Assembly (NCBI GenBank): GCA_030710605.1
Contig: CP092863.1
Coordinates: 141,948,580-142,012,579, forward strand
Length of the DNA stretch: 64,000 nucleotides
Source: Cordylochernes scorpioides
Taxonomy: Eukaryota; Arthropoda; Arachnida; Pseudoscorpiones; Chernetidae
Direction of reading: 5' to 3'
The translations under genes were made by a program, and so were the position numbers. Positions 1-64,000 of this stretch are shown in pieces. The stretch's first letter is position 1. Each line of letters opens with the position of its first letter. Below the pieces are notes generated by a model. It worked only from the letters and a program-made list of their open reading frames with translations. It ran no database searches and had not been told where the DNA came from.

Positions 1-109
1 ATTAATTTTATTATTTTTATTAACAGAGTGGTCATTTTTATGTTTATATTTTGCTACTCTGTAAATTTCCCTCATTCCTTATCTTTTGTTTATCACTCAT
101 AGTTTGTTT

Positions 110-396
110 TGTTGGGAATCTCTTATGGTTCAGACAATGAAACAACAAATAACAAGTTTACTTACAGCTGAAGTGGTTTTAAAGAATTAGGCAATTTTAC
201 CTTTTAAGAAAGTATTTTAAATTTATTATTTTCAAAGAGAGAGAGAGAGAGAAAAGAACATTTAACAATTTACATTACAATTACTAATTTTGTAAAACAA
301 AACACTCCTTTGTTCTCGTTTTTATATTACAGTGTTGTCAGTCTAAAAGTATTTCAAGATCATTGATTTACTATTCTTCTTTTTTTTTTTTCAACA
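110..396. repeat. Solo LTR, copy 1 of a short LTR family
   Basis: The segment begins TGTTGGGAATC and ends CAACA, and it aligns along its whole length with 2985-3266, with only small differences including a longer GA microsatellite here. TG...CA ends suggest a solo LTR. The flanks TGTTT (left) and AGTTT (right) could be a decayed 5-bp target duplication. No internal retroelement sequence is attached. The family is inferred only from its likeness to the better-preserved copy. Confidence 0.6.
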
Positions 397-679
397 AGTT
401 TTTGCCTGAAATAAATTGCTGTCTCATCCCCAAGTTGGTCTTCCCTAATTTTCCACGTGGCAATATCCATCTATGGGGAAATTTTACTTGGGAAATATCA
501 AACCAGAGTGAAAAGAGAATGTGATAAACTCTCTACAGATTTTCATCTTTATTTTGACATAGAGCGACATTTTACATTCAGTATTTAATTTAGAACTAAA
601 TATTTCTTTTTAACCAATGCCGTATTTTAGAGAGGGATATTCATATTTTGAAATAATTTTCATAACTAGTGGTTTTATA
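397..679. other. AT-rich spacer, nothing recognised
   Basis: I see no ORF, repeat partner or RNA gene in this stretch between the solo LTR and the SINE. Confidence 0.5.
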
Positions 680-857
680 GTTCGGTTCAAAATCACTTTA
701 TTAGGCACCACTCAACAAGAGCAACCTAGTTTATGATTATTGAAACAATGAATAATATGTGAAGGTTATTCACATATTAAACAAAATGTTAACGCGGGAT
801 TCAATCCCGGTTCATGACTGTCGGGAATCGAGGGTGTTATCCACTCGTCCACCGACT
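680..857 (-). repeat. tRNA-derived SINE, family B
   Basis: Read on the - strand, it starts GTCGGTGGACGAGTGG (A-box-like) and then has a long variable-arm-like stretch and a B-box-like GGGATTGAATCCC. A roughly 110-bp unrelated body follows. Two further copies lie at about 7966-8141 (-) and 48543-48712 (+). The long variable arm suggests a Ser/Leu-type tRNA ancestor. This is a retroposon head and not a functional tRNA gene. Confidence 0.75.
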
Positions 858-994
858 TTTTATTTGGTTTTATAGGATAAAAATATAAATATGTGTGTGT
901 TCTTTGAATTTATTTATTAATAATCTAATAATATTTTAATATATTGAATAATATTCAAATTTCCATACAAGATCAATAACCTAATTCTCTTATA

Positions 995-2139
995 CGAGGG
1001 CCATCCAATAAATAAGTTTCCCTATTTTTTTTTTCTGCGAACGAAACGTTGTAAAAATTAGTTAGTATAGATGAAATGGTCACTAGGATGCGTTGGAAGC
1101 TGGTGACCTTCAAAATCACGCTAACTCGTACGCGCAAGTCCGTAGCGCTTCAGTTTCCATGGAGCTACCACTGGTGAACGTGTCCACTTGCGAACTCCGT
1201 TCTGTAATTCGTTTTTTCACGGCGAAAGATTAAACTGCGGTCAATATTCATCGCAATTCAGTGTCAGTGTATGGTGAAGAATGTATGAGCATCCAAATGG
1301 TTCGCCGATGGCGTTCATGGTTCTTAGAAGGATGGCAAAACGTGCATGATGACGAGCGAAGCGGCAGCCCCGTTACTGCTACGGACAATGCAGCCGTTGC
1401 TGTTGTTCGGAATGTTGTGGAAGCAGATCGCCGCGTCACCATTGACGAAATAATAATTCGACTGCCTCCTGGAATCGAAATTAGCCGCTCTTCGATTGGA
1501 ACAATCATGTCAGATGTTTTGGATTTTGGCAAAGTCTGCGCAAGATGGGTCGCAAGATTGCTCTTGGAAAATCACAAGCAACAACGGATGGAGGCAGCCC
1601 GAGTTTTCCTGGAAATGCATCAAAGAGATGGAGATCAACTGTTTTCCCGTATTGTCACTGGAGATGAAAGCTGGGTGCATCATTCAACTCCAGAAACAAA
1701 ACGACAAAGCATGGTGTGGAAGAAGCCTGAGGAAAGTGCACCAAAAAAGGCGAAGGTCACAATCTCTGCAGGCAAAGTTATGGCTATGGAAAACTTCAAA
1801 TGGGAAATTTTCACACATCCACCTCATTCTCCGGAACTTGTCCCAAGCGACTTCCATCTTTATCCAACACTCAAGTGGCACCTTGGAGGCAAGCACTTTG
1901 CGAATGATGACGAAGTGCAGGCGGAGGCGAACCACTAGCTACTAAGACAGGACACGGCTTGGTACAACAGTGGTATCTAAAAATTGCTACAACGGTACCA
2001 AAAATGTTTGAACAGAAATGGTGATTATTTAGAGAAGTAGTCTATGAGTTGTATAATGAAAATAAAATAACTGCATAATTGTAAATAATGTGGTTTATTT
2101 GTTAAAAAATAGGGAAACTTATTTATTGGATGCCCCTCG
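995..2139 (+). mobile_element. mariner transposon with intact ends and TA target duplication
   Basis: The element is bounded by 36-bp terminal inverted repeats starting CGAGGGCCATCCAATAAA at the left, with a single mismatch between the two ends. It is flanked by TA at 993-994 and 2140-2141. The 1145-bp length is slightly short for a full mariner (about 1.3 kb), in line with the internal transposase deletion. A separate mariner-like end lies near 12170. Confidence 0.92.
1159..1938 (+). pseudogene. mariner transposase, broken
   Basis: The reading frame from the ATG at 1159 shows the mariner N-terminal helix-turn-helix region. An in-frame TAA at 1231 interrupts it, after which it stays open to 1938. 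The linker and the first catalytic Asp block (TGDESWVHH) are visible, as is the PSDFH block holding the third Asp. The middle segment with the second Asp (the HDNA block of the DD34D catalytic core) has been deleted, so the two blocks are abnormally close. SPEL replaces the usual SPDL. The stop codon and the lost catalytic residue show it cannot encode an active transposase. The ends could still be moved by a related enzyme. Confidence 0.92.
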
Positions 2140-2711
2140 TAGAAAAAAATCCCAAGTTTTTACAAAAATTGACCTTAATAAAGGCTGTATAAAAATTATT
2201 TGTACACCGTTTTAACGAGCTTTGGCCATATATAAAATACACAGACAGCTAGTTATTTAAAGGGTTATTAAAATTTAAATATTATTTTTGTATCTGGTAT
2301 AACAATAAGTATAGTAGTAATAATAAAAACAACAATACATTTGTATATATTTTAATTATTAGAAAAATGAAACTAAACAATATGTCAAACAACAATTGAC
2401 AAAGGTAAGTGTGAGATATAAATAGATTGTCTTTCAAATAACTTACCAAACGAGATGCTCTAATTTCTCGCCAGAAGAACAAACAAAAAAAAAGCGCGGG
2501 AATTTTAATGAGCAGACGAATCTATTAATGGCCGGTTAAAACTTTCAGTACCAGACAAGGATGATTAGAAAAAAGAATGAAATGGCGCGTAGAGGTCACT
2601 AATAACACTGACCTTTGTGCATCAGAAGACGAGGAGAGTGACCTGGTCATATGATAATTAGACCAGGAATGAATAACAGTGCAGACGGTATCTGGCAATA
2701 GACTTCGAAAG
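2140..2711 (+). promoter_or_regulatory. Putative promoter and 5' UTR region of the 581-aa secreted-protein gene
   Basis: This is the non-coding stretch between the mariner and the first coding exon. The last 150 bases are less AT-rich than their surroundings and contain no upstream stretch that reads as coding. I see no convincing TATA box and cannot place a transcription start. The initiator codon at 2712 has A at -3. The extent is an inference from the gene model. Confidence 0.3.
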
Positions 2712-2732
2712 ATGATATTGCTAACATTGCAG
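2712..2732 (+). CDS. Exon 1 of the secreted-protein gene: start codon and first seven residues
   Basis: The coding part is only seven codons, MILLTLQ, and ends in a strong donor (CAG followed by GTAAGC). By itself it would be invisible to gene finders. I chose it because it ends in phase 0, exon 2 begins in phase 0, and the fusion MILLTLQ-VILWAAVSG is a textbook hydrophobic signal peptide with a small-residue cleavage region. The intron that follows is 8.8 kb and contains only repeats. The alternative is that translation starts at the ATG at 11521 within a longer exon, but the sequence upstream of that ATG has an in-frame TAA at 11506. Confidence 0.6.
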
Positions 2733-2984
2733 GTAAGCTAACTTTCATCTCTTATAATACTTTCAGTACATTTTGTTACAATTACTATTATAATATATTT
2801 TTATTTAGATATTTATATATTATTTATTTGTGTGTGTGTTTAAATTATTAATATTTTTAAAAATTTATTAATCAACCAGGTGTAATATTGAAATATTTGC
2901 ATCTAATACAGAGGAAACAAAACAACAAACAAATTAGAACTTAGAATTAAATATTTACAAATTTACATGTATTATTCGACAGAG

Positions 2985-3266
2985 TGTTGGGAATCTTTTA
3001 TGGTTAAGACGATGAAACAACAAATAACAAGTTTACTTACAGCTGAAATGGTTTTAAAGAATTAAACGATTTTACCTTTTAAGAAAGTATTTTAAATTTA
3101 TTATTTTCAAAGAGAGAGAGAAAAGAACATTTAACAATTTACATTACAATTACTAATTTTGTAAAACAAAACAAACACTTCTTTGTTCTCGGTTTTATAT
3201 TACAGTGTTGTCAGTCTAAAAGTATTTTAAGATCATTGATTTATTCTTCTTCTTTTTTTTCCAACA
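2985..3266. repeat. Solo LTR with 5-bp target duplication
   Basis: This 282-bp unit starts TGTTGGGAATC and ends CCAACA, flanked on both sides by CAGAG (2980-2984 and 3267-3271). TG...CA ends with a 5-bp duplication fit a BEL/Pao or gypsy-type LTR left by recombination. It shares its TGTTGG start with the full BEL element at 53259 but is otherwise a different family. It lies inside intron 1 of the host gene. Confidence 0.85.
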
Positions 3267-3271
3267 CAGAG

Positions 3272-4400
3272 TTTATAAAATTTTAAAAGACAAAGTGTGG
3301 CTGATGTAAGAGAGTTAAATCATTTAGATCAGGGAACAATCGATGTCTCACTTCTGTAAAGTTCGGACAGACATAGATAAGGTGAAGTTTGTTCAGTTTT
3401 AAAGTATTATTGTTATATTTTTTAAAATTATTTATTGTATTTGTAGAGATACACTTTAAAATAAAGATAATTTTAGAACACAGATGGAACGTTTTGTTGC
3501 CTTATAATTATTATATGATTATAGAAAATAATGATTAATATTATTGCACCAGTTTGCGGCTTGGCAGACTCTTCAACCTTGATTCTCTCCTGTGCTGGGT
3601 CTTGTATCTTACCAGAGCGTGTTTCAACCATCCTACAAATTTATATAAGTGGAGATAACTTTAAGCAGCCTCCAGAATTATTTATTTATTTCTCACATCA
3701 AAGAGAGCAGTGAAGTTACACCGTGTACCTAAATACAAATGATGATTCTATAATACGTATATTCTGTTTATAATACATACAAATACATACATTGTATATT
3801 CTGTTTAATAAGATAAAAAAATATAAAATATAAATTTGAATTTAAAATATATGAAAAATAATATTACAAATTAAAATAAAATAGGTTCATTAGCCATGAT
3901 GCAACAATATGTGCAAGTTGGAATTTTATAAACTAAATAATCAGATATAAGAATTGAGATATACTTTTATAAAAAATATAAAAAAAAACTTACTCAATGC
4001 ATTTCTTTATTACAAAACTTATTATATACAATGTTTTTGTAATAAATAAATGTTATTTAATTAAAGTAAATTAGAAGGATGAATCCGTAACCAATTTAAC
4101 ATTGCATATTATTTATTATTAATAGCAATTATATGAAACAAATCTTGGTATATATGTCTACATGAAAACAACAAAAACAATAAACATTATATACATACAA
4201 GTTCCTTTTCAAACTCAGTCTCATCTATAGCCATTGTTACTCTGTAATATTCCAACAATAAACACATTGCGTAAGGTTTTTTAAAATATGTTTTTATAAA
4301 ACTAAATTCTTGAGGCACATATTAATCAACTTTATTACCCGGCGTTTTTTTTTTTTTTATTATTTAACTTTGAAAAGGCCGATAGTAGGTAGACAAAAGT
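3272..4400. other. Intron 1 spacer, mostly featureless AT-rich DNA
   Basis: I see no long ORF. On the - strand, an ATG at 3631 begins a short MVETRSGK reading that resembles the start of some LTR-retrotransposon gag proteins, but it runs out within about 35 codons. I treat it as a possible retroelement scrap only. Confidence 0.35.
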
Positions 4401-4429
4401 TAAAATTAAGAAAAAAAAAACATCTCCTG

Positions 4430-4545
4430 ATATTATTCCTGAATTGGTCAAATCCTTTTTCTTGATTAATCAAGAAAAGCTAAACATGTACGCGTTTCGG
4501 GCTGTTGGCCCTCATCAGCGTGGTACAAGCTTTTTAATTTATCCA
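4430..4545 (+). repeat. Foldback-type repeat, family 'CGTTTCGGGCTGTTGG'
   Basis: It contains the motif TCTTGATTAATCAAGAAAAG next to ACGCGTTTCGGGCTGTTGG and a CATCAGCGTGG end. The same block recurs near 8330-8450, 23470-23560, 33990-34020 and 45070-45390, in both orientations. It is a non-coding dispersed repeat. Confidence 0.6.
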
Positions 4546-4754
4546 CCTAATTCCAGTACGATTTCACTTTTTTACTATTTTTTACATAGTTTGGCGTCTT
4601 CACACTCTTTTGGCTTAAATAACTGGTTCATGATTGTTCGAAAAATGCAAATTCTAAAAATATCAATTTTAAATATCCAATGAAAATACTTACAATAAAT
4701 ATAAAGTATACATATTTATTGGAGGAATGAAATCAATTCATTTAAGAAATTTAA

Positions 4755-5315
4755 CTATTTTTGATGCATATGATTATTTTCGAAATAAAATAATTTTATA
4801 CTGTCCTTACTGCAATGATAAAATATTTTAATATCAGTGGTGAACCCTCCCAGCGGTTTATCCTTTGTTTTATTTCGAAAAGAATCATACGCCTCAAAAT
4901 AGTTTAAATTTCTGATAACAGATGGCGCGCCGCGCGCTAAAGCATCTAAGTCAGCTTTATGGATCAACTATCAGCTCGACGGTGGCGCTCGAGTGGCGGA
5001 AATGAGAACTAAAATTATACTAATATTATTATACGTTTATTTTAAAGTGAAATTAGATATGTAAGATATTTATATAATATATATTATACCTAAATAATTA
5101 TAAAAGGGAAAACACTCGAATTTTCCTTTAAACAACGTAAATAATACAAAGCTAATTTTAGTTCCAACTTCTGCCACTCGAGCGCCACCGTCGAGCTGAT
5201 AGTTGGTCTATAAAGCAGACTTAAAAGAATTGATGTATTAGCGCGCGGCGCCATCTGTTATCAGAATTTTAAACTATTTTTGACGTGTATGATTCTTTTC
5301 GAAATAAAACAATAG
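4755..5315. repeat. Large foldback (inverted repeat) element
   Basis: Arms at about 4865-5025 and 5150-5312 are inverted copies of each other. Both include the blocks AACTATCAGCTCGACGGTGG and CGCCATCTGTTATCAG or its complement, and they are separated by an AT-rich loop. The left end also carries part of the 'CTGATGAG' repeat family (about 4800-4860). No coding sequence is present. Confidence 0.75.
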
Positions 5316-5766
5316 GGAAATCGCTATTGACTTCAATAGAACCTCCGTTTAGCGGAGATATATTTTTATGTCGAATTTTTTATTAAATTCCTATTTTTCA
5401 TTAACCATGAATAATTCGAGAAAAATGAGTTTGAACGAAAAAAAACACTGTATTTTTTTTCTAAAGAAGTTATTATAAAATAATTATAAATATGTTTAAA
5501 ATATATTTTTTAATAAAATAATAAAAAAGGTCAGGTGTTGATATTAAAAACAAATTAGACATATCCAAACCACTAACATGAGCTATTTTTTAAAAATGGC
5601 AGAGCGCTATCTAGTGGAGCTATAATTCAAAAGATCTTATGCTATTATATATTGTCGCACAGAAAATTAGAAAAGCCAAACTTCACAATGACACGGCAAT
5701 TTATTTACGGCCAGAACAAAATCAACATTTATAAGATACGAGATAAGCAAAATAAATAAGAAATAC

Positions 5767-5990
5767 AACAACAACAACAACAAAAAGCCTTTATTAAGGA
5801 CCTCTCGTCCTATATAGGATTCGCCAGTTTACAGAGTAATTGAAGAGAAGAGAACTAAGAATACAGAGAGAAACCTATATGTAATAGGTATAGTATAGTA
5901 TTTTCTACATTGTGACTATATACAACAGCAGCAACAAGCCTTTTACTGGAATCAAAGTCCCATACAGGATTAATAAGAAATACAAAATAA
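5767..5990 (-). mobile_element. LINE 3' tail fragments
   Basis: On the - strand, two adjacent pieces (about 5767-5900 and 5925-5985) end in AATAAAGGCTTTTTGTTG-like sequence with a (TTG)n tail. The same tail is found on the LINE at 6899-7584. Only the 3' UTR is present. Confidence 0.6.
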
Positions 5991-6659
5991 AAAATCATTG
6001 CTTAACATACTGTAATTAACTACCTTGCGATTTCTTCTATCTACTTATGTTGTTGCTTATTTGTTTAATGTATATGTTTATTTAATGCTCTTTTTCTTAA
6101 TTGTTTATTTTATTTTTGATAATTCTGTTACCTACTCTACTACAATTATTGTAAATAGTTTCACGCGCAATTATCCAGATCGGATTTAGCGTTTCTTGTT
6201 TGTAACTGGTAAATAAATAATGAGGGAAGTTTCCAGAAAGAGTAGAAAAATATAAATAATATAAATATAACAAAAAATTAATAATCTGTATATAAAATAT
6301 AATAAATACTTTGATACAATATTGTTCAGATAAAAGACACTTCGGCCAGTAAATCTTTTTTATTGTCTCGACGTTTCGACAAGAAAATCTTTTCTATAAA
6401 ATAATCCCTTACATAAATATTGAATAAAATCAATCATTCCTCCAGGGAAAAGTGTCTTTTTGAAAACATTTTTATTGTTCTCTAGCTTTCGGGCGTATTT
6501 GGCGTATCATTATACCATGTTTTCTCCTGTAGAAGGGCGTCCGTGCCTGAAAGCTAGAGAACAATAAAAATGTTTTCGAAAAGACACTTTTCCCTTGGAG
6601 GAATGATTGATTTTACTCAAAAAATCTTTTGTTTTCGTTGTTGTTGTTGTCGTGTCCAA

Positions 6660-6880
6660 AGAAGAGTCTCAGATGTCTCCATGCATCTCCATCACAGCAG
6701 CAGCAATATCCACTATCTTGGGTGTGTAAAGCTACTGCTCTGGGTCTAAGTCAATTTTCTGCAAGGCTGCAGCCATTGCTGAGCATGAGAATATGTGGGT
6801 AGGTGTTAGTTCCACACCAGGACAGTTGTTGCATGCCCTATAGGTTCTCGTGCCATCTGGATGTATTGTCATTCCTTTAT
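6660..6880 (-). pseudogene. LINE ORF2 C-terminal scrap
   Basis: The - strand reads C-x2-C ... THIFSC, followed by about 40 residues ending VMEMHGDI and a stop. This matches the Cys-His knuckle and tail usually found at the end of LINE reverse-transcriptase proteins. It contains an internal stop and is 5'-truncated. Confidence 0.55.
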
Positions 6881-6898
6881 AGTGTTTTGTTCTAAGTC

Positions 6899-7584
6899 AA
6901 CAACAACAACAACAAAAAAGCCTTTATTTAGGGTCACTGACCCTATACAGGATTCACCAGAGGTATGCATAAGAACAAAGCAGTGAGACAAAGGAAATAA
7001 CGATATATACAGAGTAAAAAGAGAAAGAGAAAAAAAAACAAGAAAAGGAAAAAAATAATAATAAGAAGAAGAAGAAAGAGGGAAGCAAGAAATCAACACA
7101 AAAATAGTAGCAGTAAGAAAGTGAGGAGTGAGTATCACTTGGCCTTCTTCTGAGATATGGACTTGTGGAAACCATAAAACGCCGTAGCAATATACTTATT
7201 CTGGGTCATATTGTCAATTATTGATGGAAGTGAAGCACAGAGTTGCCCAGTTTTGAGCATAAGGGTTCTTCTTTCTTCTTTCAGAGCAGAGCAATCAAAA
7301 ATATAGTGAGTGATTTCATTTTTTAGTTTTGAATTACAGAAGGTACAAGTCGGGTCCTCACCGCAGAGCATCTTGGTGTGGTTTTCTCTAAAAAAAACTT
7401 GAAAGTATTCTAACTTGTGCGAGTAGTCTTACAACCGGGAAAGGAAAATCCCTAAAAGGTATCCCTCCGTCATGAAAGATATGTGAATGTCTTTGTAGTG
7501 AGAGTATAGCTTAGATTTATCCATTCTTGTAAGGTCGTTTTGTATAGATTGGTCTGCCGCTGTTTTTAAGAGCCCTGTAATCGC
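6899..7584 (-). mobile_element. 5'-truncated LINE insertion with 15-bp target duplication
   Basis: The insertion is flanked by a perfect 15-bp duplication, GTTTTGTTCTAAGTC (6884-6898 and 7585-7599). On the - strand it holds the ORF2 C-terminus (7135-about 7440) with a C-x2-C-x8-H-x4-C knuckle (CTFCNSKLKNEITHYIFDC). Next come a 3' UTR with AATAAA and a terminal (TTG)n tail. The upstream part contains an in-frame stop. Jockey/I-type LINEs have this knuckle. The intact duplication indicates a fairly recent event. Confidence 0.85.
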
Positions 7585-7965
7585 GTTTTGTTCTAAGTCT
7601 TGTTATAGTTTTTGTCCTCGTCAGGAGCGAACAAAAATTAAAACATTTGGCGAATGTTTCGCTCCTGACGAGAACAAACGATTTTTGTCGATACAATAAA
7701 AAAAAGATTTACTGGCAGAAGTATCTTTAATTTGAAGAACTATGAATGCTGGCCAGGCAGCCTCTTTCTTTACGTTAATATTGTTCAGGTAATTCAATCT
7801 TTAATTTTTTATTATTATTTTTTTATTTTGACAATGTGTGTCTTATATAATATATATTATTAAATATTATATATACAGAACTTATACACGGCAAAGTTAA
7901 TTAAATTTCTTTTAATCATTTTTATCATTACAGTTAAAGGGATATGTAAATATTGTTGTTTTGTT

Positions 7966-8141
7966 CCAAAAATCACTTTACGAGGTACCGCTCAAAAAGA
8001 ACAACCTAGTTTATGATAATTGCAACAATGAATAATATATGAAGGTTATTTACACATTAAAACAAAATGTACAATACGGGATTTAATCCCGGTTCATGGC
8101 TGTCGGGAATCGAGGGTGTTACCTACTCGTCCACCGTCTCT
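7966..8141 (-). repeat. tRNA-derived SINE, family B
   Basis: Full-length relative of the copy at 680-857, in the same orientation. The B-box region reads GGGATTAAATCCC here. Confidence 0.75.
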
Positions 8142-8289
8142 TTCTTTAGAGATAATATTTGATAATAAATATCATAAGAAACACAATGGTCAAAAATAAT
8201 TTTATACATTTTATTATAATTATATAAATTTGTTTTTCCTATTTTTTCCACACACACATACACATGTACAACGTATTTATGCAAATTTG

Positions 8290-8540
8290 GTCTTAAATAC
8301 CAATTTCTTTATTTTTCAAGAAGCCTCTTGGGGCAAATTTCGGTCATAAAGGTACAGCCTGCATCACGCTGACGTGGGCCAACAGCCTGAAACGCGTTCG
8401 TGGTTGACTTTTCTTGATTTATCAAGAAAATGGGTTGGCTAAATATCAGGGAACAAGTTAAATCAATGTTTAGTTTATTTTTGTTCCACTAGATGGCGTT
8501 CTGCCATCTAAAAATATTTATGTGAGCGTTCAGGATATGC
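8290..8540 (-). repeat. Foldback-family copy
   Basis: It carries the TTCTTGATTTATCAAGAAAA and GCGTTCTGCCATCT blocks seen in the large inverted element at 44978-45505. Confidence 0.55.
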
Positions 8541-8584
8541 ATATCTTTTTATTGTTGTTTTTAATAATTCATCTTTCAATATCA

Positions 8585-8810
8585 CACACACACAGACAGA
8601 AGCCTTTATTAAGACACACAGGTCTTACAGAGAATTCTCCTTGGGGGGTTACAAGACGGCGAAACCTATGAAAGTGGGAAATAAAAAATGGAGAAAGATT
8701 ATATACATATGGTAAATATATACAGATTATAAGAAAGAATAAAAAAATAAGAAGAATAAAAAAATAAAAATAAAAAAATAAAAATTTTGGAAATATGGAT
8801 GGGAGAAGTG
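8585..8810 (-). mobile_element. LINE 3' UTR fragment
   Basis: The - strand ends with the AATAAAGGCTT block and a GT-rich tail, like the LINE at 6899-7584. No coding part remains. Confidence 0.5.
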
Positions 8811-8975
8811 GTCATCTTTCAATAACAAAAAGACGCTGTACTATTTTGTAAGTATTGGGAGACAATTCAATATCTTTCATTGACATTCTTAGTCCATTGT
8901 TACAAAAATTAACGAGAAATAAAACAAAACTAAATATGATTATTTACAATTTGGCGATAAAATATTTTAAAAAAC

Positions 8976-9150
8976 TAAGAAAAAAGGCATTTCCTGATTG
9001 TGCAACTGAAAGTTGCTGATGGCTTGCGCCATCTATCGAAATAAATATCAACTAAATCAACGATTAGTTTATATTTATTCCGATAGATGGCGCAAGCCAT
9101 CAGCAGCTTTCAGTTGCACAATCAGGAAATGCCTTTTTTCTTAGTTTATC
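8976..9150. repeat. Near-perfect palindromic MITE ('GATGGCGCAAGCCATC')
   Basis: Arms of about 78 bp at 8976-9055 and 9071-9150 flank a short loop. The arms contain AGGCATTTCCTGATTGTGCA and a nested palindrome, GATGGCTTGCGCCATC. Relatives occur at 12720-13030, 13990-14095, 23365-23645 and, in part, 47468. Confidence 0.8.
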
Positions 9151-9354
9151 TACCTGATCCCAGTGCAAATTTACTTTTGTACTATTTTTCACGTAAAAAA
9201 AAACTGTTCTCAGGAAGGGAGACGTCTCCACCTTGAGAAAGTCCTTCTCCAGACAAGATCTCTCAGTTCAATGTTGAGATGATACTCATAGAGACATGTC
9301 TTTGTAGACGTCCCGGATGGTGTCATCATCCAGGCCTCGCTTGAAGACCCAGCC

Positions 9355-9745
9355 CTAGGAGAGTATTAGTGGTTCTCAGTATTATTTTACTCCGCCTTTG
9401 CCGGTCCCAAGCCCGGATGAAAAAGGAGGAGGGGGAGCAGTAAGAAGCTCGCTAAAAAAGCTGGGCTCAGCTGGCCCGGCTGATAGTACCCTGTAAGGGC
9501 TCCTAATCCAGGGATACCGGATGAGCAGCGTTTGTACTCCATGTTAGGAGCGGCTGCACATGGCGTCTGCTCCTCATGTCAGAGGCGGCCATTTCTTTTG
9601 GAGCTAAGTCGGCCTGCCACTGAGTAGTGCTCCCAGTCTTAATGACAAAGGCAGACGCAATCTACTTCACCCAGTCATGATGGTTGTCAAATACCATCAA
9701 AGATCACAACTTGATACCCTAATGATTGAGTGGAGATAAGAAAGA
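9355..9745 (-). repeat. Dispersed repeat C, copy 1
   Basis: This roughly 390-bp non-coding unit is repeated in the other orientation at about 50100-50525 and 52020-52375. Shared blocks include ACTCAGTGGCAGGCCGACTT and TACAGGGTACTATCAGCC. A pyrimidine-rich end and loose spacing suggest a LINE or SINE tail, but no protein is visible. Confidence 0.7.
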
Positions 9746-9823
9746 GAAGAAGAGTATTATTTTACAGTAGCTGGGGGTGGTACTATTCAGTATTAGTAGG
9801 TGATATTTGTACTAATGTAACGT

Positions 9824-10067
9824 AGAACGAAATTTGACAATTAAACCGCAAATGTTTCTTTTTAACGAAAAATCGAAATTTATTTTAAGAAGAAATAACG
9901 ATTATTTCTAACCTTAGGGATGAAGTATTGAAATATGAAGTCTTCACAATTCATCTTATCATACATTATCTTTAAGGATAGAAATAATCGTTATTTCTCC
10001 TTAAAATAAATTTTGATTTTTCGTTCAAAAGAAACATTTGCGGTATAATTGTCAAATTTCGTTCTAC
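9824..10067. repeat. Foldback element with about 95-bp arms
   Basis: The left arm, beginning GTAGAACGAAATTTGACAAT, is an inverted copy of the right arm ending at 10067. Both arms carry AAATAACGATTATTTC. The loop is about 50 bp. No coding content. Confidence 0.8.
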
Positions 10068-10383
10068 AATCATAAGCCGCATTATATTGTATTACCAATG
10101 TAACGTGTTGGCCACAAGCAGGAGCTACAACATCCAATCTATATCTAGTGTTATGGTATTCTTATAGTTTGTCGTGTTGAATTTGTCCAAATACTTCCAA
10201 GATAATGTCATCGTGAGAGTTTTTATATATCTAAATTATAATTCAAGATAATGTTTAGGGAAGCTATATGAATCTATTGTCCATAGGTTCACTAAACACC
10301 CCTAAGCTGCCTTCCATAGTAAATCCAGGGTATATAGCAAAAATCAATCCAAGACTAATAGTAGAATGGTGTGGAGATTAATT

Positions 10384-10440
10384 TGGTGAAACCTCTGAGA
10401 ACTACTGATGAGCCAAACCCTCTCATTCAATAACTTTTAT
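10384..10440 (+). repeat. 'CTGATGAG' repeat fragment
   Basis: It contains TTTGGTGAAACC and, further on, CTGATGAGCCAAACC. This is the core of the dispersed family also seen at 23745, 23975, 47975 and 63960. Confidence 0.6.
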
Positions 10441-10533
10441 ATTGCAGTAAGGTCTGTAGAGAGCAAATTTGATGATATTATAATAAAAATAAACACATTG
10501 CCAAAGATCTAAATCCTATGAATTTTATCGATA

Positions 10534-10696
10534 CAGTAAAACCTCCCTGTAAAAGACAACATCTAATTGTAGAGTCAAAGTGTCCTTTAGGGAGTGGTGT
10601 CCTTTTACCGGAGAGTTACTAAATTGTAAAAATTGTAATTTTGCAAATGAAAACTGTCCTTTATAGAGAGGTGTCCGCTAAAGGGAGGTCCTACTG
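10534..10696. mobile_element. Short TA-flanked MITE (CAGTARAACCTCC ends)
   Basis: This 163-bp element has inverted ends CAGTAAAACCTCC and GGAGGTCCTACTG, flanked by TA (10532-10533 and 10697-10698). Family members are at 25069-25217 and 61701-61875, with scraps at about 32950-33010 and 63785. The end sequence and TA target fit a non-autonomous pogo/Tc1-like element. No transposase is present. Confidence 0.8.
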
Positions 10697-11529
10697 TATA
10701 TGAAAAATCAATTTATAAACATAATGTTATATTACCCTAGAAAAAAAGCAAAAAGAAACACTGATGTTAAGAAATTTGAAATAGGTAATGTGAACTATTG
10801 TTGACTTTGCTTAGAATTTTTAATGAAACTGATTCCAAAAATATTAATCAAACATTATTGATTTACAAGAGAGAGAACAAAATATAAAAAGGGAAACCAA
10901 TATTAAAACAAAGGAACATTTTTTTCTTTCGGTTAGCGCCTATTTACCTGTGAGCTTACACACACACACTCTGTGGTAACAATTTGTGGGCGGCATGGAA
11001 TTCTAGGCGGAGTCAGATAACAAATTATTTATCGTAAAATCAACTTTGAATTACATTTATTTAATACAAATTATCAGAAGTATTGTTGTATACTACATGT
11101 TGAAGTTCTTTTTGTATCTGTGGTTGTGTGGTCAAATATCATTTCTAGATTATAAAATGTTAGATATATGTGTTTGATATATTATAGATAAATATTTACA
11201 TTTTATATGATTTATGATTTATATTTAGAATGATGTATAATTATTTTATTATATTGATATGACAACAATTTATATGATATTAATGTTAATTCATATAATT
11301 TTAATAAAATATATTTTTATGAGCATTATATATTTAAAAGATAATTTGATATTTGAATTAAATAGTTATTAAACAAATTAAAACTTATAATGAAAATATG
11401 AAAAGTTAATATTTGGGAGCCGCTACAAATTAATTAATATATATTTACAACAACTATACTGTGGGGTTTGTTAAGTACTTGTGATAAGTACTGTATGAGA
11501 GAATTTAACAACTAGGTGTTATGATGCAG
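10697..11529. other. AT-rich end of intron 1, nothing recognised
   Basis: No ORF or repeat partner was found. The intron ends TGATGCAG immediately before exon 2. Confidence 0.5.
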
Positions 11530-11728
11530 GTGATACTCTGGGCGGCTGTGAGTGGCCGACCTACAGTGAAGGTGTCAGGAAACCTCACCCTGGCTGGAGA
11601 CCAGACAGTGTCCAGGGTGGCGGCTTTACTAGAGGCCCTGCCCCAGCTACCTCCCAGTGACCCCACCGCAGCGGCTCCCATCCGTAGAGCTGTAGGCTAT
11701 AGAATTACCGTTTACTCTACCCCTCCAG
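11530..11728 (+). CDS. Exon 2 of the secreted-protein gene
   Basis: This is a GC-richer island in an AT-rich surround, with a TGCAG acceptor before it and a strong GTAAGT donor after it. It encodes residues 8-73, from VILWAAVSG (the rest of the signal peptide) to the split Gly codon after STPP. The mature N-terminus would begin about RPTVKVSG. The stretch contains one NLT sequon and an Ala/Leu-rich, probably folded segment, with a YRITVY strand-like run near its end. It ends in phase 1, which matches exon 3. The open frame running past the donor to 12090 is read-through into intronic repeat sequence. Confidence 0.75.
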
Positions 11729-11789
11729 GTAAGTCTGACATGAAAATTCGAAACTATTTTAAAGACGTAAGATTCTTTTTGAAATTAAA

Positions 11790-11895
11790 CAATTTCTACT
11801 GCCCTTACTGCAATGGAAAAATTAATGAGAGGGCCTGGCTCATCAATGGTGAACCCTCCCAGCGGTTTCGCCAGTTTAATCTACCATACCGCTGT
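11790..11895 (-). repeat. 'CTGATGAG' repeat, nearly full unit
   Basis: The - strand carries CTGGCGAAACCGC, AGGGTTCACCATTGATGAG and the terminal TTGCAGTAAGGGCAG block of the dispersed family. Confidence 0.65.
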
Positions 11896-12167
11896 TATAA
11901 TGCATTTTTGGAACTTCCTTTTATAGTGATACTGTTGGTAGACTCTTGGAATGGGTATTTTAGAAGAACTATGGACATAAGCTTTGAGGACAGTAGAATT
12001 ACATACAATTATAAATATATAATATGCTTCGAGCAATCGCTCTTCCGCAAATATAATTTTGAGTCTTTTATTAGAACATTTATATTATGATGCACTAGTG
12101 CGCCATCTATTTTAAAGGCGTAAGATTCTTTTTGAAATTCTGACATGTCTACTGACTTCTACGAGGG

Positions 12168-12265
12168 TGATTCAATAAGTTTTAGGAAATTTTCCACATA
12201 AAAAAAAAATTGAAGGAATATAAACTTACCATTTTTCTACATAATGACCGTCCTTTTCAATGCAT
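12168..12265 (+). repeat. mariner-like end fragment
   Basis: It begins CGAGGGTGATTCAATAAG, much like the terminus of the mariner at 995 and of other mariners. It is cut off after about 100 bp. Confidence 0.5.
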
Positions 12266-12301
12266 ATATTCCATCTTTTAACTAGCTTGTCAAATCATAT
12301 A

Positions 12302-12589
12302 CACCTATCCCCCGATTTACACGGTACTTGCTTTACACGTTTTCGCTTTTACACGGTTTTCCAAATAAGTTTTTTTTTTTTTTGTTTTTGTTTTTATCGC
12401 ACTATACTAAATTCTACTGTGATTGAACACATGCGCTGTGTACACATCTCACGAGGAATCCCGAGCTTATGTGCTGACTACATATTTTAACCTGTCAATG
12501 CATTTTATTTTTATTTCTGTGTACACCTATCCCCCGATTTACACGTTTTTCTCAGGAACGTTTATACCGTGTAAATCGGGGGATAGGTG
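12302..12589. mobile_element. TA-flanked MITE with CACCTATCCCCC ends
   Basis: The left end CACCTATCCCCCGATTTACA is mirrored at the right end. TA lies at 12300-12301 and 12590-12591. A further direct copy of the left end sits at about 12523, just inside the right end. The element is non-coding and 288 bp long. Confidence 0.75.
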
Positions 12590-12719
12590 TACTCACTCAT
12601 ATAAACTTGTTCAACGAAAAGACTGAAATGTGGAAGAGATGCTAATATAGGAAAAATGTGAGAAAAAATAGTACTAAAAGTAATCAGGTAGAAAAGCTAG
12701 ATCAGATAGATAAATTAAG

Positions 12720-13030
12720 ATATAGACATCTTCTGATTGTGAAATTAAAAGTTAATGATGGTTTGCACCATCTATCGGAATAAATATCAACGAATCGTTT
12801 AAACATAAATAAATTTAAAGAGAGTTAAAATCCTCTGAGGAATATAAATAAAAGAATTCAAAGTACAAGAGGATGGGTTTCTTAAAATGGGTTTCTTAAG
12901 AAACCCATCCTCTTGTACTTTGAATTCTTTTATTTATAAATAAATTTAAAAATCGATGATTATTTAATATTTATTCCGATAGATGGTGCAAGTTATCAGC
13001 AACTTTTAGTTATACGATAAGGAGATTCCT
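12720..13030. repeat. Palindromic MITE enclosing a second perfect palindrome
   Basis: The outer arms belong to the 'GATGGCGCAAGCCATC' family. The centre (about 12853-12932) is an independent perfect inverted repeat with arms of about 37 bp containing GTACAAGAGGATGGGTTTCT. Confidence 0.7.
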
Positions 13031-13155
13031 TTTTTTCTGAATAGGAATTAAGGTCAACTCTTGGATCAAAACCCCAGTAAGAAACGATAAGTCTCGTCTC
13101 ATCAAAAATAGGAGATCGGAGGATGAGAGGTATAAACGGTCTATTTTGGAGAACC

Positions 13156-13650
13156 TCAACCCTGGATTGAATCCCGCAATGGAAACTTTTTTTCTATGCT
13201 TTAAAAAAAAATGCTCCAATGACCCCCCGATTCTTGAAAAAGTCCAACCCTACTAGTGAATTCGTGTATCCAAAAGGGGCTTTTATTTATTTATTTAACA
13301 GTTGGCAAAGACACGCCATATCCACAATTAGGATGGGGGTCGGTGGAAGGCTGGTTAAAACCGTTTGGTTTTCGACCACTAGGACCCGGGTTCGATTCCC
13401 GCATTGGACACTTTTTTCTGTTTAAAAAAAAAAAAAAATGCCCCAATGGCCCCCGATTCTTGCAAAAGTCCAACCCCACCAGCGAGTGCAAGTAACCAAA
13501 CGGGGCTCTGGCATTTGTAAGTGCAAAGTCGAACTGCTTTCACATGTGTAGACATGTGGTGCGCTTACAGTAAAAAGCAGTCTCTAGCTACCCACCATGA
13601 TTATCATGGCCTGTACCACGTGTACTAGGGATAAGCAAAAAAAAAAAAAC
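13156..13650 (+). repeat. tRNA-derived SINE, family A, partial copy plus a full copy
   Basis: A partial copy (13156-13280) is followed by a full unit from 13335. The full unit has a tRNA-like head with B box GGGTTCGATTCCC, the CACTTTTTTCTG linker, a conserved body and an A-rich tail after AGGGATAAGC. At least nine related copies lie in the window. Confidence 0.85.
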
Positions 13651-13984
13651 AATTAGGATAATTGCGTGTAAATCTGAAATTATATATAAATCAAATCATT
13701 GTGAAATTAACATAATTGAACATTGGAAAGCATGAAAATTACACATTCGATGTCAAATTTTGCATATAGTAATTAGAAATAATAGCTTGAAATATGTACA
13801 GTCAACACTTTCGCCTTAAAATATACAGCCTGCAGAATCTATTAACCTTAATGTATTGGTCTTTATTGTAAACAACTTGTTTGTATTAGTCAGGTAAAGT
13901 TGGTTTTCTTCCCTTAGATCAGAAGTTAATGGATAGTTTATCAGAAGGTGTTCAGGGGTTTGTTGGGGCTTTTGACACATTTGT

Positions 13985-14095
13985 AAATTAAGAAAAAGGC
14001 ATCTCTTGATTGTGCAAATAAAAGTTGGCGATAGATGGCGCAAGCCATCATCAACTTTTAGTTACATAATCAGTAGATGCCTTTTTATTAATTTA
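13985..14095. repeat. Short palindromic MITE
   Basis: Inverted arms of about 50 bp around GATGGCGCAAGCCATC. Same family as 8976-9150. Confidence 0.7.
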
Positions 14096-14147
14096 TCCAC
14101 CTGATCTCAGTACAATTTCACTTTTGTTCTATTTCGTCACATTTTTA

Positions 14148-14270
14148 AGTGCAAAAGTCGAATTGATTTCTACATATGTAGAGATTTGGTGTACTTACAG
14201 TAAAAGCAGTCGCCAACTACTACCCACCATGAATTTCATGGCCTGTACTACGTGTACTAGGGATAATAAT
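14148..14270 (+). repeat. SINE family A, 3' half only
   Basis: Starts within the body at AAGTGCAAAAGTCG and ends at the AGGGATAA tail. Confidence 0.7.
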
Positions 14271-14522
14271 AATAAAAAAGATTGCCTGATTTTTACTGAG
14301 TAAGAGGATCCTTTCAAGAAATAGAATAATACTTACTGCATATCTGTGAGAGCCGGTTTATGGACCGAAAAGTTCTGGTAGGCCATATATTTTGATGTAC
14401 TATGATTTGATGTATTCGATTTTTTATATACTTTACTAAAGATTTTGTTTAAACTTCGCTCTTTGTGAGAATATGTTCTACAATTTAAAAAAAAACTTCC
14501 AGAAAAGTGAATCAAATAATCC

Positions 14523-14528
14523 TTTATT
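14523..14528 (-). terminator. Poly(A) signal AATAAA of nested ORF A
   Basis: A canonical hexamer on the - strand about 46 bases past the stop codon of the 1315-aa ORF. It supports ORF A being a real transcribed gene with its own 3' end. Confidence 0.55.
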
Positions 14529-14573
14529 GTACGAACCGTATTTGAAATGCATATTGGCATTCTTTTTTAAATA

Positions 14574-17500
14574 TCAGCGTCTTAAAAGGAATGGATGACC
14601 TGAAAGGCTAAGTTGACTAAATTGACGGGTGTTTTCTTTCAATTGTATTTTTTCTCTCGGTATTCGATTTGTTTTTATAATATCTTCTTCAATATAATAT
14701 TGTTCATCATCATCATTATAGTAATCTTCGTATGGTTTATTTTCGATGTAATCATGACTGGATATCATCTCAGACGAATCTTCTGTCATCTGCTGCGATG
14801 TTGTATGTGATGAAACTTTTGCGACAAAATAAGTTCTGCGTGGATGACCAAATGAGTCACTAGTTGAAGTAGATGTTGTTTCAGGTGCGCTGTTTGAAAT
14901 GGCTCCAAAATGTGGAATTTCACCCATATGGCATTCTTCTTGGTTTCTCCAGGTATGACTTGAAGGTATTCTTGGAGGTACCCTTCTTATTGCTTCAATC
15001 ATAAAAGGATGATTAAAACTACGATGTATACTTTGATTTGATCGGTTATGTTGATGCCAGCTTTGACGTTCATCTTGAAAACTCATTTTGTTTGGTGGCC
15101 ATCCTGAAAAATTGTATGGATTGGTGGTTGTTCTTGATTTGTAAGTAGGTTTAGAAGTTTGCTGGAAGTTTGTTGTTTGTTTCATATTTTGGGTAGGTCT
15201 TATTAGGGTGGTTTTCTGTGTTGAATCTGTTACTGATTCATTCATTTTCCCTGTTTGGGCAAGAAGAAGTTCTTGAATTTGTTGAAGTTTTTGTTCCATG
15301 TTTTCTACTCTTTTGACTAGAATGGATGGTACAGCTTTATTTTCAGTGGGTTGTTTTTGATTTCTAACTGTTGATTTCTTTTTCCAATCGGAATCATCCA
15401 TGTTTGACATTCTTGATGCAACTTGATGAGCAGCTGTATGTAATTGTTCTGTAATGTCAACTTGATGGGATCGCATTTTTCGATCGTGAAAACTTTCGGT
15501 TGGTATAAATTTACGATTACTTAAAGATGAACTTTGCATTTCTATAGAACTTGGGTAAAATGATGATAAATTGCCAAATTTTAAAAGGTTGCAAGTAGCG
15601 CATTGATTTGTATGATTGTGAAATTGTGATTCGTCAGCTAATTTATTAAATTCAGGCATGTTTAAAAATGGATATAATTGAAGATTGGTTGTCTTAAAAG
15701 TATCGTTTGGTCTAAATTTAGTATCTAAAGGTGTTATTTTTGATTCGTGATCATTTTTAAATCGAGTTCGAACAGAAATTTCTGATGTTTCGAAAATTGT
15801 TTTATCTTCTTGATCCCTATTTCGACATTTTTCGTGAACTTTACAGTTTTTTTTAATAGGACATCTATTTTTCCATTCTTCTTTATTTCTTCGGGGTGTT
15901 GGTATGAATTCGTGAGAGGCTTGTTTTTTCGAATCATGTTTCTTAATTACATATTCATACTTTTTGGCTCTTGAGATTTCAAAAGAGTCTTCCAATTCTG
16001 ATTCCATTTCTTTAGCCTTTTTTATATCCTTAATTTCGTGTTTTACATCTGTTCCTTCAAGGTTTTCGGGTCTTACATTTTTCTCGTCTGATATCATATA
16101 TAGCATTCTAGGTTTTGAATCTTTAACGTAATGACAATCAGGTGGTAAAGAATACTTTGGGTCGTGTTTTTTATAAATATTTTTAGATTTGACATATATT
16201 TCTTGAGGTATCGTACAGCTTTCTTTGGATTGTGCATATTTCTTTTTCGATTTTACATAATTTATTTTGGATTTCGCATATTTTTCTGGTTTTCTATCTT
16301 TTTCTATGAATTCTTGATAATAAAGTTTTGGTGTAATCTCTTGTGGTTTTTGATAAGTTTTGATTTCAAGGCTTATTTGTTTTTCTTCAGGAGTCGTATA
16401 CCCATCCATTGTATAGTCTTCTGCGTATGGTAATTTTTTTATTTTTGATTTTTCATATCTACTTTCAGGTTTGACAATTTTCTCTTTAGCTTCTACATTT
16501 TCTATTTCGAATTTCGAATCTTTTGTGATACTTTTCAAATATTTTCTATTGGGTTCGTAATCTTGAGCACCTTTTTCATCTTTTACTTCAGTTTTTATAT
16601 ATTTTTTATAAGGTTTTACATCTTTTTCTTCATTCTCTACCAATATTTCATGAGATGTTGAACTTTTTGTATGTTTTATTTTAGATCTTGTAAGTTTTAA
16701 TTTATTTATTGATAAATTGAATTGATCTGCTTTGTTCTTTTTTTCTTTATCTTTTATTTCGTTTTTATATCGTATGTCTATTTCATAGGGTTTTACTTCA
16801 TTTTCTTCAGTTAGTGAAGATATTTTTTCCGATATCGGTTCATTTTCATGGGATTTTATATATTTCATTTCAGTTATTATTGTTTTGATTTCAGGTAATG
16901 AATATTCAGATCTTAATTCTTTAACTTTAGGTTCAAATATTTCATCATTGCTTGAGGTTCTAATTATGACAGCTGGTGTTCTTACATGCGACCTTAAAAC
17001 TTTTTGTTCTGAACTTGATCGTTTGCTATGTGTAAATCGACTTTTTAAATTACCATCAAATTCTTTAGTATTATCTTCTTTTTCACGTTCCCTTCTATAT
17101 ATTTTCTTTTTGATTCCTGGTTTTAAAGATGAGGGTTTGAAAATTTCTATTCCACTTTTTATTCGAGATGCTATCGCTTTCTTAGTATCTGATAGTTTCT
17201 TTGGTGGTAATCCTTTCTTTAATTTCTTATCCAATTCCTCAGGTCTTTCAAATTTTTCTGATACACTTGTCGAACTTTTTTTTGATTTCCTTTTCAAAAT
17301 TTGCTCAAGATATCCTGCTGGTGTACTTTTAATTTCAATACCTTCTCTCCTTAAATCAAATAATTTCATAAGAAGTTTGATCTGATTCTTATCTGTAAAA
17401 TCAAATCCTTTTGGTATTTCTTCTTTTTGAGGCTTAGTGTTGAAGAATTTAGGGTTCTGGATTTCTGTAAAGGAAGTCATGATTCCAATATTTCTTCCTT

Positions 17501-18521
17501 GATGTTGTTTTATTTCACGGAGTGGTTTTTTACCTGGAGCTTTCCAATCAATAAGATCTTTTGAAAATTGACGAGCTAGTTTTTTAGAGTCAATATAAAT
17601 TCTTCTTTGAGTAGGGTATCTTGTGATAATTTCACGTGGAGTTGATATCAAATTACGAGGTGTGACAAATTTAATTTTCTTTGAACTTGAGACTTGAAGA
17701 TCTTTTTGATAAATAGCATGATTTGATTGAAGTTCTTCTTTAAGAAATGGAAAATATTCAGAAGATTTTGAACCAATTTGAGTTTCTTTTTCTTGTTTGT
17801 ATTTTAAAAGTAAATTTTCGATTGATTTTTCATTATGTTTTTTATATAAGTTTATAGGCCAGGTACATATGCAAGATGGATAATAGGAATTGTTTTCTAA
17901 GTATGATGTGTTATAGGTTGGTGAATTTTCATAAGTATACTCATAACCTACAGTACCTGGTGTGTTTGAAGTTTGAGATTGTTCTATATATTGGTTTCGA
18001 GGTGTATAATGCATTTCTGAAACTAAATTTTCGTAAAAATGTTTTTCTCCTGAAATATCTTCTGTTATTAATGTTTTTGCTGAACGTACATCTTTTTTGA
18101 TATTCGAAAAATCTTGAGAAGCATCTGTTTTGTATTGAAGTATATCTCTTTTTTGTATATTAAGAAATTCACATTGGCATAATGATGTTGATTCTTCACG
18201 GAATTCTTTATGAATTGTTTCTTGGACTTTAGTATCATGAGTATCATGAATTTCACGAAATGAAGGAATTATTTTTTCAGTACCTATTAATGAATTGTAT
18301 TGTTTGATTTGAGAATCTGGTTTTATTGATGAATATTGTTGATGACAGCAATTTGGATAATTTAACATTTTACTCAATCGAATAGATCCTTTTGGTATTG
18401 AAAAATCTTTTGATAAGCAATTACAATTTATTTCTGATGATTTTCTGGAAAGGAAAAATACTGGTCCTTCTTCTGAACCTTGTATACATTGACAAATTTC
18501 GTTCACCTCTGATATATTCAT
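14574..18521 (-). CDS. Nested ORF A: 1315-aa Lys/Glu-rich protein of unknown function
   Basis: This is a single uninterrupted frame of 3948 bases in very AT-rich DNA, which cannot be chance. It lies antisense inside intron 2 of the secreted-protein gene. No signal peptide or membrane segment is seen. The N-terminal 60 residues are Cys-containing (CQC, CNC, NCC). Residues about 285-410 look the most globular, with TPRNLISTPREI and a Leu-rich stretch, LLMKLFDLRREGIEIK. Residues about 460-900 are dominated by Lys/Glu/Ser/Tyr and are probably disordered or helical. A CATC motif lies near 974. A short coiled coil (RVENMEQKLQQIQELLLAQ) is near 1070-1090. The tail is Asp/Tyr-rich. Similar order and a similar coil occur in ORFs B and C, suggesting divergent paralogues. 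I recognise no known domain. Confidence 0.8.
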   Translation of the reverse strand: MNISEVNEICQCIQGSEEGPVFFLSRKSSEINCNCLSKDFSIPKGSIRLSKMLNYPNCCHQQYSSIKPDSQIKQYNSLIGTEKIIPSFREIHDTHDTKVQETIHKEFREESTSLCQCEFLNIQKRDILQYKTDASQDFSNIKKDVRSAKTLITEDISGEKHFYENLVSEMHYTPRNQYIEQSQTSNTPGTVGYEYTYENSPTYNTSYLENNSYYPSCICTWPINLYKKHNEKSIENLLLKYKQEKETQIGSKSSEYFPFLKEELQSNHAIYQKDLQVSSSKKIKFVTPRNLISTPREIITRYPTQRRIYIDSKKLARQFSKDLIDWKAPGKKPLREIKQHQGRNIGIMTSFTEIQNPKFFNTKPQKEEIPKGFDFTDKNQIKLLMKLFDLRREGIEIKSTPAGYLEQILKRKSKKSSTSVSEKFERPEELDKKLKKGLPPKKLSDTKKAIASRIKSGIEIFKPSSLKPGIKKKIYRREREKEDNTKEFDGNLKSRFTHSKRSSSEQKVLRSHVRTPAVIIRTSSNDEIFEPKVKELRSEYSLPEIKTIITEMKYIKSHENEPISEKISSLTEENEVKPYEIDIRYKNEIKDKEKKNKADQFNLSINKLKLTRSKIKHTKSSTSHEILVENEEKDVKPYKKYIKTEVKDEKGAQDYEPNRKYLKSITKDSKFEIENVEAKEKIVKPESRYEKSKIKKLPYAEDYTMDGYTTPEEKQISLEIKTYQKPQEITPKLYYQEFIEKDRKPEKYAKSKINYVKSKKKYAQSKESCTIPQEIYVKSKNIYKKHDPKYSLPPDCHYVKDSKPRMLYMISDEKNVRPENLEGTDVKHEIKDIKKAKEMESELEDSFEISRAKKYEYVIKKHDSKKQASHEFIPTPRRNKEEWKNRCPIKKNCKVHEKCRNRDQEDKTIFETSEISVRTRFKNDHESKITPLDTKFRPNDTFKTTNLQLYPFLNMPEFNKLADESQFHNHTNQCATCNLLKFGNLSSFYPSSIEMQSSSLSNRKFIPTESFHDRKMRSHQVDITEQLHTAAHQVASRMSNMDDSDWKKKSTVRNQKQPTENKAVPSILVKRVENMEQKLQQIQELLLAQTGKMNESVTDSTQKTTLIRPTQNMKQTTNFQQTSKPTYKSRTTTNPYNFSGWPPNKMSFQDERQSWHQHNRSNQSIHRSFNHPFMIEAIRRVPPRIPSSHTWRNQEECHMGEIPHFGAISNSAPETTSTSTSDSFGHPRRTYFVAKVSSHTTSQQMTEDSSEMISSHDYIENKPYEDYYNDDDEQYYIEEDIIKTNRIPREKIQLKENTRQFSQLSLSGHPFLLRR

Positions 18522-19159
18522 TGTAATACAGGTAAATATTGTGGTATTTTTATCAATTTATTATTATTATTATATTTTGAAGAGTTTTTTTCTCTTCCCT
18601 CTCTAAAATATATATTTTTTTATATAATTCAGACGTATATATTTTTTCAAAAGAATGATTTCATTTTTGCATTTATATATCTATATGCTTCAATTCATGT
18701 GGTATATATTCATCTTTTTTTTTTATTTGAAATTATTGAAAAAATCACGAAATTGGGGATTTTTTGCATTTCTCAATTAAATATAAAGATAGGTATTTTG
18801 AATATATGTTAACATTTAAAAATATAAATATAATATTAGGGTATTCACAGAGGGAGAACTTTAGAATATATTATTTAAATATTTATCAAAATAATAAAAT
18901 TAAATTCTATTTTTTTTTTCTGTTCAACTTTTTTCAAATAAATTGTATGAAGTTATTTTTGAATTGAATTTTCGATGGGAAAATGAATTTAAAGTTCTTT
19001 TTTGTTGATTTTTTCATAAATATAAGTTTTTAATAATATTTGGCAATAATTATATTTAAAAATCTCATTTTGATATCTTACATTTTTACATATTTCTGCT
19101 GCATACTGGCCCTGAACACACATACACAAAATATTTATGCAAATTAAAATTTATATATA
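18522..19159 (-). promoter_or_regulatory. 5' flank of nested ORF A
   Basis: Extremely AT-rich with no competing ORF. The promoter of ORF A should be here, but I cannot identify core elements. Confidence 0.25.
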
Positions 19160-19335
19160 CAGTTAAACCTGTCTATAGCGCCCCCTCTTGGAACTCACCA
19201 AAATAGAGTGCTATAGAGAGGGGATGCTATAGACAGGTCACTTTTAATGTAAATCGAATCGTACTACGTATTTAAAATCGGGCGCTATAGAGAGGAAGTC
19301 GCTATTTAGAGGGTAACTTTAGACAGGTTTAACTG
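19160..19335. mobile_element. TA-flanked MITE with CAGTTAAACCTGTC ends
   Basis: This 176-bp element has inverted ends (CAGTTAAACCTGTCTA and its complement), flanked by TA at 19158-19159 and 19336-19337. The interior has the sub-repeat GCTATAGAGAGG three times, so it folds on itself. Pogo/Tc1-like by its ends and target. Confidence 0.85.
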
Positions 19336-19610
19336 TATATGATATGGTTTTTGATGATTTGAGAGGTGTTCAGACGATTAGTCGTGGAATAAAGGGATGT
19401 ACGAACACACAAAAAAACCCAGGATTTTCAATGATGAACCTCACAATCAAGGAGTGAAAGAAAGTCAGAAAATATCCGGTCAATGACACTGTTTACATTA
19501 GCTCGCGACCTCGAGTGACACTCAGGCTGCGTCTGGTCAAACAGCCTGTTCCAATTTGTCTTCAATCGACCTCTTGTTCCACAAAATTTGGATGAGGTTC
19601 TCGATCCCTT

Positions 19611-20168
19611 ATTTACATAGTAGTAACATATAGGTAACCCAGGCTCCTGGAGCGTATCCATAGATCTCCAACTACCCTCTATTTACATAGTAGTAACATA
19701 TAGGTAACCCAGGCTCCTGGAGCGTATCCATAGATCGCCAACTACCCCCTATTTACATAGCAGTAACATATAGGTAACCCAGGCTCCTGGAGCGTATCCA
19801 TAGATCGCCAACTACCCCCTATTTACATAGTAGTAACATATAGGTAACCCAGGCTCCTGGAGCGTATCCATAGATCGCCAACTACCCCCTATTTACATAG
19901 TAGTAACATATAGGTAACCCAGGCTCCTGGAGCGTATCCATAGATCGCCAACTACCCCCTATTTACATAGCAGTAACATATAGGTAACCCAGGCTCCTGG
20001 AGCGTATCCATAGATTGCAAACTACTCCCTATTTACATAGCAGTAACATATAGGTAACCCAGGCTCCTGGAGCGTATCCATAGATTGCCAACTACCCCCT
20101 ATTTACATAGTAGTAACATATAGGTAACCCAGGCTCCTGGAGCGTATCCATAGATCGCCAACTACCCA
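19611..20168 (-). repeat. 70-bp minisatellite, eight units, in a LINE 3' UTR
   Basis: Units start at 19611, 19681, 19751, 19821, 19891, 19961, 20031 and 20101, exactly 70 bp apart, with only a few substitutions (TAGTAG/CAGTAG, ATCGCC/ATTGCC). The array lies directly downstream of a LINE ORF2 tail on the - strand. A single related GGTAGTTGGCG block follows the LINE tail at 41450, which suggests the unit comes from LINE 3' UTR. Confidence 0.9.
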
Positions 20169-20389
20169 GGCTGTCCTGTAATTTAGGAGTCAGTCTTGGT
20201 AGCCTTAGTAAACCAGTTCACCAAGTGTCTCCAGGCCGGTCTTGGTAGATTCAACAGTGCAGCACTGATGAAAGAGGACAGTCCAAGGAGTGGAGTCGTC
20301 TGGAATCGCTGTAGTTGGAATGATAGGGACAGTTGTAGATGACATGCTCCATTTTTACAGTATTGAAATGTTATCTGTCGTATGTTCAC
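20169..20389 (-). pseudogene. LINE ORF2 C-terminal remnant
   Basis: The - strand shows a degraded knuckle region (VIYNCP in one frame) and, after frame changes, the terminal HLVNWFTKATKT followed by a stop. This resembles FLVNWFNSAIKT at the end of the LINE fragment ending at 41410. It is frame-shifted and 5'-truncated. Confidence 0.6.
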
Positions 20390-21501
20390 ATAGATGGGTT
20401 ATAAACATAATGCATCCGTTTTATGTACAATTAAAGGGAGAGGTGCCTCTTTCGGTATATGATTATCATCCTTCCGCAACATGTTGTATATATATTATTT
20501 AACAAATTATATATAATTACTGAAATTTAAAAATATAAAAAGTATTTTCTCCCTCTCTAGCGACAACCGTAACAATTGGCTAATTGGATTAGTAACTTAC
20601 ATTTAGAAAACAAAAATTTGAAAGTTTCTTGTCTATATATAATAACTTTATATTTCCCTACATTTTAAAAATATTTTTTATATAAAATTTTGGATAAAGG
20701 GGAAATAGGGAAACTTGTTTATTGTTTACATTTGCTATGTAACATTTAAATGTGAATCATTAATCAAAGTATAAAAATTTTAAAATACTAAGTAATATAT
20801 ATATATGAAGTACCACATATATATATGAAGTAACATCTCTATTAAAGTAATAGCATATTCATCTCGCTTAACAAAAATGAATATACCCTTGATTATGAAG
20901 ATATATGAAGAAAATGATATTTTCAGAATCAAAATTGAAGAAACCAAAATATTTCTTATTTATTTATCAAAATAAGAAGCTTTCGGACACGTTCTTTTCT
21001 CAGCTCAATATGCAACTGGAGTAAAATGAATAAATAAATGTTTTGTGGCGAGTTTGATTGAAGAGAATGATTCATGTGTGCAAAAAAAACAAATCAATTT
21101 ATTAAAAAAATGATTTCAAAATTAGATAGAGATATATTCTAAAAATATTAATAAATTTTAACAGAATCAAAATCTTTATTTCTTCCTTTATTCTAGTTGT
21201 AATGAGAAATACCATTATCAAAAGCATATAATATTTAATAAAATGAAGTTACTGTATAGTGTGATTGTCTTTGTTTTGATTGCTAAAGGATATCGGAAAG
21301 CAATGGATATGGATTTTTAATAAATTCGAAATTCAGATAATCAAAAGAGTTCTAAATTAAACAAAAGCTATAACGCCCCATCTATATGTGAGAAATCAAA
21401 CTATGTAGCACGGATTTTCTTGTTTTAATAAATAAAGATAAACTTTACTGTCCTTTATTGTTTGTGTAACAACATTGTTCGATGCAATTATTTATATGTA
21501 A
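20390..21501. other. AT-rich spacer in intron 2
   Basis: It contains a short (ATATATATGAAGTA) duplication at about 20800-20835 and no recognisable gene. Confidence 0.4.
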
Positions 21502-22402
21502 CTAGCCGAATGACCCGGGCAACGCCCGTGTTTTACCCGATTGAATGTTTTGATTCAAATACTATTTGTTACAATTATAAATTGGCGCCTTAAATAAATG
21601 CATATGTTAGTTAATAACTATAGCCTATGTGCTTTATCTGTCTATGTATTGTTGGCTTCCGTAGGCGTCTCTTACTGGGAAAAAGAAAGAGAGGATTCCA
21701 TTTGGTTATTATCTAATATATGCATTTATTTAGGGAGCGACCCGCTCCAACACAATAGTTACAAAGACGAAATAGCGAGTGGGGGGGCCATGATGGGGGG
21801 GGCAAAGGTGGCGTGACCGTAGCCAACCAATAGGAGGGCGCCATTCCAAAAAAAAAAGCAAACGGTGACAGAGATGAAAACTGACTGATTGATTAGGAGA
21901 TGAGGAATGACGCTCGTAACTGTATATAGAATTCTACTGTTCTAATAGCTTATGTACATAGTTTGTTAAAATAGTACAAACTAGATTCCAACCTTCTTTG
22001 TCACATATATGCGACACGCCGTTAAGGGTGTTTATATTGTCACGGAGATAAATAAAGCAAGGGCAAGTTTGGGAATAATTAATTTATTATAAGGGGTATT
22101 TATAGGGAGATAGAGAGTGTACAACTTACCCCAAGTTAAAGATAATCCTAATGAGCGACGTCAGCCACCCCCGCCGACCTGATTCCGAGAACCCCTCACA
22201 CCCGTGGCCCCCACTCCCGGAATCCAGGGATGATTGACAGGTGTCCCATGGGGGCCTCTCGTGATTGGAGTTGCAGAGCTACTTGACAATATGCTTCTAT
22301 GTACTCCTGTAGAAGGGCAGAGATTCTCGAAAGCTCGAGATTACATTTAATAAAATTTTAAGAACGAAATACTTGATGAGGAAAGAGTTTATTTATTCAA
22401 TA

Positions 22403-23269
22403 CTAGCGGACGTACCCGGCTTCGCCCGAGGTTTTACACGAGTAAAGGTTTGTCTAACGAACATTTGGTAAAACAATTCTCTATAAACGTATAAAAATAT
22501 ATATATTTTTTAATAATTTGAAACTCGTAAATTTGAATCTCTCGATAAAGTGAACATTTTTTCCCGGTCCCTGTGTGCCGTGTCATCCTGAATTTTGTCT
22601 TTCCTAATTTTCTACATTACAAAATCATCGTTTTATCTAGTGAACATATTTTCCCGGTCCCTTGAAAAATACTCGAAAAGTTGAATAAAGTCATGGTCGT
22701 GAATCTCTCAATAAAGTGATTATTTTTTCCCGGTCCCTGTGTGCCGTGTCATCCTGAATTTTGTCTTTCCTAATTTTCTACATTACAAAATCATCGTTTT
22801 ATCTAGTGAACATATTTTCCCGGTCCCTTGAAAAATACTCGATAAGTTGAATAAAATCATGGTCGTTTATGGAAGATGGACGTAGTTCCCGGAGGTCACC
22901 CGCCCCCCGCGCGCCAGGACCTCTTGATCACTCTGATTGTGATTGGCCGGCGGCCGGACGGGGCTCTTGATCCCTCTGATTGGTCGGTGGGAACTTGGAA
23001 TGTCCAACCAACTGGCCGGCGGCCGGACGGTGGGGGGGGGGGGGGGGGAAGGGGCAGATCTCCGTTGCAAGATGGCGTCGCTTGCGAGTTAACGCTACAA
23101 ATCTGCAAATAACTCTAAGGATATTAAAGATATTCAAGAAATTATTTTTCGTAAACCTTTCTGGAGATATACCTAATAATATCCCAAAATTACACGGCGA
23201 TTGGATGTATGGTTTTTGAATCCATAGAGGACACACACACACACAGACATTCAATTTTATATATATAGA
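22403..23269 (-). mobile_element. Non-autonomous Helitron-like element
   Basis: Read on the - strand, it begins TCTATATATATAAAATTG after an A. It ends with the hairpin region GGGCGAAGCCGGG, then CTAG before a T, as expected for a Helitron inserted between A and T. The 867-bp interior holds a roughly 166-bp tandem duplication (22560-22845, marked by TTTTCCCGGTCCCTGTG) and a poly-G tract at about 23030. No coding capacity. Confidence 0.6.
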
Positions 23270-23364
23270 TTTAATAAAATAAAAGAAAGTCATCTTCCGA
23301 AACCTGTAGCATTTGTTTGATCCAGTAGATTTAAATTAATTAACATATATAATCATATTTTAAG

Positions 23365-23645
23365 AAAAAGGCATTTCCTTATCGTGCAACTGAAAGTTAC
23401 TGATGGCTTGCGCCATCTATCGGAATAAATATCAACTATTCTCGTTTATTTTTAATTATTCCAGAATTGGCCAAATATCCATTCTTGATTAATCAAGAAA
23501 AGCTAACCACAGACGCGTTTCGGGCTGTTGGCCCTCATCAGCGTGGTGCAAGCTGTCAACGAGAATAGTTGAAATTTATTCCGATAGATGGCGCAAGCCA
23601 TCAGCAACTTTCAATTGCACGATAAGGAAATGCCTTTTTCTTAAT
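23365..23645. repeat. Palindromic MITE with a second repeat in its loop
   Basis: The arms belong to the 'GATGGCTTGCGCCATC' family (about 23365-23435 and 23570-23640). The loop holds a full 'CGTTTCGGGCTGTTGG' block (23480-23560), a nested insertion. Confidence 0.75.
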
Positions 23646-23744
23646 TTATGCACCTTATCCCAGTACAATATCACATTTGTACTATTTTTTTCATAATCAT
23701 ATTTGTCCAATACAGTATTAGAGCTCTAAAAAGCTATATGATAG

Positions 23745-24110
23745 ATTAAATTGGTGAAACCGCTGGGAGGGTTCACCACTGATGAGCCAAGCCTTCCCAA
23801 TATTTTACATTGCAGCAATAAGAGTAAAAGTGTATTTTATTTGAAAAGTTAAAAAGTCGTGTTTTTTAGTTTGATTTCTTATAAAAAAGTTATATTATGA
23901 TGCAGCACGCCATCTGTTATAAAAATTAGAAACTATTTTAGACGCGTAAGATTCTTTTTGAAATTAAACAATTGTAGATTAAACTGGCGAAACCGCTGGG
24001 AGGGTTCACCACTGATGAACCAGGCCCTCCCAATAATTTTTTTCATTGCAGTAAGGGCAGTAGAAATCGTTTTATTTTTAAAAAGAATCTTACGCGTCTA
24101 AAATAGTTTC
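23745..24110 (+). repeat. Two 'CTGATGAG' repeat units in tandem
   Basis: Cores begin at about 23750 (TTGGTGAAACC...CTGATGAGCCAAGCC) and 23982 (CTGGCGAAACC...CTGATGAACCAGGCC). The pairing flanks TTGG/CCAA and CTGG/CCAG change together between units. Confidence 0.7.
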
Positions 24111-25068
24111 CAAATTTTCATAAAATAGTTATTTTAAAATATACAAGTATCAGAGTCATCAATCAACAATTCTGTCACCGTTTGCTTTTGTGAATGGAAT
24201 AAATACCCAAATAGGGCCATTTGTTATAAGCATTTGACAGGTTCTGGGCAAAAATAGTTGTTTTTTTTTTTTTAGTCAGAAAATGATTATGACAATATTG
24301 TTGTATCATATTTGATTATCAGATACAAAATTATATCCGGAAAAATTCCAAAAAGCAGAGACCACGGGTGAAGCCAGTTCATTTTCAGTATGCAGGAACA
24401 AAATTCTAACAGAAAAACATTCATTCGAGCAGAAGACACAAAGTCAGATCATCTCTTTATAAAAATATCGCTTCTCAGACACAAAGTTTGGAGCGGGACG
24501 TTTCACAAGAATGACATCCACGGCGCCAATTTATAATTGTAACGAATATTATTTGAATAAAAGCATTTAATCGGGTAAAACCCGGGGGTTGCCCGGGTCA
24601 TTCGGCTAGTGTTATATATATATACAAGTGTAATAAGTGTACATATGGTAAAGTTGGGATAAGTGAAAAGATATTGAGATAAGAAGTTTTGGAGTGGATT
24701 GAAGAGGATATTCTAAAAAAAAACAGGAGTTACAAAAAAAGAACTGTTAAATCATGGAGAGAAGGCCTACGGAGTCCTGTCAAGATGGCGTTGCTGACAC
24801 CCGCGAGTGACATGTAGGCTGCGTCTTGTCCAACTGTACCTAGGAACTCGATTTGCCGTGTTTATATTTGTCTTGGGTCGGGAGAAACTGGCGTTTCAAC
24901 TGTACCAAAAACCTTGTCAGAAAGGTGCCATCAAAGTCAGTTACTATGCTCAAAATAGAACATCTAGCCTGTCTCTCCGTGTCTCCACAATCATTTGGGA
25001 TTTTATTTGAGAGATAGAATATGCAATTCAATATGATGATTTAGAATGCAAGAGGTATATGACCTATA

Positions 25069-25217
25069 CAATAGAACCTCCCTTTAGCTGACACCCTGCT
25101 ATCGGAAACCTCTCTACAAAGGACAGTACCCATTTGCAAAATTACCATTTTTACTATTTAGTAACTCTCCGGTAAGAGGACACATCTCCCTGTGTCCTTT
25201 ACAGGTAGGTTCTACTG
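25069..25217. mobile_element. Short TA-flanked MITE (CAATAGAACCTCC end)
   Basis: 149-bp member of the family at 10534-10696, with TA on both sides (25067-25068 and 25218-25219). Confidence 0.8.
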
Positions 25218-25427
25218 TATACTGAAAATTTTTTAAAGTTGCTTCAACAAATAAATTTAGAATAATTCATTATACCCTAGTCAAAATTGTTCATCAAACA
25301 AAAAAAAAAAAGAGTTTGAATTGCAATATATTTCATTATGTTAATAAGTATAATACAAGTTTTACGTTCATTAATTTCCAGAACTGGTTGAAAATATATT
25401 TTTTAAAAAGCTAAAGAAAAAAGGTTA

Positions 25428-26780
25428 TACATAGTTAAATAATGGACATTTGACCACAGCTGAATGAAAGCACGAGTCACATGGCGCATGCGCCGATCTA
25501 AAAACAAAAGAAAAAAACAACCATCCTTGTATTTCTATTTTCAAAATGGCCGTTTTCGAAATGTAGAGAATCTGCAGTAAGTTTTGTTTTAAATTTTAAA
25601 AAGTAGTACTGAGACGCATGAATTGATTAAAGAAGCTTTTGGCAATGCTGCTTTATCCAGTACAATAACTTTTGAATGGTTTTTCACGCTTCTAAAAGGG
25701 TTGAGAAGAGGTAAACGATGATCAACATACTGGGCGTCCAAGAACATCATGTTGTGAGGTAAACAAGCTCAAAATAAAGGAATTAATCAAAGCTAACAAT
25801 AATTTCTATTAAAGACTTGTCTTTACAGATTGGTCTATCTATAGGACTGTCATCAAATGGTAACAAAAGATTTGGACATGATATGGACGTCTTCAAAATT
25901 TGTTCCCTGGATTCTAACGGAGAACAAAAGGAGGTTATAATGGAATTCTGCCAAAACATGATCAAAATGACTCGGATTGATCCAGAGTGGAGTCAAAAAA
26001 TTATTACCTGGGACAAGACATTGGCATATCAGTATGACCCGGAAACCAAATTTCAATTCAGCCAATGGATTAAAAGAGAGGAACCGAATCCCAAAAAGAC
26101 AAGATTTTCAAAATCCAAACTCAAGACATTGCTTGTTACATTTTTGGTTTCCGGTTCATACTAATACACCCATGTCTCATCCCCGTGTATGAATTTTGAC
26201 TCCACTCTGGATCAATCTGAGTTATTTTGATCATGTTTTGACAGACTTCCATTCTAACCTCTTTTTGTTCTCCGTTAGAATCCGGAAAACAAATTTTTAA
26301 GACGTCCATATCATGTCCAAATTTTTTGTTACTATTTGATGACACAGTCCTACAGATAGCCCAGTCTGTGAAGATAAGTCTTTAATAGAAATTCTTCTGT
26401 TATAGCTTTGATTAATTCCTTTATTTTGAGCTTGTTTTCCTCGCAACATAATGTTCTTGGACGCCCAGAATGTTGATCGTCGTTTACCTCTTCCCGACCT
26501 TTTTGTAAGCGTGAAAAACCGTTCAAAAGTTCTTTAACGATATAAAACAGAATTGCCAAAAGTTTCTTTAATCAATCCATGCGTCTCAGAAGAATTTTTT
26601 AAAATGTAATACAAAACTTAATGCAGATTCCCTGCTCTTCTAAAACGGTCATTTTAAAAATAGAAGTATGAACGCTACAAGAAAGTTGTTTTGTTCCTTT
26701 TTTTAGATCTGCGCGTGCGCCACGAGACTCGTGCATTCAGCCAGGCGTGGTCAAATGTCCAGTATTTAACTGTTTATAAT
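25428..26780. mobile_element. Foldback mariner: two 5' halves facing inward
   Basis: The outer ends share an inverted ATGGACATTTGACCAC-like sequence. The left arm (to about 26160) and the right arm (from about 26165) are inverted copies of the same mariner transposase 5' half. In both, the 3' half with the remaining catalytic residues is missing. No single frame encodes a transposase. Confidence 0.8.
25610..26160 (+). pseudogene. mariner transposase 5' half, degenerate
   Basis: In broken frames it shows the N-terminal helix-turn-helix region (IKEAFGNAA...) and the linker. It then shows the first catalytic block in altered form (IITWDKTLAYQYDPETK, where mariners usually have GDE). This is followed by PKKTRFSKSK. 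There are multiple stops and frame shifts, and no second or third Asp block before the inversion point. Confidence 0.75.
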
Positions 26781-26972
26781 ATTTTTTTCTATCTTTTTTA
26801 TTATTATTTTATTTTTTAACCTGTCCTGTATAAATTATAATGAACTCACCTTGTATTACTTTTTTTTTTGCCAGTAAACTATGAAATAAACTAAATGATA
26901 AGTACTTTTTTTTTTTGTAAATAGAATTTTTTAAATAAAATTATGTACCAACCTTTTTTTAATCAGACGAAT

Positions 26973-26978
26973 TTTATT
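26973..26978 (-). terminator. Poly(A) signal AATAAA of nested ORF B
   Basis: Canonical hexamer on the - strand about 16 bases after the stop codon of ORF B. Confidence 0.55.
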
Positions 26979-26993
26979 GAGCTTGTAATTTTG

Positions 26994-29900
26994 TTACATT
27001 GTAAAAAAACAGGGATCATCAAATCTTGCACAACTAGGGCAAAAAATTGGACTTTCATCGTCAAAACCTGGAGGATAATTTTCCCGTACAATATTCCTGT
27101 TGCAAGGGTCGTTTGGATTATAATTTTCCCGTGCAACATTTCTGTTGCAAGGGTCGTTTGGAAGATCATTTTTCCGTACAACATTTCTGTTGCAAGGGTC
27201 GTTTGGAAGATAATTTTCCCGTACAACATTTCTGTTGCAAGGGTCGTTTGGAAGATAATTTTCCCGTACATTTCTGTTGCAAGGGTCGTTTGGAAGATAA
27301 TTTTCCCGTACAACATTTCTGTTGCAAGGGTCGCCTGGAAGATAATTTTCCCGTACATTTCTGTTGAAAGGGTCGCCTGGAATATAATTTTCCCGTACAT
27401 TTCTGTTGAAAGGGTCGTCTGGGTTATAATTTTCCCGTACAAAATTTCTATTGCATGTGTCGTCTGGGTTATAATGTTCCCGTACAAAATTTCTATTGAT
27501 TCTTTCACATGGATAATAATTTTCCATTCCAACATCCCTATTACATGTATCATCTGGATGATAATTTTCCAGTAGAAAATTCCTATTGCGTGGATCATCA
27601 TCAAAATTTAAATCAAATGTATCATGGCAAAAAGATGTCAAACCTCTTTCGTTATAGCTCATTTGGAACTGTTTTAGTTTGCGACTCATTTCATCTTCCT
27701 GGTTCATTTTGAGAAAGTTATAGATAATATCCAATTGGCAATTCATATCTTCAACTCTATTTAGAAGTTGTTTATAGCTGTATTGGTCGGGTCGTATTGG
27801 TGTAAATTTATCTTCTGTGGGTCCCATATCGTGTTGGAAGTTGGTTGGACATATGTTTTTATCTGGGAGACAGCATTGGTGTTCTAAAGATGGCATGTGA
27901 TCTCCCCAAGTTGGCTTAGATGGTTGGAAAGTGCATTCTGAATCCCATTTTGATTGGTTCTGTTGTTGGCGAAATGAGTAAGAATGTTTATGTTGCTCCC
28001 AATCTTGAAAACAACACGAATTATATGGAGGGAAATGGCAACTTGTATCAGTATCATTTGAAATACAGCAGCTTTGATGTTGTTCGCAGGGAAGTTGTTC
28101 TTCCGATTGGCATGGTATGACATTCAGAAAAGGAAAACATTCGTCGCTTGGAGGTCGTGAACAAGTTTCAGGTGATGGTGTTGTGGGTTGTTGGGGTTGT
28201 GGTTTTTCCGGGGTGGTTTTCGTTGGAAATATCAGTATTGAGAGTCGTTTTGAAAGCGATTTTTTCGACGGTTTTGATGGATTTGGCTGTATTTCTGAGG
28301 GTTGTGCTGGAGTTTGAGTTGGTTTTTGCTCTATAGGCATTGTGATAGACTCTTCTGGCGATATTGATTGTGATGAGGGTTGGATGGACGGTTGTTCTTG
28401 AAGTGGCTGCTGGGATTTGACGCTTGGTTGTCTTGGTGGTATTTTTGGCGGCGGTGATGGTGGCGGTGGTGGTGGCGGTGGTGGTTCTGGTTGGTTTGGT
28501 ATTGGTTCCTTTGGCAGTTCTGGTGTTGGTTCTGACAATTTTGGTGCTGGTTCTGACAATTTTGGTGTTGTTTCTGACACTTTTGGTGTTGGTTCTGACA
28601 GTTTTGGTGTTGGTTCTGGTAGTTTTGGTAGATAGGGTTCTAGTTTTTCAGGTGCGCATGGTTCTTCTGCTTGTGAACATGTATATTGTTCTTCTGGTAC
28701 GCTTTTTGGAAGTGATTCTGGAGGCAGTTTTGGGGGATATGTTTCTGGAGGCAGTTTTGGGGGATATGTTTCTGGTTCGGCTTTTGGTAAGCTTAATGGA
28801 TATGTTTCTTCTGGTAATTTTGTTACTTTTCGTTTTTGTCTTACTTGGTGTTTTGATGATCTTTTTTTTAGCTTACATCGTTCTGATGATTTTTTTGGCG
28901 TACATGGATCGGTTGATTTTTTTGAAGAACATGGTACAACTAGTCTTTTTGGTGGACGTGGTTCTAATTCATCAGATATTTTTAGTTCTGATTTATTCTT
29001 GAATTTTGGACGTCTCTTGGGTTGTTGGCATGACTGAGGTGAATACTCGCGGTGATCAGGATTTTTGCATTTAAAGGATTGTAATTTTTGTTTCGAATCA
29101 CTTGATCTTTTACGGCTTCTTGAGTGAGATCTGGGTCTTGTTTCCATTTCATCAGTCTTGATGAGAGTTGGTGCTCTCCTTTTTGACCTAAGTCCTATAT
29201 CTCTTTCCTCTAATTCTTCATCATTCCCCTTTCGTTTTCTTTCTTCAGCTTTAGTACTTTTCAAACCCGTTTTAGCTCTATCATATATTCCTCTTTCACA
29301 TTTTTTATAAGATATATGTTTTGTTTTAGGTTTAACACTCCATCTTTTAGGATCTACGCCTACTATAGGTTCTAAATAATCTTCTTCTGTTTTCATATAT
29401 TGTTCTTCGTCATTCCAATCCATTTCTTCTTTAGAGGACAACTCGTCTTCCTGTTTGAAAAATCTTTCATCACGTTTTAATTTCATCTCTTTTACTTTAG
29501 CCTCTCTAGCTTCTTTTATAAGTTGGATGTCGAATCCTTTAAGCTTCTTTTCTTCTTTTTCAGGCCTCACCACTTTCATTGCGTTAGATTTTTCTACTCT
29601 GTAGGTTTTACTCTTCTTACCGCAAATATTACAGATAGGGGTATAGGTACTTGATTGACGGGATAGTGAGTAAGACTCAATTGCTTCTCTTTTTGGACTT
29701 TTACTTAATAGGCTAAACATAATTTGATAAAATTCTTTGTCTTCTTTATTTTTTACTTTAGCTAACTCTAATAGTTTATTCCTATTATCCATATCCTCAA
29801 ATTCTGACTTTATTTTTGTCCTGTCTTCGATATTCTTAGTTGTTTTGCCTTTATAGGAATAGGTAATCCGTTCTTTGCTAGGTTCGAATTTTTCTTTGAT

Positions 29901-30959
29901 AGTTTTTGGGATCCTTCTTGTAAATTGAATGTATTCTGTTCGGGTTGAGGTTGGTATTTCGAAATCATCTGTATTCGTTTCATGTTCGTAATTTGATTTT
30001 TCTATTTCACTCTCTTCAGAAAGCTCCGATGTAAATTCCTGCGTGCATATCATTTCAAGAAGTCCAAATGGACGTGCCGAAAATGCAACTTGGTCTGATT
30101 CATCTAAATCGATATCATAAATACATTTTTCTATTGGAATTTCACTTTGTTTATCTTCTGTATTCAATAGATAATTTAGAAAATTGATTTTCGTAAAGGA
30201 AATACTTTCTAAAGATGAATCTTCGACGATAAATGGCTTTTTATTTTCACTATCCTTTAAGGATTCTAACTGTAATGAATTGTATTTATGAGCAGAAGAT
30301 ATTTTCGAATCAATCGTAGTTGATGATAACTGTTCTTTGATTTCTTTAAATTCACTTGGGATTCCTCTACTTAAAAGAGTTTGTCCAACTCTTGCAATAT
30401 CATCATACATTTGTGCATTTCGGCGGTAGGTTTGTCGTTTATATTGAAGCAGTTTTTTAGAAAGACTTTCTTTTTTGAAAGTCTTAACTATAGGTAGACG
30501 TCCAATGGATTCTTTTCGTGTAAGCCTAATTGGATTTTCGTATAATCCGCACGTGCAAAACGAAACATCATCACCGATATGGGAATTTAAAGGAAAATTG
30601 TTATTCTTTGTATAAATAGCTTCTGAGATTAGCGAAGTTTCTTCGCATGACATTGAATCAAATTTACTCGTATTTTCTTGATTGGGTGAAGATGAATAAT
30701 AAAAGATGGGTTTCTTATCGTCGCTCAGTTTGACAATTTGATTTGGTAAAAGGGGATATGGAAAAATAAAATGTTTACCGTCTGTTTTCAATTCTCTTCT
30801 CCCATGATTTTTCATCGAATATTTAAAACCTTCTTTTAATAATTGTGTTCTTTTCCCTTTTTTGAAATGAATGCCGCTTGAGTCACAAAAACAAACTTGA
30901 GCAAAAGATAAACTGCTCTCGTAATTGTGTATGGACGACAGAAAAGAATTTGAAGTCAT
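26994..30959 (-). CDS. Nested ORF B: 1321-aa Pro-rich, repeat-tailed protein of unknown function
   Basis: This is one uninterrupted frame, antisense in intron 2, in the same orientation as ORFs A and C. No signal peptide or membrane segment is visible. The N-terminal half is charged, with short Cys motifs (VCFCD, FCTCG, CNICG at about residue 440). Residues about 560-700 are basic. Residues about 715-890 are Pro-rich with PTPKLSE-type repeats and a run of consecutive prolines. A short coiled coil (RVEDMNCQLDIIYNFLKM) lies at about 1065-1085. Residues about 1125-1296 are some 12 units of a 14-15-residue repeat (RENYLPNDPCNRNV type), each with one Cys. The protein ends CPSCARFDDPCFFTM. It has its own poly(A) signal. 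The modular layout suggests a structural or scaffolding protein. I recognise no family. Confidence 0.8.
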   Translation of the reverse strand: MTSNSFLSSIHNYESSLSFAQVCFCDSSGIHFKKGKRTQLLKEGFKYSMKNHGRRELKTDGKHFIFPYPLLPNQIVKLSDDKKPIFYYSSSPNQENTSKFDSMSCEETSLISEAIYTKNNNFPLNSHIGDDVSFCTCGLYENPIRLTRKESIGRLPIVKTFKKESLSKKLLQYKRQTYRRNAQMYDDIARVGQTLLSRGIPSEFKEIKEQLSSTTIDSKISSAHKYNSLQLESLKDSENKKPFIVEDSSLESISFTKINFLNYLLNTEDKQSEIPIEKCIYDIDLDESDQVAFSARPFGLLEMICTQEFTSELSEESEIEKSNYEHETNTDDFEIPTSTRTEYIQFTRRIPKTIKEKFEPSKERITYSYKGKTTKNIEDRTKIKSEFEDMDNRNKLLELAKVKNKEDKEFYQIMFSLLSKSPKREAIESYSLSRQSSTYTPICNICGKKSKTYRVEKSNAMKVVRPEKEEKKLKGFDIQLIKEAREAKVKEMKLKRDERFFKQEDELSSKEEMDWNDEEQYMKTEEDYLEPIVGVDPKRWSVKPKTKHISYKKCERGIYDRAKTGLKSTKAEERKRKGNDEELEERDIGLRSKRRAPTLIKTDEMETRPRSHSRSRKRSSDSKQKLQSFKCKNPDHREYSPQSCQQPKRRPKFKNKSELKISDELEPRPPKRLVVPCSSKKSTDPCTPKKSSERCKLKKRSSKHQVRQKRKVTKLPEETYPLSLPKAEPETYPPKLPPETYPPKLPPESLPKSVPEEQYTCSQAEEPCAPEKLEPYLPKLPEPTPKLSEPTPKVSETTPKLSEPAPKLSEPTPELPKEPIPNQPEPPPPPPPPPSPPPKIPPRQPSVKSQQPLQEQPSIQPSSQSISPEESITMPIEQKPTQTPAQPSEIQPNPSKPSKKSLSKRLSILIFPTKTTPEKPQPQQPTTPSPETCSRPPSDECFPFLNVIPCQSEEQLPCEQHQSCCISNDTDTSCHFPPYNSCCFQDWEQHKHSYSFRQQQNQSKWDSECTFQPSKPTWGDHMPSLEHQCCLPDKNICPTNFQHDMGPTEDKFTPIRPDQYSYKQLLNRVEDMNCQLDIIYNFLKMNQEDEMSRKLKQFQMSYNERGLTSFCHDTFDLNFDDDPRNRNFLLENYHPDDTCNRDVGMENYYPCERINRNFVREHYNPDDTCNRNFVRENYNPDDPFNRNVRENYIPGDPFNRNVRENYLPGDPCNRNVVRENYLPNDPCNRNVRENYLPNDPCNRNVVRENYLPNDPCNRNVVRKNDLPNDPCNRNVARENYNPNDPCNRNIVRENYPPGFDDESPIFCPSCARFDDPCFFTM
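27062..27565 (-). repeat. 42-45-bp coding minisatellite in ORF B
   Basis: About 12 units, each translating to RENY-x-P-x-DPCNRN-V or -VV. Units differ by whole codons, so the frame is kept. The 42-bp and 45-bp variants (one or two Val) are interspersed, a sign of recurrent unequal exchange. Confidence 0.85.
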
Positions 30960-31440
30960 TACTTATACATATTGATCATAAAAAAAAGTATTACAATTTT
31001 TAAATTTGATTGGGACTCTTAAAATATGTTTTATCTTAGAATTTTTTTTTATAAAGCGTAATATCCTTTTAATGTTTAGAAGTTATTTCTAAAAGTTTCT
31101 TTTTATAGGTGTGTGTATAATTCACTATATTATTATTTTTTAAATTAATTTATATATATATATATAATTTATAATTATTATATTATATGTTATTTTTATT
31201 TTATTATAGAAGTTATATATTTTTTGTTGTTTTCTTAAAGTTTTTTTTCTCTAACGTAGTCACGTGTATTTAACTTTGGTTAGGTTTTTCATTTATTTTT
31301 GAAAAAAATAATATCAATACATTTGACTATTGTTTTCTCTTTCTGTCTGGTTTATTCCGTGAAAACCTAAAAAAACAAAGAAGAGATATCAGAAAACACA
31401 TGAGGTGTGCATATGTGTAATAATAATAGTGAAAATAATA
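30960..31440 (-). promoter_or_regulatory. 5' flank of nested ORF B
   Basis: Very AT-rich, with no ORF. The likely location of the ORF B promoter, but no motif can be assigned. Confidence 0.25.
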
Positions 31441-31442
31441 TA

Positions 31443-32502
31443 CACTAACGGACAAAACTTAGGGAAGTTATACCTTTTAGCATGTATATTAGGATTCAGA
31501 TAATAACTCTGAAAGATATTACAGTGACCTTTATTGAAGACATACGAGATAACCAAGTGTGTATACACTCATGGACAAAACTTAGGGAAATTGTACATTT
31601 TACCATGTATATCGGGATTCAGACAATAACTCTGAAATATATTACAGTGACTTTTATTGAAGACACACGAGATAACCAAGTATATATACACTCATGGACA
31701 AAACTTAGGGAAATTGTACATTTTACCATGTATATCGGGATTCAGACAATAACTCTGAAATATATTACAGTGACTTTTATTGAAGACACACGAGATAACC
31801 AAGTGTATATACACTCTCATAGACAAAACTTAAGGAAGTTTTACCTTTCAGCATGTATATCGGAATTGAGACAATAACTCTGAAAGATATTACAATGACT
31901 TGTATTGAAGACATACGAGATAACCAAGTGTGTATACACTCATGGACAAAACTTAAGGAAGTTGTACCTAGCATGTATATCGGGATTATGACAATAACTC
32001 TGAAAGATATTACAGTGACCTTTATTGAAGACACACGAGATAACCAAATGTATATACACTCATGGACAAAACTTAAGGAAGTTGTACCTTTTAGCATGTA
32101 TATCGGAATTGAGACAATAACTCTGAAAGATATTACAGTGAATTTTATTGAAGACACACGAGATAACCAAGTGTGTATACACTCATAGACAAAACTTAAA
32201 GAAGTTGTACCTTTTATCATGTATATCGGGATTGAGACAATAATTCTGAAAGATATTACAGTGACCTTTATTGAAGACATACGAGATAACCAAGTGTGTA
32301 TACACTCATAGACAAAACTTAAGGAAGTTGTACCTTTTAGCATGTATATCGGAATTGAGACAATAACTCTGAAACATATTACAGTGACCTTTATTGAAGA
32401 CACACGTGATAACCAAGTATAGACAAAATTGTCCCTGTCTCCTTCAAAAAAAAAAAGACGACAACAAAGGATTTCCACTTCCTTAAGTTTTATCCATGAG
32501 TG
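31443..32502. mobile_element. Tc1-like MITE with an internal 122-bp tandem array
   Basis: The ends CACTAACGGACAAAACTTAG and (inverted) CACTCATGGATAAAACTTAA are flanked by TA at 31441-31442 and 32503-32504. Inside are about eight units of 120-125 bp, with GACAAAACTTA at 31451, 31573, 31697, 31822, 31945, 32065, 32188 and 32311. Each unit repeats part of the terminal sequence. A single-unit relative is at about 47210-47432. Confidence 0.85.
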
Positions 32503-32660
32503 TAATAATAATAATGATTAAAAAAAATAGATGGAAATTGTGCCGGGAGGATATTGATCCATAAAAAAGCAAAAGTCGCCTCTCCCGTCACCCGTCATAG
32601 GTAGGGTCTAGTTTTGACGTCTATTTTGACGGGAGAAAGGGGATCTTTGCTTTTATAGAA

Positions 32661-32884
32661 TGATGCAAATACTCCAATGGTTTCCGATTCTTTTTCAAAA
32701 GTCCAACCCCACCAGCAAGTACAAGTAACCAAACGGGGGCTCTGGCACATTTGTAAGTGCAAAAGTCGAACTGCTTTTCATATGTGTAGACATGTGGTGC
32801 ACTTACTGTAAAATCAGTCGTCAACCTCTACCCACCATGATTACCATGGCCTTTACCACGTGTACTAGGGATAAGCAAACAAAA
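32661..32884 (+). repeat. SINE family A, 3' part
   Basis: Begins within the body (CTCCAATGGTTTCCGATTC) and ends at AGGGATAAGCAAAC. The tRNA-like head is missing. Confidence 0.75.
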
Positions 32885-33019
32885 AATAGAATGGTGCTAA
32901 TGTATAACTGACACTTTTTTATTCTAAGATGATCTTAATAAAGTAGAGTACCTATCTGTACAGGACAATACTTAGTTGCAGAGTCAAAATGTCTTTTAGA
33001 GAGAGGTTTGTTCTGTCTC

Positions 33020-33535
33020 ATCCTGCGCATATTGTCATGGCTCGATTGTCTTACATAGCCTGTGGGTTCAGAGGCTTGTCGCTAGCCCATAGGTACTGGT
33101 CTTGCGATATGCCCTTCACTAGGGAGGCTTTTACTATCATTGAGTAGGACCATGATCTGAAGAGCTGGGTCTTTGGGTGAGGCCTGAATATTAATGTCAT
33201 AGCCAATTTCACATTGGTAAAATCTTACTTCTCTAAACATTTTTTTGATGTTTAGAGGAGATAAGAATTCTTAAGTAGAGCTCTTACTAGCTGGAGGATT
33301 CTTTGTCAGTGGAAAGGCCTTCTAGGCTCTGATCTCTATAAATAAATGTTTAACTCAAAACAATAAAATCATATTAAGTTGAAACACATCAGGCCCTTCA
33401 GGAATAAAAGAGAGTATTTCTTAAAAGATTTTTTAATTTACAAATGTTGTGGGGCCGAAAGCTATAGATTTGCAAATGTAAAAAAAAAAAGTTAAAAACT
33501 CCTATCTCCTGAGGGAGGACTCTGTGTTAGCTTTT
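33020..33535. other. Unassigned intronic sequence
   Basis: Moderate GC at about 33020-33200, without an open frame or a repeat partner that I can see. Confidence 0.3.
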
Positions 33536-33796
33536 CGCACGGGTTATGACCCGGGTTCGATTCCCGCATTGGACACTTTTTTCTGAATAAAAAAAAATGC
33601 TCCAATGGCTTCTGATTCTTCCAAAAGTCCAACCCCACCAGCGAGTGCAAATAACCAAACGGGGCTGTGTCACATTTGTAAGTGCAAAGTTGAACTGCTT
33701 TTCACATGTGTAGACATGTGGTGCACTTACAGTAAAAGCAGTCGCTAACTACCTACCATGATTATCAAGGCCTGTACCACGTGTACTAGGGATACA
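33536..33796 (+). repeat. SINE family A, missing its 5' head
   Basis: Contains GGGTTCGATTCCCGCATTGG and the full body, to AGGGATA. Confidence 0.8.
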
Positions 33797-33814
33797 TTTT
33801 TTAATGGTCTCCAT

Positions 33815-34165
33815 AGGTGAGTGTCCTGAATTTGCCAAAGATGGTGTTATGATTTTGTCACCAATCCAAGTCAGCTAGTTTACAAAGACGTTCAATAGGT
33901 TTCGTGCCTATTTTGACATAAAAGGTTACCTTTACAGGTTACCTTTATATATTTTCAGGTCCTTTATGGATCTCGTTGAATAAAGTCTGCCCTAGGCTGA
34001 CGAGGGCCATTAGCCCGAAACCATGGTCTCTAGGTGGACGTTTCTCAGTTTGCCAAAGCTGGTGTTGTGGCTTTGTTACCGACCTGAGGCCGCTAGTTTG
34101 CGGCGACGGTCAATAGATGGTGTCTAGCTTTGACGTCTATTTTGACGTGAGAGGTGACCTTTGTC
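33815..34165 (+). repeat. Pair of diverged direct repeats
   Basis: Blocks at about 33815-33925 and 34030-34160 share TTTGCCAAAG-TGGTGTT, GCTAGTTT and CTATTTTGACGT. A shorter relative is at 32590-32635. A 'foldback family' block (GACGAGGGCCATTAGCCCG) lies between them. Non-coding. Confidence 0.5.
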
Positions 34166-34753
34166 TTTGTATATATATATATATATATATTCTCATATAT
34201 ATCGAAAAAAAAAAACGAAAAAGAAATAACGTTTATTGAAACGCGTTCAAGCTATTTCTTTATATTTTAATGGCATTAAAACGAATGTGAAATTTGAAAT
34301 AATCTCATAAGCATTTGTGAGAAATTTTATTTTATTGTAATCCGAATTTTTGGATGCCCGCAAAATAAAAACGAAGAGTTCACTTTTCAATGAAGTATTG
34401 AACACCGTTCAAATATAGATATTTCGGTTTGCAGAACTAGATTCGGTTATAAAAATAATTCTAAAAACTATGGATGATTTCACAGGTTATGATTCCATTC
34501 TTGTCTAGCTTTTCCCGATGCCATAGACATTGCCGGGGATAAAAGTATTGGAGAAAAATCTACCTGTAAAAAAAAAATGAAAGAATTCCAACTAAGCTTT
34601 CTTTTTTTAGGATGATATTTGATCCTATTGACCCATAAAATCATTGTCGAGTTTGTTTTTCTCTTAAACATCTATTTTTATAGGATATTATTCAAGAAAT
34701 ATTGTTCTTCTTGATATTCTTTTTTTCCTTAAATCTGTATTGAAATTCTTCAG

Positions 34754-37700
34754 TTACTGGTCAGTTCTTTTTGAAATAATATCACACATTTGATCTAACG
34801 TTTTATCTATTTCTTTAAATCTTTCCGTAAGTTCGTAATTCACGTAGGGATTGTTCATTTGAGATTCAATTGGTGTTAATCTTGAAGTTGAAGGTCCATT
34901 AAAATTGGATTGTCTTAAAGCTATGATTTCTGCAGAAGAAGGAGGATTCGGTCGTTTGCTACAAAATTCTGTATCTAAAAGATAACTTAATGGATATAGG
35001 TACGAAGAAGAATAATAGCTTTGGAAACTGCCTCTTGAATATGGAGAATATCTGGCTGAGTTTTCCGAAGAAGAGGAGGATGTGCAAGATTCCAAAGGAA
35101 CTCTTTGAAATTGATCTGACGGCCTAAAAGTAGAGAGATCACATTGGCTTGTTCTTGAACCTCTATAAAGATTGCTTTTTTTCATTATCGTATCATGGGT
35201 ATAATTAATATTGGATGCTAAACTGCATTTTGATGGGAAACGTGGTTTCATAGCGAAAATAGGATAATAAGTATATTTGGATTGCTTTCTTGAATCTCTT
35301 TTTAATCCGTATTCTTCCATCGTACTAAGAGGAAAGCCGATTGACTTCGTTTTAAACAAGAAAGGTTCTTGTTCGGGTAGATAGCAAAGGAATTTACATT
35401 CTTGCAAATTTGACCGATAGGTTGGTGATGGGTCGTTAGGTTTTTGGAAATTGAATACATATGAAGAAGATGTTAGGATGTTACATTTTGGCTCTTCCCT
35501 ATCAGGACCACTTTTGATGTCAAATATGACATCGTTTTTTATCGGCCAGGGGCCATTTTCTTCTCCAACTGGTATTGATAAATTTCTCTTTTGTGACTTA
35601 TGTGGGTTTGAAACGAAAGATTGGCGTCTTGTTGACTTTCTCTTCATTTCGGAATCTTTTTCCGTGGTTCTTACTGATTTTTTGATACTTGAATGACGGG
35701 ATTGATAATCCTGTCGTTTTGATGGTTTCTCATCCATTATTTCTTTCTTGTAAGAAAACCATTTAAAATTTGTATCCCTATGGTCTTCTTTATATTTAGT
35801 GAAGCTATCCAGTTCTTGTTTTGAATCTTTCTTGCGAGAAGGTCTTTCGAAGGATTTATGATCTTCTTTCCGCTTATTGGACATACACGATTCTTGTGCC
35901 CCTCCTGTATTGAAGGAAGACCAATCTAAACATGTATCTCTATGCTCTTCTTTACGTTTTGTGGCATTTTTTTCCAGTTCTCGTGCCATATCTTTCTTGC
36001 GAGAAGGTCTTTCGAAACACATGTCTATGTGCTCTACGAACTGCTTATGGATATTGTCTATGGGTTCTTGTGGTAGTTTCCTGTCAGCTATTCCATATTC
36101 TTCCTCACAAATTTTTTGCAAAGCTCTATACAAATATTCTTCGGTTTCTTGTTGAGCTGCTTTCATTTTGGGTTTGCATATTTCCTCATGCTCGTCTTTT
36201 ATTTCTTTCGGTATCTTTATAGGTTCACAAATGTCTTTTTTCTGTATTACTGTAGTGTCTGAGGTTTTCTTTGTGAGTTCACATATATCTTCGTGCTTAT
36301 CCTTCATTTCTTTCGACTGCTTTACATGTTCGTATACGTCTTCATTTTGTACGCACGAAGTTTCTGATAATTTTATTTCAGGTTCGCATACCGTTTTTTC
36401 TTCTTTTTCGGTATTTTCTGTCAATATAGTTTGGGGTTCTGCCGTTTCCTTTTTGGGTTCAACTAATTCTTCTTTCGATTGGCATATATTTTTCTTGACA
36501 TGTTCGGGCATGTAGACTTCCTCTTCGTCTTTTTCTGTGGTGACTTTGTTTTTAGAGTCGAGCATTTCTTCTTTTTTGTCGTCGATATCTTTTGAAGTTT
36601 TCTTTGTAAGTTCTCCTTCGTCGTCTTTGATCTTTGACGATTTCTTTTCAAGTTCAACTACGTTTTCAACTATTTCTTTACTACCTATTAACTCAGCATA
36701 TTTTACCTGGGATGTTGAATATTTATGTTCTTCCATAATATCTATCGATTTCTTTTTGGGTTCAGTTATTTCTTCTTTGATCTTTTCCACAACTTCCTTC
36801 ATCTTCTTTTTAAATTCGTATATTTTTTCTTCTTGATCTTCCTTAACTTCTTTTAGTTTCTTTTTTAGTTCAAAAATCTCCTCCTTTATTTCATCTTTGA
36901 ATTTATCTGCATCTGGTTCATTCGTTTCTTCTTCTACTTTATCCTTAATTTCTAGTGTTTTTGTTATGGTTCCACAGATTTCTTCTTTTTCTGCATCTGT
37001 AAGTCCACAGCTTTCCTCTTCCTCATCTTCCTTAAGTTCTATAGCTTTCCTTTTGGGATCATCGGTGCCTTTTTTCTGTATAACCTTAGCTTCTGAGCAT
37101 TTTTTCTTTAGTTCAATCATTTCTCTTTTTCGTTTTTCATCACATTCTGTGTTTTTATTTACAAATTGATACACTTCTTTTTGCTCTTCAATTTCATAGG
37201 TGATTTCGATCAATTTTCTCTTGAATTCACTAATTTTTTCCTTTCGTTTTTCCATTAATGCTGTCGTTTTTCTTTTGGGTTCACTCATTTGTCCTTCTTT
37301 GGTTGTTTTTCTCCGGGGTTCGTCGGTTTTTTCGGGTTCAAATTTTTGTTCCTCTAAATCCATCGCCATGTCGGAAGTTTGAGATGATTCGGATAGAGCC
37401 TCCAACTCACAAATTTGTCTTTGCTTGATTTTACTTTTTTCCCCTAACAAATATTTCCTTTTTTCCTCTTCGTTTTTATATTCCCGTCCTGTCGTTTTCC
37501 TTTCTTTAGGTTCAAATGTATCTAATATACATTGTCTTATCTTTATTTTCTTTTTTAACCTATCTTTTTCAAGCTTATGCTTTTTTTCTTTGGAATCTAA
37601 TGTTTTTCTCTCAATATTTTCATCTTCTTTCTTTTCTTCACCTTCTATTTTCACTCGCTTCATTTGTAAACCACCTTTTTTGCTCGGCCTATGTGATTGT

Positions 37701-40264
37701 GTTTTTTTCGTATCTGTAGGCTCGAACTTTTCTTGTTTCATTCTTTCTTTCTCTTTGGCTTTATTCGTTTCAATCAAATCAATAGAGGTTCCCTCTTTTT
37801 CGTCTTTCCTTCTTTTTAAAAATTTGTGTGTATCTGGTTTCTCCTTTATCTTTTCTCCTATTTTTTCCTTTTTTACTTCGATGTCCTTTGTCTTCCTTAT
37901 TATACCGCATTGAGATTTATTACATCCAACTTCATTTAAAATTTCAGTTGTTTTTATCTCCATTTTATTTTCTTTTGGTCGATATGGTTCTTTTAGAGCT
38001 GTCTTTTGTTCTTTCATTTTCTTTTTATATAAGCGTGTGTCTACAGGCATTTGTGATATATCTTTTGGTTCCCGCCACCCAATTTCTTCTGCTTTCTTTT
38101 TGGATTCTTTAATTGGTTCTATTCCATCAGTTTCTGTTTTCCTTTTATGTTCAAACCGCTCTATATAAAATTGTTCTCTAATTTCTGTTAGCTTCCCCAT
38201 CTGTTCTCGTTTTACTAATTTGTCATTCTTAATTTCTGTTAATTCTTTTTTAGATTTACCGACTTGTTGTTTCTTTTTATTTTCATCTCCTTTAGTTTCT
38301 TTTAGTTCAACTTGGGGTACGTCTTTTCTCGATGCTTTTTTCCTTTCACCAATTTCCTCATCTTTTTTTCTTTGTGATTTTATAGGCGGATTCTTTGGAA
38401 TCGATTCTTTTAATTTCTTCTGCTCAATTCGATGCTCCTTACTTCCTTTCGTTTCTCGTTTAATTTCTTGTTCGTCTGGTTTTTCGGCCTTTTTTTCTTT
38501 CTTTATCACTGCAGCGCTTGCTAATTTGATTTTAGATGATGATTCACCTTTCGATTTGTTCGAAGTGGTTGCTAAATGACTAGTACTTTTTCTTGTTTTC
38601 GGGAAGGGTACCTTATCTTTCATTTTTTTAAAAACCTGAGGCTTATTCAGAATTTGGATCTGAAATTGTTCGTCAGTCTTGGCATAATTTGGGTATGAAA
38701 AGTTCTCTTGTAGGATATATTCTTCTTCATAATCCTGCGTTGCCATCATCTTATCAATGATTACTGTTTCGGATAGTTGAAAAGGTAATCTTGTAGCGGT
38801 GTATTTTCTTTGTCTTGAAATGTCGTGATCTGGCATATTTGATACTAGTTGAAACTGAATTCGAAAAGAATCGTCCAAGTCCCGCATTTTTCTAGATCTT
38901 TGGCTTTTTTGGGGAATAGTATCATCATCAAGGTTTTGCTTAATATGTCCCTGCCTGATATTTGATTCTAGAAATTTAGCTTGTTGTCTAGATTTCAGCT
39001 TGCTTTTTCCCGATTCTAAAGAAGAATTGGGTGAGGGTTTAATAAAATACTTGTGATAATTTTCTTGAATGTGATGGCTTGGGTTGTAGATGGATTTAGG
39101 AAAATTGGATTTTTTGAATATAAGGTATTCGCAGGAACTTGAACATGATGATAGGTCTGAATCAGGGAAATAATAGCAAACGGCATTTTCACGCTGGTTC
39201 AACCACTCTTGATTTGCTTTTTCTGGATAATTAGAAATATTTTGGTTGGATAAGTATTTTAGCTGCCAATCCTCATAACTTCTTAGTTGAAGATCGTCCT
39301 CGTAGCTGGGATCTACCATAGAATAAACTGGTTTGACATCTGTAGTCCATTTGGGAAAGAGCTGTCGTAGGATGTTCCCTAGTCTTTTTCTTGCAAAAAG
39401 TTTCTGTTTTTCCGGTACAAAGTAATTCTCACTTGCCGATTTCGGATACCTCTTCGTTTTTGTTGATTCTGGAGGCTCGAATCTCTGTGCCGAGTCTAAA
39501 ACTTCTTTCGGACCTTTTTTATTTTTGAAGACATTGTTTTCGCCAACTTCTTTCGTGAAATCCCATCGTCTTTCCAAATTCCTTTTGGGAACTTTATGAA
39601 CGTCCATTTTAAGTGGGTCAATGGAGGTATATCCTTTGTACGGATATGATCTTTCTTCGAGAAGACTTTCATTCTTAGAATACTCAAGATAATCTTCCTT
39701 AAGAAACTTGTGAAGTCTTCCTTCGCTTAAAGAATCGAATGGATGGTGATCAAGAAATGTATCTTCTCTTTCTTTGTAATAATACGATCTTTCTTCTGGG
39801 ATAATTTCTTTCTTAGCGTATTCGAGATAATCCGCTTCGGGAAACTGGTGAAATCTTCCTTCGCTTAGGGAATTAAATTGTATTGAATAATCTTGATCGG
39901 ACAATACGGGAAGTATTTTATTATAAGTACCTTGAATCTGTTTTGACGATGATGAATCTTTAGGGGCATTTTTTTCTCTTAATCTCTTGCTTAAGGTATA
40001 TAGGTCATCCTTTTGATAAGGTCTACATGGAATTCTTTGGTCTTCTGCTTGGATTTTTGGAGGCGAACTTATTTTGGCTTCTGTTTGCCTTGGTAATTTT
40101 TTTAAATAGGTACATCCGCCCGTGAAAGAGTTCTTTTCTAGTATAGTATAAGCATTTGGGTCAAGTCTTTTGATATTTAAAAATGGACTGGAGGAAAATA
40201 TAGCAGCATTCGATTTTCTATCCTCATTAATATTTGATTTAGGATTGAAATTCTCAGGATTCAT
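34754..40264 (-). CDS. Nested ORF C: about 1836-aa Lys/Glu-rich protein of unknown function
   Basis: This is an uninterrupted frame, antisense in intron 2. The frame stays open upstream to an ATG at 40399. I prefer the Met at 40264 (MNPENFNPK), because the 45 residues before it are Ile/Tyr/Lys-rich in the manner of translated AT-rich leader DNA. If the upstream Met were used, those residues could mimic a membrane anchor. Residues about 128-215 contain a tandem duplication of some 42 residues (FNSLSEGRFHQF / FDSLSEGRLHKF). Residues about 560-1365 are a very long Lys/Glu-rich, probably helical or disordered stretch. FERPSRKKD repeats occur near 1420-1480. The C-terminus is a short coil, LTERFKEIDKTLDQMCDI. 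No known domain is recognised. Confidence 0.8.
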   Translation of the reverse strand: MNPENFNPKSNINEDRKSNAAIFSSSPFLNIKRLDPNAYTILEKNSFTGGCTYLKKLPRQTEAKISSPPKIQAEDQRIPCRPYQKDDLYTLSKRLREKNAPKDSSSSKQIQGTYNKILPVLSDQDYSIQFNSLSEGRFHQFPEADYLEYAKKEIIPEERSYYYKEREDTFLDHHPFDSLSEGRLHKFLKEDYLEYSKNESLLEERSYPYKGYTSIDPLKMDVHKVPKRNLERRWDFTKEVGENNVFKNKKGPKEVLDSAQRFEPPESTKTKRYPKSASENYFVPEKQKLFARKRLGNILRQLFPKWTTDVKPVYSMVDPSYEDDLQLRSYEDWQLKYLSNQNISNYPEKANQEWLNQRENAVCYYFPDSDLSSCSSSCEYLIFKKSNFPKSIYNPSHHIQENYHKYFIKPSPNSSLESGKSKLKSRQQAKFLESNIRQGHIKQNLDDDTIPQKSQRSRKMRDLDDSFRIQFQLVSNMPDHDISRQRKYTATRLPFQLSETVIIDKMMATQDYEEEYILQENFSYPNYAKTDEQFQIQILNKPQVFKKMKDKVPFPKTRKSTSHLATTSNKSKGESSSKIKLASAAVIKKEKKAEKPDEQEIKRETKGSKEHRIEQKKLKESIPKNPPIKSQRKKDEEIGERKKASRKDVPQVELKETKGDENKKKQQVGKSKKELTEIKNDKLVKREQMGKLTEIREQFYIERFEHKRKTETDGIEPIKESKKKAEEIGWREPKDISQMPVDTRLYKKKMKEQKTALKEPYRPKENKMEIKTTEILNEVGCNKSQCGIIRKTKDIEVKKEKIGEKIKEKPDTHKFLKRRKDEKEGTSIDLIETNKAKEKERMKQEKFEPTDTKKTQSHRPSKKGGLQMKRVKIEGEEKKEDENIERKTLDSKEKKHKLEKDRLKKKIKIRQCILDTFEPKERKTTGREYKNEEEKRKYLLGEKSKIKQRQICELEALSESSQTSDMAMDLEEQKFEPEKTDEPRRKTTKEGQMSEPKRKTTALMEKRKEKISEFKRKLIEITYEIEEQKEVYQFVNKNTECDEKRKREMIELKKKCSEAKVIQKKGTDDPKRKAIELKEDEEEESCGLTDAEKEEICGTITKTLEIKDKVEEETNEPDADKFKDEIKEEIFELKKKLKEVKEDQEEKIYEFKKKMKEVVEKIKEEITEPKKKSIDIMEEHKYSTSQVKYAELIGSKEIVENVVELEKKSSKIKDDEGELTKKTSKDIDDKKEEMLDSKNKVTTEKDEEEVYMPEHVKKNICQSKEELVEPKKETAEPQTILTENTEKEEKTVCEPEIKLSETSCVQNEDVYEHVKQSKEMKDKHEDICELTKKTSDTTVIQKKDICEPIKIPKEIKDEHEEICKPKMKAAQQETEEYLYRALQKICEEEYGIADRKLPQEPIDNIHKQFVEHIDMCFERPSRKKDMARELEKNATKRKEEHRDTCLDWSSFNTGGAQESCMSNKRKEDHKSFERPSRKKDSKQELDSFTKYKEDHRDTNFKWFSYKKEIMDEKPSKRQDYQSRHSSIKKSVRTTEKDSEMKRKSTRRQSFVSNPHKSQKRNLSIPVGEENGPWPIKNDVIFDIKSGPDREEPKCNILTSSSYVFNFQKPNDPSPTYRSNLQECKFLCYLPEQEPFLFKTKSIGFPLSTMEEYGLKRDSRKQSKYTYYPIFAMKPRFPSKCSLASNINYTHDTIMKKSNLYRGSRTSQCDLSTFRPSDQFQRVPLESCTSSSSSENSARYSPYSRGSFQSYYSSSYLYPLSYLLDTEFCSKRPNPPSSAEIIALRQSNFNGPSTSRLTPIESQMNNPYVNYELTERFKEIDKTLDQMCDIISKRTDQ

Positions 40265-40940
40265 TATCACTAACAATTTTTTTTTTTCAAATTTCACTTT
40301 TTTTTTATATTCTGTGAAAAAAAATATATATATAATAATAGAGAGAGATATCAAAATGTATATCGTTTTCTTATGAATATATCTCTTTAAAATATTCAAA
40401 ACGAATAGTATTTTTTAAAATTACATTTTAAAATTGCTTTTCTTAAAATTATCTTTTGATATAAAAATTTAGCGAATTTTTCTTTTTTTCAAAGCGAGAT
40501 ATTTCAGTATATCATAATTTTTCATTTGGATGATTTAAAAAATAAGTTGAAGAGAGCACAAAACCAAAAGAAATTTTAAAAAAACGTAAACCATTTTTTC
40601 TATTCAATAATTCCATATTTTAAAAAAATGCGTATATAATAGAGATCTACGAAATAATATTGGCATTTATAAATTAATGGTAGTTTCGTTCCGAGAGATA
40701 ATGAATTATTATTCTTTTTTTTCAAGAAACGCAGATAACAGAAAAAAAAAAGCAAAGATTTCTTAAGACTCTGTTTCTCAAACCTAAACACATAGATTAT
40801 GTAAGAGACATATATTTTCTTAAATTCTAAGTATCAATTAATATCTATATACAAGTATATATTGTCTCAGAATAATCTGTGATAGCCTACTCGGTAAAAT
40901 CATCATTAATCATATGATGCCACGTCAGCGTTTGATTTGT
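40265..40940 (-). promoter_or_regulatory. 5' flank of nested ORF C
   Basis: AT-rich. The first 135 bases continue the open frame of ORF C. No other ORF is seen. Confidence 0.25.
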
Positions 40941-40949
40941 AAATAATTT

Positions 40950-41410
40950 CTGTCCTACCACACTCATACTCCACCCTGCCTCGAACTCATGCTCTAAACC
41001 TAGCACGTAAGGCTGCTTTATCATCATGGACTGTATTATATTCTCAAGACCATTCGATCAGATCCCTCAGGAGAATTGCTTCCACTCCAAACCATCTCCT
41101 CAAATTTCTATCAAAAATCCGCCATGGAGAGGCCACCACCAACATCCTCACGGACCATGTACTGGCAGACATTACACGTGTGCATCCCGAAACAGACCCT
41201 ACCTGTATCCACTGTTCAGAAGAACCACAGACAGTCGATCATCTTCTCTTCAGCTGTCCAGCTATCCTAAGACATAGGATACAAACAGATATCCTGCTTA
41301 GACTGACCCACCTCAATCCTAGATCTATGGCCAGTCTCCCAGACTCAACCTCAGAATGGAACTTCCTGGTCAACTGGTTCAACTCAGCAATCAAAACAGG
41401 ACGCGAGTAA
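40950..41410 (+). pseudogene. LINE ORF2 C-terminal fragment
   Basis: The + strand reads through the end of the reverse-transcriptase thumb region (LARKAALSSWTVLYS...) and a C-x2-C-x8-H-x4-C knuckle (CIHCSEEPQTVDHLLFSC). It continues to the terminal FLVNWFNSAIKT and a stop at about 41410. Everything upstream (endonuclease, RT core) is missing, so it is 5'-truncated. Related tails are at 20183-20389. A 3' UTR with GGTAGTTGGCG follows. Confidence 0.75.
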
Positions 41411-41644
41411 AAACGCTCAACACTAGTTCATACTGGTAAGCTGGACTCCCCGGGTAGTTGGCGTTCTGCGCTCCCTGGGTTATAAATATTCCTCTAAATA
41501 GTTTGTTTAGATATCTCTCAGCGATCTGACAAATTCTGTGAATACTTTCCTTGTTAAAATAAATTTGTTTTATGATTAACTCCGTTCTGATCTGACCTAT
41601 AAACTTGATATGGATCCATCGAATATTGACATGAAGCCAACCTT

Positions 41645-41990
41645 CCATGAAGGTGTGCAATATCTTAATGATGATTTCATCGAGTAGACCATCATTTCTA
41701 TCTTGATGATCAGATGAAAGTTCTCAATCTCTATGCTTGTTTCAAGACCATTGACCTCTATTGCTCTTCCAATCCTCAGTTTCCTCATTTACTTTGCCAC
41801 CCTCCCAGGAAGGTATGCAATACCTTATTGATGATTTCACCGAGTATACCACCATCTTTATCTTGATGGTTAGATGAAATCTGATGAGATTTCACCTTAG
41901 TTCTCAATCTATGCTTCTATGCTTGTTTCAATACCATCGACCTCTATTGCCTTTCTAATCCTCAATTTTCTCGTTCACTTTGCCAACCAT
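41645..41990 (+). repeat. 160-bp direct duplication
   Basis: Two successive units, starting GAAGGTGTGCAATA (41649) and GAAGGTATGCAATA (41809), align along about 160 bp. Frames are broken, and the origin is unclear. Confidence 0.6.
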
Positions 41991-42164
41991 TTGTCTTCAT
42001 TACCATCATTCACATAGTATGAACCATCGACAGTACGGATTTCATCTTAAGAATTCGTACAACAAAATGACTTATTCGATTTCAGCCGTCAACATCGTAT
42101 ATTCAATCTCCAGTACTGAAACATACCTCATCACCACCACTCAACAAAACCTTCCAAATAGATA

Positions 42165-43882
42165 ATACAGTAAGGATAGTAGAGAAAATTGCTTTATTTC
42201 AAAAAGAAGCCTACGCGTTAAAAATAGTTTAAATTTCTCATAACAGATGGCGCTCTAATACATAATACAATACAGTATAAGGATCAGTAAACGATTTATA
42301 TTATTTTAGGGTTAAAAAGAATTTATTTTTCATACAACCTATTTGCACAAGCTACCGAACTCTATCGTTTCTCTCTACAGGTATTCTCTAATATAAAAAA
42401 AGGATAGATTATAATATACAAAAGAAAATTGAATAAAATTTTGTGTTTAAAGTTTGATATCAACAATTAAACGTAATTCCGTGGCATAAGAGTTATTTTG
42501 TATATATAATCGAGCACCTGTAGAAAAACGGTAAAGATCGAAAGCCAAAATGTTGAGAGGGTTCACCACTAATAAGTCAGGTCCTGTCAAATTTCTTCTC
42601 ATTGCAGTAGGTAAGTGTTTTTGGAATTGAAAATCGTCAAAAATATTAAAATTCTAAAATGAAAATTTAAATTTCGGTAATTTTCAAAAGGACTAGACCT
42701 TAAGACACCTTTGGACAAGTCACTTGACCCTTTATCATTTAAGAGCATATCCATGATCTATCATTTAAAAATGTATTTAATTATTAATCACACATTTTCT
42801 TTTATTTTACATGAAAGTAAAAGCGATAACTTATTTTATAACATCAAATTTTATAGAACCACAAACTTAAAGGGAGAGCTGAATTATAGTTAGGACGAAT
42901 TAACAATAATTGTGCACAATTATCATGTATACTTTTCTCGTATAAATATTTATTAGAACTTAAATATTTTACGTTAAAAAAACTTTGAAAATTTTTTAAA
43001 GAATTTCACACATTATTAATTACAGTTTAAAATATACCATTTTGTAATAAATCTTAACCAAACGAATTAATGAGAAGAGCATAAAAATTTTAAAAATAAA
43101 TTTTCAAATATTAACATCAAATATTTCATGCAAAAGTTTTTATATATAGCACAATTAATAAATTACTAATTGAATTACCGTGAAAATCCGCATTTTTTTG
43201 TTTTAAATTTTGTATATTAACTAAATTATAATTTTTTTCATATATTTTATATAAAATAAATATTTAATAATTTTGGCTTATCATTTTGTTTATGCTTTAT
43301 TGATTTAAAATTGTGAATTTTTAATATAAAATATATTTTAAAGAAATATAACTAATAAAAAGTGTAATTCAACCCCTTAATGATGGCATTTTTAATAAAA
43401 GAAAAAACAACGTAATTAAAAGTCAAAAGTTTTTTAAAATATTTTATAAATTGCCTATATGCAAGTACCTATATAATTAATAAGCAACTAGATTTATGAA
43501 AGTAACTTACAATTTAGAGTGAAACAATTTTTAAATAATTTTTAATGACACTATAAAAATATTTTTTATTTAATAAACTACACGATTTTTAAGTACCCTT
43601 ATATTTTAATAAATGCACAAGTATATATATGAAATATTTATAAATGCACACTTTATATTGATTATTTAAACCCATAAATTATAAAAGTCAATCATATTTT
43701 TAGGATTTTTGAAGAAAGAGAGATTTATTTCTATACACTTATAGTAAAAATCAAGTCAATTTTTAATTAGAACACCGTCAAATACGTCTTATGCGTTGAA
43801 ATTAGGTGTAACTTTTCATAAATAACCTCTGTCTGATATATATCACACGTTCAAAGTCCAGATTACAAATATTTATGTGCAG
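42165..43882. other. AT-rich end of intron 2
   Basis: Apart from a fragment of the 'CTGATGAG' family at about 42550-42610, I see nothing coding or repeated here. Confidence 0.4.
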
Positions 43883-43964
43883 GTTCTGAAAAGCCTGTAG
43901 TTTATCAGCAACATGTGGAGGTGGCGGACTCGGCCACGGAACCTGATCCAAACAAAACTTTCAT
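43883..43964 (+). CDS. Exon 3 of the secreted-protein gene
   Basis: An 82-base exon between TGCAG and GTAAGT. Its first two bases complete the Gly codon from exon 2 and its last two bases (AT) become ATG (Met) with the first base of exon 4. It encodes 26 full residues, SEKPVVYQQHVEV to DPNKTF. It is GC-richer than its surroundings and too short for routine ORF calling. The exact phase fit on both sides is the main support. Confidence 0.7.
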
Positions 43965-44977
43965 GTAAGTAATAATTTTTACTGGGCCTATTATTGAGTT
44001 GTTTCTGCATTAAATAAGTACAATAATGAAGCCAACTATTGTTACAGTACCCGACTTTCAGAATCACAGAAAAGAGGAATTTAATCAGATCGAAGAAGGG
44101 TTCAATTTCTTTTGCATTATGGAACAATACTAAATATTTATATATTTTTTACATTTATTTTCATTCTTTTTTTCTGTTGTTGTTGCTTAAGTAAATCAAG
44201 TCGTTTACCTATTTAACCTATTTTTACAACTTTTTTTGACATAGTTGTATACCTGCATCATATAATTGTATATTGACGTAAAGTTATACTAGCAGAGATT
44301 TTAAGTTGATTTATTATTACCGCATATATATGCAAACCTTAAAATATAATTATTTCTTTAAACTCATATATAGAACCTTTAAAATATAAAAAAGCATAAA
44401 AATCACAACGATCAAAGAAAACAAAACTGATAAAGTCATGGTAGCAACAATCAAACCAAACGACAAAAATGATTGGATGGAAGATAGAGCATGAAGAACC
44501 AATTAGTTCCGAGAGATCTCAGCCAACTAATCAGGGAAAAGAATGAGGTCACCGCCTTTTGTTTTTTAATAAATTCGTCTGCTCAACCTGGAATCGTTAT
44601 GGCGTCTTTAGTTCTAATTTGCTATCTTTAGACGCAGACATGTTCATGTTACGTAACTAATCATTGGTAACGTTTGATCATAATTAAAAACGTGAATATG
44701 AGGTTCAATCTAAATTTGTTTATATCTATAATTAATTATGTCTCTTTTAGTGCTATTCATTTATATCGTCAAAAGATTAAATCTGGTAGTCAAAGCTATA
44801 TTTATGTCAACTAAACCCGGGTTAAAAACCATTATTAAAGCTGTGTTTTTTTTTATCAATTTCTTTCAGTGTTACACCGAATATTTTACAAATCCAAATA
44901 CATCATTGAATTTAAGTAACTTTGCTACTTTTTGTGGATATAAAATCCAAACTGTTTATACATATATATATGGCATA
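43965..44977. other. First part of intron 3, nothing recognised
   Basis: AT-rich. An 81-codon ORF at 44738 has no coding features I recognise. Confidence 0.4.
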
Positions 44978-45505
44978 TCCTGACCAGGAGCACATTTGCT
45001 TTGCAGAAGGCAGAATGCCATCTGGTGGAACAGAAATCAACTAATCATTGATTTAGCCTGTTCCCTGATATTTGGCCAACCCAATTTCTTGATAAATCAA
45101 GAAAAGCCATCCACGAAAGCACATGTGCTTCTGGTCAGGATATGCCATTTTTATTTTTGATTCCAACACCTGATATTTTTATCTTTTATTTTTTTCTTTC
45201 ATTTTTTCATGTGTTAAGCGTATTTACGCAAGTTTGGCCTTAAATACCCATTTCTTGGTTTTTCAAGAAGCCTCTGGGACCAAAAAAATATTTTTGGTCG
45301 CAGTGGTACAGCCTACTCCACGCTGACGAGCGCCAAAAAGCGCGAAACGCGTTTGTGGATGGTTTTTCTTGATTTATCAAGAAATTGGGTTGGCCAAATA
45401 TCAGGGAACAGGCTAAATCAATGATTAGTTGATTTCTGTTCCACCAGATGGCGTTCTGCCTTCTGTAAAGCACATGTGCTCCTGGTCAGGATATGCCATT
45501 TTTAT
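44978..45505. repeat. Large foldback element
   Basis: Arms of about 140-155 bp (44978-45115 and 45345-45505) are inverted copies. They carry ATATCCTGACCAGGAGCACA-like ends, AGATGGCGTTCTGCC and TTTCTTGATAAATCAAGAAA. The loop includes a GCGAAACGCGTTTGTGG block. Confidence 0.8.
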
Positions 45506-46038
45506 TTTTGATTTCAACACCTGATCTTTTTATCTTTTTTTTTTCTTTCATTTTTCATATATATATGGGTTATCTATATCAAAATGAGGAGTTGTGTTTG
45601 ATTTGAAAAAAAAAAAATAGAGTCAAGTTCGCAGTAACACGCGGTTAAACTCTATAATTCGAACAATAAAGGAGTCCAAACAAGATCAAAAATCTGTATT
45701 ACGTTTCCTTGTAGCTGAGGGATCCAAACCTTGAGAAATCTTTGGTCGTCTGAAAGCTGAATAGGGTGAAAATAGCATGTCTCAAGCAAGGGGTCTTCCC
45801 TTGACGAAATTGTTTGTCAAAGGTCATTCACAAATAATGGATTATCAGCTAAGCGATAATTATGACTATCGTCATTGATCAGATGTTTCAAGAAATAAAC
45901 GATATTCTTTCTAATGCTCTACGAATTACTATGCATGATTTAGCCTTTAGGCTTACAAGGGTGCGGTGATCGTAATGGAGAGGCGGACGCTGCGTCCCAT
46001 AGCGTGGTTCCCGAGGGTATCTGACGGTGAGGACTGGA

Positions 46039-46185
46039 TACCTGGTTGATCCTACCAGTAATGATATGCTTGTCTCAAAGATTAGGCCATGCATGTCTAA
46101 GTACACATCCTAGCAAGGCGAAACTGGCTCATTAAATCAGTTATGGTTCCTTAGATCGTCCATATTAATTTGGATTACTTTATTC
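46039..46185 (+). pseudogene. 18S rRNA 5'-end fragment, degraded
   Basis: It begins exactly at the conserved 18S start, TACCTGGTTGATCCT, and continues through ATATGCTTGTCTCAAAGATT, CCATGCATGTCTAAGTAC and GGCTCATTAAATCAGTTATG, with substitutions and a deletion. Similarity fades after TTAGATCG (about 46160-46185). It lies in intron 3 of a protein gene, so it is not a functional rDNA unit. The sequence just upstream is GC-richer and could be transcribed-spacer remnant. Confidence 0.88.
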
Positions 46186-46629
46186 TTACAAATCTGAATA
46201 CGAAATGCACATCTTGTAATGACCAAACACCTAGGGCTGCGAAAAAAAAAACGTTCTCAGAGGGTTGCGTATAACCTCACATCTAAACAGTAAGTCAGAA
46301 GGAAATCCTTCAGCGAGACTCAACTTGGCCAATTCGCAACCGATGGTATGAATTCTTGGCACCCATTGTGACTGGTAATGAAATATGGTGTTACCATTAT
46401 GATTTCTAAACTATAGGGCAAAGCGTGATGTGATATATCTTCAGGTGTAGGGATACCAAAGAAACGTCGCTCCTCTTCTCTGAAAGTTTTGGAAACCATG
46501 TTCTTTGATTGAAGGACATGCTAAACCTATCTGAAAGCTCATAGTAAGTCAAGTCTGAGGGTCAAACCAAACCTAAAGGACATACTAGCCCTGTCTGGGG
46601 GTCATTCTAAATGTGGGCGGGGCATGCAG

Positions 46630-46859
46630 GGAGAGGATGGACGTAGAGCCCGACCCCTCCTACTCCTCCTCCAATCACTACCACCCGCCCCCTGAGCCGG
46701 CCACGCCCCCCAGCCACTATCTTCAGCCTGACTCCTCCCACCACTACATGCCCGCGGAGACAGCCCCCAGCCGTTACTCGGCTACCAGGGCACCTCGACC
46801 CACACCTCCGCCACGCCCTTCCTTAAAGGAAAGAACGGAGATCGAATATTATGAAAAAG
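46630..46859 (+). CDS. Exon 4 of the secreted-protein gene: Pro/Tyr/His-rich segment
   Basis: The acceptor is GCATGCAG and the donor is G followed by GTAAGC. The first base completes Met from exon 3 and the last base starts a Glu codon finished by exon 5. It encodes ERMDVEPDPSYSSSNHYH through LKERTEIEYYEK, a Pro-rich, Tyr/His-rich stretch that is probably extended and disordered. GC content is far above the surrounding intron, as expected for coding sequence here. The ORF continuing past 46859 is read-through. Confidence 0.75.
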
Positions 46860-47209
46860 GTAAGCGTAAGAGAGATAGACAATTAACAACTTTATTGAAT
46901 CCTAGTCAACAGAAAATAATACATTTAGAGTTAAATTAAAAAAATACAGTATTGTAATAAAAAAATAAAATATTTACATCAGACGAAGCCTTTTCTGAAG
47001 GGACGTCTGGATCTTATTGCTACAAGCCGCCCTGAGTGTGGTATGCCCTTGCTTATTGCTTGTTGAGGAATTCGCACAGAATTGTTTTCTGTCTAGGCAG
47101 GGTATCTCGAGGGTTTCTTCCTTCTCAGCACGGTTCAGAACCACGTACACAACATGTTATCCCTATACATTTCCTTTTATAGGGGGACTAGGAGAGATCC
47201 ATCGTTCAA

Positions 47210-47432
47210 TTGGTCGAATGGGCAAAACTTAAGTAAGTTGTACCTTTTAACGTGTATATTGGGATATTCAGACAATAACTATAAAAGATATTACAGTGAC
47301 TTTTATTGAATACACACGAGATAATCAAATGTGAATAAAATTACTTCTGTTTCCTAAAAAACAAAAATCAGACTACCGGCGATATAAAAGACTTTCCATT
47401 TCCTTAGGTATTGTCAATTTGTCTATGTAACG
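47210..47432. mobile_element. Tc1-like MITE, single-unit copy
   Basis: Contains one copy of the 122-bp unit that is amplified at 31443-32502, between degraded inverted ends (GGGCAAAACTTAAGTAAG and its partner near 47400-47432). Confidence 0.7.
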
Positions 47433-47550
47433 TAAATAAAGTGTACTTATATATATAGTTTAAGTATATTCCGATAGATGGTGCATGCCATTAAGTAAAT
47501 TTACATAATCAGGATGTTAACAACTAGGTAACGTCGTGATGATGTTCCAG

Positions 47551-47949
47551 AACATTTCCTGAAGAGCGATACGGACAAGTCCCGCAGCGGACACAAAGTT
47601 CAGCGAGGAGATCTACGGCTATTGGAAGAAGAGCACATGGCAGCATTCAGCAGGGACAATGAAAGAGAAGAAGTCCTCAGGACGGACCTGGAACATGGCC
47701 GGTATCGCCAAGAACCTCCATGGACCCGGCGTGCCGACCATCCCGGCGGTGGTTTCCGTGGAGCCAGTAAGACCCTCAACGACCGAGGTTTCAGCGGCGA
47801 AGAAGAAAAAGCACATGCTCTTGGCAACAAAGAACATCATCTCGAACTCTCGGATCGAGGATTCCGCAATAACGACAAAGCTCTACAGAAAGAAGGACTT
47901 CGAGAACGTGGCTATAAAGTGGCAACAGAACGTGAATATTTCTTACGAG
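47551..47949 (+). CDS. Exon 5 of the secreted-protein gene: charged segment
   Basis: A 399-base exon between GTTCCAG and GTATGT. Two frames are open across most of it. The right one is chosen by phase: exon 4 ends in phase 1 and the junction reads YYEK-E-HFLKSDTDK. The product is hydrophilic, rich in Arg/Glu/Asp/Gly (LLEEEHMAAFSRDNEREE, GGGFRGASKTLNDRGFSGEE), and probably disordered. It ends in phase 1, and the split codon becomes Asp with exon 6. The competing frame (Lys/Ser-rich) has an in-frame stop near the acceptor. Confidence 0.75.
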
Positions 47950-47974
47950 GTATGTTCACCAAGTTTGGATGGTA

Positions 47975-48065
47975 GATTAAACTGACGAAACCGCTAGAAG
48001 GGTTCATCACTGATGAGCCAGGACCTCCCATTAAATTTTTCATTGCAGTAAGGACAGTAGGAAAA
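47975..48065 (+). repeat. 'CTGATGAG' repeat unit
   Basis: AACTGACGAAACCGC...ACTGATGAGCCAGGACC, followed by the TTGCAGTAAGG end. It sits 25 bases inside intron 5. Confidence 0.7.
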
Positions 48066-48177
48066 AATTTGTTTACTTTTTAAAAGTATCATACGCGTCT
48101 ATAATAGTTTCGAATTCCCATAACAGATGGCGCGCTAATGTATCATATTATCTATTCTTACGAGTTGTTTTTTGAGA

Positions 48178-48335
48178 TTTGATGGGTGGAGGAGTGGTAT
48201 AAACCGTTGATTCTTCAATAGCTATGACCCGGGTTCGAACCCCGTATTGGACACTTTTTTTTTTTTTTTTCTGAACAAAAAATTGCTTAAATGTCTCCCG
48301 ATTTTTGTAAAAGTCCAACCCTACCATGAATGAAT
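48178..48335 (+). repeat. SINE family A, diverged 5' part
   Basis: tRNA-like head with GGGTTCGAACCCC, then the CACTTTTTT linker. The 3' body is lost. Confidence 0.65.
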
Positions 48336-48542
48336 GCAATGAATTGAACTACTATAAATGAAAAAAACATTGAGGAAACTGTTGAAAGGTTTAACTACTG
48401 ATGACCGTGCCCCTCCTCTTTCAATTTTTATTCATTGTAGTAGAATATCTGCATAGAAATAGTCTATATTTATATTGTTTCATTCTGTTTAATGTGCCTC
48501 TCTATTCATTTAAAATAATCTCCGATATTTTCATTTAATCAT

Positions 48543-48712
48543 AGTCGGTGGACAAGTAGGTAACACCCTCGATTCCCGACAGTTATTAACCGGGATTAAA
48601 TCCCGCGTTAACATTTTGTTTAATATGTTAATAACTCATATATTATTCATTGTTTTAATTATCATAAATTAGGTTGCTCTTGTTGAGCGGTACCTAAAAA
48701 AGTGATTTTGGA
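48543..48712 (+). repeat. tRNA-derived SINE, family B
   Basis: Begins GTCGGTGGACAAGTAGGTAA, with B-box region GGGATTAAATCCC. Third copy of the family at 680 and 7966. Confidence 0.75.
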
Positions 48713-48867
48713 ACCGAATATCAACAGAATATGTACAATATGTTTCTTCTTCTATACCAATTAGACACATTATCGTTGTCTTCATTTTAAAAAAATGTTT
48801 AAGGGAGTTGTTTAAGATAAATTCTATGTTAATTCAGGATTTGAACACCGCCGACTGTGTGTTGTAG

Positions 48868-49682
48868 ATGTGCCTATGCTGTCCCAATCAGACCTCTTGG
48901 ATTCCTGGTCTATGCTCTACCCTTCAGAAAGCTATCACTCCAACCGCAGGGTGTACCCAGGTAGCAGTCTACCTGATAACCAGTACCGTTTCTTCGCCGA
49001 TCGTAACCCTGTTCTCAACTTAGTACAAGATGCTATGGGAGCTTTACGTACTATTGCTAGTAATACAACTTCCACACCTTCTGAAATCCCTAAATCACCC
49101 GAAGATTTCCCATCCTTCAAAGAACTCTTTCTAAAATACTCTGGAATGAAAAAACCACCAGTATTGTCAACACCAAAACCACGACCAATTGTAAAATTCC
49201 ACAGAGATGAAAGACGCAGTAATCAAAGTGATACAGATGATCGTACAATATTCGTTCGACCTTCCAAAGATTTCCGATGGCTAGATATAGATCGAAAAGT
49301 AAGATCAGGTGTCCATCGAGATAATGTCACCAGCCGCAGCTATGGCTTAGCTGTTGCAGCACTCCGTCGTAATAATACAGGTAACCTCAATGTCAGTATG
49401 TACCACAAACCAGCACATGATGCTCCCGTCTACGTCTTCAAACATCACGAAGCTTATCCAAAACCATCTTTACCGGCAAAGAGAAAACCAAATGTAAACC
49501 CACGTCCTGCAACTTCCAATGGTAGATTGATACTCTACGATGATGTCTCCAGTGAAGAAGTATCTACAGAAGAGGAACTACCAAGATCTACCAGAAGACC
49601 ACACACAACCATACCACCAAGATACCGCAGACCTAGCAGCTATGAATACAGCAGCGACTACACTGACGAAGAAAACGACTAA
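48868..49682 (+). CDS. Exon 6 (last coding exon) of the secreted-protein gene
   Basis: The acceptor is GTTGTAG. The first two bases finish an Asp codon. The exon encodes 270 residues from VPMLSQSDLLDSW to the C-terminus EENDstop. The first part has a folded look (QYRFFADRNPVLNLVQDAMGAL). The middle has NTT, NVT and NVS sequons and FVRPSKDFRWLDIDRK. The tail is Pro/Arg-rich, then Ser/Tyr/Asp/Glu-rich. No Cys. A 3' UTR with AATAAA follows 57 bases downstream. I do not recognise the family. Confidence 0.8.
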
Positions 49683-49738
49683 TTCATTCATATATCCTAT
49701 TTACATATATCATCATAAGTCGTTTGACGATATAATGA

Positions 49739-49744
49739 AATAAA
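49739..49744 (+). terminator. Poly(A) signal of the secreted-protein gene
   Basis: AATAAA 57 bases after the stop codon. A second AATAAA is at about 49804-49809. Confidence 0.6.
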
Positions 49745-50099
49745 CCTATTTATATAAACTTATAACTATCCCCCTTATATGTGTATATATATTATATATT
49801 GATAATAAATATTAAAAAAATAAATTCTCTGATTCATCTATCCGATAGCTGACAGAAATTATCCACAACATTTGTATGCATGATCAGGTGTCCTTTCTCC
49901 ATATGAAGAGGAGGAGACCCCCCCCACAGTTCCCTGAAACATCCATTTTTAGATGGCAGAACATGTGGTCGACAAGGAATGTAATCTTCCCAGCTAAAAT
50001 TTCGTTTTCCTCTCCTTATACTTTCACATAGATTATCTTTATTTGAATATCTCTATAAAATGCATTTCTGCATGTCTTTTTCTTTCTTATCTCCACTCA

Positions 50100-50525
50100 A
50101 AAATTATATTAGGGTATCAAGCTTGTAGAGCTTGTTGATGGTGTCTGTTGGGGATGAGTCTTCTTCTTCTTTCTTATCTCCACTCAATCATATTAGGGTA
50201 TCAGGTTGTGACCCTTGATGGTGTCTGTTTGGCAACCATCATGACTGGGTGAAGTAGAATGCATCTGCCTTTGTCATAAAGACTGGGAGCACTACTCAGT
50301 GGCAGGCCGACTTAGCTCCAAAAGAAATAGCTGCCTCTGACATGAGGAACAGACGCCATGTGCAGCTGCTCCTAACATGGAGTACAAATGCTGCTCATCC
50401 TGTATCCCTGGAGCCCTTACAGGGTACTATCAGCCACGTCAGCTAAACCCAGGTTTCTTAATGAGCTTGTTACTGCTCCCCCTCCTCCTTTTTCATGGGG
50501 GCTTGGGGCTGGCAAAGGCCGAGTT
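50100..50525 (+). repeat. Dispersed repeat C, copy 2
   Basis: Opposite orientation to the copy at 9355-9745. It is flanked by a roughly 75-bp direct repeat (50006-50082 and 50522-50595, containing CCTCTCCTTATACTTTCACA). Confidence 0.7.
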
Positions 50526-50769
50526 TCCTCTCCTTATACTTTCACACAGATTATCTTTATTTGAATATCTCTATAAGATGCATTTCTACAAGTCTTCTTA
50601 CTTGTTAATGTTTTTGCTGGGGAGGAGTAGAGCTCATCAAAGGATGAGTCAATACAGTCAATAATGGGTTTTGGGGCTGCAGGTTGAGAATTGTACTTAG
50701 TACTTAGTGGTACATTTCTACATGCGATGATACATCCATGATAACCGTCCATGTGTTACATACCCCAGT

Positions 50770-50895
50770 ATGTTTCGGTTACTCAAAACACAAGGCAATA
50801 AGACGAAATCCAAATAAAGATGGTAAAAACACTGTTAATGAAATGTGACACACAATTCATCTGGAATTGGTCTTATTACCTTGTGTTTATAATCT
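50770..50895. repeat. Palindromic repeat (AAACACAAGG-TAATAAGAC)
   Basis: Inverted ends AAACACAAGGCAATAAGAC and GTCTTATTACCTTGTGTTT. A close relative is at 59425-59545 and a half copy at about 61432. Confidence 0.6.
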
Positions 50896-50962
50896 ATAAT
50901 CCAAATTGTGCCTTATCGTTTCAGTAACTCATTGCCACCTTCCTCAAACGAACTCAAGAATG

Positions 50963-51060
50963 GTTGACACTTCACAATTTTTCATATCATCTATGCGCTG
51001 GAGCCATGCTAATCTTCTCTGTATCATTCCAATTTTAGTAATTGTACAACTGAACAAGCA
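50963..51060 (-). pseudogene. U6 snRNA pseudogene
   Basis: The - strand matches U6 almost end to end: the start near TTGCTTGTTC, then AAAATTGGAATGATACAGAG, AAGATTAGCATGGC and a degraded 3' part ending in a GTGAAGTGT-like block. Substitutions in the 5' stem and the ACAGAG-downstream region, and the lack of a T-run terminator, mark it as a dead retrocopy. Confidence 0.85.
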
Positions 51061-51210
51061 TGCATGGTCAAGCATGTCAAGAACAATAGATGTATCTGTG
51101 CCCTTTTTAATAACAAATCCACACATATATACAGTTGCCTGGCCATCCTTGCAGCCCTCTATATGGCAGACATCAATCCAGAAAAGGACATCCATACGAA
51201 CAAGTCACCT

Positions 51211-51945
51211 CAGTTGGCCGGTATTGTGATCAGGGTGCACGGACCGATCTGATCTGCTCCACGGACAAGACACCACCACCACCTCAGTTGGCCGGTATTG
51301 TGATCAGGGTGCACGGACTGATCTGATCTGCTCCATGGACAAGACACCACCACCACCTCAGTTGGCCGGTATTGTGATCAGGGTGCACGGACTGATCTGA
51401 TCTGCTCCACGGACAAGACACCACCACCACCTCAGTTGGCCGGTATTGTGATCAGGGTGCACGGACTGATCTGATCTGCTCCATGGACAAGACACCACCA
51501 CCACCTCAGTTGGCCGGTATTGTGATCAGGGTGCACGGACTGATCTGATCTGCTCCATGGACAAGACACCACCACCACCTCAGTTGGTCGGTATTGTGAT
51601 CAGGGTGCACGGACTGATCTGATCTGCTCCATGGACAAGACACCACCACCACCTCAGTTGGTCGGTATTGTGATCAGGGTGCACGGACTGATCTGATCTG
51701 CTCCATGGACAAGACACCACCACCACCTCAGTTGGCCGGTATTGTGATCAGGGTGCACGGACTGATCTGATCTGCTCCATGGACAAGACACCACCACCAC
51801 CTCAGTTGGCCGGTATTGTGATCAGGGTGCACGGACTGATCTGATCTGCTCCATGGACAAGACACCACCTCAGTTGGCCGGTATTGTGATCAGGGTGCAC
51901 AGACTGATCTGATCTGCTCCATGGACAAGACACCACCACCACCAC
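51211..51945 (+). repeat. 74-bp minisatellite, ten units
   Basis: Units begin CAGTTGGCCGGTATTGTGAT at 51211, 51285, 51359, 51433, 51507, 51581, 51655, 51729 and 51803 (exactly 74 bp apart), and at 51871 after a 6-bp contraction in a CAC run. Very high identity, so it is recent. Frames stay open through some units but no protein is implied. Confidence 0.95.
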
Positions 51946-52019
51946 AAACAAATTCACAACCTGAAAATTATTTTGACAATGATCCAATAACGCTATTTTG
52001 TAAAAGCACAGAAACTCTT

Positions 52020-52375
52020 TATCTTCTTTTTATCTCCACTCAATCATATTAGGATATCAAGCTTGTAAAGCTTGACAACCATCATGACTGGGTGAAGTAG
52101 AATGCTTCTGCCTTTGTCATTAAGACTGGAGTACTACTCAGTGGCAGGCCGACTTAGATCCAAAAGAAATGGCCGCCTCTGACATGAGGAACAAACGCCA
52201 TGTGCAGTCGCTCCTGACATGGAGTACAAACGCTGCTCATCCTGTATCTCTGGATTAGGAGCCCTTACAGGGTACTATCAGCCGGGCCAGCTGAACCCAG
52301 GTTTTTTAGTGAGCTTGTTACTGCTCCCCCCCCCCCTCCTTTTTCATCCGGAGTTGGAACCAGCAAAGGCGGAGT
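52020..52375 (+). repeat. Dispersed repeat C, copy 3
   Basis: Same blocks as copies 1 and 2 (ACTCAGTGGCAGGCCGACTT, TACAGGGTACTATCAGCC), ending in a poly-C/T tract. Confidence 0.7.
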
Positions 52376-52641
52376 TGAAACTCTTTATAATGGTCTTTAA
52401 TGGAACTGACCATGACAAGGTGTTTTTTTTTGGCTTATTGAAGTTGAAAAATCAAGGCAGATGGAACTCCTTAGGCAAAACTGACAGTACATCTAGAGGA
52501 TAGAAAACTCTGACCTCAAACCAAAGATATATGAGGTTCATCATAACACACAGCCCCATCTATTGAAAAATATAAATTTATCATCATTTTTATATATAAT
52601 AGGAATTTATTTTTCTTATCCCAAGTACACATGGTACAAGG

Positions 52642-52949
52642 GAATCGGTGGAAGGCTGGTTAAACCGTTTGGTTTTCGACCACTACAACCAGGGTTCAAT
52701 TCCGGCATTGGACACTTTTTTCTGATTTAAAAAAAAAATGCTCCAATGGCCCCCGATTCTTGCAAAAGTCCAACCCCACCAGTGAGTGCAAGTAACCAAA
52801 CGGGGCTCTGGCACATTTGTAAGTGCAAAGTCGAACTGCTTTTCACATGTGTAGACATGTGGTGCGCTTACAGTAAAAGCAGTCGCTAACTACCCACCAT
52901 GATTATCAAGGCCTGTACCACGTGTACTAGGGATAAGTAAAAAAAAAAA
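52642..52949 (+). repeat. SINE family A, full length
   Basis: From TCGGTGGAAGGCTGG through the body to AGGGATAAG plus an A-rich tail. Directly abuts an inverted copy. Confidence 0.85.
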
Positions 52950-52950
52950 C

Positions 52951-53235
52951 ACATGGTACAGGCCATGATAATCATGGTGGGTAGAAGAAAGTGACTGCTT
53001 TTACTGTAAGTGCACCACATGTCTACACATGTGAAAAACAGTTCGACTTTACACTTACAAATATGCCAGAACCCCGTGTGATTACTTGCACTTGCTGGTG
53101 GGGTTGGACTTTTGCAAGAATCGGGGGCTATTGGAACAATTTTTTTTAAATCAGAAAAAGTGTCCAATGCGGGAATCAAACCCGGATCGTAGAGGTCGAA
53201 AACCAACGGTTTAGACCTTCCTTCCACCGACCCCC
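52951..53235 (-). repeat. SINE family A, full length, inverted
   Basis: The - strand copy is back-to-back with 52642-52949, tails together, forming a roughly 590-bp palindrome. Confidence 0.85.
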
Positions 53236-53258
53236 AGGAAATGAAATCATTAAACCAC

Positions 53259-53559
53259 TGTTGGATCCTGTGATATAATTTTGGAAGTCGGATTTTTCTT
53301 TAAATTAAATTTTGTATTAAGCAATTTTTTAATTTTTATTCTTATATGTAAATAATTGTAAATCCTTTAAAATTTCAATTTTTGTATATTGTTGATGATT
53401 CAGTAAGATATGTAAATTTCTATCAGGCAAACAAAAGACTCAATTTAGATAACTAATGTTGTAGCTACTCCTAACTCTAAAACTCAAATAAATCAAATAA
53501 TTCAAGTCAAGTGGTAAAATGCTTCTTTATATCATTTACTGAACATTCAAGCCACAACA
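53259..53559 (+). repeat. 5' LTR of the BEL element
   Basis: 301 bp, from TGTTGGATCCTGTGATAT to CCACAACA. The primer-binding-like site follows within five bases. Confidence 0.93.
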
Positions 53560-53635
53560 GTATGGTCCCTCGAGCCGGATTCTTTAAAAAATTAAGGTAA
53601 GCCATTTGAAAACTTAAAATTATTAAAATAAAGTC

Positions 53636-56581
53636 ATGCCTAAATCAGAAGTTAAAATTCGGCATAAATTCAACTTTATTATTCAGGAAATAAAGGATCT
53701 GGAACCAAGGAATAAATCTATTGTAGAATCCAAAAATATACAGAGATTAAAGCTATTCCAACAAGAAGTTAATGAAAGGAAAATTAGCCTAAATCAAATT
53801 GTCAACACATTATTAGAATCAGAGTTAGATGAGACACAATATGAGGATTATTCAAAAGCCAAAGATGATATTTTTAATATGTTGGTGTCTATTGAAGAAG
53901 CTTTATCTTTGATTGAAACCAAAGAAAATACTCGTAGTGATAAACAACTGCCCGAATCCAATGTCAATTTACCTAAGAAAAATTTACCCATTTTTAATGG
54001 TGATTCAGCCAATTGGTTTAGTTTTAGAGAAATATTTAACTCCACCATTAATTCAAATCAAACACTAACTGAAATACAAAAATTTCAATATCTAAATGCA
54101 TCAGTTAAGGGTCCTGCGGAAAAGTTGATTCGGGATTTTCCCATTTCTGACAGAAACTACCAACAAGCATGGGATACCTTATGCAATAGATTTAATAACA
54201 GAAGAGAATTGGCTTTTTCACAAATCAACAAAATATTCTCCATAAGGCCATTAAAATCTATTTCAACTGGTTCTCTCTATGAAATCCTTGATGTTTGCAA
54301 TGAAGGCATTAGAAATCTCTCAGTGCTAGGACTTGAGAAAAACACATTAACAGTTCTAATCCTGATCAATTTTTTTGAAAAAAGAATTGGTGAAGCCCTC
54401 AGGAAAGAATGGGAATTAACCCTTCAAAATGAAGAATATCCAACATTTGAAAACTTTGTGAAATTTTTAGAAAAACATGCTAGAAGCCTGCAAGGTATGA
54501 GAATTCCTTTGTTCCAGGAACAAAAAACCTCTAGCAAAAATATGATGGCTCACGGCCTTTATGTCAACAAAGGTCAAAATTGTATTTTATGTCATCAAAT
54601 TCATAAACTAAATGACTGCCATAGATTCATAAATCTTCCCTTGCCTAAAAAATGGGAATTAGTTAAAAAACATAAACTTTGTCAAAATTGCCTTAGAGCA
54701 AATCATGAGATATCCAAATGTCTCATCACATCAAGATGTAAAAACTGCAAGCAGAACCATCATACTCTTCTGCATGAATACAACTCTGAACCATCCATTC
54801 CACAACCAACAACCTCTCAAGAGATGTTGATTTCAACAAATACCATCTGTAATGTGATGCCTTTGGAAACGGAAACAAATATTCTACTGTCAACAGCCCT
54901 TATTAAAGTCAAGGCGAAGGATGGCTCATTTGTGCTATGTAGAGCATTAGTGGACAATGGGTCCCAAATATGCCTAATTTCAGAACAATGTTGCCACAAG
55001 TTGGGACTTGAAAAAATGAAAAATTCTTATACACTAAAAGGTGTAGGTGACATTGTTGTCAACAGGACAACATCGCAGGTCGAAATAGAGTTCACCCCAC
55101 ATCATAATGATCAATTATTTTCTGCCAGAGCATTTGTGGTTGGGACGGTAACTGCAGACCTTCCAAACTTCCAAATTCAGTCAGCAGACTTTCCTCATTT
55201 AGAAAATTTGCTCTTGGCAGACCCAGAATTCTATGTCACCAAGCTCATAGACCTAATTTTGGGTGCAGATACCTTTGTAGAAATCATTCTAGGTCATAAA
55301 ACAGATTTAAAGCACCATCCTATAGCACTTAATACCAAGTTAGGTTGGCTTGTTTCTGGGAGAATCCATTCAAATATTAAGTCGAATACTTCGGTAATCA
55401 ATCACTGTACCACTGAACTTGATTCCAGCATAAGAAAATTCTGGGAACTTGAAGATGTCCCAATTTCTAAGGCCCAGTTGGGTACAAAGAATGCCTGTGA
55501 AATATTATTCAAGTCAAACCTCAAAAGAGACATTGAGGGCGACGGAGTGAATGATTCTGAAGTGAAGCCTAAGGGCGAAGGCGTAAAGGATTCTGAAGAG
55601 GAGCCAAAGGGCGAAGGCGTAAAGGATTCTGAAGCGGAGCCAAAGGGCGATGGCGTAAAGGATTCTGAAGAGGAGCCAAAGGGCGAAGGCGTAAGGGATT
55701 CTGAAGCGGAGCCAAAGGGCGATGGCGTAAAGGATTCTGAAGCGAAGCCTAAGGGCGATGGAGTGAAGGATTCTGAGACTGCAATTAAAGGTTATGAATC
55801 GGTGAACAATTCAGAAGAGAAAACTAAAACAAATAAAGTTGAAGATTATAAAGTGGCTGATAAAGTCAGATATTCTGAAACTATTGAGGCAAAAGCTAAA
55901 GATGAGAAAATACCAAGATACCTGAACAGCTCATCTTCTGAAATAGAAGAATTACAACTACATGGATTTTGTGATGCATCCCTTAATGCTTATTCAGCAG
56001 TTTTTTACTTGAAAACTAGATTCAAAAATCAAAAGATCAAAATTATTCTGATAACCTCAAAAACTAAGGTTGCACCATTAAAGACCATTACAATTCCAAG
56101 ACTTGAACTAAGTGCAGCATTGCTTTTGGCTCAACTGAATCAAGTCATTCTTGAATCATTTCCTTTTCAACCTGACAAAACCTTTTTGTGGACTGATTCA
56201 CAAATCTGCATAGATTGGATAAGATCAGATGCCAGCAGATGGAAAGCCTTTGTTTCGAACAGAGTGTCGTCAATTCAAAATTTGACTCAAATCACTGATT
56301 GGTTCCATGTATCCAGTCAAGATAATCCAGCTGATTGCGCATCCAGAGGAATCATGCCTCAAGACTTGGTCAATCATAGAATTTGGTGGCGGGGTCCTAT
56401 TTGGCTTCAAGAAAATAATGTTCGATATATTCCTTCTTCACCAACCCAAGTAAACCTCAATATCATTCAAGAAGAAGTCGGTGAAGGTCAAGTGTTGGAT
56501 CAAACAACCTTAATTCAAAATTCAGAAACTATTTTAAATCTAGAATTCATTGAAAGGTATTCCACAATGAGACCAAATTGA
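53636..56581 (+). CDS. BEL gag-protease-RNase H polyprotein with RT replaced by a repeat
   Basis: A 981-residue open frame. Residues about 100-290 are a DUF1759-type gag with PIFNGDSANWFSF. About 315-385 are Cys/His knuckles (CILC, CQNCLRANHEISKC, CKNC). About 430-600 are a retropepsin-like DUF1758 domain with ALVDNGSQ (Asn where Thr/Ser is usual in the D-T/S-G triad). Residues 635-718 are seven 12-residue repeats (GEGVKDSEAEPK type). From about 774 it shows the RNase H part, with LHGFCDAS, IPRLELSAALL, WTDSQICIDWI and NPADCASRG. In BEL/Pao elements an RT of several hundred residues, with a YVDD-type site, should lie between protease and RNase H, and none is visible. The ORF remains open, so gag and protease could still be made. 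Confidence 0.88.
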   Translation: MPKSEVKIRHKFNFIIQEIKDLEPRNKSIVESKNIQRLKLFQQEVNERKISLNQIVNTLLESELDETQYEDYSKAKDDIFNMLVSIEEALSLIETKENTRSDKQLPESNVNLPKKNLPIFNGDSANWFSFREIFNSTINSNQTLTEIQKFQYLNASVKGPAEKLIRDFPISDRNYQQAWDTLCNRFNNRRELAFSQINKIFSIRPLKSISTGSLYEILDVCNEGIRNLSVLGLEKNTLTVLILINFFEKRIGEALRKEWELTLQNEEYPTFENFVKFLEKHARSLQGMRIPLFQEQKTSSKNMMAHGLYVNKGQNCILCHQIHKLNDCHRFINLPLPKKWELVKKHKLCQNCLRANHEISKCLITSRCKNCKQNHHTLLHEYNSEPSIPQPTTSQEMLISTNTICNVMPLETETNILLSTALIKVKAKDGSFVLCRALVDNGSQICLISEQCCHKLGLEKMKNSYTLKGVGDIVVNRTTSQVEIEFTPHHNDQLFSARAFVVGTVTADLPNFQIQSADFPHLENLLLADPEFYVTKLIDLILGADTFVEIILGHKTDLKHHPIALNTKLGWLVSGRIHSNIKSNTSVINHCTTELDSSIRKFWELEDVPISKAQLGTKNACEILFKSNLKRDIEGDGVNDSEVKPKGEGVKDSEEEPKGEGVKDSEAEPKGDGVKDSEEEPKGEGVRDSEAEPKGDGVKDSEAKPKGDGVKDSETAIKGYESVNNSEEKTKTNKVEDYKVADKVRYSETIEAKAKDEKIPRYLNSSSSEIEELQLHGFCDASLNAYSAVFYLKTRFKNQKIKIILITSKTKVAPLKTITIPRLELSAALLLAQLNQVILESFPFQPDKTFLWTDSQICIDWIRSDASRWKAFVSNRVSSIQNLTQITDWFHVSSQDNPADCASRGIMPQDLVNHRIWWRGPIWLQENNVRYIPSSPTQVNLNIIQEEVGEGQVLDQTTLIQNSETILNLEFIERYSTMRPN
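55538..55789 (+). repeat. 36-bp in-frame minisatellite in place of RT
   Basis: Seven units (7 x 36 = 252 bp) encode G-E/D-G-V-K/R-D-S-E-x-x-P-K. Unit length is a multiple of three, so the frame continues into RNase H. It lies exactly where the RT core should be. Confidence 0.9.
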
Positions 56582-58015
56582 TCCGAATAACAGCTTGGTG
56601 TTGGAGATTCTACTACAATTGCCTCCTCTTTGATCCAATTCGTCAGAAAGGACCTTTGACAACAAGAGAATTAACAAAGGCAATTCAAGTCTTAGTCAAA
56701 TCAATCCAGCAAGTTGAATTCTGCACGGAAATAAAATTACTGAAGTCAAACAAGCAACTACCTCTGTCCAACAAGCTAACTTCTCTAAATCCCTTTTTAG
56801 ACACTCAAGGACTTCTAAGAGTTGGAGGTAGACTCAAGTATTCCTATTTAAATGAAAATCAAAAATTCCCTCTCTTACTACCGAAGAATCACCACATCAC
56901 CAATCTTATAATCGATGATATTCACAGGAAATACCTACATGCAGAACCTCAACTTGTATTGTCAATACTCAGAAAAAATTATTGGATTTTGGGAGCAAGA
57001 GATGCAGTCAAAAAAAATCATTAAAAAATGTCTGTTTTGTTTAAAATTTAAATCTACTACCATTCATCAAATCATGGGAAATCTACCTCCGGAAAGAATC
57101 ATCCCATCAAGGCCATTCTCAAAGACTGGCATTGATCTTACAGGACCATTCTTAATAAAGAGAAGCCTGGGCAGATCTAAAACAATAAGCAAATCTTACA
57201 TTGTACTATTCATTTGCTTTACTACTAAGGCCATTCATTTAGAATTGACAACAAGTTTATCAACTGATTCATTCATGGCCTCGTTGAGAAGATTCATGGC
57301 CAGAAGAGGGAAGCCCTCTGACATTTACTCAGATAATGCTACCAATTTTAAAGGAGCATCCAATTTTTTCCGCACTCAGTTTCAATTATTGAACTCTCAA
57401 TCAGTGCAAAGATTGGTTACAGAGGAATTAATCACTTGGCATTTCATCCCCCCAGGTGGACCTCACTTTGGTGGCCTTTGGGAAGCCGGAATCAAAAGTG
57501 TGAAATCACACTTGGTCCGAACCTTTAAATCAACAACCCTGAATTATGAAGAAATGAACACTTTGATTATTCAGATAGAATCTTGCCTAAATTCAAGACC
57601 ACTGGCCCCTCTAAGTAGTGATCCCAATGATTATGAGGCCTTGACACCAGCTCATTTCTTAATAGGTTCTTCGTTTTCAGAAATTCCAACTTCAAACTCT
57701 GAAGTCTTAAACTTACAGACAAGATGGAAGCTGATTCAAAAACTAAAAAACTCATTCTGGTCAAGATGGTCCAAGGAATATCTGAGCAACCTCCAAGGCC
57801 GTGGTAAATGGCGAATCAAACAAGACAATATCCAAATAGGTCAACTAGTTTACCTCAAAGAGGCTCAAATATCTCCACTTCACTGGCCTTTGGCTAGGAT
57901 TCAGGAGATATTTCCAGGAGAGGACAAGAATGTCAGGGTAGTCCAGATAAAGACTTCAAAAGGAGTCTTCAAGAGACCCATTACAAAGCTGATTCCATTA
58001 CCTTTCAAACAATGA
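56575..58015 (+). pseudogene. BEL integrase region, two frame breaks
   Basis: The polyprotein continues after a one-base frame change near 56578 (the first ORF stops at 56579-56581). The frame changes again in a run of eight A at about 57009. Visible domains: the linker WCWRFYYN, then the zinc-binding HH...CC (HHITNLIIDD...CLFC). The integrase core follows, with Asp in GIDLTGPF (about 57130), Asp in SDNATNF (about 57332) and Glu in GGLWEAGIKS (about 57470). It ends with a C-terminal DUF5641-like end (ARIQEIFPGEDKNVRVV). All three catalytic acids are kept. The breaks could be mutations or homopolymer sequencing errors. Confidence 0.85.
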
Positions 58016-58137
58016 AAATTGTAATCTTAGCTACATAGTCGGAATCAATTAGTCCAGCATCTATACTATTGGAACTCTTTTTTTTTTTTTTTTTTTTTTT
58101 TTTATTTTCTGGTCATCTCTTCCCAGCCGGGGGAGTA

Positions 58138-58438
58138 TGTTGGATCCTGTGATATAATTTTGGAAGTCGGATTTTTCTTTAAATTAAATTTTGTATTAAG
58201 CAATTTTTTAATTTTTATTCTTATATGTAAATAATTGTAAATCCTTTAAAATTTCAATTTTTGTATATTGTTGATGATTCAGTAAGATATGTAAATTTCT
58301 ATCAGGCAAAGAAAAGTATCAATTTAGATAACTAATGTTGTAGCTACTCCTAACTCTAAAACTCAAATAAATCAAATAATTCAAGTCAAGTGGTAAAATG
58401 CTTCTTTATATCATTTACTGAACATTCAAGCCACAACA
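58138..58438 (+). repeat. 3' LTR of the BEL element
   Basis: 301 bp. About three mismatches to the 5' LTR (around GCAAAGAAAAGTATC). A long poly-T tract (58078-58103) lies just upstream. Confidence 0.93.
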
Positions 58439-58439
58439 C

Positions 58440-58645
58440 CACGAATGTTTATTTTATGCAAAAAATCACTTCTGCTGGCCTTACTGCCATGAAAAAATAT
58501 TGGGAGGGCTTAGCTCATCAATTGTGAAACTGCTGGGAGGGTTCACCACTGATGAGCCAAGCCATCCCAATATTTTTTCATGGCAGTAAGGCCAGCAGAA
58601 GTGATTTTTTGCATAAACGAAACATTCTTGGTTTAATGATTTCAT
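58440..58645. repeat. Foldback copy of the 'CTGATGAG' family
   Basis: Arms at about 58465-58515 and 58545-58605 are inverted (CACTTCTGCTGGCCTTACTG and complement). The loop holds GTGAAACTGC...CTGATGAGCC. Its outer flanks (GAAATCATTAAACCA and complement) were split by the BEL insertion. Confidence 0.75.
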
Positions 58646-58655
58646 TTCCTATTAA

Positions 58656-58830
58656 GGGGGTCGGTGGAAGGATGGTCTAAACCGTTGGTTTTCAACCGCT
58701 ACGACCAGGGTTCGATTCCCGCATTGGGCACTTTTCCTGATTTAAAAAAAAAATGCTCCAATGGCCCCAGATTCTTGCAAAAGTCCAACCCCACCAGCGA
58801 GTGCAAATAACCAAACCAAGTAACCAAGTA
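58656..58830 (+). repeat. SINE family A, 5' portion
   Basis: Head with GGGTTCGATTCCCGCATTGG and part of the body, truncated after CCAAACC. Confidence 0.8.
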
Positions 58831-59060
58831 GCCAATATTTTTTCATGGCAGTAAGAACAGTAGAAGTTTGTTTTATGTGTAAGGGAGACATTAATGATTC
58901 AATTTTCCATATATAAATGGTCCTTTATAGCTTTACATCCTTATTAAGGCTATATTTTGTTTATTTTTTTAAAACACATTTCTACAATCTCAAAATGCAA
59001 GATTTTCACTGTACGTAAAAAGTAGACACTTTTTAATGATAAGCATAATTTGGAAAATCT

Positions 59061-59418
59061 TCTATATATATAAAAATCAATGTTTGTATGTTTGTTTGTT
59101 TGTATGTCCGGTATACAAATTCGCAGTAGTTCACTAATTCAAACCAAAATTTCCATACATAGGTAAAAAAATACGGGGAAGACGATAGGCTATTTTATAA
59201 AATATATAAATCAATTATTAAAACTATATATTCAAATTATTCTACTTAGCTCACGAACAGCGCCCTCTATCAAAGATTAGATTAAATTATGCTGATGCAA
59301 ACAAATATATAATGCTAATAACAAACAATTATTTTTAAAAATCTTATCTAAATATATATCACTCGGGTAGATATGCACACGGGTCAATGCCGGGGCGAAG
59401 CCCGGGTCACCTGTCTAG
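59061..59418 (+). mobile_element. Short Helitron-like element
   Basis: Starts TCTATATATATAAAAATC. Ends with the hairpin CCGGGGCGAAGCCCGGG and, 12 bases on, CTAG before a T. Interior non-coding. It matches the layout of 22403-23269 in the other orientation. Confidence 0.6.
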
Positions 59419-59424
59419 TAGATT

Positions 59425-59545
59425 ATAAACACAAGGTAATAAGACCAAATCCAAATAAGTAAATAGTGTGTGACATTTCGGTAACAACGCTGTTACTGAA
59501 ACATCACACACTATTTATTTATTTGGATTTGTTCCTATTACCAAG
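59425..59545. repeat. Palindromic repeat (AAACACAAGG-TAATAAGAC family)
   Basis: Inverted arms around GTAACAACGCTGTTAC. Relative of 50770-50895. Confidence 0.65.
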
Positions 59546-59900
59546 TGTATATGCCATTTGTGAAGTTTCACTCAGCATTCTAATTTTAAAATTTGATTTT
59601 TGGCTGAAACAAAGTGATATTAATCCAAAAGTAAAAAAAGTTAAATTGTGTATAGAAAATATTTATTTTATGATGTTTTTTGTATTTATATAAAAGGTGT
59701 ATATAAATCTGCATTATTAAATAATGAACAACAATGAAATGTCTTTATAATAGTATAAAAAATCATGTGATATGAAACATGTATGTTACAAAAGGTCACA
59801 CTATATACAGTCCTCTCCTCCTACTTCTTTAATTCAACACCTCAAAGATCAGAATCTTTGGTTGAAATAAAATCTGTGTGTCTGGAATTATAGTTGGGTA

Positions 59901-60207
59901 GGGGGTCGGTGGAAGGCTGGTTAAACCGTTTGGTTTTCGACCACTAGGACCCAGGTTCGATTCCCGCATTGGACACTTTTTTCTGTTAAAAAAAAAAAAT
60001 GCTCCAATGGCCCCCGATTCTTGCAAAAGTCCAGCCCCACCAGCGAGTGCAAGTAACCAAACCGGGCTCTGGCATTTGTAAGTGCAAAGTCGAACTGCTT
60101 TTCACATGTGTAGACATGTGATGCGCTTACAGTAAAAAGCAGTCGCTAACTACCTACCATGATTATCATGGCCTGTACCACGAGTACTAGGGATAAGCAA
60201 AAAAAAA
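59901..60207 (+). repeat. SINE family A with 11-bp target duplication
   Basis: 307 bp, flanked by ATAGTTGGGTA at 59890-59900 and 60208-60218. It defines the family unit: tRNA-like head (GGGGGTCGGTGGAAGGCTGG, B box AGGTTCGATTCCC), T-rich linker, body, A tail. Confidence 0.92.
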
Positions 60208-60319
60208 ATAGTTGGGTAAGTTAAAGAAAATAAGCTGATTGTGGAATTCTGGAAAACAATTGAATCAAAGTAAGAGTGTCGAATTGAAGTCGGTTGAAAG
60301 TATGGTTGTTGTTGTTTCT

Positions 60320-60490
60320 TATCCCCTTGTGTAAAGATTACACGAATTCCATGAGTCCATGCTCCTCGAGCTGTTTTATAATGAGCAGCGGCCTCTCCCA
60401 AAGGTCCTGTTTAGTACATCTAATGCAAGCCAAAATGTGTTCTGGAGCTGCAGGTACCAAACTAAATTTTGGGCAAGTGCTAAAGTGTTG
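60320..60490 (-). pseudogene. LINE/TE ORF C-terminal remnant
   Basis: The - strand reads CPKFSLVPAAPEHILACI, then ...KQDLWERPLLIIKQLEEHG and ends LMEFV with a stop. 'APEHIL-C' followed by a 'GLM-LV' end is a pattern I associate with arthropod non-LTR element tails. Only this end is present. Confidence 0.5.
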
Positions 60491-61170
60491 AATTGAAGTT
60501 GGTTCAATTAAAGTATGTGTGTGTATGGAATTATAGTTGAGTAAAGTTAAAGAAAATAGATTGATTGTGGAATACTGGAAAACAATTGAATCAAAGTAAG
60601 TGTTGAATTGTAGTCAGTTAAAAGTAAATATGATGATTGGAATTCTGAAAAATGGTTGAATCAATGTAAAGTGTTGAATTAAAGTTGGTTTTTTGGTTCA
60701 ATTAAAGTCTCTGTGTCTGGAATTATAGTTGGGTAGAGTTAAAGAAAATAAGCTGATTGTGGAATTCTGGAAAACAATTGAATCGAAGTAAGAGTGTTGA
60801 ATTGAAGTCGGTTAAAAGTAAATATGATGATTGGAATTTGGAAAAGTGTTGAAGTAAGTGTTGAATTAAAGTTGGGTAAATTAAAGTTTTTTTTTTTTGC
60901 TGATTATCCTTAGTGCACGTGGTACAGGCCATGATAATCATGGTGGCTAGAAGTTGGCAACTGCTTTTACTGTAAGTGCACTGTAAGTGAAAAGCAATTC
61001 AACTTTGCACTTACAAATGTGCCAGGTAAATTAAAGTAAATAGGTTGATTTGAATTCGGAAGAACTGTTGAATTAAAGTCGGGTGTTGAACTATAGTGGG
61101 TTGAATTAAAGTCGGTGTTGAATTAAAATAGGTGTTGAATTAAAGAAGGTGTGTTGAATTAAAGAGGTTA
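60480..61170 (+). repeat. Degenerate short repeats (GTTGAATTAAAGT)
   Basis: Many imperfect copies of GTGTTGAATTAAAGT and GAAAACAATTGAATCAAAG, also at 60215-60290. A SINE family A fragment (about 60898-61026, - strand) interrupts them. Confidence 0.6.
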
Positions 61171-61211
61171 TACTGGATATGTATATATATAGAAAGAGAG
61201 TGTGTGGTGTA

Positions 61212-61351
61212 TCAAGATTTCTTGATAAATTTTCCTTGAACAAAGACTCGAGGGACTTCAATCCCTTCCTTCTTGTTCACCGTGGACCTCTGGATGTACT
61301 CGCAGCTCTCGACGGCGAATCCGGATTCTGTGAAGAGGGACTCCAGTTGTT
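61212..61351 (-). CDS. METTL6: METTL6-like tRNA methyltransferase, last exon
   Basis: A - strand exon after a TGTACAG acceptor. Its first two bases complete the Glu codon split with the exon at 63375-63723. It encodes QLESLFTESGFAVESCEY, then RSTVNKKEG, VPRVFVQGKF and a stop at 61212. This matches the C-terminal end of METTL6, where TVNKKEG and VPRVF are characteristic. METTL6 installs 3-methylcytidine at position 32 of serine tRNAs in the cytoplasm. METTL2/METTL8 relatives are less likely given the NKKEG tail. Confidence 0.85.
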
Positions 61352-61459
61352 CTGTACACAATGAAAACATTTAGTGGTTTAGATATTGAGGTCCTCGTTG
61401 TGTAGAGAAGAGGTTTCTTGTTTAAAACCAAATAACATAAGGTAATAAGACTAAATACA

Positions 61460-61690
61460 GGGGGTCAGTGGAAGGATGGTCTAAACCATTGGTTTTTGAC
61501 CACTACGACCCTGGTTCAATTCCTAAATTGGGCACTATTTTTTATTTAAAAAAAAAAAATCTCCAATGGCCCCCGATTCTTGCAAAAGTCCAACCCCACC
61601 AGCTAGTGCAAGTAACCAAATGGGGCTCTGGCACATTTGTAAATGCAAAGTTGAACTGCTTTTTATATATGTAGACATTTGGTGCACTTA
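61460..61690 (+). repeat. SINE family A, 3'-truncated
   Basis: Head with diverged B box (GGTTCAATTCC) and body, cut near 61690, just before the MITE at 61701. Confidence 0.75.
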
Positions 61691-61700
61691 GAGTAATGAA

Positions 61701-61875
61701 CAGTAGAACCTCCCTGTAAAGTTCACCTAATTGCAGAGCCAAAGTGTCTTTTAGGGAGAGGTGTCCTTTTACCATAGAGTTGCTAAATAGTAAAAATGAT
61801 AATTTTACAAATGAAAACTGTCCTTTGTAGAGAGGTGTCCTCTAGTGTGAGTGTCTTCTCATAGAGGTTCTACTG
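61701..61875. mobile_element. Short MITE (CAGTAGAACCTCC ends)
   Basis: Inverted ends CAGTAGAACCTCC and GAGGTTCTACTG. Third good copy of the family at 10534 and 25069. Confidence 0.75.
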
Positions 61876-62124
61876 ATATATGGGGATTTAGACAATATTG
61901 TAGCATTTGACCGTTGATTACTGTTTTTGCAGAAACGTATTAAGCATAAATTACCAGTTATCTTTAGCCCCTCGATCAAAATACACAGTGACAGAAGTTT
62001 ATTTAACATAGGTTATATAATCGCCTGGAGCAAATTCATAAAAAGCGTGAAATAATAAGAGGCGAAAGCTTTCTTTAAAAGAAACCTTTTGCCCATATGA
62101 TTTTACGCTTTTTATTTATTTAAC

Positions 62125-62290
62125 ATGTCGTGTCTCAGCTACAACCCCTCCTACAACTGGCCCGATGAGACCGGGGACTCTACAACCTTCCTGGACTGGA
62201 CCACGAACCCAGAATTAGACCAAGCATTAGTGACCATGGTCCACTCAAATGATAGGGAACTTCCCCAAATAAACCCCTTGAGCCTTACAT
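62125..62290 (+). other. Coding-looking orphan segment inside the METTL6 intron
   Basis: A GC-rich stretch opens with ATG and reads SYNPSYNWPDETGDS, FLDWTTNPELDQA and so on for about 55 codons before low-complexity DNA. It has the composition of an exon, unlike its neighbours, but I see no good donor site. It could be a stray exon, a retro-fragment, or the first exon of a divergent gene. Confidence 0.3.
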
Positions 62291-62334
62291 CCCCCCGCCT
62301 CTGTCTCATCCATATTAAAGACAAAGGGAGAAGA

Positions 62335-63374
62335 AAAAAGAATACAAAGCCCCAAAACTCAAGAAATAAAAAGCTCCAAAACTCAAGAACACAAAGCTCC
62401 AAAACTCAAGAATACAAAGCCCCAAAACTCAAGAATACAAAGCTCCAAAACTCAAGAATACAAAGCCCCAAAACTCAAGAATACAAAGCCCCAAAACTCA
62501 AGAATACATAGCTCCAAAACTCAAGAATACAAAGCCCCAAAACTTAGGAATACAAAGCTCCAAAACTCTAGAATACAAACCTCAAAACTCAAGAATACAA
62601 AGCTCCAAAACTCAAGAATACAAAGCCCCAAACTCAAGAATACAAAGCTCCAAAACTCAAGAATACAAAGCCCCAAAACTTAGGAATACAAAGCTCCAAA
62701 ACTCAAGAATACAAAGCCCCAAAACTCAAGAATACAAAGCTCCAAAACTCAAGAATACAAAGCCCCAAACTCAAGAATACAAAGCTCCAAAACTCAAGAA
62801 TACAAAGCCCCAAAACTCAAGAATACAAAGCTCCAAAACTCAAGAATACAAAGCCCCAAAACTCAAGAATACAAAGCTCCAAAACTCAAGAAATACAAAG
62901 CTCCAAAACTCAAGAAATACAAAGCTCCAAAACTCAAGAACACAAAGCTCCAAAACTCAAGAATACAAAGCTCCAAAACTCAAGAATTACAAAGCTCCAA
63001 AACTCAAGAATACAAAGCCCCAAAACTTAGGAATACAAAGCTCCAAAACTCAAGAATACAAACCTCAAAACTCAAGAATACAAAGCCCCAAAACTCAAGA
63101 ATACAAAGCCCCAAAACTTAGGAATACAAAGCTCCAAAACTCAAGAATACAAAGCTCCAAAACTCAAGAATACAAAGCCCCAAAACTCAAGAATACAAAG
63201 CTCCAAAACTCAAGAATACAAAGCTCCAAAACTCAAGAATACAAAGCCCCAAAACTTAGGAATACAAAGCTCCAAAACTCTAGAATACAAAGCTCCAAAA
63301 CTCAAGAATATAAACCTCAAAACTCAAGAATACAAAGCTCCAAAACTCTAGAAATACAAAGCTCCAAAACTCAC
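62335..63374 (-). repeat. 23-bp minisatellite filling the METTL6 intron
   Basis: About 45 units of CTCAAGAATACAAAGCYCC plus AAAA (read on +), with few variants (CTTAGG, CTCTAG, CCTC). On the coding strand the unit reads TTGAGTTTTGGAGCTTTGTA. The array runs right up to the METTL6 donor, whose intron start GTGAGTTTTGGAGCTTTGTA is itself the first unit. Confidence 0.93.
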
Positions 63375-63723
63375 CTTTTGGGAAGTAGTAAGCTCTAGTT
63401 CCATCTTGCCTCACGTAGAAATTCTCAGATAACTTATGGCCAGGCTTGAAACGAAGCATAGCCTGATCATAGAGTCCATAATCTCTGAAGCAGACACGTC
63501 CCCCGGGCCGCAGGACTCTGTGGATGTTGCGCAGGGCGACGGCCATCTTGTCTGGATGTAGCGCTGAGAGAACAAACACCAGAGTGGCCAAGGCAATAGT
63601 GCCAGGCTGGATATGCTGGCTCAGACTGTCCTCCTGGGAGATGTCGCACACAAAGGCCTGGCACTTCTGGATGTCGTAGAGGGGATTGCTCTGGATCACA
63701 GAGTGATTGTCATGCTTTGTGTG
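63375..63723 (-). CDS. METTL6: METTL6-like tRNA methyltransferase, penultimate exon
   Basis: A - strand exon between a CATTCAG acceptor (phase 0) and a strong donor, G followed by GTGAGT (phase 1). It encodes about 116 residues. These are NPLYDIQKCQAFVCD, then VFVLSALHPDKM (post-motif region of the Rossmann methyltransferase fold), VLRPGGRVCFRDYGLYD and LSENFYVRQDGTRAYYF. These match METTL6/METTL2/METTL8; RDYGLYD and YVRQDGTR fit METTL6 best. The SAM-binding motif I lies in exons beyond the window. Downstream frames repeating FWSFVF are translated minisatellite in the intron. Confidence 0.9.
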
Positions 63724-63839
63724 CTGAATGGGGTATTAATATCATTGGTAGGGACTTGGTGGGTGGGTGAAATCTAATTCTGATTACAGTAGAACATCCA
63801 TGAAAGGACACCTCTCAACGAAATGAAAGAATTAAAGCA

Positions 63840-63985
63840 CAAATGTTTCTTTTATACATAAAACAAACTTCTACTGTCCTTACTGCGATGAAAAAATATA
63901 TTGGGAGGGCTTGGCTCATCAGTGGTGAACCCTCCTAGCGGTTTCACCAATTTAATCTACCAGACCGTTTTTAGAGTTCAATACT
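63840..63985 (-). repeat. 'CTGATGAG' repeat unit
   Basis: The - strand carries TTGGTGAAACCGC, GGGTTCACCACTGATGAGCC and the TTGCAGTAAGG-like end (CGCAGTAAGGACAG). A scrap of the CAGTAGAAC MITE family precedes it at about 63785. Confidence 0.7.
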
Positions 63986-64000
63986 GTATTGGATCATTCT

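Follow-up and report, generated by a model that had tools for sequence, protein, structure and literature searches.

Three long minus-strand open reading frames of a pseudoscorpion as probable single-exon genes for large, basic proteins predicted to be disordered

Internal nested genes are typically short and intronless, are mostly located on the strand opposite to that of their host, and are often testis-specific in Drosophila (Assis, 2021, PMC8467205). A large protein for which no relative was found has been described in an Anopheles mosquito: AAms, a testis-expressed orphan protein of 1188 residues encoded by two exons (Krzywinska and Krzywinski, 2009, PMC2713267). Here, we analyze three long open reading frames (ORFs), designated A, B, and C, in a window of 64,000 bases of the genome of Cordylochernes scorpioides (contig CP092863.1; G+C content of 34.6% according to base counts). 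They resemble the nested intronless genes of Drosophila and mammals, as summarized in the former source (PMC8467205), by their single-exon coding sequences, plausibly located in a large intron on the opposite strand, but they differ by their size, since A to C contain 1315 to 1836 codons and occur three in a row, and by a nesting that is only plausible. They share with AAms, as summarized in the latter source (PMC2713267), the large size of the product and the lack of detected relatives, whereas AAms has two exons and demonstrated testis expression and A to C have single-exon coding sequences. Literature searches, which covered few subscription journals, showed no report of nested genes this large among the papers listed, and no priority is claimed. 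Intronless genes nested on the opposite strand and biased toward testis expression form a class already known; the size of A to C is unusual.

Coding status and gene ends

ORF A (positions 14574 to 18521, minus strand) encodes a protein of 1315 residues (predicted mass of 155 kDa, pI of 9.3) rich in lysine, serine, and glutamate, with a GC3 of 0.18. ORF B (26994 to 30959, minus strand) encodes 1321 residues (154 kDa, pI of 8.2) rich in proline, lysine, glutamate, and serine, with a GC3 of 0.25. ORF C (34754 to 40264, minus strand) encodes 1836 residues counted from the first ATG (217 kDa, pI of 9.0, 15.5% lysine, 12.6% glutamate), with a GC3 of 0.29; it appears in the ORF list with 1881 residues counted from an upstream TTG. 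These are the three longest of the 14 ORFs of at least 150 residues listed for the window. An earlier note on this DNA, which reported three same-strand ORFs of 1315, 1321, and about 1836 codons, was correct on number, orientation, size, and coordinates. Its description of the ORFs as intronless holds for the coding sequences, each of which is in a single exon, and reaches the coding sequences only, not the 5' leaders.

To obtain a null expectation for ORF length, sequences were simulated with a first-order Markov model based on each ORF's own dinucleotide make-up (100 simulations per ORF). The longest stop-free runs were 121, 183, and 159 codons for A, B, and C, respectively. Thus, the A-richness of the coding strand does not account for the ORFs. 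Each ORF has 52 to 158 stops in its five remaining frames. The periods of tandem repeats were divisible by three in all nine rows starting within the ORFs and in both rows of a Pao element (see below), versus 5 of 26 rows elsewhere; the independent arrays are fewer than nine since rows overlap, several of them corresponding to one array. The spacings of the two-copy repeats located within the ORFs (261 nt in A, 138 and 165 nt in C) were also multiples of three in three cases out of three. A tandem repeat inside B (27068 to 27599, minus strand), around ENYLPNDPCNRNVVR, consists of units spaced by 45 or 42 nt, corresponding to 15 or 14 residues. Comparison of these units, which are few and mutually related and therefore provide weak evidence, led to pN/pS ratios of 0.68 for all 12 units and of 0.53 for 10 of them, after omission of two divergent units. 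For the nine 15-residue units, again few and related, the ratio in the true frame (0.70) was the lowest of the six frames (0.83 to 1.18 for the others). Coding constraint, as proposed in the earlier note, is supported by ORF length relative to the null model and by the repeat periods, and weakly by the pN/pS ratios. Based on these sequence features, there is a high probability that all three ORFs are real protein-coding genes.

An in-frame stop is located 39 nt (A), 6 nt (B), and 153 nt (C) upstream from the ATG codon. All three ORFs have a purine at position -3 of the ATG and their own stop codon. An AATAAA hexamer starts 45 nt after the stop codon of A (14523 to 14528, minus strand) and 15 nt after that of B (26973 to 26978, minus strand), in agreement with the claim that two of the ORFs are closely followed by such a hexamer. 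There is none near the end of C, the first being found 417 nt past the stop. The chance of finding AATAAA within 45, 15, and 417 nt, evaluated at noncoding positions of the minus strand, is 0.098, 0.035, and 0.553, respectively. Because of the upstream stops, the purine at -3, and the AATAAA sites, A, B, and C seem to be individual genes and not parts of a single multi-exon gene. An acceptor-like site (9 pyrimidines out of 10) is present 47 nt upstream from the ATG of C. Since the minus strand contains 0.16 such sites per 300 nt, and the stretch examined amounted to 1200 nt, a 5' intron is not claimed for C. The 9-mers common to the three 5' flanks were four A/T runs.

Two decayed transposon copies facing each other (25404 to 26800), mariner-like according to their GDETW...PETK motif, form an imperfect palindrome of 1.4 kb with arms that are 76–92% complementary. 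The palindrome ends about 190 bases past the stop codon of B. Read-through RNA from B into this palindrome could fold as a long hairpin and thereby be a source of small RNAs.

Plus-strand surroundings of the ORFs

The earlier note placed the three ORFs in a single intron of 32 kb, between exons 2 and 3 of one gene. Exon-like stretches of the plus strand do flank the ORFs. The candidate upstream host exon (11530 to 11728, plus strand) is followed by a perfect donor (CAG/GTAAGT) and leaves in phase 1. The candidate downstream host exon (46630 to 46859, plus strand), in which one base completes the previous codon, has the donor AAG/GTAAGC and also leaves in phase 1; further plus-strand exon-like stretches are found at about 47565 and 48870. 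The acceptor at 46630 requires phase 2 and the two candidate exons, which would enclose about 34.9 kb, cannot be joined in frame. Among the 11 AG sites listed between 46540 and 46679, only that at 46647, a poor acceptor, fits phase 1 and stays open. The phase mismatch would be explained by a missing exon, by use of the poor acceptor at 46647, or by the presence of two different genes. These stretches thus do not confirm a single intron of 32 kb, although other exons, none of which was named, may have been meant. Judging from these sites, nesting of A, B, and C in an intron of a plus-strand gene is plausible.

The window contains additional repeats and elements. A tandem array of 123-nt units (31439 to 32418) separates B from C, and a single 72-nt stretch copied from part of this unit (47266 to 47337) lies by itself near the downstream candidate host exon. 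Members of a dispersed repeat family, 61–85% like the reference, are present at 13342, 33507, 48185, 52646, 58662, 59907, and 61466. They carry a B box like that of tRNA genes (GGTTCGATTCC or a near variant) and are probably tRNA-derived SINEs. A mariner-like transposase fragment (1261 to 1938, plus strand) displayed HTH and Transposase_1 matches below cut-offs. A Pao/BEL retrotransposon (53636 to 58015; DUF1759 and Peptidase_A17), with an in-frame 36-nt tandem repeat in its first frame, is associated with direct repeats of 300 nt starting at 53259 and at 58138; insertion was probably recent since these repeats are 99% alike. A full-length match to U6 snRNA (50956 to 51061, minus strand; Rfam, 77.6 bits), either a gene or a retropseudogene, lies near an array of a 74-nt satellite. 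Finally, 45 copies of a 23-nt satellite (62338 to 63373) run into a methyltransferase-like frame (63280 to 63699, minus strand; Methyltransf_11, 21.8 bits for a cut-off of 21.2; Methyltransf_12 below cut-off), making the exon end of this frame uncertain.

Predicted proteins and their relationships

No Pfam family was detected above cut-off for A, B, or C, and there was no match in NCBIfam, in keeping with the mention in the earlier note that no domain was recognizable. PHROGs provided no family for the ORFs at an E value of 0.1, and protein family and structure libraries provided no credible match for A, B, or C. The matches of B to Tachystatin_A (E value of 0.028, 14.9 bits for a cut-off of 25) and of C to a chain named DerF7_binder2 (E value of 0.29) were taken as chance. 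Pattern searches in IMG/VR led to 4, 2, and 11 matches for A, B, and C, respectively, and searches in GTDB to 90 and 4 matches for A and B, none of which was confirmed as a relative. Since these two collections hold viruses and prokaryotes, the missing relatives say little about animals.

The three proteins are basic and rich in lysine, glutamate, and serine, plus proline in B. FoldIndex was negative in 91% (A), 93% (B), and 95% (C) of 51-residue windows. AlphaFold2 models obtained from single sequences had a mean pLDDT of 46 for residues 931–1315 of A and of 31 for residues 901–1321 of B, low values that do not prove disorder in models built without an alignment. Prediction supports mostly disordered proteins. 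In these C-terminal models, the only 10-residue blocks with a pLDDT greater than 70 were those of A 1071–1090 (91 and 88), in a predicted helix extending from residue 1067 to 1101 (15219 to 15323, minus strand) and containing RVENMEQKLQQIQELL; two further helices of the A model had lower confidence. Three of the four helices of the B model, all of low confidence, were predicted at residues 1062–1104 (27648 to 27776, minus strand; block pLDDT of 34–41), in the region of LLNRVEDMNCQLDIIYNFL. The short helix near the C-terminus is probably a coiled coil. A weak period of 18 residues was detected in residues 601–1440 of C (lags of 18, 36, and 54; z of 3.2, 3.0, and 2.0), and the top lags in residues 301–900 of A were 14, 34, 53, and 7 (z of 3.2, 2.9, 2.8, and 2.6), these being the best of 59 lags per protein in stretches picked by eye. 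Mst101(2) of Drosophila hydei is a lysine-rich repetitive sperm-tail protein. The lysine- and glutamate-rich body of C, with its cysteines and weak 18-residue period (z of about 3), may be reminiscent of this protein.

BLASTP comparisons among A, B, and C revealed no significant similarity. The motif RVE(N/D)M...L..I is present in A and B about 250 residues before the end of the proteins, and a similar stretch, LTERFKEIDKTLDQMCDII (34757 to 34837, minus strand), which aligns with this helix motif, ends C. This C-terminal motif was noticed before being tested. When the last 300 residues of the three proteins were matched without gaps, it was the top triple, and 23 of 450 local shuffles attained its score. 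When the full-length proteins were compared, it was slightly exceeded by another triple, and its score was attained by 127 of 150 shuffles. With part of the motif hidden, the test picked a different triple, reached by 174 of 200 shuffles, as expected by chance. A possible second motif of A and B, near the N-terminus, was reached by 148 of 2000 shuffles.

Pairwise comparisons were performed for five segments, two modes, and three pairs, with shuffling in blocks of 20 residues. Five of the resulting 30 comparisons, four for B–C and one for A–C but none for A–B, were below 5%. The full-length B–C score was reached by 0 of 100 shuffles in both modes (z of 3.5 and 3.2); this match was set aside as evidence for kinship and read as composition because the alignment follows lysine- and glutamate-rich stretches. 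The full-length A–B and A–C scores did not depart from chance, since 53 to 80 of 100 shuffles attained them. For the last 450 residues, 1 of 300 shuffles equalled the B–C score in each of the two modes and 4 of 300 equalled the A–C score in the global mode, whereas A–B was at chance (157 and 106 of 300). The local alignments of this segment terminate in the C-terminal motif for both A–C and B–C, and the B–C alignment counts for kinship because it leads into that motif. Local duplication, proposed in the earlier note, is thus left with a weak hint from the C-terminal helix, set against the BLASTP result and the mixed outcome of the shuffles. A common origin of A, B, and C is possible from these comparisons.

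Origin and possible role

Several explanations were considered for the three ORFs. Frames that are open by chance or decayed, or that result from an assembly artefact, would agree with the failure of the viral and prokaryotic collections to yield a relative, but are contradicted by the length test, the repeat-period and spacing tests, and the intactness of three frames, and we give them almost no credence. Capture from a mobile element, such as a large DNA virus of insects, would account for single-exon genes with AT-rich third positions, since the GC3 of the ORFs (0.18 to 0.29) is lower than that of three candidate host exons (0.54, 0.68, and 0.69), the value for the exon near 47565 being taken from the more G/C-ending of its two open frames. 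The ORFs are nearer to the fourth exon (0.34), and A is poor in G at fourfold sites (0.04, versus 0.12 for B and 0.13 for C), as is the host exon at 48870 (0.03). The database searches also argue against capture, no family having been found in Pfam above cut-off or in PHROGs and no IMG/VR match having been confirmed. Inverted pairs of at least 20 nt bracketed A (1 of 8 pairs), B (4 of 21), and C (5 of 16), but all bracketing pairs were matches between A/T runs (20–26 nt, 75–90% complementary), and no direct repeat of at least 40 nt brackets any of the ORFs. Capture is therefore very unlikely.

Two further explanations concern the formation of the cluster by copying. The ORFs could be retrocopies that were then duplicated locally, as the earlier note suggested, the processed mRNAs having been put into the intron by a LINE. 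Coding sequences in a single exon would be expected in this case, a putative non-LTR-like open frame is close by (40943 to 41407, plus strand), and A-runs of 11 and 10 are present 77 and 124 nt past the stop codon of B. The longest word common to both 600-nt flanks (11, 12, and 12 nt for A, B, and C) was equalled by 28, 13, and 13% of 300 random pairs, the 1 kb that follows the stop codon contained no A-run of at least 8 in either A or C, and BLASTP similarity is absent among the three proteins. The case against retrocopies made by these results is weak because old copies can lose such marks; with flank words at chance level and A-runs behind B only, the sequence leaves a retrocopy origin unsupported, and we consider it improbable. 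It is less doubtful, albeit still unlikely, that the genes arose by very old tandem duplication of a common single-exon founder and diverged beyond recognition save for the C-terminal helix. The common strand, the similar composition, the almost equal lengths of A and B, the rank of the C-terminal motif in the last 300 residues, its coincidence with the confident helix of A and with three of the four helices of the B model, and the last-450-residue alignments of C with A and B that end in it are in favor of duplication. The full-length and masked three-way tests, the N-terminal motif, the BLASTP results, and the prior recognition of the C-terminal motif count against it, as does the chance-level score of the last 450 residues for A–B, the length-matched pair.

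Tandem duplication concerns origin and is compatible with the reading that we tentatively prefer, namely that A, B, and C are three lineage-restricted genes whose single-exon coding sequences specify large, basic, and mostly disordered proteins that have a structural role in the germline. Each would be an RNA polymerase II gene of its own, with the entire coding sequence in one exon, and their products would combine low-complexity bodies rich in lysine, glutamate, and proline with a short helix near the C-terminus. The genes may be fast-evolving and lineage-restricted, as very old tandem duplicates or as genes born separately and kept together. Charged disordered proteins occur outside the germline too, which counts against the germline component of this reading, as the lack of BLASTP kinship, the absence of an in-frame join in the host-gene model, and the lack of an AATAAA near C count against the whole. 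Germline expression is a reasonable guess by analogy and fits the trends published for nested genes (PMC8467205). Expression would be chiefly in the male germline, where the proteins may have a structural or packing role, for example in the sperm tail or nucleus, the disordered charged body filling space and the C-terminal coil binding itself or a partner. Were the genes nested in a plus-strand gene, restricting their antisense transcription to the germline would spare the host gene from interference. In a broader and more speculative scenario, which is improbable as a whole, an array encoding giant disordered germline structural proteins would have grown by tandem duplication within one intron, neighboring copies would have diverged so rapidly that a C-terminal coiled coil is all that remains alike, and the intron would act as a protected nursery for new large proteins.

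Gene finders expecting introns or known domains could merge or miss such genes. If nested, A, B, and C would stand out by their size in a class whose members are described as short, and would offer a test case for the speed at which similarity is lost in disordered proteins whose frames stay open over 1300 to 1800 codons.
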